Shown: one piece after another, positions 1-24,331 of the stretch | How the letters are laid out: every line of letters begins with the position of its first letter | How positions within the stretch are numbered: position 1 is the stretch's first letter | Virus record (IMG/VR): IMGVR_UViG_3300043499_000052 | Location: 1 to 24,331 of that record | Strand: one strand, 5' to 3' | Source: a virus | Length of the DNA: 24,331 bases | Notes under the pieces: generated by a model | Told to the model about the DNA's origin: nothing | Seen by the model: only the letters and a program-made list of their open reading frames with translations | Database searches by the model: none | Program-made: the position numbers and the translations under genes

Positions 1-980
1 CAACGCCTACCCAGCTTTTCGGCTGCCATCAATGTGAGCCCGTGGATGCCAGCCCGCGGGTCCACCACCACCTCGTCCTTATTGGACAGAACCTCGAGAA
101 TTTTGATGAACATCGATAGCGGCCGGCGGCCGTCGGTGTAGGTGCTGATGTCATCGCGGACGCGGTGATAATCGCTCGTCAGATCGAGCTTGACCGCTGC
201 GTCCGCGAACAGCACCAGCGGCCAACAGTGCGACTGTCCCACCGGCATAGCCTCTGCGGTGTTGTGGATGAATTGCAGCGTCCAGCGGTATTGCTTGTCC
301 ACTCTGGACATAACCCTGGCCATGTCGTCAACCTCAGTCGCAGCCGCGAACAGGTCCACGTACTGAGCCAGCCAGAACATGTCCGGCCCAACTTCCCGGG
401 GTATGTCCACATAGGCTAGTGACGGCTGCGTGTCCCGCAGGATGGCCACGAACGGGTCCTCACTGGCGTGGCCGCAGTAGAGCCGATGGTCACCGAGTAC
501 CCATATCTGTCCAGGCTGGACGGACAGCGAGGTCACGTCACGACTGACCCGCTGCGCTACCTCTGCCATCGTTTCGGACGCTCGCAGGTCAGCAATGCGC
601 CGGTAAATCGCGGACACGCTGACCTTTTCGCGGTTCATCCCGTCTTCCACCACGGCGGGATAGTCGGCAAACGCTCGCGCGGTGGTCCGCAGCTGTTTGG
701 GTAACGCGGCATGCTCGTCCGACAACCCCGGCGCATGCGTGGCCGGTCCCAACAGCTCACCTAGGCGACGGACCACCGCCACGTGTGTGCGCTCAGCCTC
801 CACCACCTCCTCTTTGAGTTGTCGCAACCGGTGACGCGCACCCACCAACAGCGCGGACAACTCTGCGAGGGTGTCGGGGTCCGTGATCCCCTGAATCTGG
901 TCACGTAGCCCGACAGCCCACCGTCTGATTTCAAACGCCTTTGCCTCTGTGAGGTCCAGGCGCGCGACATCGGTTGACAC
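1..980 (-). CDS. DNA methylase-like protein with degenerate catalytic motifs (partial, C-terminus beyond window)
   Basis: Open from a GTG at 980 to the window edge (326 codons visible). A TAG lies two codons upstream in frame, so GTG is the start, 10 bp after the stop of the SSB-like gene, with a GGGGTAGAGG ribosome site. Residues 1-75 are charged and helical. Residues 95-130 (KQLRTTARAFADYP, then EKVSVSAIYRRI) resemble the helical DNA-binding part of ParB/methylase-type proteins. Residues 160-200 follow the N6/N4 DNA methylase pattern LGDHRLYCGHAS, then YVDIPRE where DPPY is expected. Residues 303-325 (VVVDPRAGIHGLTLMAAEK) match the DPFxGSGTT SAM-binding block with most key residues changed. 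I infer a methylase-derived protein that probably no longer methylates and may be kept as a DNA-binding or replication factor. Homology is fairly clear, function is not. Confidence 0.72.
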   Translation of the reverse strand, partial: MSTDVARLDLTEAKAFEIRRWAVGLRDQIQGITDPDTLAELSALLVGARHRLRQLKEEVVEAERTHVAVVRRLGELLGPATHAPGLSDEHAALPKQLRTTARAFADYPAVVEDGMNREKVSVSAIYRRIADLRASETMAEVAQRVSRDVTSLSVQPGQIWVLGDHRLYCGHASEDPFVAILRDTQPSLAYVDIPREVGPDMFWLAQYVDLFAAATEVDDMARVMSRVDKQYRWTLQFIHNTAEAMPVGQSHCWPLVLFADAAVKLDLTSDYHRVRDDISTYTDGRRPLSMFIKILEVLSNKDEVVVDPRAGIHGLTLMAAEKLGRR

Positions 981-990
981 CCTCTACCCC

Positions 991-1848
991 CTAGAACGGG
1001 ATGCCATCCTCAGCCGGTACCGGCTGAGTAGGCGGTTGCGCGGGCTGAGCGGGTCCCTGAGCGCCTTGCGGGGGTTGCTGGTACCCCAAACCACTAGCGC
1101 CGTTGGGGTAGGTCTGGACGTGTTGCTGGTTCGGGGGTCCAGCTGGACCAGCGGGCATCGGTGGAGGGGGTGGCGCTTGCTGCCCGTAGCTCTCCACCGC
1201 CGGACCCGTGGTCATGTTCGCTCCACCGGGGACCAGTCCAGCGTCCGCGTACTGGACCGCGTTGGGTTGCTGCTGCGGTAGCGGCTGCCCGTACCCGGGT
1301 TGCGTCCCTTGTGGATACTGGCCGGCTGGTGGCTGCCATTGTGGCGCGGGGTTCACCGGCGCCTGCCCGCCTGGACTAGCGGCCATCTTCCGTGATTCCT
1401 CGTGGAAGTTGTTGACCGCGCCAGCCACGTGACGTTCCAGTAGTCCAGGGTTCTGTGCCTGCCAGTGCGATGCCACCTGAGCGTCATAGTCCCCGTACCG
1501 GTCGAACACCACGGACTTACCGTCCGGCACTACGCGGGCCAACAGCACAAACCCCTGTGGATACGCGCTGAGTTGCGAGAGCATCTTCTGGCCGAACACC
1601 AATCGATCCTCATACGCCTGGCCAGCGAACTGTCCCGTTAGGACAATGAGTGTCCCGCGGGCTGCGGGCTTTGCGCCAAAGCTCTGCGTCTGGACCACGG
1701 GGTGGTAACCACCCTGAATCCAGATCACCGTCTGGTTGTGGAGGTTGTCCCACGAAAACGACTGGACAGCCTCAGGCTGGTTCCATGCCGGTGCCGGCGG
1801 TGTGTAGCCACCTTGCTGCGGTGGCCATTGCTGCGGTTGCGGTTGCAT
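991..1848 (-). CDS. putative single-stranded DNA-binding protein (SSB-like, SSB-type acidic tip)
   Basis: 285 aa from ATG 1848, preceded by AGAGAGGGACGAGGT. An in-frame ATG at 1899 would add 17 residues but overlaps the previous gene and lacks a comparable ribosome site. Residues about 25-145 form the only ordered-looking domain, with beta-rich stretches (TVIWIQGGYHPV, RGTLIVLTGQF, GFVLLARVV). The rest is a Pro/Gln/Gly-rich disordered linker of about 130 residues. The protein ends EDGIPF, nearly identical to the DDDIPF tip by which bacterial SSBs recruit partners. Linker plus tip is the classic SSB layout; the core is not a textbook OB fold that I can recognise, so this may be a divergent SSB. 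It is followed at 10 bp by the methylase-like gene, which fits a replication cassette. Confidence 0.62.
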   Translation of the reverse strand: MQPQPQQWPPQQGGYTPPAPAWNQPEAVQSFSWDNLHNQTVIWIQGGYHPVVQTQSFGAKPAARGTLIVLTGQFAGQAYEDRLVFGQKMLSQLSAYPQGFVLLARVVPDGKSVVFDRYGDYDAQVASHWQAQNPGLLERHVAGAVNNFHEESRKMAASPGGQAPVNPAPQWQPPAGQYPQGTQPGYGQPLPQQQPNAVQYADAGLVPGGANMTTGPAVESYGQQAPPPPPMPAGPAGPPNQQHVQTYPNGASGLGYQQPPQGAQGPAQPAQPPTQPVPAEDGIPF

Positions 1849-1861
1849 ACCTCGTCCCTCT

Positions 1862-1999
1862 CTAAAGCTCTCCGAATTCGTCCTCTGCGGTGGGGTCATC
1901 GTCTTCTGTTGGTTCGCGCCACAGGATGATGGCTCCCGTTATCAGCACAGCCGCAGCCACGATGACCCCACCGAGACAGACCGCAAGCGGTGTGCTCAC
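1862..1999 (-). CDS. small single-pass membrane protein (45 aa)
   Basis: GTG start at 1999, overlapping the TGA of the upstream Cys-rich gene (GTGA), with AAGG seven bases upstream. Residues 4-26 are an uninterrupted hydrophobic helix (LAVCLGGVIVAAAVLITGAI) followed by LWRE and a strongly acidic tail (EDDDPTAEDEFGEL). The layout implies one transmembrane segment, orientation not determinable. It lies two genes after the endolysin, so a role in lysis (holin-like or regulator) is possible, but one transmembrane segment and no further signature make that a guess. The stop lies 13 bp upstream of the SSB-like start. Confidence 0.6.
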   Translation of the reverse strand: MSTPLAVCLGGVIVAAAVLITGAIILWREPTEDDDPTAEDEFGEL

Positions 2000-2088
2000 T
2001 TGCTTACCTTGTGTTGACAGTCGCACCACGTCCCCTTAGGACAGTCGTGGTGGTCGCCTACGCGGCACGGTCCACATACGAACGTCAC
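1996..2088 (-). CDS. small Cys/His-rich putative zinc-binding protein (30 aa)
   Basis: GTG start at 2088 inside the end of the endolysin gene (GTGA overlap), stop overlapping the next start in the same way, so it is embedded in a chain of translational coupling. In 30 residues it has CxxC (CGPC), HHDC and CDCQH, that is five Cys and three His, enough for one or two zinc sites. Such mini-proteins (C..CR.GDH..C..G.WCDCQH) are familiar from actinophage early regions, as far as I recall. No function is assigned. The dense Cys/His spacing and the double overlap argue against a chance ORF. Confidence 0.62.
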   Translation of the reverse strand: MTFVCGPCRVGDHHDCPKGTWCDCQHKVSK

Positions 2089-2741
2089 CCGTCATCTCCT
2101 GGTCGGGGTCCGCTCTCGCGCCGGTTGGTCAGGTCCTCAACTTTCTGGCTGATGGCATCGACAGTCGCGAGCATCTTGGACTGGTTCTCCATCACTGCCA
2201 AGAGGTTGGCGTAGATCTCGCCGAACGTCCACAGTGTCGACTGTCCCTCTGGGACACCCCGCATTCCACGGCCATCGTATTGCCATGGAAACGCTTGCAT
2301 GTCCGCTTCGCTGTAAGCCATTCCGTCCATCCCCTCAGGTCGATACGCCTCTGCTGCTGTGTCATAACCGGTGCCGGTGGCATCGCTGTAACCGGTGTTT
2401 CCGTGCTTCCCGCTGATGTGTACGTGGTCCTCATGCGGGTCCGACCCGCTGTAGTTGCTGGCCGCGAATCCGTTGCTACGGCTGTAAATCTTGCGATTGA
2501 AGATCACGTATTCCAGGTCCGTGGTGTCCTCTAGACACCAGTCCTTTACCGCCTCCCCGCGCGCCGTGTCGCTGTACGTCATGACATCGATGGCGTGGAC
2601 GATGTCTCGCGCGTCGGGGTTATGGTCGGAATTCTTGGACTGGTGCGACTGGTCCCCAATGGACCAGATGGTGATTCCGGGGTACTCGGCTTTAACCGAA
2701 TCGGACCGGCTGTCCAGGTTCCCCGCGAGGCTCCAACTCAT
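2085..2741 (-). CDS. endolysin-like M15-type peptidase
   Basis: 218 aa, ATG 2741 with GGAGGACAGC upstream. Residues 1-110 match the actinophage/actinobacterial family that opens with MSW.LA and carries S-D-H-N-P-D, A-I-D and D-H-V-H-I-S motifs. Likely zinc ligands are H40, D52 and H108, with D105 as a probable catalytic acid. This is the D-Ala-D-Ala carboxypeptidase/L-Ala-D-Glu peptidase fold, which cuts peptidoglycan stem peptides. Residues about 165-205 (TFGEIYANLLAVMENQSKML, then VDAISQKVEDL) form a coiled coil that may oligomerise or replace a wall-binding domain. No signal peptide is seen. The unusual feature is position: it sits in the early operon after the nuclease, with the integrase between it and the tail genes. 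The enzyme family is fairly sure; a lysis role is inferred. Confidence 0.75.
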   Translation of the reverse strand: MSWSLAGNLDSRSDSVKAEYPGITIWSIGDQSHQSKNSDHNPDARDIVHAIDVMTYSDTARGEAVKDWCLEDTTDLEYVIFNRKIYSRSNGFAASNYSGSDPHEDHVHISGKHGNTGYSDATGTGYDTAAEAYRPEGMDGMAYSEADMQAFPWQYDGRGMRGVPEGQSTLWTFGEIYANLLAVMENQSKMLATVDAISQKVEDLTNRRESGPRPGDDG

Positions 2742-2756
2742 GCTGTCCTCCTGTCT

Positions 2757-2769
2757 GTCCCGTTAGGAC
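2757..2769. promoter_or_regulatory. intergenic copy of dispersed palindrome GTCC-N5-GGAC
   Basis: The sequence TGTCCCGTTAGGACA sits in the short gap between the nuclease stop and the endolysin start. An identical 15-mer lies at 1631-1645, and the close variant GTCCCCTTAGGAC at 2030-2042 and, inverted, at 18700-18712. It is one of about 22 GTCC-N5-GGAC copies in the window (see findings). Operator function is inferred. Confidence 0.5.
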
Positions 2770-2771
2770 AC

Positions 2772-3575
2772 TTACTTTTTGACCTCCCCTGGACAACCGA
2801 TGGTGAGATCTGTTGACCCCGGTAGGTAGTGGGAACACCACGGACACAACCGGTCCGGGGTGGCGCGCGCTTTCTCCGGCGGTAAGCCTCTGAGCCGGAC
2901 CAGCCGGTCAATAGCCTCATCAGCCACCGTCTGGTCAAACGGCGCGCGCCAGACGTAGACCCCCGATAGCTCGCCATCTACCGGCACCCACGCGAGAGCA
3001 ACGGTGCGCACGTCCTCACCGCGAGCTTTGAGCGCAGCGCCGTACAGCTGGACCTGTGTCAGGTATTGCGCGGATGGACCATCCCGCCGGATATGCGAGA
3101 TTTTCGATTTGAGTGAGGACTTCCAGTCGATAACCGTTCCAGTCCAACGGTCATAGAGGTCTGCCGTGCCAGGCGTCCCGCGGTACTCCACACTGGACTC
3201 CACGAGGAACCGTCCAGAGCCACCGTCAAGGCGAGTGAAGATCTCAGCCACCGCAGCGTGGAAACCGGACCCCACCAGCGCGCGCAGCGGGTCCCGTAGG
3301 TTCGCGTGCGCCGGTTGCTGTTGGACCTGCGCTGTAGTCCAGGCGGTGGACGTCGCGGGGTCGGAGCGCCGGAGCTTGTAAGCCAACCGCCTGTCACACG
3401 GGTGACCAGCCTCGCTACTGCCTAGGCTCACCTGAGTAGACCGCGCCGTGGTGAAGCTCCCTAGCGCAATCAGGGTGCGCAAGACATCGGCGAGCGCGTA
3501 TGCGTCTGGGTCCAGGGTTGGCGCCTTGACTGGTTGCGGTTGGGCCCACGCTTGCGCTGGTTCAGGTGTTGTCAT
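2772..3575 (-). CDS. Cas4/RecB-like PD-(D/E)XK nuclease with predicted Fe-S cluster
   Basis: 267 aa, ATG 3575 overlapping the preceding gene by 14 bp. The nuclease core is visible: H106, E126, GTADL with D139, then VIDWKSS with D150 and K152, and a QVQLY motif (Q174, Y178). One cysteine near the N-terminus (C60, in GHPCDRRLAYKL) and three near the C-terminus (C244, C247, C261) reproduce the four-cysteine 4Fe-4S arrangement of Cas4 and AddB nucleases. Phage enzymes of this type act on DNA ends in recombination or replication. No CRISPR genes are nearby, so this is a phage recombination/replication nuclease, not a CRISPR adaptation factor. The ~25-residue Ala/Pro-rich N-terminus is probably disordered. 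Confidence 0.82.
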   Translation of the reverse strand: MTTPEPAQAWAQPQPVKAPTLDPDAYALADVLRTLIALGSFTTARSTQVSLGSSEAGHPCDRRLAYKLRRSDPATSTAWTTAQVQQQPAHANLRDPLRALVGSGFHAAVAEIFTRLDGGSGRFLVESSVEYRGTPGTADLYDRWTGTVIDWKSSLKSKISHIRRDGPSAQYLTQVQLYGAALKARGEDVRTVALAWVPVDGELSGVYVWRAPFDQTVADEAIDRLVRLRGLPPEKARATPDRLCPWCSHYLPGSTDLTIGCPGEVKK

Positions 3576-4452
3576 GGCGGTATTCCTTGGTTACCAGCCC
3601 GTTGACGTACTTCCCCCGCGCATGCGCTGGACGCCAAAACGTACCAACGTCGCGGCCAAACAACGGTCTGTCCTCTGTGTACGTTGCATAGTTACCGCGG
3701 ACCATATGCAACGCGGTGGTGTTGTCGCCGGATCTTTTCGACCCACCGACGCTCGCCGGTCGGTCAAGTCCAGGGATGTCGATAACGTGATGCTCATACC
3801 GCCACGGGTGCCGGTGGCGCTTCCGTGGGTCCCCTCGTGTCACCGGACGCGTCGATACGTTGCGACAGTGCATAAGCGCTAGCGTGTCCAGCGTCCAGCC
3901 CGTAAAGATCTCTGCTGTTTTCTCTAGCGAACCAGCGGGCCACCATTTCTGACCTTGCGCATCCATCACAATGGTTTGCCACACCGCTATGCCAGTGCGG
4001 TCATACCCCACCCCTATCGAAATTCGGGGACTCACAACGAATCCCCGACTGCTATCGATAAACACGGTGCCTATCAGGACACCGACCACATTGGAGGGAG
4101 GGTTGGCTTCCGGACCAACCTTGAACCGACTCATCCCGCTACTGAATTCAGATACGGGGATGTCCTGAAAGCAGCTTGCGACCCGTTCGGTTGCGCCTGG
4201 ACGCGCGTCAGGCGCTACTACCTTGTGATGCTCAATCCACATGAGACTGTACGGAGGACGTACGGCAATCGCGGGGTCACGGTCTGGCACCCACCCATAG
4301 GTAACAACTTTCATCGCACCGGCTATGCCGCGAGCGTTAGCAACCTCCGCCAGAGGTGTTCGCTCGGTAATCATGTTGCCGTTAGCGTCCGGCCCCACAA
4401 CGTCAACGCCGTTGACGATTCGCCGGTACAGGAACCTTTCCCCGTCACCCAT
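3562..4452 (-). CDS. conserved phage protein of unknown function
   Basis: 296 aa, ATG 4452 overlapping the previous gene by 8 bp (ATGGGTGA). No enzyme signature is recognised. The middle is beta-rich (VVGVLIGTVFIDSSRGF). The C-terminal third carries HMVRGNYATYTEDRPLFG, then VGTFWRPAHARG, a pattern I recall from other actinophage proteins of unknown role. A basic stretch (RGDPRKRHRHPWRYEHH) precedes it and could contact nucleic acid. Its position between the small recombination-associated gene and the Cas4-like nuclease suggests a DNA-metabolism job. That is context only. Confidence 0.6.
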   Translation of the reverse strand: MGDGERFLYRRIVNGVDVVGPDANGNMITERTPLAEVANARGIAGAMKVVTYGWVPDRDPAIAVRPPYSLMWIEHHKVVAPDARPGATERVASCFQDIPVSEFSSGMSRFKVGPEANPPSNVVGVLIGTVFIDSSRGFVVSPRISIGVGYDRTGIAVWQTIVMDAQGQKWWPAGSLEKTAEIFTGWTLDTLALMHCRNVSTRPVTRGDPRKRHRHPWRYEHHVIDIPGLDRPASVGGSKRSGDNTTALHMVRGNYATYTEDRPLFGRDVGTFWRPAHARGKYVNGLVTKEYRHDNT

Positions 4453-4792
4453 CGTCCCGCGCTCCCCGGTGCTTCCCCACCAGCGTGAGGGACGTCGCGG
4501 TGTTGTCCTTTCTGTACTGTGCGAACAGCGCCGGACGCTCAGCGGTAAACCGCGCGATGTCGATACCGCGCCTGACAGCCACGGTGAGCTTCACCCGTGG
4601 TTCGTGGTCCACCAGTCCAAACACCACGTTGTTGTCCCGCAGGAACGCAATCAGGGTGTCTCGCGCCTTGTCCGCTTGCTTGGCGTGGTACTTCACCCGT
4701 TCGCGTTCCACGGTGTAGACCCGTAGCGCTTCCACCATGTCCGGCGGTAGCTCTACCTCTGCCATGTCCTCGTATTCCTCGTCCGCATCCAT
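4445..4792 (-). CDS. small hypothetical protein, possibly recombination-associated
   Basis: 115 aa, ATG 4792 with an AGGGAGTATCCACA initiation region shared with other genes here. The N-terminus is acidic (MDADEEYEDMAEVELP), the middle is a helix (LRVYTVERERVKYHAKQADK), and the C-terminal half (RRGIDIARFTAERPALFAQY followed by a Lys-rich Ser/Thr tail) resembles small proteins encoded beside phage exonuclease/recombinase genes. No catalytic residues are evident. The co-transcribed Cas4-like nuclease two genes downstream supports a recombination context, but function is not established. Confidence 0.6.
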   Translation of the reverse strand: MDADEEYEDMAEVELPPDMVEALRVYTVERERVKYHAKQADKARDTLIAFLRDNNVVFGLVDHEPRVKLTVAVRRGIDIARFTAERPALFAQYRKDNTATSLTLVGKHRGARDDG

Positions 4793-4804
4793 TGTGGATA
4801 CTCC

Positions 4805-5116
4805 CTATGCCGCGGGCTCGCCTTTCGACAAGCGTCCATATGAGGCTGCCGCCCGGTTTACGTCCACATCGGACATCACGTACGGCTGGTCCAGGGACTC
4901 AAGTCCTGGTATCACGGGCTGTACCCAGTCGGGCCGCGCGTGCTGAGCGATGTAGCGGTCAATCTCGGACTGGCTGATGTAGACGCGCCAACCTCGTTTG
5001 TTGTAGCGGATCTCTCTGTCCCGCAATGCGCGTTCCAGTGTGGACATTGAAATGCTTAGCGCCTGGCATGCCTCGGTTCGTGAGTACCAACGCTCACCGC
5101 CGATCGGCTTAGGCAT
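4805..5116 (-). CDS. excisionase-type helix-turn-helix protein
   Basis: 103 aa, ATG 5116 with CTAGGGGGTTCAC upstream. Residues 9-58 fit the MerR/excisionase HTH_17 pattern: WYSRTEACQALSISMSTLER, a basic wing (REIRYNKRGWRVYIS) and a terminal helix (EIDRYIAQHA). The C-terminal 40 residues are unlike the family and could mediate contacts. It is the first gene of the leftward early operon. Two roles fit: recombination directionality factor for the nearby integrase, or early-operon regulator. Serine-integrase directionality factors are diverse, so the Xis-like fold alone does not prove excision. It is also a candidate to bind the dispersed palindromes, which is speculation. Confidence 0.72.
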   Translation of the reverse strand: MPKPIGGERWYSRTEACQALSISMSTLERALRDREIRYNKRGWRVYISQSEIDRYIAQHARPDWVQPVIPGLESLDQPYVMSDVDVNRAAASYGRLSKGEPAA

Positions 5117-5352
5117 GTGAACCCCCTAGCTCGGTGGGCTGTTGTGGGGGAAGTCCACCGCTACCGGCACCGAGGGTCAACCACCGATTAACTACCGTCG
5201 ACAAAGGACAATGACGGAACTACTGGCGAGTAAGGAAATGACAGCGGTGTAGTTCAGAGAGTGGATTTTGGCTCAACCGCTTGGTTTCCAAGGGGAGCGT
5301 TCAAGATTCGATCCATTAAGGATGATCAGGAATGTAGCGTTAATGCTATAGC

Positions 5353-5387
5353 GCAAACACTCTAGTGTATTTGCTAAGACGAATGAA
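5353..5387 (-). promoter_or_regulatory. candidate early-operon promoter overlapped by an imperfect palindrome
   Basis: On the minus strand TTCATT (5382-5387) lies 17 bp upstream of TAGAGT (5359-5364), a reasonable actinobacterial -10 with a weak -35. The -10 is embedded in an imperfect inverted repeat at 5353-5374 (GCAA-ACACT-CT-AGTGT-AT-TTGC), a natural place for a repressor. The transcript would have a leader of about 235 nt before the HTH gene at 5116. On the plus strand TTAATG and TAGTGT are also 17 bp apart, but no gene follows closely there. Confidence 0.38.
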
Positions 5388-5421
5388 GATCGCGTGAGAA
5401 TCCCTAGGGAGACAACGAAAA

Positions 5422-5452
5422 GGGGAGCGTTACCCCCGTGGCAACGCTCCCC
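5422..5452 (-). terminator. intrinsic terminator of the lipoprotein gene
   Basis: A perfect 10-bp stem, GGGGAGCGTT and AACGCTCCCC, with an 11-nt loop. It is followed on the minus strand by TTTTCGTTG and starts 20 bp after the lipoprotein stop, the classic rho-independent layout. It separates lipoprotein transcription from the early operon. Confidence 0.75.
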
Positions 5453-5472
5453 CTAGCTTCCGTCGTGGTCCG

Positions 5473-5757
5473 TCAGGCGGGCTCAGACGGGTCCCACCGG
5501 TCCACGCCATCGGTCCCGCAGTGAGCACCCTTGCGCCACGCCTCACTCAGCCGCGCAGTGAGGTCCGCGAACGTCCCCACGGTCGGACGTCCCTCGCCTT
5601 GCGCGGTTGAGTATTCGATCATGTCCGCGCGGATATCCCTCAGGTCTGCCTTGATCGCTAGGCATTCCTCACGCTCGCTCTGGCACGCGGTCATACCCAA
5701 CAGCGCGCTAGCGGCCAACACAGCGGCCACAGCGGCGCGCCTGACGGTTCGTTTCAT
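5473..5757 (-). CDS. small secreted lipoprotein, candidate lysogenic-conversion/exclusion factor
   Basis: 94 aa, ATG 5757 with GCGAGGAACCGCAACC upstream. Residues 1-25 are a type II signal peptide: basic start MKRTVRRAA, hydrophobic core, and lipobox GMTAC with C25 as the predicted lipidated residue. The mature ~70 residues are hydrophilic with two more Cys (C32, C80) that might form a disulphide. It is monocistronic, with its own promoter (5796-5823) and terminator (5422-5452), between the early operon and the integrase unit. That is typical of genes expressed from a prophage, such as surface lipoproteins that block superinfection. No family was recognised; the exclusion role is inference from location and localisation. 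Confidence 0.72.
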   Translation of the reverse strand: MKRTVRRAAVAAVLAASALLGMTACQSEREECLAIKADLRDIRADMIEYSTAQGEGRPTVGTFADLTARLSEAWRKGAHCGTDGVDRWDPSEPA

Positions 5758-5795
5758 GGTTGCGGTTCCTCGCGGTGCGGTGGGTGGAACCCACG

Positions 5796-5823
5796 AGGCT
5801 ACCGACGCGAGCGGCTAGGTCAA
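5796..5823 (-). promoter_or_regulatory. promoter of the lipoprotein gene
   Basis: On the minus strand TTGACC (5818-5823) and TAGCCT (5796-5801) are separated by 16 bp, a good housekeeping-type promoter about 40 bp upstream of the lipoprotein start. No other convincing start point lies between it and the ATG. Confidence 0.55.
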
Positions 5824-5845
5824 AGCGGACATACGGAACGGGAGC

Positions 5846-6006
5846 GACTTCCGTCACCCCCGTTGACTTCCGTCACCCCGACCGGTCATGATCTCGCTGT
5901 CGCGCTGCCCACACGGTGTGGGTAACGCGGTGGATACACCGTCTGACCTGCGTAATCCCTCACATGTGTTTACCTCTGCGCACCGTTCGGCGCGGGGAGG
6001 TATACC
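5846..6006. promoter_or_regulatory. integrase-side control region: two 15-bp direct repeats and several palindromes
   Basis: GACTTCCGTCACCCC occurs at 5846-5860 and 5865-5879 (19-bp period). Then come palindromes CCCACAC-G-GTGTGGG (5908-5922), CGGTG-GATA-CACCG (5928-5941), CACATGTG (5961-5968) and GGTATACC (5999-6006). The last overlaps a -10-like TATACC upstream of the plus-strand unit, with no good -35 at 17 bp. The cluster lies between divergent lysogeny-type genes and suits operator sites, or an attP whose half-sites are imperfect inverted repeats. Function is inferred. Confidence 0.42.
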
Positions 6007-6045
6007 CTAGGACTCGCACCACCCACCAGGACGAGAGGCAACACC

Positions 6046-6666
6046 GTGACCAGCGCTTTTAACCCCCGCACCCACATGGAAAAGATCACCGCAGAGGCAG
6101 CCGAGCTAGCCGCGTTGCTCGGTGAGGACTGGACTACCGAGGGGAACCTAGGCCAGTCGGTAGTCCACCGCACCAAGATCGTTTCCGTCTCGATGTTCGG
6201 TGGCGCGGTGAGCTACCGGCGCGGCGGTGAACACCGACGCTCGCTGTTCGCGTCCACCAACACCCCCGCCGACCTTTGGGAGTGGGTTGCACAGGTGGCC
6301 ATCATCGCGGACCCGCGCGACACCGCAGCGGCAGGCGTCCGGCTGATCAGCATGGAAGATCCAGAGGGGATTGCGGGGGTGGAGGCTCAGCGCGCCGCTG
6401 AGTACGGGACTGTGCCGCTGGTGGCGCGCGCGACCCTGGAACCGATCGGCGCGGCCACCGTCACTGAGTGGGTGGTCCAGCTAGGGGAGGAACGTCCTAG
6501 CCGAGTGTGGAACTGGACCGACAGCCGGTACTCACCCCACGACAGTGAGGCAGCCGGACAGCAACACCTAGCGTGGCTGGCTGTCCACCACGGCACCGAC
6601 GCGACGCGCTTCCGTCTGTTGGTCCGCGTGACCTCGGAAACGATCATTGCTGAGGTGACCCTGTGA
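6046..6666 (+). CDS. unknown protein translationally coupled to the integrase
   Basis: 206 aa, GTG 6046 with GAGAGG seven bases upstream. It overlaps the integrase start by four bases (GTGA), so the two are made together. Residues 10-90 contain a helical segment (ITAEAAELAALLGEDW) then a beta-rich part (SVSMFGGAVSYRRGG). The C-terminal half (EWVVQLGEERPSRVWNWTDS to LLVRVTSETIIAEVTL) looks like a small alpha/beta domain. No HTH, catalytic motif or membrane segment was found. Co-expression with the integrase suggests an accessory role in integration or lysogeny control. A reason against a directionality factor is that those are usually made separately from integrase. Confidence 0.6.
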   Translation: MTSAFNPRTHMEKITAEAAELAALLGEDWTTEGNLGQSVVHRTKIVSVSMFGGAVSYRRGGEHRRSLFASTNTPADLWEWVAQVAIIADPRDTAAAGVRLISMEDPEGIAGVEAQRAAEYGTVPLVARATLEPIGAATVTEWVVQLGEERPSRVWNWTDSRYSPHDSEAAGQQHLAWLAVHHGTDATRFRLLVRVTSETIIAEVTL

Positions 6667-8219
6667 CCCGCCGGACAGCCGTACTCAACCCCGTGGCCAC
6701 CGCGCGCATTGCGGAGCTTGTGGCCACGTTGCGGGAGCGCGACACGGACCCCGCCTACGCCACCGCGCCGCGCCTGGACACGTACGCGCGCATCTCGCCA
6801 TCGGCAGACCCCACCGCCGTAAAGGTGGAGCGGCAGACCACCGACGTTCTGGAAATGTTGCTACGCGGCAACTACCGGCTAGGGGAAACCCTCATTGACT
6901 GGAACCTCTCAGCCTGGAAACCGCGAGGCAAGCGACCCGCGTTCCTCAGCGGGCTAGCCCGCGTTGCGTCCGGTGAGTCCAACGGCATCGCAGCGTGGAA
7001 CAGTGACCGGTTGACCCGTCAGCTAAGCGAGGCTGAGCAACTCATTGCGGTGGCCACCGTCAACCGCGCAGTGTTCCTGAGCTACTCAGGTGAGTTTGAC
7101 CTGTCCACATCAGACGGACGGATGATGCTGCGTCTACAAACCATGTTCGCTCAGCAAGAGAGCGACCGTAAGTCAGAGCGACTGGCACGGAAGTACGCGG
7201 CGCAACGGGAGGGTGAGGGACGCAGCGACGGACTAGGCGGTTACCAGTCCACGGACGTGTTTGGCCACGGGGGACGCGACGAGGCAACGCTTACGGCAGA
7301 GCGTGACGCTATCGCGTGGGCCATCCCAGAGGTCACCAACGGCGCTACGTGGCAAGCGGTGGCGGATGAGTGGAACCGGCGCGGGCTGTCCTCACGCGGT
7401 GGACAGCGTTTCAACGTCACTAAGGTGTCCACAATTTTGCAACAGCCGCGCCACGCGGGTTATCTCACGCTAGGGGACCACGGTTCGCGGACCATCGTGG
7501 GTGAGGCTCACAACGCGGTGGCCATCGTGGACAAAGCCACGTGGTCACGGTTCACCGCCGTACTCGCATCCCGCGCAGAGCGCAGCGGGGGACGTCCAGC
7601 TGGAACCACACAGACTCACTTGCTCGGTGGGTTGCTGCGGTGCGCAGAGTGTGGAAACACGTTGCTGGTGTCCGGCCCGTCCTACCGCTGTAACGGTGCC
7701 ATCGGTTGCCGACGCGTCACCGTCAACGCTGCGGTGTTGGATGCCGTGGTGGGTGAGTACGTGGTGGAGACACTGAGCGACCCGCGCAACGGTCACCGAA
7801 TCGCGGCGCGCAACAGCGAGCGTGGCCGCATTGAGGTGGAGCTAGAACGGGTCCGCGAGCGTAAGCGCCGGTTTACCGCGCTGTACCAGGCTGGCAGCCT
7901 TGATGATGATGAGTACGTGCGCGTCACCACCGACAACGCCACGATGGTCCGCGAGCTTGAGTCCAGGCGGGACGCGCTCACCGATGACGGACAACCGGCG
8001 CGGGTCCACAGTCGCGACGAGGCTGAGCGGGAGTGGAGCAAGTCAGAGGGGAACCGCGAGGAACGGCGGGAGCTAGTTCTCTCAGCGTTCCCGCTGGGTA
8101 TCGCGGTGCGGTTGCCGACCGTGGCGCGGGTCAAGTCCACCGCAGCCAACACACGGGACCGACTCAGCCGCATCCTGCCGGGGTGGCTAGAGAGCATCAC
8201 GGCACAACGGGCAGCCTGA
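6663..8219 (+). CDS. int: large serine recombinase (phage integrase)
   Basis: 518 aa, GTG 6663. The resolvase domain carries the nucleophile S45 in YARIS, R57 in VERQ, and D115-R116 with R119 in NSDRLTRQ. Helix E follows (MFAQQESDRKSERLARKYAA). The recombinase domain spans about 190-300. The zinc ribbon uses C327, C330, C343 and C349. A coiled coil (about 365-430, ERVRERKRRFTALY) precedes the C-terminal DNA-binding part. All catalytic residues and domains of a functional phiC31/Bxb1-class integrase are present, with a ~35-residue N-terminal extension. It catalyses attP x attB recombination and, with a directionality factor, excision. It is transcribed against both flanking blocks, and its end is shared with the late block at the inverted repeat 8225-8290. 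Confidence 0.95.
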   Translation: MTRRTAVLNPVATARIAELVATLRERDTDPAYATAPRLDTYARISPSADPTAVKVERQTTDVLEMLLRGNYRLGETLIDWNLSAWKPRGKRPAFLSGLARVASGESNGIAAWNSDRLTRQLSEAEQLIAVATVNRAVFLSYSGEFDLSTSDGRMMLRLQTMFAQQESDRKSERLARKYAAQREGEGRSDGLGGYQSTDVFGHGGRDEATLTAERDAIAWAIPEVTNGATWQAVADEWNRRGLSSRGGQRFNVTKVSTILQQPRHAGYLTLGDHGSRTIVGEAHNAVAIVDKATWSRFTAVLASRAERSGGRPAGTTQTHLLGGLLRCAECGNTLLVSGPSYRCNGAIGCRRVTVNAAVLDAVVGEYVVETLSDPRNGHRIAARNSERGRIEVELERVRERKRRFTALYQAGSLDDDEYVRVTTDNATMVRELESRRDALTDDGQPARVHSRDEAEREWSKSEGNREERRELVLSAFPLGIAVRLPTVARVKSTAANTRDRLSRILPGWLESITAQRAA

Positions 8220-8224
8220 CAGCC

Positions 8225-8290
8225 CGCACACAGACCAACGGCGCGCTTCCCCGGACGAGGGTGGGGAGACGCGCCGTTGGTGTCTGTGCG
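8225..8290. terminator. long inverted repeat, probable bidirectional terminator between convergent blocks
   Basis: Arms 8225-8245 and 8270-8290 pair over CGCACA and CCAACGGCGCG with a 4-nt internal mismatch. A further inner pairing of CTTCCCC with GGGGAGA leaves a ~10-nt loop. It fills the 77-bp gap between the integrase stop (8219) and the last late gene's stop (8297). There is no T-tract. Alternatively, serine-integrase attP sites are imperfect inverted repeats next to int, so attP cannot be excluded. Confidence 0.6.
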
Positions 8291-8296
8291 GACCTC

Positions 8297-8659
8297 TCAG
8301 CGGGCTACAGCCACCACGGGACCATCCCCGGTAGCCCACGCGGTCCCGTTCCAGTGCCGGTGAATGCCATCACCGGTGATCACGTGCTGTCCCACGGTCC
8401 AGAGCGTGGCGGGACTCGCGGTGATGCCAGCCATGGCCGCAGCGTTGGCGGGGACCACGCATCCCGCTGGTGTGAACGTTCCGGGGGTTCCCGCTGTTGC
8501 GCCGGTAGCGGGGATGTCCGGCGCGTTGGGGTCCTCATCGGTGTAGCCGATACCGGACGGGTCCGCGTATTGGCGTGGCACGGCTGTCTGCGCCGCTGCG
8601 GTACCGGCGCCGGTGCCTAGGTGTTGCGGGTCTGGACTGTGTGTGAGTGGACCGGACAT
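8297..8659 (-). CDS. small tail-tip protein with a W-TGQ mini-domain
   Basis: 120 aa, ATG 8659 with GGAAGGAAACCAGGC upstream. Residues 1-60 are Pro/Gly/Thr-rich and probably disordered. Residues about 62-113 (PAGCVVPANAAAMAGI, then LWTVGQHVITGDG and HRHWNGTAWATG) match the mini-domain that occurs twice at the C-terminus of the major tail protein. Being last in the tail operon, it is probably a small structural or decoration protein of the tail tip. The mini-domain has the aromatic, Gly-rich look of a carbohydrate-binding module, an inference. The first bases overlap a 19-codon ORF (8617-8676) that carries the shared initiation element. Confidence 0.62.
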   Translation of the reverse strand: MSGPLTHSPDPQHLGTGAGTAAAQTAVPRQYADPSGIGYTDEDPNAPDIPATGATAGTPGTFTPAGCVVPANAAAMAGITASPATLWTVGQHVITGDGIHRHWNGTAWATGDGPVVAVAR

Positions 8660-8702
8660 GCCTGGTTTCCTTCCATTGTGGACGCTCCCCGGGTGGGACC
8701 CG

Positions 8703-9518
8703 TCAGCCTGACGCGGCGGTGGGTGAGTACTGGAATGCGTGGACGTAGACGACGGTACCGCCAGAGGAACCAGCCTGGTACTCGCGGCCAACAATCTGGA
8801 CACTGGCCGCTGTAGCGCCGCCGCAGGTAGCGAGAACGTTTGAGTTGTTGGCGGTGACCACCACGATGGGTGGCACGGTGAACCGTCCAGCGGGGAAGTT
8901 GCATTGAACCTGCGAGAACCCACCAGCCGCGATGGCGGGGAGGTTCGCGATTCCGAACCACGAGGCAAACGGAACGTTGCGGATAACCCCGCCTGTCGGT
9001 CCAATTGCGACAGACCCGTCACGGTTGATACGGAACCGGTTGACCTCCACCCCGTTCTCAATCAGTGCAATCGCAATCTGACCACCGGACATGAGATAGA
9101 CGCGAGACTCTATCTGGTCCGGTGCGAACAGTCCACGGATACGGAACGTGTCCCCGGTGTCAGTGTAGTCACCCATGATGAGGTCACTATGGAGCGACAG
9201 CGCACCGTCAACCTCTAGCGTGGACAGAAAATGCGACGCCAGGCTGGCCGTACCACCGTCCCATGTGGACGAGCCACCGACACCAGCGGTGATGACCGCA
9301 GCGACGCTATCGAACGTAGCCAACAACGCGGATTCGCCAACGGCAGGAACACCACCGTAGAACGGCAACGCGTCGACAACCTCCCCGCTGCCATCGTCCA
9401 CACTGCACATGAGCGTCACGGGGTCCACGGCGGTGACCGTACAGAAACGCATACGCGCGCTCAGCGGGTCACGCGCTAACGCCACCAGCTGCTCAAAGGG
9501 GTTCTGCGGTCCGGTCAT
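8703..9518 (-). CDS. tail-tip spike / receptor-binding protein
   Basis: 271 aa from ATG 9518, which overlaps the previous stop as ATGA; a longer in-frame start at 9563 lies inside the hub gene and is less likely. Residues about 20-75 (RFCTVTAVDPVTLMCSV to VPAVGESALLATF) look like the OB-fold of gpV/gp5-type baseplate spikes. The centre is repetitive beta structure (FRIRGLFAPDQIESRVYL, FRINRDGSVAIGPTG), as in intertwined fibre stems. The end (GGFSQVQCNFPAGRFTVPP to VVYVHAFQYSP) resembles the H-type-lectin-like beta sandwich of small phage tail-tip proteins and also resembles the 121-aa gene at 11201. Together these indicate a membrane-facing spike with a glycan-binding head. Confidence 0.65.
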   Translation of the reverse strand: MTGPQNPFEQLVALARDPLSARMRFCTVTAVDPVTLMCSVDDGSGEVVDALPFYGGVPAVGESALLATFDSVAAVITAGVGGSSTWDGGTASLASHFLSTLEVDGALSLHSDLIMGDYTDTGDTFRIRGLFAPDQIESRVYLMSGGQIAIALIENGVEVNRFRINRDGSVAIGPTGGVIRNVPFASWFGIANLPAIAAGGFSQVQCNFPAGRFTVPPIVVVTANNSNVLATCGGATAASVQIVGREYQAGSSGGTVVYVHAFQYSPTAASG

Positions 9519-11197
9519 TGGACTTGCCTCTTTGCTATGGCCACGTCTACCTCGGATATCCACACCAGAGTGTTGGCGGGGAGGGTGCCGGACCCGTCAG
9601 CGTTCAGCGACACGTCAAACCCCACACTGAACGTTCCACCGGTCCCCACCGTGACGTCAGCTGACACCGTGCGAGTGTGGTCCTTTTCAATCTTGGTGCG
9701 CTTAGGTGTCCACGTGCGACCGGCCTGGTTTGGGTCCACATAGGAACGAATGTAGATGGTGCGGGTCTTGCTGCGAATGTTGAACCGCACGCGGATACGA
9801 TGCTCCGCGGGCATGGTGAACACATTGGACGATCCGACCTCGGTGGTCGCGGACCCGTTGGACTTGAACACCATGTGCGCGCCACCGTCTGTGAGCGCAC
9901 CGCCGGTAGCGTTCCAACCTTTCTTGCTGTTGCCTGTGGTGTCGACCGTCTTACTCGCGACGTCCACCCAGTCGGCATCATCGCGGACCTCTTTGACGTC
10001 GGTAGCCTCGCTGAACGTCACGCGGGGGGTACGTCCCCACCGGCCAACGCTGTTATACATCCGAACGGTAAGGGACCACGCATCCTCAGCGGTGAGCCCG
10101 ATTGTCCCTCCTACTAGGACACCGCGCTGGCCGGTCCCTTCCATGTTCTGTACGCGGATGATGTCGCCTGACTCAAGTCCGTATATCGGCCCGGTGCTCA
10201 CAGTGTAGTCCCGCGCCACGGTGAGGGTCTGACGGATGGCTGCGGTACTCAGCGCTTCCGCTTCTGCGTCGGTGATGGTGTTAGTTGAGTTGACTTCCAG
10301 CGTGACGCGTCCGAACGGTCCACCGCTGCGGACGTCGCTGTCAGCGTCCACATAGGAGGTCACGATGCGACGCTGACGGATCACGGTGCGAGCACCGGCC
10401 GTAGCTGTCTCGGTGGTGTACTTCATCAGCGCGGTGTTGACGATGCCACGGCGGTCCATTACGGCGGTTGCTTCCACGAGGTTGCCTAGCTCACCACCGC
10501 GCACCGTAACGTCAGACGGGTCCCCCGCATCCCGCGGAATCACCAGCTTGTATGCGGACGCGCCAGTCAACGGCATCGAGATCTCTCGACCAATGGCGTT
10601 GGTCAGGAACTCAGCAGCGTCCACTCTGGAACCCTCGCGCTGGATACGCGCCTTTGGCTTTGTCGTGGGTGGACTCACGCCAGGGTCGAATCCGTCGGGG
10701 TCCGTCCACCATGGAACGATGCCGGCGAGCGGCTGTCGCATGATGTAGCTAATGCGGTCCACGTACGTCTCTGTGGTGAGTACCTGTCCCTCTTTGAGGG
10801 TCTGTAGTGCCATGTCCTGTGTCAGGCAACCGGCATCCTCGCCAGCGAGGTCCACGCTTCCATCCAGGTAATGCGGCGTGGCCGCGTTCAGACGGAAGTA
10901 ACCCAACGGCGCGGTGAAATACGTTCCGTTGGTGCGGGTCACCTTGTGGTGTAGGCGTAGCCAGGAACCATAGATGCTCGCCACATCGAAGATGTCATCT
11001 AGCGTGTTGGTCCAGCCCAACACCGTGATGTTGCAAGTCCGGCTAGGCAGCGTCCCTAGTGGATTGATGGTGATAGAGCCGCTAACCACCAACAGCGGTT
11101 CCCACGTCCCACCCTCAGGCGCGCGGACATAAGCCAGACCCTCAAGAGTGTGGGTACGGCGCTCTACATCGCGGACGTCGGGGACGGTTACCAGCAT
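9515..11197 (-). CDS. baseplate hub / minor tail protein with C-terminal sugar-binding-like domain
   Basis: 560 aa, ATG 11197, three bases after the preceding stop. Residues 1-400 fit the gp27/gp44-like hub layout of actinophage minor tail proteins: VVSGSITINPLGTLPSRTCN, FTAPLGYFRLNAATPHYLDG, a helical insert, and YGLESGDIIRVQN. Residues about 410-560 form a beta-rich module (RIRVRFNIRSKTRTIYIRSY to NTLVWISEVDVAIA) resembling a carbohydrate-binding jelly roll. It probably forms the ring at the distal tail through which the tape measure and DNA pass, while displaying a wall-glycan-binding domain. Assignment rests on order and overall pattern, not on a unique motif. Confidence 0.68.
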   Translation of the reverse strand: MLVTVPDVRDVERRTHTLEGLAYVRAPEGGTWEPLLVVSGSITINPLGTLPSRTCNITVLGWTNTLDDIFDVASIYGSWLRLHHKVTRTNGTYFTAPLGYFRLNAATPHYLDGSVDLAGEDAGCLTQDMALQTLKEGQVLTTETYVDRISYIMRQPLAGIVPWWTDPDGFDPGVSPPTTKPKARIQREGSRVDAAEFLTNAIGREISMPLTGASAYKLVIPRDAGDPSDVTVRGGELGNLVEATAVMDRRGIVNTALMKYTTETATAGARTVIRQRRIVTSYVDADSDVRSGGPFGRVTLEVNSTNTITDAEAEALSTAAIRQTLTVARDYTVSTGPIYGLESGDIIRVQNMEGTGQRGVLVGGTIGLTAEDAWSLTVRMYNSVGRWGRTPRVTFSEATDVKEVRDDADWVDVASKTVDTTGNSKKGWNATGGALTDGGAHMVFKSNGSATTEVGSSNVFTMPAEHRIRVRFNIRSKTRTIYIRSYVDPNQAGRTWTPKRTKIEKDHTRTVSADVTVGTGGTFSVGFDVSLNADGSGTLPANTLVWISEVDVAIAKRQVQ

Positions 11198-11200
11198 CGC

Positions 11201-11566
11201 TCAGCCCAACGGGATGGCGAGCCAGTACGCCTGATAGGTGTTGGACGATGGATTGATGCGAGTGAGGTTCATAGTGAACCCCGTCGCGTCGCTACCGGTC
11301 ACGGATGCCCACGTGGTCGCGTTCCTCGCGGTAGCCATCACCACCGGGGTTGCTGCGTAGGGTCGCGGGTAGTTGACGCGCACGCTTGCTGTTGCTGCGT
11401 TTGCGAACACCACCGACGCGTTGCCAGTCTGAATCGAATCGTCCAACGTAACCATGTTGGTCAATAGGTCAGAGGCTAGCTGGGTCATGTCTGCGGGGAT
11501 GTCAGCTACGTCCGTCAGGTCTGGCACCGTGGCGGAATAGATTCCCTTGGTTACCTTGTGGCTCAT
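11201..11566 (-). CDS. small tail-tip protein with H-type-lectin-like domain
   Basis: 121 aa, ATG 11566, two bases after the preceding stop; the ribosome site is weak, so expression probably relies on coupling. Residues 1-45 are helical and could trimerise. Residues 50-121 (SVRVNYPRPYAATPVVMATA, then TGFTMNLTRINPSSNTYQAY and WLAIPLG) match the beta-sandwich pattern 'RPF..P.V....ATGF.......YWLA' of H-type-lectin-like domains in phage baseplates. A related fold seems to end the 8703-9518 protein. Likely receptor-binding or baseplate accessory. Confidence 0.58.
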   Translation of the reverse strand: MSHKVTKGIYSATVPDLTDVADIPADMTQLASDLLTNMVTLDDSIQTGNASVVFANAATASVRVNYPRPYAATPVVMATARNATTWASVTGSDATGFTMNLTRINPSSNTYQAYWLAIPLG

Positions 11567-11568
11567 AA

Positions 11569-12414
11569 CTAGTCCCGTCTCGTCCCCGTAGCGACGCTCA
11601 GATAGTTGGCATACCGCGCTTTCAGCTGCGAATAGAGGACCGGCGGTGGCGGGTCACCAGCGTGCGCCAGGCCGCCGGTGTTGTTGAAATGGTCTGCCCA
11701 CGTTGGACTCGCTATCCGCGTGATGGCGTAGTTCAGCGGGTCGTCAACCTCCACATAGTCCATTGAGAGCGTCCACGTGTCGCGGGAACCAAAGCGGGTA
11801 AACGTCGCGTTGCCAATCGCCATCATGCAAGGCGTCCAGACCTTTGAGTTGCACATGGTGAGCAGCAACGGCGCGCCGGTGGCCAGTAGCCGCTCTATGG
11901 CCACGCGGCTGTCCCTACCGGTACGTACCTGAACCCCCGACGCGTCGACGTAGTTGGTAATCAACAGCACCAGCGTCCCGCGCCTACCCTGCCGGACATC
12001 GAACACCACCAGCGGGAGATGCCGGCCGCTGATGTCGTATATGGACTGTCGCGCTGGTTCCTGCTCATCGCCGGTGGTCACTACGATGACGCGCTGGCTC
12101 AGTGCCGGCTTAGTAATGTCGCGCAGCCAAGCCACATTGGACGGTGTGTTGATGTACGCATAGTCATAGCCTGGATTGTCAGCCGTAGCGGTAACCGGCG
12201 CGAGTACGTACTTCACCGAGGTACCCAGCGGTGGCCGGTAGTCCTCACCGTAGCCCGCGCCACCGCTTATCCAGCCGGACGATTCGTAACCCACGATGGT
12301 CTGTAGCGTGGTGGAGAACGGGTCCAGGCGCTTGAGGGTGTAACCCGCGGGAGCGCCAGTCACGGAAAACTTGACGTAGCCGTAAGCGTCCACGTAGGAC
12401 AGTGCAACGGTCAT
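11569..12414 (-). CDS. distal tail (Dit-like) / minor tail protein
   Basis: 281 aa, ATG 12414 overlapping the tape-measure stop as ATGA. Being immediately downstream of the tape measure is the usual place of the distal tail protein. The beta-rich pattern (WLRDITKPALSQRVIVVTTG, HLPLVVFDVRQGRRGTLVLL, MAIGNATFTRFGSRDTWTLS) fits actinophage minor tail proteins of this slot. It would cap the tail tube and anchor the hub. Function is inferred from order and pattern. Confidence 0.68.
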   Translation of the reverse strand: MTVALSYVDAYGYVKFSVTGAPAGYTLKRLDPFSTTLQTIVGYESSGWISGGAGYGEDYRPPLGTSVKYVLAPVTATADNPGYDYAYINTPSNVAWLRDITKPALSQRVIVVTTGDEQEPARQSIYDISGRHLPLVVFDVRQGRRGTLVLLITNYVDASGVQVRTGRDSRVAIERLLATGAPLLLTMCNSKVWTPCMMAIGNATFTRFGSRDTWTLSMDYVEVDDPLNYAITRIASPTWADHFNNTGGLAHAGDPPPPVLYSQLKARYANYLSVATGTRRD

Positions 12415-14576
12415 CCGACCTGAACCACCTTCCGCGTAGTCAGACCGCGTACCGCCGTGGTGGCCGCGTTGCGTACCTGGACATTGATGAGGTCCGACAG
12501 TCGCCGGTCCTGGACCTGGACCACAACCTGTGTCGCGGGACCAGCCAGAGCGCTAGGCATCCCGGGGAGCGCGTTAAGGCTGGTGTGACCTCGTGGCGCG
12601 GCCAGCGTGACATCAGGGAACATACCCAGACCCCGCGCGGCCATCAGCTGCGAGTCCGCAAAGGACTGTTGTCCGATCGGCTGGTAACCCTGTGGCGCAG
12701 ACTGTGGCGCGGACTTAGTGCCACCGCCACCAGCGGGACCAGCGGACCAGCCAACCTCGCTGCGTTGCAACTTGTCCAACAGCCGTTTGTCCTCGTTCTC
12801 CGCGAGGTTGATAGCGATTTGGACTTGCTTAGGGTCCGTCAGATCTGACAGCCCGCGCCGCGCGGCATCCAGTCCGAGCAGCTGAACGTCCGTCTTGAGC
12901 TTGTCCGGGGTCTTGAGGAGAGTGTCCACATAGTCCTTTGCCTCAGCCTCAGTCATGCCGAACTGTTGCGCCATAGCCATAAGCGCCTGGCGCTGCTTGC
13001 CATAGTTCGTGAGGATGTCCGCTGTGGACTTACCGTTGGCCCGCGCGTCTTCCAGCTGCGCGGTAGTCAATGCCTCAATCGCTTCCGCCTGACTGTCCAG
13101 CGCCTCCTGGTTCGCGCGGCCCTTCTCGGTGCTGGTGTCCAGCGTCTTTCCGTTTGTTTTCAACGCCTCTTTGAGCTTGTCTAACCCCTCCTCGTAGTTG
13201 CGCGCAGCCTCGCGAGCGTCCAGCGCGTTTCCATTGAGGATGTCCAGCTTTTGGGTCAACCCCTCCACACTCTTGCGCGCCTCGTCCGTCGCGTCCGCGT
13301 AGGCAGCCCAGTCTTTGCTAGCGGCCAGCGCCATAGCGGCAGAGTCGTTAGACGCTGCGGTGGCAGGCTTGGTTACCGCTGTCAATTCCTTGGTGCCGTT
13401 GATCAGCTTGTCAAACTCTTTGACCAGGTGAGGGATGGTGAACACTGGACCGACGAGCAACCCCGTCAATCCACCCTTGACGATGTCGTTAGCCAGGATC
13501 TTGTTTAGTGTCCCCAAAAACTGGTTCAGCATCGGATTGATGACGGAACCCATCTGGTCACCGAGCACAGACATGTTGTCGTTCAATGTGGACATCTGGC
13601 CATTGACGCTCGCCGCTTGCTCGCTGATGGAGTTGGGGAACATCGCGCCTAGCTCTTTCCCCATAGCCTCAATCTCGGTACGGGTGAGCTTTCCCTGGCT
13701 GGCTAGTTCCTGTAGTTCGGGGATGTTCTTACCGGTGGCTTTGGCCAACGCCTCCCACGCGGGTACGCCACGCTGCGTCAGCTGTAGCATGTCCTCCGCG
13801 TTCACCTTGCCACGACTCAACATCTGGCCATAGATGAGCGCAACATCCTGGATCGGCACCGACGTGGCCGCAGCCACCGCGCCTAGGTCCTTCATCGTTT
13901 TCAGTAGCTCCGATGAGGACACACCCATACTGACGAGGATCTTTGCGGTGTCGACCAATTCGGGGAACTCAAACGGTGTGGTGTTACCAAATTCCTGGAT
14001 GTCGCTGAGAATCTTGTCGACGTCCCCGCCGTCGCGAATGACATTCTTCAATGCGATGCGCATGGTTTCCATGCTCGCGGCGGTCTGGCTGGCCTTGACC
14101 TCTAGCGCTCCCATTGCAGCCACAAAACCCAGCGGACCCAGACTCTTGGCAGCAGACAGCCCGCTGAACCCCGCTGCGTCCGTCGCTGCGGTCAATCCCG
14201 CTAGCTGCGCTTTGGCCCGACCAAAGCCAGTTACCTCCGGCTCGATCTTTGGGTCCATCCTGTCCAGCTGTTTGACCGTAGCCTCAAGCTGACGTAGCTG
14301 TTTCTGAGCGTCCTTTGTGTCCACACCCATGACCACGCCACGCGCGATCTCGTCGCGGAGAACGGCCATCTTTGCTTTGGTGGCCTTGATTGCCTCGTCC
14401 CGCACCGTGACTTTGACTGGCGGAATCTTGGTGTTGGCCAACGCGTCAAGTTGCTTGTCTGTCTTGCCTGCCGCCGCGCCGAGCTTGTCAAGCGAGGTGA
14501 TCGCTGGCGCGAGTCCAGTTTGGACACCCTTGCTGTCCGCGGTGACACCGATCGTAATGTCATTGCTAGTTGCCAC
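12411..14576 (-). CDS. tail tape measure protein
   Basis: 721 aa, GTG 14576 overlapping the HK97 gp10-like gene by 11 bp. The conserved tape-measure domain is at about 200-305, with landmarks IQEFGNTTPFEFPELVDTAK, LVSMGVSSSELLKTMKDLGA and LQLTQRGVPAWEALA. Flanking parts are Ala-rich helices and coiled coils, with hydrophobic segments around 345-385. At about 0.15 nm per residue the length predicts a tail of roughly 100 nm. It scaffolds tail-tube length and is ejected with the DNA. No muramidase or peptidase domain is visible. It follows the chaperone frameshift pair, separated by one unexpected gene. Confidence 0.92.
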   Translation of the reverse strand: MATSNDITIGVTADSKGVQTGLAPAITSLDKLGAAAGKTDKQLDALANTKIPPVKVTVRDEAIKATKAKMAVLRDEIARGVVMGVDTKDAQKQLRQLEATVKQLDRMDPKIEPEVTGFGRAKAQLAGLTAATDAAGFSGLSAAKSLGPLGFVAAMGALEVKASQTAASMETMRIALKNVIRDGGDVDKILSDIQEFGNTTPFEFPELVDTAKILVSMGVSSSELLKTMKDLGAVAAATSVPIQDVALIYGQMLSRGKVNAEDMLQLTQRGVPAWEALAKATGKNIPELQELASQGKLTRTEIEAMGKELGAMFPNSISEQAASVNGQMSTLNDNMSVLGDQMGSVINPMLNQFLGTLNKILANDIVKGGLTGLLVGPVFTIPHLVKEFDKLINGTKELTAVTKPATAASNDSAAMALAASKDWAAYADATDEARKSVEGLTQKLDILNGNALDAREAARNYEEGLDKLKEALKTNGKTLDTSTEKGRANQEALDSQAEAIEALTTAQLEDARANGKSTADILTNYGKQRQALMAMAQQFGMTEAEAKDYVDTLLKTPDKLKTDVQLLGLDAARRGLSDLTDPKQVQIAINLAENEDKRLLDKLQRSEVGWSAGPAGGGGTKSAPQSAPQGYQPIGQQSFADSQLMAARGLGMFPDVTLAAPRGHTSLNALPGMPSALAGPATQVVVQVQDRRLSDLINVQVRNAATTAVRGLTTRKVVQVG

Positions 14577-15039
14577 GGTTGGCCGCCTTGACCACAGCTA
14601 CCTTGATGCGCTTGCGGACGCCTTTGAGGTCCAGGCGCACCGTTGGCCAGAACCAGTAACCGCGCGTGCCTAGGAACGGGTGAAACTGTCTGGTGGTATG
14701 GCGCTTGACCACGTACGGGAGTCCCTTGCGCGAGCGGGTCACGTAGGCGCGCTTAGGACGTCTGCCACCGCCGTACTCAGCACCCTTGGTGAGTACACCC
14801 CCTAGCGTTCCTGACCCGCCAGCGTGCGCTCTGGCACCGTTTTTGAGCGTGGATACGCGGATGGTGCGGGAAGCAATCGCGGGGATGCCACCAAGCCCAC
14901 CGGCGCGCCTACGCATGTCGCGGGCCATCGGGGTGACCTCCTGTCGCGTGATGTGGTCCACCGCCGCAACCTGGACCACGCTAGGCATGCGACGCAGCCG
15001 GTTGACCACCGTGTCTAACCCCTTCACCGTGATGCCCAC
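14566..15039 (-). CDS. HK97 gp10-like head-tail/neck protein
   Basis: 157 aa, GTG 15039 directly after the TGA of the frameshifted chaperone product, with GAAGCGAGG upstream. The N-terminus (ITVKGLDTVVNRLRRMPSVV) and the C-terminal HPFLGTRGYWFWPTVR are typical of HK97 gp10-like proteins; the rest is very basic (many Arg/Lys/Gly). Members normally lie between the connector and the tail terminator. Here the gene sits between the chaperone and the tape measure, so it is displaced. The missing slot upstream fits a simple relocation. Confidence 0.72.
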   Translation of the reverse strand: MGITVKGLDTVVNRLRRMPSVVQVAAVDHITRQEVTPMARDMRRRAGGLGGIPAIASRTIRVSTLKNGARAHAGGSGTLGGVLTKGAEYGGGRRPKRAYVTRSRKGLPYVVKRHTTRQFHPFLGTRGYWFWPTVRLDLKGVRKRIKVAVVKAANRGN

Positions 15040-15515
15040 TCACTGCCTCGCTTCCATTGGCCACATGCGCGCCAGCTCTGTCTCTAGCTCCGCTTCCGTC
15101 TGTACCCGGGGAGCGTCCACTGGGGACGGTTCCGTCAGGATGTCGATGTACGTCGCTACTACGTCCGGACCTTCGCTTTCGAGCGCGGACGGGAGGCAGC
15201 CGACCCTGAGCGCGAGGTTGACGAGGGAGCGTCCGTAGCTCCCTCGCGGGTAGGGTTTCCGACCAACGTGGGATTAGGAATCCCTCGGACCTCCACCGCG
15301 TGTACGTCAAAGTCCTTATAGGACGCGAACCGGTCCCCGTACACTCCTAAGCGGACAGCGGCCAGATAGGCAATCTGCGCGGTCTGCGTATAGCTCAGCG
15401 GGGTACTGAGCCACGACTCCCCGTACTCTGCCTCCCATGCGCGGATGTCGCGCGCGTCCTGGTCAATCTCAGTGACGGTGCCATCGTCCAGCTCAATCGC
15501 GAATCTCTGTCTCAT
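15040..15515 (-). CDS. tail assembly chaperone, -1 frameshift (G-T) product
   Basis: Joined product: residues 1-88 as in the short form, then a -1 shift at AAACCCT (plus-strand bases 15252-15258), then 70 residues in the new frame ending at TGA 15040-15042, about 158 aa. The heptamer reads A AAC CCT in the zero frame, fitting X XXY YYZ. After the shift the frame is open and reads YPRGSYGRSLVNLALRVGCL, a natural helical chaperone extension, ending ELETELARMWPMEARQ. Long tailed phages typically make a G and a G-T product in a fixed ratio just before the tape measure, as here. Frameshifting itself is predicted. Confidence 0.75.
15159..15515 (-). CDS. tail assembly chaperone, short (G) form
   Basis: 118 aa, ATG 15515 with GAGGGAGTATCCAC upstream. 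The domain is small: RFAIELDDGTVTEIDQDARD, then IRAWEAEYGESWLSTPLSYT and a helix AQIAYLAAVRLGVYG. The last ~25 residues of the zero frame are a low-complexity Ser/Arg/Lys tail that reads like a run-off past the slippery site. It acts with the longer form to coat and fold the tape measure during tail assembly. It is placed after the major tail gene and a strong hairpin. Confidence 0.8.
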   Translation of the reverse strand: MRQRFAIELDDGTVTEIDQDARDIRAWEAEYGESWLSTPLSYTQTAQIAYLAAVRLGVYGDRFASYKDFDVHAVEVRGIPNPTLVGNPTREGATDAPSSTSRSGSAASRPRSKAKVRT

Positions 15516-15540
15516 GTGGATACTCCCTCGTCCGTGATGA

Positions 15541-15583
15541 GTGGGTGGCCTTGCAGCCCGTGTCCCCTCACAAGGCCACCCAC
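15541..15583 (-). terminator. 13-bp perfect hairpin between major tail and chaperone genes
   Basis: GTGGGTGGCCTTG (15541-15553) pairs perfectly with CAAGGCCACCCAC (15571-15583) around a 17-nt loop, 25 bp after the major tail stop. No T-tract follows on the minus strand, so it may be a partial terminator or an mRNA-stabilising or processing stem. Its place fits the need for far more tail tube than chaperone and tape measure. Confidence 0.6.
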
Positions 15584-15607
15584 CGTCCTATGTGGTGCCA
15601 CGCCAGG

Positions 15608-16504
15608 CTAGGCGTGCGCTCCCGCTGCCCACGCTGTACCGGACCAGTTGAAATCGAACGTTCCCACTGTCATCTTCTGGCCCGTGGTCCAGGCGGTGAG
15701 CGGGGATGCGACGTAACCCAGACCAGCGAGCTTTGCCGCGTTGGTGGAATCGCTCGCGGTGATGGTGGCTTCCGCTGGGAAGACGTCCCCCGCTTTGGCT
15801 GCGGACTTCACCGGCGGGGTGGGAGCAACGATGTACGTAGTCCCGTTCCACGCAGCCTTTGACGCGTCGCCTAGGACCACGTACAGACCCGTTTCCCATG
15901 CGGTGGTGGGGTTCGCGGTGAGTCCCGCAGCGTTCAGTGCCGCGAGATCTGCCGGCACCGGCGCACCGGTCGGACCGATGTACCCCGGCGCACCAGCGGT
16001 AGCCGTGGCCGCCACGATGACCAGCGGCGCGCCGCTAGCGTCCACAATGCTGTACTTCCCCTTAAGCGGGAGAGTCGCGGTGAACGTGGCATAGGCGCCG
16101 GACGCTGCGTTACCCACGTTGTCCGGCGGGGTGAACGTCACCGTACCGGTGAACCCGTAGCCCACCGGACCGCCAGCCTTGTCGACCCGCGGGTAATAGA
16201 TGAACGTCCCTTCCTCCCCGTCATGCTGTAGGAGGAACATGACGAGACTGTCCAATGTGGTGAAGTCCTGGACACCGGTGATGGCGAGTTGCCAGACCCG
16301 TTCCGCGTTCTCGCTGAAACTCCCCTCAGGACAGAGCGTGGTAAGCGACACCGCGTCACCACCGGTCGAGGTGAGTCCAGCCTGAGTTACCTCACACTGG
16401 AACGTGTGGACCATGCCATCCCGGTCCGTCACCTCAAGCTGAATCCATCGAACGAACAGCGGGTCTACGGAAATGCCCGCTGCGGCTAGCGCTGGTGCTG
16501 TCAT
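15608..16504 (-). CDS. major tail (tube) protein with two C-terminal W-TGQ mini-domains
   Basis: 298 aa, ATG 16504 with AAAGGACAGCAGC upstream. Residues 1-165 are the tube domain: FVRWIQLEVTDRDG, AVSLTTLCPEGSFSENAER, FTTLDSLVMFLLQHDGEEGT, GYGFTGTVTFTPP. Residues 183-227 and 250-297 are two copies of a ~45-residue module ending in W-x-TG, V.G and WnGTxY/W. This module also occurs in the small tail-tip gene at 8297. The modules probably project from the tube surface as decorations, as immunoglobulin-like domains do in other siphoviruses. They are joined by a Gly/Pro linker. The tube assignment is secure from order; the decoration role is inferred. Confidence 0.82.
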   Translation of the reverse strand: MTAPALAAAGISVDPLFVRWIQLEVTDRDGMVHTFQCEVTQAGLTSTGGDAVSLTTLCPEGSFSENAERVWQLAITGVQDFTTLDSLVMFLLQHDGEEGTFIYYPRVDKAGGPVGYGFTGTVTFTPPDNVGNAASGAYATFTATLPLKGKYSIVDASGAPLVIVAATATAGAPGYIGPTGAPVPADLAALNAAGLTANPTTAWETGLYVVLGDASKAAWNGTTYIVAPTPPVKSAAKAGDVFPAEATITASDSTNAAKLAGLGYVASPLTAWTTGQKMTVGTFDFNWSGTAWAAGAHA

Positions 16505-16510
16505 GCTGCT

Positions 16511-16523
16511 GTCCTTTCTGGAC
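16511..16523. promoter_or_regulatory. intergenic copy of dispersed palindrome, upstream of the major tail gene
   Basis: TGTCCTTTCTGGACT (16510-16524) lies in the 27-bp gap between the fusion gene stop and the major tail start, overlapping its ribosome-binding region. A bound protein here would block the highly expressed tail gene. Part of the GTCC-N5-GGAC family described in findings. Confidence 0.42.
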
Positions 16524-16531
16524 TGTCCTGT

Positions 16532-18250
16532 TTAGAAGTAGGTGATGACTTGCACGAATCCGTCGCCACCCTTACCACCCGCGCCGGAATCAAAGCCATT
16601 GACGCTGGCTCCACCTCCACCACCTCCACCGCCGCGTAACCCGTCACCGCCTTTGCCACCAGCGCCACCGCTACCGGCGCCACCGCCAGAGCCACCAACG
16701 CCAGGGAGCATCGGCGCGGCGGGAGGAACGATGATGTCCGAAACACCATCACCGCCGACCACGCCACCGACCCCCGCACCGAAACTTGTGTAGTTCCATA
16801 GCTCAGGTCTGCGGATACCCGCGCCACCGTTGCCAGGGACGTTGCTTGCGGGCATGCCACCGCCACCACCACCGCTGGACGCGCCGGTAAGCGTGGTGAT
16901 CAGACCAACCGCGCCAGCGCCACCGGTTGCGGTAGAGGCTCCCCCCGCGTTGGCACCGGGGACCGCTGTTCCACCGGCGCCGCTGTTCACCGTCCCGCCA
17001 AAGCCAGAGAAACCCTGTAGACCGGTCCACGTATCGCTAGCGCCTGGACCAAAGCGCGTTGCTGAGCTAGTGCCACCGGGGTTCCCGTTCGTGTCATCGG
17101 TGGTCACCGCCGCGCCACCAGCGCCACCAGCGCCAACCGCGCCGTTAACCACGGCAGGCAACGCCGATGATGGAATCTCGCGCAGGATGCCCGCGCTACC
17201 CGCGCCACCACCACCGCCTACGCGAATCGTTCCAGCGGCACCCCGCCGACCGGACCCACCGCCACCGCCTCCACCTTGGACAATGATGGTGTGCGAGGTT
17301 GCTCCCGCTGGTTTGGTCCAGGTGAACGCGCCAGGCGTGGTATACGTGTCGATCTGTGGTGGCTTGACGGTTGGCTCTGGACCGATCGGACCTTGTGGAC
17401 CCGTCGCGCCGGTATCGCCTTTGACGCCTTGCGGACCTTGTGGACCGGCCACGCCTTGCGGTCCAGCTGGACCCGTGGCTCCGGGCTGTCCTTTGTCGAC
17501 GAACAGATCCCACGCTTCTGGGTGGGTCGGTGACGGAAGGTTGGTGTTAGGCGCGGTGGCAATCCAGACCGCACCGCCGTAGTCCACAATGTCGTCAACC
17601 GCGTACGCGGTGGCAAAGTCCCACAGCCCGCGCCAATTGACACCCTCTGGTCCAGCTGGACCGGTAGCGCCGGTGGCACCGTCCACGCCATCCGTACCGG
17701 CGGGACCGGCGGGACCGGCTGGACCAGCCTCGCCAGTCGGTCCGGGGTCGCCTTGCGGTCCCTCGTCGCCAACCGGTCCAGCGGGTCCCTGCGGGCCGAT
17801 CGGTCCGGGGGGTCCCTCAGGTCCAGGTGGACCAGGTAAAGACGCTGGTGGCGGGTTAGGACGGGGTGGAGCTACCCCCGCGCCACCGCTGGTGGGGTAA
17901 CAGACGGACGCTCCCACGAGGCAATGAATCACGTACGCGGGGTAGCTCTGCTCACTGATGGTGGCCACCACGGGTTCCACGCGGACCACCGCGACGTCCG
18001 GACCGCGCAAGAGGTTGACCGCGACGTCCGCGAGGCTGTCAAGCTCCACCTGTGCGTCCTCATCGGACAGACGGCGGCCGATAGCCCACACAGGGACAGC
18101 GAATTGCATCAGCTGGACGTCCACGTCAAGCGTCGGCTTAGCCACCACGTAGCACGGGACCATGTTGGGGTCATCGGGGTGATAGGTCCACGTTTCCGTC
18201 CCTGAATGCCGCAACGCTTCCGCGAGAGCTAGGCGAATCTCCTGGATCAT
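16532..18250 (-). CDS. tail-terminator-like domain fused to collagen repeats, sugar-binding-like module and Gly-rich adhesin domain
   Basis: 572 aa from ATG 18250 (ATGA overlap with the connector stop; an in-frame GTG at 18262 is less likely). Residues 1-118 look like a tail terminator/head-tail joining protein ([20 protein letters not shown] to [11 protein letters not shown]). Residues 139-202 are Gly-X-Y collagen repeats. Residues 205-252 ([20 protein letters not shown], then [10 protein letters not shown] and AWDLF) resemble a CBM5/12 chitin-binding-type module. Residues 254-291 are a second collagen stretch. Residues 300-572 are a glycine-rich domain ([20 protein letters not shown], then poly-Gly), as in phage adhesins. 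Tail terminators are usually about 130 aa and end there. The gene lies exactly in the terminator slot between connector and major tail, so the adhesin should emanate from the neck. Confidence 0.75.
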
Positions 18251-18609
18251 CCGATACCCCACACCCAGCCAGCATCGACGTAGTGCTCTATCAGCCGTTC
18301 CACGTCGGGGTCACGGGACACCACAATGGACACACCCATCTCCGCGAACCCCGTAACCCCCTCCGGCGACTGCCGACGCTTGTAGAGCCGCGCGGCCAAC
18401 ATGAGTACCGCCTGGACCACGGCGGGTTCCTGGACAAACTGAGAATGCACGCGGTCATAGACCCACGTCCCCGCAGCGGCCAGACACATGCCCAACAGCG
18501 CATCATCCTTTGTGGTCTGTGAGCCGATCATCTTTTTGAGTTGGTCCAGTCCTGCGCGCTCACCGCCTCGTGGCGCGCCGGGGGGTGGTGCCGGGGTGGG
18601 GTACGTCAT
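18247..18609 (-). CDS. head-tail connector (gp6-like) protein
   Basis: 120 aa from ATG 18609 (AGAGAGG eight bases upstream); an ORF start at 18660 lacks a comparable site. After a Pro-rich leader the protein shows the helical adaptor pattern: [20 protein letters not shown], then [20 protein letters not shown] and [13 protein letters not shown]. These fit the phage gp6-like connector family that docks under the portal. It is coupled to the downstream fusion gene by ATGA. Confidence 0.75.
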
Positions 18610-18665
18610 TGCGCTGCCTCTCTTGTGGACGGGGGTGACCACGTATGCGGCCGTGGCCACCCCCT

Positions 18666-18712
18666 GGTCCCCTGATCGCGGGGGGTCAGCCCGGGGACCG
18701 TCCTAAGGGGAC
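18666..18712 (-). terminator. hairpin after zinc-ribbon gene, with adjoining palindrome
   Basis: GGTCCCC (18666-18672) pairs with GGGGACC (18693-18699), with an inner TGA/TCA pairing, right after the zinc-ribbon stop. The adjoining GTCCTAAGGGGAC (18700-18712), ending on the stop codon, is an inverted copy of the dispersed palindrome at 2030-2042. Without a T-tract this may be an attenuator that lowers transcription after the capsid group. Confidence 0.45.
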
Positions 18713-19035
18713 TACTTGGGTTCCCCGGTTTCCGGCAGCTCGTTGTCCGGTGTGGACGGTTGGCCGCCTGGCAGCGTGTTGTCCGGCAGATCCGGGGGGA
18801 ACCCCGTGCTGGGGTAGACCGGCTGTCCAGGCAGCGAGTTGTCGGGACGGTTCGGCTGTCCTGGCTGTCCAGGCAGACCGTGTCCGGGGTAAACCGGCGG
18901 GGTCGGCAAACCGTGGCCGGGGTACACCGGACCACCGGGCAGCGAGTTATCGGGACGTCCGGGGTGTCCGGGGTTCGGTAGCGGCTGCCCGCAGTCTGGG
19001 CACTTGATTTGCTGTCCGCATGTTTGGCAGTACAT
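18712..19035 (-). CDS. zinc-ribbon protein with Pro/Gly repeat tail
   Basis: 107 aa, ATG 19035 with GAAGGAGAGCC upstream. Residues 1-19 hold two CxxC pairs (CQTC, CPDC), a compact zinc ribbon. The remainder is a disordered tail of imperfect repeats around RPDNSLPG, PVYPGHGLP and PDNTLPG. Similar PDNxLPG/PGxGLP tails occur in phage structural regions with no known function. It follows the capsid gene, so a capsid-associated or assembly role is conceivable. It overlaps the preceding small gene by 89 bp in another frame. Confidence 0.62.
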   Translation of the reverse strand: MYCQTCGQQIKCPDCGQPLPNPGHPGRPDNSLPGGPVYPGHGLPTPPVYPGHGLPGQPGQPNRPDNSLPGQPVYPSTGFPPDLPDNTLPGGQPSTPDNELPETGEPK

Positions 19036-19174
19036 GGCTCTCCTTCGATTCGTCTTCCGCCGGCGGCGGTTCGGGGTCTGTCTCTTGTGGAGCTTTCCCG
19101 CGGCTCACCACGACGCTGCCTGACACGTGCGCGTCACGCTCGTAGTGCCTGAGCGCGTCCATCGTGGTTCCCAT
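18947..19174 (-). CDS. small hypothetical protein after the capsid gene
   Basis: 75 aa, ATG 19174 with an excellent TAAGGAGCGTCCAC site that overlaps the capsid stop. Residues 1-25 (MGTTMDALRHYERDAHVSGS, then VVVSRG) look like folded protein; residues 30-47 are acidic and Pro-rich. The last ~28 residues overlap the zinc-ribbon gene in a different frame and have a composition suggesting run-off translation. The ribosome site is the main evidence. A +1 frameshift would fuse it to the zinc-ribbon protein, but no clear shift site is seen. Confidence 0.5.
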   Translation of the reverse strand: MGTTMDALRHYERDAHVSGSVVVSRGKAPQETDPEPPPAEDESKESHVLPNMRTANQVPRLRAAATEPRTPRTSR

Positions 19175-19185
19175 GTGGACGCTCC

Positions 19186-20403
19186 TTACGGCGCGAGGTG
19201 AACCGCAGCGTTGGGCACTGGCCGGTACAGACCGACGTAACCCGCATAGGCCACCTGGACACCGAGGACCGATGGCTCAACAACTTGCAACGGGGGGATG
19301 TTCTGCTCGTAGACCTCAAGCGCGTAGTCATTGACAACCCAGAATGAGTCATCCGTGACACCGGGGGTGACCACGAGACGCAGACCCACGGGGTTAGCCG
19401 CGAGGCTGTCAGCCGACATGGTTCCACCGGCATTCCCCGGCGCCAGGAACGGGAACAGCGGACGTCCAGCGGCATCCGACGCGCCACCCAGACGGGCCCA
19501 ACCGAGCGGACCCGCAGCGATGACCGTGGGAAGCTCCCCTGTGGACGCAAACACCATGGCCGCAGCGTCATAGAACGCGGCAATGATCTCAGCGCCGGTG
19601 GCCGCAGCAGCGAGCGTCACCTTGCCGGTGGACTTGCTCATTTCCGCGATAGCGGCTGTCTCCACCGCTTTGGCGTACCGGCGCGCGAGCTGGCCGATGA
19701 CCGTATCGAGCGTGATCACATTCCAGTCGAACGTCTGGCGAGCGACGTTGACGTAGCCACCGAGGGTGAACAGCGCAACGTCATCACTGGCCAGTCGGAA
19801 CGGCTGAGAAACAAGCTCGTCCTTCTGCGCAGCCTGGATACCCACACCGTCCGTGATGTGGTCATCGATGAGTCGCGGCCGGCGGAACGTCGGTCCACTA
19901 GGGATGGACTGAACGCCGAGCGCCGTAACCAGCGGACGCGAGGTGTTGTAGGTGTTGATAACCGGACCCACCAGCGCGTTGGGGAACACCCCATCGAAGT
20001 TGTCCGTAGTGATGTGTGCCGCTGCGCGGTGGTACCGCTTGATGCGGTCCTCTGCCTCTTGCTTGAGGTGGCCTTTGCCCACGTGGGTGTTGAGATAGTC
20101 ACGCAGGTACATACCGATGGAGCTGTATTCCACCGGACCGTCCTGGCCTCCACTCTGGACACCCGAACCGAGCCGCGCCAGGCGGTCCTGCGCAGCCTGC
20201 GAAAGCTCGATGTCTCCACTGAGGACCTCGATCTGCTTGTCGATAGCGGCGATGCGCTCCCGACCACGCGTGATCAGCTCCTGGTCGTTGTCGCTGAGGT
20301 CACGACCCTGCTCCATCGCGGTGTCCGCGAGAGACTTTGCGAGGCTTACCTTTTCCTCGCGTTCCTTGCTGAGTTGCTTGAGCATTGCGTCCATGATGGA
20401 CAT
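19186..20403 (-). CDS. major capsid protein, HK97 fold with N-terminal delta (scaffold) domain
   Basis: 405 aa. ATG 20403 is taken, but AAAGGGA sits directly against it; the ATG at 20394, nine bases from that site, could be the true start. Residues 1-75 are a coiled-coil delta domain (EREEKVSLAKSLADTA, ITRGRERIAAIDKQIEVLSG), which acts as built-in scaffold and is normally removed by the protease. From about 90 come the HK97 landmarks: a long helix/E-loop region, YNTSRPLVTALGVQSIP, the P-domain (LGGYVNVARQTFDWNVITLD) and the A-domain with MVFASTGELPTVIA, followed by LRLVVTPGV and WVVNDYALEVYEQ. The protease is encoded upstream in the same operon. A 140-bp gap precedes it. Confidence 0.92.
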   Translation of the reverse strand: MSIMDAMLKQLSKEREEKVSLAKSLADTAMEQGRDLSDNDQELITRGRERIAAIDKQIEVLSGDIELSQAAQDRLARLGSGVQSGGQDGPVEYSSIGMYLRDYLNTHVGKGHLKQEAEDRIKRYHRAAAHITTDNFDGVFPNALVGPVINTYNTSRPLVTALGVQSIPSGPTFRRPRLIDDHITDGVGIQAAQKDELVSQPFRLASDDVALFTLGGYVNVARQTFDWNVITLDTVIGQLARRYAKAVETAAIAEMSKSTGKVTLAAAATGAEIIAAFYDAAAMVFASTGELPTVIAAGPLGWARLGGASDAAGRPLFPFLAPGNAGGTMSADSLAANPVGLRLVVTPGVTDDSFWVVNDYALEVYEQNIPPLQVVEPSVLGVQVAYAGYVGLYRPVPNAAVHLAP

Positions 20404-20506
20404 TCCCTTTCCCGTTGTCTTGAGTGGCCTTTCGTCCAGACGTCGGGAGAGGAGTCCGTACTAGCGAGGAGTCGACCTGTGTCGAGGTGTCGCATCATGC
20501 GGGGGA

Positions 20507-20533
20507 GTCTCTAGTGGACTGTCTTGCGGGGAC
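20507..20533. promoter_or_regulatory. tandem near-copies of the dispersed palindrome in the pre-capsid gap
   Basis: In the 140-bp gap upstream of the capsid gene (20404-20543), GTCT-CTAGT-GGAC (20507-20519) and GTCT-TGCGG-GGAC (20521-20533) sit 14 bp apart. Each is one base off GTCC-N5-GGAC. The first shares its centre with the exact copy GTCCCTAGTGGAC at 24246-24258. The rest of the gap shows no gene and no clear promoter. Confidence 0.42.
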
Positions 20534-20543
20534 TTGCCTTGCC

Positions 20544-20816
20544 TTACGGTGTTGCCTCTAATGCGTCCAGCCGCGCGAGGATGTCGGTTAGCTGGGTCTG
20601 GATATCAGTGATCGCGGATTGATTAACCGCGATGTCCTGGCTCTGTGTGACGTCCACCGCCTTGATAGCGGCCACGTCAGCCTCTAAGTCCCCCAACCGG
20701 TCCAGGATGGGGAGCAGATCCGGCGGGGTTCCTCCGGCTGGTGGGGGGATGGGTACCGACAACACCAGCGTGTCGCCAGTGTCCACAACGGCCAGACGTT
20801 CGTCATACGCTGACAA
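20544..20816 (-). CDS. small coiled-coil protein of the head region
   Basis: About 90 aa from TTG 20816, chosen because GGGGAGG stands eight bases upstream; an in-frame GTG at 20858 would add 14 residues but has a poorer site and a longer overlap. After a short beta part and Pro-rich hinge (LSVPIPPPAGG), residues about 35-88 form a heptad coiled coil (LLPILDRLGDLEADVAAIKA to LTDILARLDALEATP). Possible head-fibre or capsid-accessory trimer. No catalytic features. Confidence 0.55.
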   Translation of the reverse strand: MSAYDERLAVVDTGDTLVLSVPIPPPAGGTPPDLLPILDRLGDLEADVAAIKAVDVTQSQDIAVNQSAITDIQTQLTDILARLDALEATP

Positions 20817-21336
20817 GGGAAGCGCCTCCCCACGGAATCTCGTTCCTGGACTCACCACGGATCACCGACAGGGACCCCTCTGCCAGGCGCGTCCAGCCGG
20901 TGGACACTGTGGACACGTACAGATCCCACGGCCACGTACCGGTGAACGCGGAATAGAGGTCCGTGACGTCTGCGGGCTGGTGGACCCAGAGTTGAGTCCC
21001 GCTGTCCTGTGTGTACGTCGGGAGCTTGTGACGGGTTTCCAGCGAGGTCCAGGCGCACCGCGCACCGAGTATCGGCGCGGCCACCGCAGACATCACCGTT
21101 TCGTCATCGGGTAGCCAGAGCTTTGGCTGCCACCAGAGTCCCTGTCGGAACGTGAAAGACGTACCGCCACCCTGATGGACCACCGAGTGGACTAGCTCCG
21201 GTACGCGGTCCAGGTAGAACCGTTGGCCCACCACCACGTCCTGAGACTTCACCGGCGCATCGGGCTGGTACAGCGCGAACCCCTGTAGGAAATCGGTCCC
21301 CGTCTCTATCACGAGGTCTACCGCAGCTGCTCTCAC
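20803..21336 (-). CDS. head-region beta-sandwich protein, unknown function
   Basis: 177 aa, GTG 21336 overlapping the protease stop (GTGA). The pattern (ETGTDFLQGFALYQPDAP, then a beta-rich middle and WPWDLYVSTVSTGWTRLAEG, SLSVIRG) resembles the small domain of phage structural proteins that starts 'GdtF...' and ends 'YDL.v...G...rL..G...V', known at the base of head fibres and BppU-type baseplate proteins. With the coiled-coil gene after it, a head-decoration or fibre-anchor function is plausible. No specific family is claimed. Confidence 0.55.
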   Translation of the reverse strand: MRAAAVDLVIETGTDFLQGFALYQPDAPVKSQDVVVGQRFYLDRVPELVHSVVHQGGGTSFTFRQGLWWQPKLWLPDDETVMSAVAAPILGARCAWTSLETRHKLPTYTQDSGTQLWVHQPADVTDLYSAFTGTWPWDLYVSTVSTGWTRLAEGSLSVIRGESRNEIPWGGASLVSV

Positions 21337-22007
21337 CGCGACTCACCCAGCGACGCTCGCACCGCGCGTTCAGCGGGACTAGCTTGCATCCGCGCGAGAT
21401 CTGCCCGCAACGCGTCCAGCCGTGGGGTTCTGGACCCCGCGTTAGCCCGCTCTGCTGCCTCCTGAGCCATGATCAGCGCTTCCGTGCTGTCCAGGTCACC
21501 CCCGGCGCTCTGCGCGTCCCTGGCGTACATCAGGGTGGCACCGACGTAGGCGGGTTCCTCCACCGCCGCAACGTGGTCCACGTAGACGCTCAGCCGGTCG
21601 ATAACCCCGTCATAGGCCAACCGGTCCCGCAGCGAGTAGTAACCCAGCGACAGACCCTTGTGGGTGGACGTGAGGACGTCCAGCGCGCGCTCATAGATGC
21701 CACGGTCCAGGCGGAACCGTGACCACGCTCCGTCCTGACGTTCCTCTAGCGCCACCCCGTGGCCCAACCGGTTGGTGAGGTTGCGGTGGTCATGTCCGTA
21801 GTAGAGGACTACCCGATGCCACGCCTTTGCCGCACCGGCCATAGAGCCGTACGGGAACCGCTCACGCTTGTGTAGTCCGTCCTCGTGGAAATCGACTACC
21901 TCGCCATACGGGACCACTCGTCCATACGCCTCGTGGGTCCGCTCGTCAACGTCGCGAATCTCCAATGTGGATGCGAAATCACGACGGATGAGTTTGCGCT
22001 CTGTCAT
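21333..22007 (-). CDS. prohead maturation protease (HK97-type)
   Basis: 224 aa, ATG 22007 overlapping the portal stop (ATGA). The HK97/S78 serine-protease order is visible: YYGHDHRNLTNRLG with the catalytic His (near 75), GLSLGYYS with the nucleophile Ser (near 139), then DHVAAVEEPAYVGATL, the usual C-terminal motif of the fold. After it comes a helical tail of about 55 residues (LDSTEALIMAQEAAERANA) that could be a self-cleavage or scaffold-binding segment. It would cut the delta domain off the capsid protein. Position between portal and capsid is standard. Confidence 0.88.
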   Translation of the reverse strand: MTERKLIRRDFASTLEIRDVDERTHEAYGRVVPYGEVVDFHEDGLHKRERFPYGSMAGAAKAWHRVVLYYGHDHRNLTNRLGHGVALEERQDGAWSRFRLDRGIYERALDVLTSTHKGLSLGYYSLRDRLAYDGVIDRLSVYVDHVAAVEEPAYVGATLMYARDAQSAGGDLDSTEALIMAQEAAERANAGSRTPRLDALRADLARMQASPAERAVRASLGESR

Positions 22008-23485
22008 GACGCTAGCTCTCCGTTCGTCTGCTCTGCGAGTGGTCCGGCGCTACCGGGGGGAGTGGGTGGGTTGCCAGTGAACGGCTGTAGTTGCGGCGGG
22101 GTGGCTGGCTTAAGCTCCGCAGCGGTGAGGGGTTCCAGGTTCTCCCATGCCCGCGCCTCGTTAACCCTGAGAACCTTGCAGCCGATCCCCGTTTCGTAGC
22201 CTTTCATGCGCTCCACAAAGGATGGTGCGATGAACGATTCAGCGTCATGCCGCGCCACCAGCCCACGCGCGAGGCAGAACCCCGACAGCGCCTGCATGAT
22301 GTTGCGGGAGATAGCTCGCAGCGTCGCGCGCCAGAGGAAATCAAACGCGGACTCTGTGGTGTTGTATGTCAGCGAACTGTCCTTTACGGACAGACCAACA
22401 AAGTAGAGCGGCACCCCGAACACCGATGCAATGCGCGCCTCATCAAAGGTGCGGAGGTCCAACAGACCAACATCGCTCGGTTTGAGGTTGAGGGGGGTGT
22501 ATGTCAACCCTCCACTCAGGACGGCAGGCAACGTCCCACGGGATGCCGCAGCCTCAGCCCACGACCATTTCAGCTCGTCAGCCTGACGTTTGTTGAGCTT
22601 GACCGCAGAGGACAGCACCGCCGTAGGGATGCCGTTGCCAACGGCCAACTCAGTACCCCACCGCTCCAAAGCGTCCGCTGACATGAGGTTGCGTTGGACC
22701 GCCTCTAGTGGACCGATGCCGCGAACCTCGCCAGGCCACACCTGGTATCTAATGTGGAGGATCTGTTCCCGCGGTATCTGCCCGTAACCCTCCAATGTGT
22801 ATACCGGTAGACCCTTCTCCGAGGTCACGGTAACCATGTCGGGGTTCAGCACTACCCACCGCGCCACAGTGCCATCCGCGTACCGCGCCGTGGGGACCAC
22901 AAACGCAGCGCCGCGAATCAGCATGCTGTTGGCTATGGCCTTGATGGCGTCCACCATCGATGTGTAGATCTCAGGTTCGGGGTTCTCTGTCCACGGTGGA
23001 GCGTCAACCGGTGTGCTGTCCTTGGTAACCAGGATCGGCATGGTTCCGAGTGACCGGCCGATAAGGTCCACGCATGCGTACACTGTGGACACTCGACCCT
23101 CTAGCAACGTGCCACCGAGGAACCGACCGTTACCGCCAAACTGACGGTTGGGACCATGCTCCGCAAAGAATGGGGGTTCCCACCCACCGGGGTAACCGGG
23201 GAAGCGTGTCCCGTGGGGGAACCCCCATCCCCGCGCCTTGTCCTCGTCAGTCGGACCCCATACGTGAGCACCCTCCACAAAGTCGCCTGGACCACCAAAC
23301 TCAATGCGTGTCTCAGCTGGACGCGGTGGACCTACGAACACACGAGGTCCACCACCCCACCAGTAGCCACCAGCAATGTTGGTCGCGGTGGACGGGCTCT
23401 GTGCGTAGACCACGGCGGGACTCACCACGTTGGCTGGCACGACGCTGCCACGTGCGCGGGTCCGCAGAACGGGGAGGTTAGGCAT
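22004..23485 (-). CDS. portal protein (HK97 family)
   Basis: 493 aa, ATG 23485 with AAGGACGG. Landmarks of the family: VYACVDLIGRSLGTMPILV (about 133-151), WVVLNPDMVTVTS, REQILHIRYQVWPGEVRGIG, LQ-type crown helix region, and KDSSLTYNTTESAFDFLWRA. The first ~120 residues are an atypical Gly/Pro-rich extension (NIAGGYWWGGGPRVFVGPPR, GFPHGTRFPGYPGGWEPPFF) that has no counterpart in typical HK97 portals, probably on the capsid-interior or clip side. The C-terminus is Pro-rich. It forms the dodecameric DNA channel. Confidence 0.92.
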   Translation of the reverse strand: MPNLPVLRTRARGSVVPANVVSPAVVYAQSPSTATNIAGGYWWGGGPRVFVGPPRPAETRIEFGGPGDFVEGAHVWGPTDEDKARGWGFPHGTRFPGYPGGWEPPFFAEHGPNRQFGGNGRFLGGTLLEGRVSTVYACVDLIGRSLGTMPILVTKDSTPVDAPPWTENPEPEIYTSMVDAIKAIANSMLIRGAAFVVPTARYADGTVARWVVLNPDMVTVTSEKGLPVYTLEGYGQIPREQILHIRYQVWPGEVRGIGPLEAVQRNLMSADALERWGTELAVGNGIPTAVLSSAVKLNKRQADELKWSWAEAAASRGTLPAVLSGGLTYTPLNLKPSDVGLLDLRTFDEARIASVFGVPLYFVGLSVKDSSLTYNTTESAFDFLWRATLRAISRNIMQALSGFCLARGLVARHDAESFIAPSFVERMKGYETGIGCKVLRVNEARAWENLEPLTAAELKPATPPQLQPFTGNPPTPPGSAGPLAEQTNGELAS

Positions 23486-23491
23486 TCATCC

Positions 23492-23504
23492 GTCCTTAGT
23501 AGAC
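23492..23504. promoter_or_regulatory. near-copy of the dispersed palindrome at the terminase-portal junction
   Basis: GTCC-TTAGT-AGAC spans the terminase stop codon and the 10-bp gap before the portal start. It is one mismatch from GTCC-N5-GGAC, overlapping the portal ribosome-binding region. Confidence 0.35.
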
Positions 23505-24331
23505 GCTGACATTTTGGCCACCCTCGCTGTGTTCCAGCGCGTACAGCGCGTCCGTAGCGGCAATCAGCGCGGTAGGCGGGGTGGGTGCGTTGCGGTTCCA
23601 CACCCAGCCACCGGTAAACACGCGCGAGCTGGCCGCGCAACAGTCGGAGATCAACGCCGGCGCGCGTCCAATTCGGACGGTCCCCTCTGTCACGTGCTGA
23701 GCAAACGCGGCGCACGCGGCGGTGTAATCGACCTGGCGCAATGGCTGGATGCCTACCGAGTAGTCGCGGTCCAGGCGTTCCATGAGATCGACAATGTTCC
23801 CTTTGGCGTCAAACGCAACCGCGTCAATCCCGTAGGCGCGGTCCAGCTCTGCGAACCTATCCAGCACCCACGCGGCACCACCGCGCATGTCCACAAGGGT
23901 CACTACGGGGATGCCATCGTCACCACGGAACGCAGCGGCAATAGCCGCGTTGCTGCGGTCACTGCTGACGTCCAGACCCCAACCGATAGCGCGTCCGTCA
24001 GTCGGTGGCTGCGGGACAGGGACGGCCAGGCGCTCTATGTCCTCATCGGACAGAACAGCCTCAGTCGCGGATTGCTGCCACACACCCAACCGCTCGCGCT
24101 GGAATGACTTACGCGACATCATCGATAGTTCCAGGCGGATGGTCCGCTCACTGAGTCCTAGACCGTAGCTCGGATTCTTGGCAGCCCATACACGCGGGTC
24201 GTTGACGTCATCGTCATTGGTTCCCCACCACTCCCAGTAGGCGAGGTCCCTAGTGGACGGTTTGTGGCCGCGGGAGCGGAGCTTTGCCAACACCGAGCTT
24301 TCCCACGTTCCCGCACTGCTCACGTACCAGA
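23496..24331 (-). CDS. terL: terminase large subunit (partial, N-terminal ATPase part beyond window)
   Basis: 278 codons visible and open to the right edge; the true start lies outside (the GTG at 24323 is internal, since WY precedes it in frame). The visible start, WYVSSAGTWESSVL, is the junction after the ATPase domain. The RNase H-like nuclease domain follows: GWGLDVSSDRSNAAIAAA with the first catalytic Asp, VAFDAKGNIVDLMERL with the second, and the C-terminal APTPPTALIAATDALYALE. It cuts and packages concatemeric DNA through the portal encoded 10 bp downstream. Confidence 0.9.
   Translation of the reverse strand, partial: WYVSSAGTWESSVLAKLRSRGHKPSTRDLAYWEWWGTNDDDVNDPRVWAAKNPSYGLGLSERTIRLELSMMSRKSFQRERLGVWQQSATEAVLSDEDIERLAVPVPQPPTDGRAIGWGLDVSSDRSNAAIAAAFRGDDGIPVVTLVDMRGGAAWVLDRFAELDRAYGIDAVAFDAKGNIVDLMERLDRDYSVGIQPLRQVDYTAACAAFAQHVTEGTVRIGRAPALISDCCAASSRVFTGGWVWNRNAPTPPTALIAATDALYALEHSEGGQNVSVY

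Follow-up and report, generated by a model that had tools for sequence, protein, structure and literature searches.

An operator-like GTCC-N5-GGAC palindrome dispersed over a temperate actinophage contig and its relatives

Why would a phage genome carry the same 13-bp palindrome about once per kilobase, mostly inside its genes? We address this question in a whole IMG/VR contig of 24,331 bases and 62.7% GC (hereafter the window), a fragment of a phage genome that in our reading is that of a temperate actinophage from a soil source. The first-pass annotation described GTCC-N5-GGAC as a candidate genome-wide operator family. That description stands insofar as the sites are selected as DNA, spread over the contig and bear the signature of a symmetric dimer operator; presumed early control regions are not enriched in sites, and the HTH protein at 4805, mentioned there as a possible repressor, is a poor candidate.

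Results

Gene content of the window

Structural genes (terminase, portal, capsid, tail, tape) run leftward from 24.3 to 8.3 kb, and the early region, also leftward, holds HTH_17, RecE-like, Cas4-type exonuclease and methyltransferase-like genes. No close DNA relative of the window was found among named phages; a different sample yielded the same phage as contig G001 (100% identity over 12.8 kb), which adds no independent information. By comparison with G006 we judge that the contig lacks roughly 6-10 kb, so that a repressor gene may be missing from it, and none was identified in the window.

Several features of these genomes are recorded here in their own right. The window contains no GTGCAC in its 24 kb, although its base composition predicts about 8 copies, a pattern resembling avoidance of a restriction site. 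A strong intrinsic terminator-like hairpin (15 pairs and a T-rich tail; 5420-5454, minus strand) lies downstream of a lipoprotein gene. Short membrane-anchored or lipoprotein-like proteins are encoded near the integrase in the window (5473-5757), G003 (L007:9540-9839) and G006 (L016:5979-6200), the latter two with a similar C..W...Y / RP-GC ending; a role in superinfection exclusion is possible. The genes at 3-980 in the window and L007:4426-5490 in G003 (both minus strand) encode N6/N4-type DNA methyltransferase relatives that are 37% identical; a recognisable catalytic DPPY motif is missing from both (the window has DIPR there), and this relative is apparently retained as an inactive, possibly DNA-binding protein. 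One gene has moved, its 68% identical products being encoded in the early region of the window (2085-2741) and among the tail genes of G003 (20787-21515). Where the window has this protein, G003 has an unrelated C5 cytosine methyltransferase (L007:6262-7281, minus strand), flanked by the genes for the exonuclease and 5491-6243.

Excess and placement of the sites

The window contains 26 exact GTCC-N5-GGAC sites, about one per kilobase (Table 1). The first-pass annotation had listed 22, all of them exact and correctly placed, and had overlooked four; its six sites of the TGTCC-N5-GGACA form are confirmed, and the recurrences it reported at 1631 and 2756 and, inverted, at 2030 and 18700 are correct. 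It had rightly called the spacer GC-poor, for which we obtain 38.5% (against 62.7% for the contig) in place of about 42%.

The 5-base spacing singled out in that annotation stands apart from other spacings and from codon-preserving shuffles. Across k=0-20, k=5 gives 26 sites and each of the other 20 spacings gives 0-7. Coding DNA holds 21 sites, compared with 1.9±1.2 (maximum 6, n=300) when synonymous codons are permuted within genes, and one-mismatch sites number 54 against 25.7±4.5 in such shuffles. In 1.06 Mb from 68 GC-rich phage loci that do not belong to the group, k=5 occurs at 0.39 per 10 kb and other spacings at 0.31, compared with 10.7 for k=5 in the window. Chance, codon usage or protein repeats might have been suspected from the favoured reading phase of the coding sites, xxG TCC xxx xxG GAC, which is a natural Ser..Asp codon pattern, but the shuffles, the flat counts at other spacings and the control loci without a k=5 excess refute this explanation, which retains virtually no probability. 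We conclude that the palindromes are genuine, resemble operators and are under selection at the DNA level.

Site placement ignores gene boundaries and strand, and 21/26 exact sites (81%) are intragenic. The first-pass observation of near-matches in intergenic gaps is weakly true: exact sites are found there more often than expected (5/26, 1.6 expected, P = 0.02), but one-mismatch sites are not (5/60, 3.7 expected, P = 0.31). In each of seven presumed early control regions, one or two sites score above 7 bits, which is no more than random windows contain and corresponds to the genome-average rate.

Table 1. Exact GTCC-N5-GGAC sites, selected one-mismatch sites and genes of interest in the window
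Feature	Coordinates	Strand	Comment
Exact site GTCCTTATTGGAC	75..87	.	
Exact site GTCCACTCTGGAC	297..309	.	full TGTCC..GGACA form
Exact site GTCCAGGCTGGAC	509..521	.	G003 exact site at same codon position
Exact site GTCCCGTTAGGAC	1632..1644	.	G003 and G010 keep it at same codons
Exact site GTCCCCTTAGGAC	2030..2042	.	intergenic
Exact site GTCCCTCTGGGAC	2243..2255	.	
Exact site GTCCCCAATGGAC	2652..2664	.	
Exact site GTCCCGTTAGGAC	2757..2769	.	intergenic, upstream of gene 2085-2741
Excisionase-type HTH_17 protein	4805..5116	-	first-pass candidate binder (unsupported)
Exact site GTCCACATCGGAC	4862..4874	.	within HTH_17 gene
One-mismatch site GTCGACAAAGGAC	5197..5209	.	upstream of HTH_17 gene (presumed early control region); not above random expectation
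206-aa gene, candidate regulator	6046..6666	+	directly upstream of and overlapping integrase; no family match
Large serine integrase	6663..8219	+	family in 7/8 clearly site-rich contigs covering region, also in four site-free contigs
Exact site GTCCAGGCGGGAC	7961..7973	.	within integrase gene
Exact site GTCCCATGTGGAC	9258..9270	.	
Exact site GTCCACGTAGGAC	12388..12400	.	close to gene start (12414)
Exact site GTCCGCAAAGGAC	12654..12666	.	absent from first-pass list
Exact site GTCCGCTGTGGAC	13017..13029	.	
Exact site GTCCAGTTTGGAC	14513..14525	.	
Exact site GTCCACTGGGGAC	15115..15127	.	intergenic; top matrix score in window
Exact site GTCCTTATAGGAC	15312..15324	.	absent from first-pass list; G003 identical 13-mer, same codons
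Exact site GTCCTTTCTGGAC	16511..16523	.	intergenic, 6 bp upstream of gene 15608-16504
Exact site GTCCTCATCGGAC	18056..18068	.	
Exact site GTCCTAAGGGGAC	18700..18712	.	mostly intergenic
Exact site GTCCGGTGTGGAC	18745..18757	.	
Exact site GTCCATGATGGAC	20389..20401	.	absent from first-pass list; overlaps major capsid start codon; G002 exact site, same position
Two tandem one-mismatch sites (20507, 20521)	20507..20533	.	gap upstream of capsid gene
Exact site GTCCTTTACGGAC	22379..22391	.	full TGTCC..GGACA form
Exact site GTCCAATTCGGAC	23666..23678	.	absent from first-pass list; kept in G002; G003 and G006 have it with one mismatch
Exact site GTCCTCATCGGAC	24039..24051	.	kept in G003
Exact site GTCCCTAGTGGAC	24246..24258	.	

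Make-up of the site

To describe the site we pooled 173 copies from nine genomes, in which the arms are fixed by the search while spacer and flanks are free. The core is Y-GTCC-A-C-W-G-T-GGAC-R, with the half-site c-Y-GTCC-A-C-W, and the centre base is A or T in 76% of sites. The two sides pair no more than chance at the flank and first spacer positions and less than chance at the inner spacer positions (34 vs. 51.7 of 173), and a central CA/TG step is carried by one half at a time, the halves acting independently and competing for the central base. The CA/TG pattern fits a pair of half-sites that overlap, an arrangement known from odd-centred operators of the lambda type, and the site as a whole fits an odd-centred operator for a DNA-bound homodimer.

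An inverted repeat with a 5-base loop could also form in RNA, and the sites might then be hairpins in transcripts, with a 4-bp stem and a 5-nt loop. We regard this as very improbable because the stem flanks lack covariation and pairing is at chance level for the first loop pair and lower still in the inner loop; on the coding strand, moreover, the central base is about as often A as T. Overlapping inverted DnaA boxes (actinobacterial TTGTCCACA) are suggested by the inner consensus GTCCACW, whose GTCCACA form the box contains, but the required TT is missing and the conservation pattern is wrong: GTCC is conserved and A, C, A are weaker, the reverse of known DnaA boxes, and position -2 is C. With TTGTCCACA itself present 0-1 times per genome in all site-rich phages, a DnaA origin of the sites is hardly credible.

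Occurrence and turnover in relatives

Relatives were gathered by portal, primase, exonuclease and integrase searches. The sites are present in several of them, reaching 9.7 per 10 kb in G018, 9.3 in G003, 7.0 in G002, 6.3 in G006, 5.1 in L191, 4.7 in G012, 3.3 in G010 and 3.1 in G011 (10.7 in the window); totals are 28 in G003, 26 in G018 and 0 in G016. Of all 4-mer spaced dyads, GTCC-N5-GGAC is the most significant in the window, G003, G006 and G018; in G002, G012, G011, G010 and L191 the top dyad is this palindrome in the register TCCA-N3-TGGA, with GTCC-N5-GGAC in second place. Several motif-enriched relatives share only 25-70% protein identity with the window phage. The excess in several relatives and its absence from unrelated phages suggest a DNA-binding protein that holds the genome at many points.

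The first-pass annotation had proposed looking for sites conserved beyond what the encoded protein demands. Of 16 window coding sites mapped onto G003 through protein alignments, 4 have an exact counterpart at identical codons (0.5 expected, P = 0.0014); in G002 2/7 are kept (0.3 expected, P = 0.04), but none of the mapped sites is kept in the more distant G006 and G018. With few sites kept in place, we conclude that individual sites are lost and gained at a density that, in the strongest cases, remains close to one per kilobase.

Enrichment is also related to the lysogeny and replication modules. An integrase is encoded by every clearly site-rich contig that extends over the region, and in 7/8 of these it is a serine integrase (G000, G003, G006, G010, G012, G018, L191); G011 combines a tyrosine integrase with moderate enrichment. 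Few or no sites are found in G015, G016, G017 and the Actinomadura prophage L189, which have the same exonuclease but a tyrosine integrase, or in G019, which has the same exonuclease and in which no integrase was found. The sharpest contrast is between G018, with a serine integrase and 26 sites, and G016, with a tyrosine integrase and none, which are 72% identical in terminase, 64% in portal, 69% in capsid and 59% in exonuclease; the sites can therefore vary together with the lysogeny module when the structural genes are similar. Integrase alone is not the explanation, however, because L192, L194, L195 and L196 have a serine integrase and 0 sites; the replication module was not seen in these contigs. 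Strong enrichment goes with this replication module together with a serine integrase, in a comparison of few cases and of fragment contigs. Integrase type could reflect host range instead of immunity.

Such a distribution raises the question of whether the sites serve replication, recombination, partition or packaging rather than lysogeny, for example through a replication or partition protein bound along the genome. An exonuclease / primase-helicase module is common to the clear site-rich contigs covering the region, the four serine-integrase contigs without this module in view lack sites, and the sites are indifferent to gene boundaries and strand. Yet G015, G016, G017 and G019 share the exonuclease (G015 also the primase-helicase) and have few or no sites, and we consider a role of this kind quite unlikely.

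A host-encoded dimeric protein (nucleoid-associated, chromosome-organising or a global regulator) might alternatively bind the sites, with phages exploiting or mimicking this protein and so having the motif in common within a host group. This would accommodate the occurrence of the same motif in phages that are unrelated in their structural genes (G012 and G011, with terminases 25-30% identical), the lack of a phage DNA-binding family common to all site-rich phages, and the weaker counts in the more distant contigs G020 and G021 (10 sites each in 55-60 kb). On the other hand, G016 has no sites and shares most structural genes with G018, so that the host would have to differ. A host search with the exonuclease found one Actinomadura prophage (L189), the only host-assigned relative, which has a tyrosine integrase and is unenriched in its 20 kb; no bacterial genome matched in the search by portal. 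We hold a host factor to be unlikely, if not negligibly so.

Candidate binding proteins

No phage DNA-binding family was found to be common to all site-rich phages. The HTH_17 protein named in the first-pass annotation is unsupported as a repressor, since its occurrence does not track the sites: it is absent from site-rich G006, G018 and G010, and its family is present in site-poor or site-free G015, G016, G017 and G019. Serine integrase sites are built around a central dinucleotide. The serine integrase was rejected as binder because the palindrome centre is odd and homologues occur in L192, L194, L195 and L196 without sites. The C5 methyltransferase of G003 was likewise rejected as the reason for the sites, as no such gene is among the window's own genes.

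Cro/C1-type genes are present in G003 (8404-8781), L191 (about 8399-8749) and G012 (44941-45348), and were not detected in G006, G018, G010 or the window fragment. In G012 an exact site precedes the start of this gene by 17 bp, a strong site falls within the gene, and a cro-like gene (45855-46061) is oriented divergently; relatives of the G003 candidate were found only in G003 and L191. G006 (30,014 bases, nearly complete as its gene order suggests) and G018 are site-rich, and no recognisable HTH_3, HTH_26 or HTH_17 protein was found in them (in G018 without a six-frame HTH_3 search). A ribbon-helix-helix search with a home-made pattern returned nothing usable, and the AlphaFold model of a protein common to G006 and G018 (13859-14398 in G006) has a pLDDT of 42. 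G006 also encodes DpdA (7-deazaguanine DNA modification, E=4e-76; L016:18430-19179, minus strand) close to a probable Vut_1 (YhhQ-type) transporter (L016:19246-19722, plus strand), gene content that suggests a 7-deazaguanine modification of its DNA.

Discussion

We put at about even the chance that the 26 palindromes are the sites of one symmetric homodimeric regulator distributed over a temperate actinophage genome, most likely to control lysogeny. Produced in the lysogen, a repressor would occupy many dispersed sites; at promoters the bound protein would shut off initiation, and inside operons it could act as a roadblock to read-through transcription, as at the dispersed sites of phiC31 or L5-type stoperators. 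We infer both the phage-encoded repressor as binder and the transcription block, whereas the sites themselves, their enrichment beyond codon demand and their presence in relatives are observed directly, as are the dimer-operator make-up and the turnover with retained density.

Several observations count against a lysogeny repressor: no repressor was identified in the window, site-rich G006 and G018 show no recognisable HTH_3, HTH_26 or HTH_17 protein (G018 without a six-frame HTH_3 search), Cro/C1 candidates are confined to G003, G012 and L191, most sites are intragenic, early regions are unenriched and G011 joins a tyrosine integrase to moderate enrichment. Repressor specificity usually diverges, and here the same specificity extends across phages that share little else. 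It is possible, if rather doubtful, that number and density rather than position are selected, the binder being a regulator of an unrecognised family or a host protein that silences or folds the whole prophage genome.

Known systems offer partial parallels to the proposed lysogeny regulator. The repressor sites of phiC31 are inverted repeats that lie mainly between genes, at promoters. Our phages resemble phiC31 as temperate actinophages with a serine integrase and a copy number in the 18-30 range (26 in the window, 28 in G003, 26 in G018), but the sequence is another one, 81% of sites here are intragenic and no homologous repressor was found. Dispersed repressor sites number 18-30 in the phiC31 and L5 genomes (PMC4557955). 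Cluster A stoperators are asymmetric, are recognized by a monomer, and lie mostly between genes and in one orientation with respect to transcription (PMC9934374, PMC4557955). A Cas4-family gene is found in Cluster A phages too (PMC6550527). The stoperators of Cluster A (L5) and the MabJ prophage are similar to our sites in being 13 bases long, genome-wide and of similar number, but here the sites are palindromic and orientation-free, with 5/26 intergenic. We do not class them as stoperators because they are neither asymmetric nor placed mainly between genes. The first-pass annotation invoked phiC31 and L5 as precedents; from L5 stoperators our sites depart in being palindromic and mostly intragenic. 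Operators of the lambda/434 type (Cro/C1) share conserved outer arms and a weakly constrained centre that prefers A/T, and Cro/C1-type genes occur in G003, G012 and L191; however, our sites are dispersed at one per kilobase rather than clustered at one immunity region, and no such gene was found in G006, G018 or the window.

To our knowledge, dispersed repressor sites come from few phage groups (phiC31, Cluster A). The palindromes described here would add a further set of dispersed sites, palindromic and mostly intragenic, from uncultured actinophages. With the pair G018 (26 sites) and G016 (none), the origin of such systems becomes testable, as does whether silencing would rest on a roadblock, on folding of the DNA or on a factor from the host.

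Follow-up and report, generated by a model that had tools for sequence, protein, structure and literature searches.

The window, that is, the whole stretch of DNA analysed here, is the 24,331-base virus record IMGVR_UViG_3300043499_000052 (positions 1 to 24,331). According to its gene list and profile matches, the structural genes are transcribed leftward and include those of the terminase (24329→23496), portal (23485→22004), capsid (20403→19186) and tape measure (14576→12411). A serine-type integrase was assigned from profile matches at 6663-8219, and an early-gene operon is transcribed leftward from approximately 5116 to the left end of the window. This operon encodes, in order, a helix-turn-helix protein, a short protein that aligns with part of a family of RecE-like proteins, an unknown protein, an exonuclease (2772..3575, minus strand; PHROG 1674 exonuclease, E 8.2e-42), another unknown protein, an SSB-like protein (991..1899, minus strand) and the methylase-like protein that is the subject of this study (3..980, minus strand). 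Scanning the window for Rfam families and tRNAs gave no hits. Two other proteins may be mentioned. The gene at 5473-5757 (minus strand), which separates the integrase from the early operon, encodes 94 residues; these were seen by eye to include a signal sequence as well as LLGMTAC, which is lipobox-like, so that the product is a candidate lysogeny or superinfection-exclusion lipoprotein. In the 576-residue protein at 16532-18262 (minus strand), GPP/GPQ repeats of collagen type occur together with a Gly-rich tail; it matches profiles of tail-fibre and collagen-like tail families, and its first ~110 residues read by eye as a tail-completion or connector protein.

That the phage exists and recurs is shown by two other IMG/VR contigs, 3300043634_000014 (L098) and 3300045043_000020 (L099), which match the window at 99.98-100% identity across 6-7 kb surrounding the capsid gene (window 16189-23403 and 16189-22358, respectively). 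The methylase-like gene lies outside both spans; the coordinates of the former contig imply that it extends about 1.2 kb beyond the right end of the window. Judging by sequence resemblance, an actinobacterial host is likely, since the portal resembles Mycobacterium phage portals (32% identity at best among the matches listed) and a distant homolog of the exonuclease is located in a Micromonospora contig.

The original prediction had placed the methylase-like gene in a tightly spaced operon beside an SSB-like gene. The spacing is as described, with a gap of 10 bases between the two genes, and the upstream protein has a Gly/Gln/Pro-rich tail ending in GIPF, which is compatible with an SSB-like protein; its sole profile match was PHROG 870 (E 8.8e-5), a family of unknown function. 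Homologs of the SSB-like gene follow the exonuclease gene in three viral records (L002, L089 and L090), and no gene related to the methylase-like one was found in the records with this gene pair. When the 19 other proteins of the window were scanned against PHROGs, none matched a methyltransferase.

The start codon of the methylase-like gene is a GTG at 980, separated by ten bases from the stop of the SSB-like gene; the frame runs without a stop down to base 3, leaving 326 codons in the window and the C-terminus past its left end. The three codon positions of this frame have GC contents of 0.69/0.43/0.75. When codon usage was scored after training with other genes of the window, the frame obtained 0.149 per codon, versus -0.003 and -0.125 for the other two frames. 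The codon and GC pattern is normal throughout the entire frame. The gene is a coding sequence with no visible decay, and the earlier description of its frame as otherwise intact was correct. A frameshift concealing a genuine motif was considered and rejected: the other frames score lower, and the protein has no DPPY- or FxGxG-type string elsewhere.

Residues 150-198 of the protein match PHROG 498, 'DNA methyltransferase' (E 6e-8). PADLOC gave a type II methyltransferase (E 8.8e-7), its methyltransferase models matching residues 145-197 and 285-326, and Pfam N6_N4_Mtase (PF01555) matched residues 283-326 with 17.1 bits, under the curated cut-off of 26.7, the domain being truncated by the window end. 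Forty-nine distant phage methylases, not including the query, were combined into a profile, against which the protein reached 54.8 bits in two aligned blocks (144-208 and 271-326), compared with 7.4 bits for the best of 20,000 shuffles; this score is somewhat generous because the relatives were chosen with the help of the query, whereas the PHROG 498 E-value is independent of that choice. By these comparisons the resemblance to methylases far exceeds chance expectation, and the gene is clearly a descendant of DNA-methylating enzymes. In the profile alignment motif IV precedes motif I, as in the beta-class N6/N4 amino-methyltransferases (PF01555).

The beta-class amino-methyltransferase-like domain, delineated from the 54.8-bit profile and from VIA-align, covers residues 152-326 (3..527, minus strand), its C-terminal end missing. 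The AlphaFold2 model of this domain has a mean pLDDT of 67 and is poor at residues ~220-275. In VIA-align, the 20 best entries for the domain model were all DNA methyltransferases (Z 5.2-7.8; 112-133 residues matched, rmsd 3.4-4.5 Å), among them M1.HpyAVI, MboIIA, M.BceJIV, CcrM, M.PvuII, M.RsrI and EcoP15I, and the next, unrelated entry had a Z of 3.7. Foldseek found no match for the domain model at E 0.001, and when the full model was searched, neither the PDB (at E 0.001) nor the set of viral models yielded a match. That a methylase fold is recognisable, as originally stated, is borne out by profile matches over both halves of the domain, and the strings quoted in its support are present: LGDHRLYCGHAS at residues 162-173 and VVVDPRAGIHGLTLMAAEK at residues 304-322.

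The relatives used to assess the motifs were derived from at least 600 candidate stretches, 101 of which were confirmed; 80 loci were kept, and one of the two patterns used to find them contains part of motif I. Two sets of methylase frames were taken from the fetched loci: 99 frames by blastp (E up to 0.05) with no motif filter, and a separate set of 89 frames required to carry both motifs, of which 67 remained after redundancy removal. These 67 were ordered by how long their middle part is; the first 49 in that order make up alignment A5, and alignment A6 contains 34. Counts of 49/49 at motif positions are hence conditional on motif-based selection, and the unfiltered counts are those of the 99-frame set.

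The conserved block ahead of motif IV is kept as LGDHRLYCGH (468..497, minus strand) except that CGD became CGH (D171H); position 171 is D in 48/49 relatives. At the motif IV position (residues 192-195; 396..407, minus strand) the profile alignment places DIPR in lieu of DPPY, in the context V-D-I-P-R-E-V versus T-D-P-P-Y-G/N-V in the family; the fourth position is Y or W in 49/49 relatives, themselves selected for the motif. Ahead of motif I, TDGRRP (120..137, minus strand) replaces HPT(Q/M)KP, where both H and K are found in 49/49 relatives. Motif I itself (39..62, minus strand) aligns as DPRAGIHG with DPFxGSG and is one residue longer, the full strings being D-P-R-A-G-I-H-G-L-T here and D-P-F-x-G-S-G-T/S-T in the family; the alignment thus confirms the claim that the cofactor motif had been replaced by RAGIHGLT. 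A search of the 326 residues for an intact copy elsewhere, either a [DNS]PP-type tetrapeptide or FxGxG, found none.

Within the two confidently aligned blocks, 24 positions are near-invariant (at least 47/49 relatives; counted from A5, with R166, L162 and others with lower counts excluded). The protein keeps 15 of them and changes nine, namely D171H, T191V, P193I, Y195R, H282T, T284G, K286R, F309R and S313H, and all nine fall in CGD, TDPPY, HPTxKP and FxGSG. Residues G157, W160, G163, H165, C169 and G170 of the LGxHRLxCG region are kept, as are D192, P194 and P287 and, around motif I, G311, G314, T316, A319, E321 and R325. The middle of A5 (residues ~205-270) is unreliable, and IIWxK may match LQFIHN (235-240), not 256-260; W258 and K260 were left out of the losses for this reason. 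Between W160 of WxLGxHR and position 309, where motif I normally has its Phe, the protein spans 149 residues, versus 164-477 in 89 relatives. The original prediction did not mention the losses D171H, H282T, K286R, F309R and S313H or the shortened middle. Read from the alignment, the losses are concentrated in the functional motifs and the structural residues are retained; together with the predicted model this describes a putatively degenerate active site on an intact fold.

Among the 99 unfiltered methylase frames, [DNS]PP[YFWH] is present in 96 and [FY]xGxG in 93, and none has lost both motifs. Ile at the second position of motif IV and a lost Phe do occur in these frames; a lost Tyr together with a lost GSG loop occurs in none. 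Three phage methylases read DIPY: L008 2207-2962 (Lactobacillus phage Lrm1), L064 1039-1878 and L079 3338-4270, each with an intact GSGST in the loop CAGSGST or VAGSGST (DP[CV]AGSGST). The claim that the catalytic DPPY reads DIPR is correct at the aligned position, and the change of P to I does not stand as a sign of ruin; because of the three DIPY enzymes, only the change of Tyr to Arg appears damaging at motif IV. A DIPY variant would escape simple DPPY searches. The other frames without [FY]xGxG are L012 (FMGSDTT), L065 (FLSSGST) and L039, which is cut by the locus end. In the Micromonospora contig with the distant exonuclease homolog, a DPPY methylase (L091, 92-907, plus strand) has the loop DPTAGVCSTG, not FxGxG, which warns that motif I alone is not diagnostic. 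Two neighbouring or overlapping methylase frames were observed in 14 of the 78 relative loci (L013, L020, L023, L027, L029, L030, L033, L038, L039, L042, L050, L055, L072 and L075), always one DPP[YW] and one SPPY frame, a probable adenine/cytosine pairing that recurs as a two-gene arrangement.

Searches for close relatives of the protein found none in phages at E 1e-5; with E up to 10, matches came from 109 phage records, none of which reached 60% identity, as well as from 18 plasmid records. Neither IMG/VR, queried with six octapeptides of the protein, nor the GTDB contigs yielded a close relative. Weak matches were present in 6/396 and 8/298 sampled actinobacterial genomes, and the N-terminus alone matched in 24/394 at E up to 0.01. 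Of the loci from the actinobacterial searches, 16 were realigned (L092-L097, L104-L107, L116-L120 and L122): in three (L092, L093 and L096) the match was short and local, to methylases whose motif is intact, and the other 13 contained nothing readable as a relative. Degenerate-pattern scans of IMG/VR matched DPRAGIHG in four contigs, none of them in a methylase-like protein, and GxHRLxCGHA 13 times, none in a methylase, so that these scans revealed no second protein with the same altered motifs.

The N-terminus was predicted by AlphaFold2 to be all-helical. Residues 1-78 (747..980, minus strand) form a long, coiled-coil-like helical hairpin, predicted with good confidence (pLDDT block means 69-92), in which one helix covers 2-29 and the other 35-77. 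It resembles many unrelated helical hairpins and coiled coils (VIA-align Z 9-10.7); as these matches are generic, they speak only to the fold class and a likely oligomerisation, possibly dimerisation. Residues 88-151 (528..719, minus strand) are modelled at low confidence (pLDDT block means 43-64) as short helices, possibly a helix-turn-helix, and a match to DUF6471 at E 0.16 is not significant. No ParB match was found in the protein in Pfam (E up to 1) or in PHROGs (E up to 0.1), and PHROGs does detect ParB in the relatives L009 and L013. The proposed derivation from ParB-methylase-type enzymes consequently survives for the methylase part, which is of the PHROG 498 type where ParB fusions occur, and not for the protein's own N-terminus. 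The whole protein has a pI of 5.8 and a net charge of -7 over 326 residues; residues 95-135 carry +3, and the methylase-like part, with -3.4 net charges per 100 residues, is more acidic than 48/49 relatives. Such composition speaks against DNA binding by that part and seems far too mild for a DNA mimic.

From these results we infer that the methylase-like protein is probably catalytically dead, and we give about an even chance to its being a pseudo-methyltransferase that has kept the fold, lost cofactor binding and catalysis, and works as a non-catalytic subunit. In such a protein a beta-class amino-methyltransferase domain would be joined to a helical N-terminus in place of ParB. It would be co-expressed with the exonuclease and the SSB-like protein of the phage, would dimerise through the predicted N-terminal hairpin, and would hold or position a hypothetical partner instead of methylating DNA. 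This partner may be a replication or recombination protein, or an active methylase encoded past the contig end; the latter is plausible because paired methylases are common (14/78 related loci). Precedents for such a role are METTL14 with METTL3, and the recognising versus the methylating Mod subunit in EcoP15I.

A methylase gene in early decay, with catalysis lost recently, the frame still unbroken and nothing maintained, would account for part of the data, and we hold it to be unlikely while taking it seriously. Accessory methylases in phages are, as is generally known, gained and lost; the short internal loss and several catalytic-motif substitutions fit relaxed selection, and close relatives that might reveal constraint were not found in our searches. 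We simulated neutral decay by random point mutation, with indels excluded, stopping each run once nine of the 24 marked residues were altered; the frame was still open in 2.6%, 3.5% and 3.1% of 3,000 runs each at transition biases of 1, 2 and 4, respectively, and indels would reduce these percentages further. Long neutral decay is disfavoured by this result, which rejects it only at about 3%, and a recent loss would be compatible with it. Early decay is further opposed by the normal GC by codon position along the frame and by the intact structural glycines and LGxHRLxCG block, beside nine near-invariant residues changed without a stop. The original view of a maintained pseudoenzyme, not a decayed gene, is upheld in part, by the clustered losses, the codon periodicity and the 2.6-3.5% of open frames.

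A highly divergent but active methyltransferase, in which both motif IV (DIPR) and the cofactor loop (AGIHG) are atypical, strikes us as distinctly unlikely. The retention of D192, P194, G311 and G314 makes weak or atypical activity conceivable, and DIPY with an intact loop in L008, L064 and L079, as well as DPPY with DPTAGVCSTG in the Micromonospora methylase, count in its favour; yet all those relatives retain the motif IV aromatic, which is Arg here, and the change of HPTxKP to TDGRRP, that of CGD to CGH, and a middle shorter than in 89/89 relatives measured point the other way. A DNA-binding replication, partition or regulatory protein on a methylase scaffold would suit the replication/recombination operon, the possible helix-turn-helix-like helices at 95-151 and the net +3 over 95-135, but we consider it very unlikely: no ParB or helix-turn-helix profile matched above noise, the pI is 5.8 overall with the methylase-like part more acidic than in 48/49 relatives, and the shortened segment is the usual site of the DNA-recognition part. 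For the suggested partition or DNA-binding role nothing positive emerged, and the same is true of a decoy distracting the host restriction-modification machinery, which is hardly credible: resemblance to a methylase is all that favours it, whereas PADLOC matches methyltransferase models only and a net charge of -7 in 326 residues is too weakly acidic for a DNA mimic.

The putative pseudo-methyltransferase shares with the PHROG 498/PF01555 phage methyltransferases, many of them fused to ParB, the block order of LGxHRLxCG, motif IV and motif I, the predicted fold, and profile similarity in both halves. It differs from them in that the motif IV aromatic, FxGSG, CGD and HPTxKP are lost, the middle is shorter, the helical N-terminus has no ParB match and the Pfam score is under the cut-off. 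With the PHROG 67-type DIPY methylases (Lactobacillus phage Lrm1, L064 and L079) it has in common Ile at the second motif IV position; these, however, keep Tyr and GSGST and do not have the LGxHRLxCG block.

Pseudo-methyltransferases that support active ones are known in eukaryotes. In METTL14, as described in an eLife 2016 article (PMC5023411), the DPPW equivalent is EPPL, the aromatic is absent, the cofactor site is occluded, and the protein supports METTL3. A methyltransferase fold with the motif IV aromatic lost and the cofactor site unusable is thus a feature of METTL14 that our protein, judged by its residues, may share; METTL14, however, belongs to a eukaryotic MT-A70 RNA methylation complex with a known partner enzyme, whereas here the protein is from a phage and the partner is hypothetical. 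In the Mod dimer of EcoP15I, of the beta class, DNA recognition falls to one subunit and methylation to the other, and intertwined helical N-terminal domains contribute to the dimer interface, according to a Nat Commun 2015 article (PMC4490356). The likeness lies in a beta-class methyltransferase with a helical N-terminus, the hairpin here being predicted only; in EcoP15I, though, both subunits are identical intact proteins, whereas our protein has lost the motifs and its dimerisation is deduced from the predicted hairpin. Phage ParB-methyltransferase fusions are described as frequent, with a suspected anti-defence role (PMC12704722). Another article (PMC7736820) describes plasmid replication-associated methyltransferases that act on single strands and lie in a region of the plasmid where ParB homologs and Ssb proteins are also encoded; in this light the SSB neighbourhood is less odd.

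In the open-licence literature, which leaves most subscription journals outside its scope, no title on a phage-encoded pseudo-methyltransferase or inactive methylase was found. A bolder version of the pseudo-methyltransferase reading, speculative and improbable in our estimate, would see in the protein a first-seen phage class and a phage counterpart of METTL14: a catalytically dead subunit pairing via its helical N-terminus with an active methylase encoded immediately downstream or with the SSB/exonuclease machinery, and controlling the sites or the timing of methylation or recombination of the phage DNA. As a single incomplete gene without close relatives, the case is a variant of a known theme and of moderate interest. 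An automatic 'DNA methyltransferase' annotation can mislead about activity. If the gene is maintained, the phage would reuse a DNA-modification enzyme as a scaffold within its replication/recombination module.

Follow-up and report, generated by a model that had tools for sequence, protein, structure and literature searches.

The structural gene module and the terminator fusion

The window, which is the record of an uncultured tailed phage analysed over its whole length of 24,331 bases, carries a structural gene module on its minus strand. The gene order is terminase large subunit, portal, prohead protease, a 177-aa protein, a 104-aa protein and the major capsid protein, continued on the same strand by a Pro-rich protein, a connector, a 576-aa frame, the major tail protein, a chaperone, a Neck1-like protein and the tape measure. 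The terminase, protease and tape measure were named from their position and from reading of the sequence. The genes relevant to this analysis are listed here.

21333-22007, minus strand: prohead protease, by position
20803-21336, minus strand: candidate LtfC-like fibre adaptor in the head module (phrog_1084, E 0.08)
20544-20858, minus strand: 104-aa coiled-coil-like protein without a family match, encoded where lineage L077 has a collagen fibre
18247-18660, minus strand: head-tail connector, a gp6-like adaptor (Pfam Phage_connect_1, E 2e-6; phrog_5938, E 3e-17)
16532-18250, minus strand: terminator-collagen-CBM-like-collagen-Gly-rich fusion, 572 aa from ATG, or 576 aa from a GTG at 18262
15608-16504, minus strand: major tail protein, ending in two repeat modules (phrog_4574, E 2e-9; orthologues in relatives)
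15159-15515, minus strand: tail assembly chaperone homologue (hhalign to the chaperone slot of Arthrobacter and Gordonia phages, P 7e-6)
14566-15039, minus strand: Neck1/tail-completion-like protein (weak match to phrog_5, E 0.01; slot orthologues in relatives)

The initial annotation had placed the fusion gene in the tail terminator slot, after the connector and before the major tail protein. This was confirmed by the family matches of the flanking genes, and the same connector-terminator-major tail protein order was found in relatives. The ATG at 18250 corresponds to residue 5 of the GTG-started frame (16532-18262, minus strand), from which residues are numbered here. It shares an ATGA overlap with the stop codon of the connector (18247-18249), and is the likelier start of the gene. 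From this ATG the protein has 572 aa, with a computed mass of 54.3 kDa and a pI of 4.4. The full-length frame is unbroken in three contigs, the window and the IMG/VR contigs L002 and L003, and the gene showed neither an internal start with a Shine-Dalgarno-like sequence nor a frameshift by which the extension would soon be cut short. Frame and domain order were as originally described, with a terminator-like N-terminus followed by an extension of about 450 residues. The domains, all on the minus strand, are as follows.

17897-18250, minus strand: tail terminator domain, residues 5-122, by orthology, gene order and predicted fold
17834-17896, minus strand: Pro-rich linker, residues 123-143, beginning within a few residues of the ends of standalone orthologues
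17642-17833, minus strand: collagen rod 1, residues 144-207, with Gly at every third residue, 22 in succession
17492-17641, minus strand: CBM_5_12-like module, residues 208-257, below the Pfam cut-off
17375-17491, minus strand: collagen rod 2, residues 258-296, 13 Gly-X-Y triplets
16535-17341, minus strand: Gly_rich_2 domain, residues 308-576

Several neighbouring genes have features of their own. No stopper gene was recognisable between the gp6-like connector (18247-18660) and the major tail protein, and the neck of this phage may consist of portal, adaptor and terminator only. The major tail protein (15608-16504, minus strand) ends in two repeats of ~60 residues (AWTTGQKMTVGTFDFNWSGTAWAAGAHA), and a similar unit closes a distal tail-module protein (8297-9061, minus strand). 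One or two of these repeats are present in relatives, and lineage L127 bears the unit on another kind of major tail protein, so that it looks like a mobile decoration of the tail tube. Between capsid and connector lies a 107-aa Pro-rich protein (18712-19035, minus strand) that starts with CxxC...CxxC and contains repeated PDNxLPG motifs. A small distal protein (11201-11566, minus strand) has weak H_lectin and Gp53-like C-terminal matches and is likely a tail-tip lectin. The closest capsids to that of the window are from mycobacteriophages (33-34%), and a profile search of genome contigs with the terminator and capsid alignments yielded no prophage relatives.

Identity of the N-terminal domain

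Gene order, orthology and predicted fold together identify residues 5-122 of the fusion as a tail terminator. In twelve cultured Arthrobacter, Gordonia, Curtobacterium, Microbacterium and Pontimonas phages, a protein of 112-133 aa lies between the adaptor and the major tail protein, and is annotated as tail terminator in Rahul and as tail completion protein in phiPsal1. A profile of these slot proteins aligns with the N-terminal domain of the fusion (P 1.2e-4) and not with the other neck genes of the window, which match other families. The closest standalone orthologue found is the 118-aa slot protein of L024, an IMG/VR lineage with a connector 54% identical to that of the window, and it shows 48% identity to residues 5-121. 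Seven more lineages have a standalone slot protein (L025, L066/L121, L067/L119, L074/L116, L118, L122 and L127). In these eight same-family lineages the terminators are 117-140 aa long and occupy the identical gene slot, and the standalone orthologues all end within a few residues of the point where the Pro-rich linker of the fusion begins.

Structure prediction likewise pointed to a terminator. AlphaFold2, run on the N-terminal domain with 12 aligned sequences, gave a model with a pLDDT of 87.1 and a pTM of 0.80. The top five chains in a Foldseek search with this model comprised lambda gpU, the lambda tail cap and the R2 pyocin collar (E ~1e-4 to 7e-4), with an E value of 9.5e-5 for lambda gpU, and VIA-align gave Z scores of 10-12 against the terminators of GTA, Mu, T5, lambda and Bxb1. 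A prediction from the single sequence was uninformative (pLDDT 43), and a sequence profile of the domain gave only chance matches against the PDB. Searching 50,697 phage records by tblastn with the N-terminal domain and the L024 terminator returned nothing related, and tblastn with the whole fusion found nothing either, probably due to low-complexity filtering.

The extension and related fibre modules

The two collagen runs start at residues 144 and 258 and consist of 22 and 13 uninterrupted Gly-X-Y triplets; in 2,000 shuffles of the extension the longest run was at most 10 triplets. The Pfam Collagen family (PF01391) matched with an E value of 5e-10 and 39.4 bits, which is above the curated cut-off of 27.2. 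The Gly_rich_2 family (PF21722), with a cut-off of 24.3 bits, scored 23.5 bits on the whole protein and 25.5 bits in a six-frame search. A chitin-binding-like module, reported in the initial annotation, is indeed present between the rods, but its match to CBM_5_12 (PF02839; residues 214-243) scored 18.6 bits against a curated cut-off of 26.2, thus 'carbohydrate-binding-like' is the furthest label that can be allowed. This module also occurs in annotated fibre genes of other phages (≤46% identity, E 6e-6). The third-position G+C content is 0.59 in the extension versus 0.73-0.78 in the adjacent genes, which is consistent with an acquired module, and Gly/Pro codon choice may contribute to this difference.

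Comparison with relatives located the extension in the window lineage only, the terminator being standalone in all eight related lineages sampled, and the 34.5-kb L024 record contains no collagen or Gly_rich_2 match anywhere. Comparable modules were found in other lineages. In L110, the gene for a Gly_rich_2 protein of 362 aa, which includes a short stretch resembling collagen, is flanked by the portal gene and that of an LtfC-like (phrog_1084) protein, and the final 65 aa of this Gly_rich_2 protein are 89% identical to those of the fusion. L106 has an LtfC-like and Gly_rich_2 gene pair located after the portal, L007 a collagen-like and Gly_rich_2 protein between the portal and capsid genes, and L077, a member of the window's family, a collagen fibre after its LtfC-like gene, between protease and capsid. 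The Gly-rich domain had been described as usually located on distal fibres, a view that did not hold for the nearest modules found (L110, L106 and L007), which adjoin portal or capsid genes. Since the modules of these three lineages and of L077 lie in the head region, that of the window cannot be explained simply as the transfer of a distal-fibre part to the neck. The collagen and Gly-rich genes of L008 do not adjoin the portal in the stretch read, hence the fibre module is mobile and position alone proves nothing. In addition, a Drexlerviridae phage (L103, OL539451.1) has a collagen-like gene with a CBM-like module at 4016-4897, between protease and capsid.

Orthologues of the LtfC-like candidate of the window match phrog_1084 with E values of 4e-5 (L077) and 1e-4 (L073). 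Direct alignment of the candidate's family with those of L110 and L106 by hhalign was weak (P 0.02), and the link to these two lineages rests on the phrog_1084 matches of the orthologues. The candidate and the short coiled-coil-like protein in the next slot (20544-21336), which in L077 is taken by a collagen fibre, point to a system of fibres attached to the head or neck in this family of phages. Possibly, a fibre module of the head or neck type became joined to the terminator.

A putative neck fibre and its alternatives

Terminators assemble as hexamers on the proximal ring of the tail (PMC11784142), so six C-terminal arms would make at most two collagen trimers. On balance, we favour a model in which the fusion is the sole terminator of the phage and bears a C-terminal fibre, forming a hexamer with six arms that serves as an accessory neck adhesin. 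Six copies would assemble into the terminator ring that ends growth of the tail tube and docks the head. Each copy, if incorporated at full length, would bear a Pro-rich tether, two collagen rods flanking the CBM-like module, and a Gly-rich tip. Strands of collagen from adjacent or alternate subunits would then trimerise, so that at most two trimeric fibres arise where head and tail join. Such fibres could bind the host envelope, or some other surface rich in glycans, with low affinity and supplement the distal tail proteins as accessory adhesins, and the phage would then probably grip surfaces by its neck fibres as well as by its tail tip. The initial proposal of a neck adhesin is partly supported, by the terminator identity and the intact frame, and has to be changed in one detail, the usual placing of the Gly-rich module on distal fibres.

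Outward display of the fibre depends on where the C-terminus leaves the ring. In contractile relatives the C-terminal strand of the terminator extends out to the sheath (PMC10491603, PMC13324602), whereas in the siphophage T5 the C-terminus is located at the subunit interface and takes part in subunit contacts (PMC11784142). By analogy, outward exit in the fusion is plausible rather than proven. A T5 terminator with a C-terminal His tag formed aberrant fibres, and its authors raised the possibility that the tag folds inward, into the lumen (PMC11784142), so an extension of 450 residues could disturb assembly. An adhesive role can be inferred from the domain types and from lactococcal phages, in which two CBMs, one in the neck and one in the tail, bound host cells (PMC6669499). 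Against the favoured model stand the lack of a symmetric way to fit six chains into one collagen trimer and the occurrence of the extension in one known lineage only. To a more far-reaching version, in which the terminator is itself the host- or surface-binding organ, with one chain that caps the tube and projects trimeric collagen fibres, and with a module captured from the neighbourhood of an LtfC adaptor, we give slightly less than an even chance.

The same domain layout could also mean that the fusion is translated and then cleaved after the terminator domain, with the terminator functioning normally and the fibre joining the virion elsewhere or being lost. The Pro-rich linker (residues 123-143), starting near the ends of the standalone orthologues, would be a plausible flexible, protease-accessible joint, and the phage encodes, by position, a prohead protease (21333-22007). 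However, no separate start was identified and a freed collagen fibre would be without its only recognisable anchor domain, and we consider this course of events unlikely. About equally improbable is that the extension resides at the neck but has a structural or protective function, for example as a spacer or as a stabiliser of a neck without a stopper. Other phages of the family share the neck gene set but lack the extension, which is therefore dispensable for neck stability in these relatives, and fibre proteins typically contain CBM-like modules and Gly-rich tips. On the other hand, no stopper gene could be recognised from the connector to the major tail protein, the match to CBM_5_12 scores under its cut-off, and the neck collars of other phages can be fibre-less and may be structural (Milano, PMC10491603).

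Alternatively, the N-terminal domain could be a terminator-derived fibre anchor that has ceased to terminate tails, and the true terminator could lie outside the 24.3-kb record, which may be incomplete; in ceduoviruses the terminator gene is found outside the late cluster (PMC12474359). However, no second terminator gene was found in the 24,331-nt window, where the family profile of the relatives matches the fusion gene alone, and both slot and sequence are orthologous to the terminators of eight lineages, so the terminator assignment stands and we regard a fibre anchor as very improbable. That an assembly or annotation artefact fused the terminator to an unrelated fibre gene, conceivable in a metagenomic contig with repetitive collagen and glycine tracts, is hardly credible, since the base-identical 1,731 nt with the same flanking genes are present in L002 and L003, which speaks against a chimera of one assembly.

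The neck fibre model has parallels in several known systems. The NPS of lactococcal phage TP901-1 and of the 936 group also forms long multi-domain neck fibres with carbohydrate-binding modules at the ends (PMC6669499, PMC10747895). It differs in being encoded by a separate gene, with a BppU-like N-terminal domain modelled as a ring around the portal or adaptor and a coiled-coil stalk, whereas in the fusion the anchor would be the terminator itself and the rods collagen. Instead of the BppU-like β-sandwich, the N-terminal domain of the fusion has, by predicted model and orthology, an α/β terminator fold, and its CBM-like module, which is below cut-off, is internal, with a Gly-rich domain at the tip. 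Lambda gpU, SPP1 gp17 and T5 p142 resemble the fusion in gene position, length of the N-terminal domain and predicted fold, but are about 130-160 residues long and fibre-less. The collagen-like head fibre gp12 of SPP1 is a head-side collagen rod with a proposed role in host adhesion (PMC7602432), although fibres of this type are separate capsid-bound proteins without a terminator domain. The neck fibres of Anabaena phage A-1(L) and the whiskers of T4 are likewise located at the head-tail junction (PMC10966104), but they are held by separate neck proteins with no covalent link to the terminator. The LtfC-like adaptor and collagen/Gly-rich pairs of L110 and L106 share the Gly_rich_2 modules, but consist of two genes in the head module without a terminator fusion. 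Neck fibres (NPS, whiskers and A-1(L)) are already known, as are collagen fibres on capsids (SPP1 gp12) and terminators with extensions (phiCD508 and PVC16); no covalent fusion of a terminator with fibre domains came up in the open-access literature searched, which was of limited scope.

Phage adhesion has been studied mostly at the tail tip. If the favoured model is true, the fusion would represent a direct covalent route to neck adhesins that is new to the open-access literature searched. The symmetry of the ring would set the number of neck fibres, with six chains giving no more than two collagen trimers, and this would provide a defined test of the tolerance for symmetry-mismatched fibres. 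An essential assembly protein would in this way have become an adhesin scaffold through a simple end fusion.
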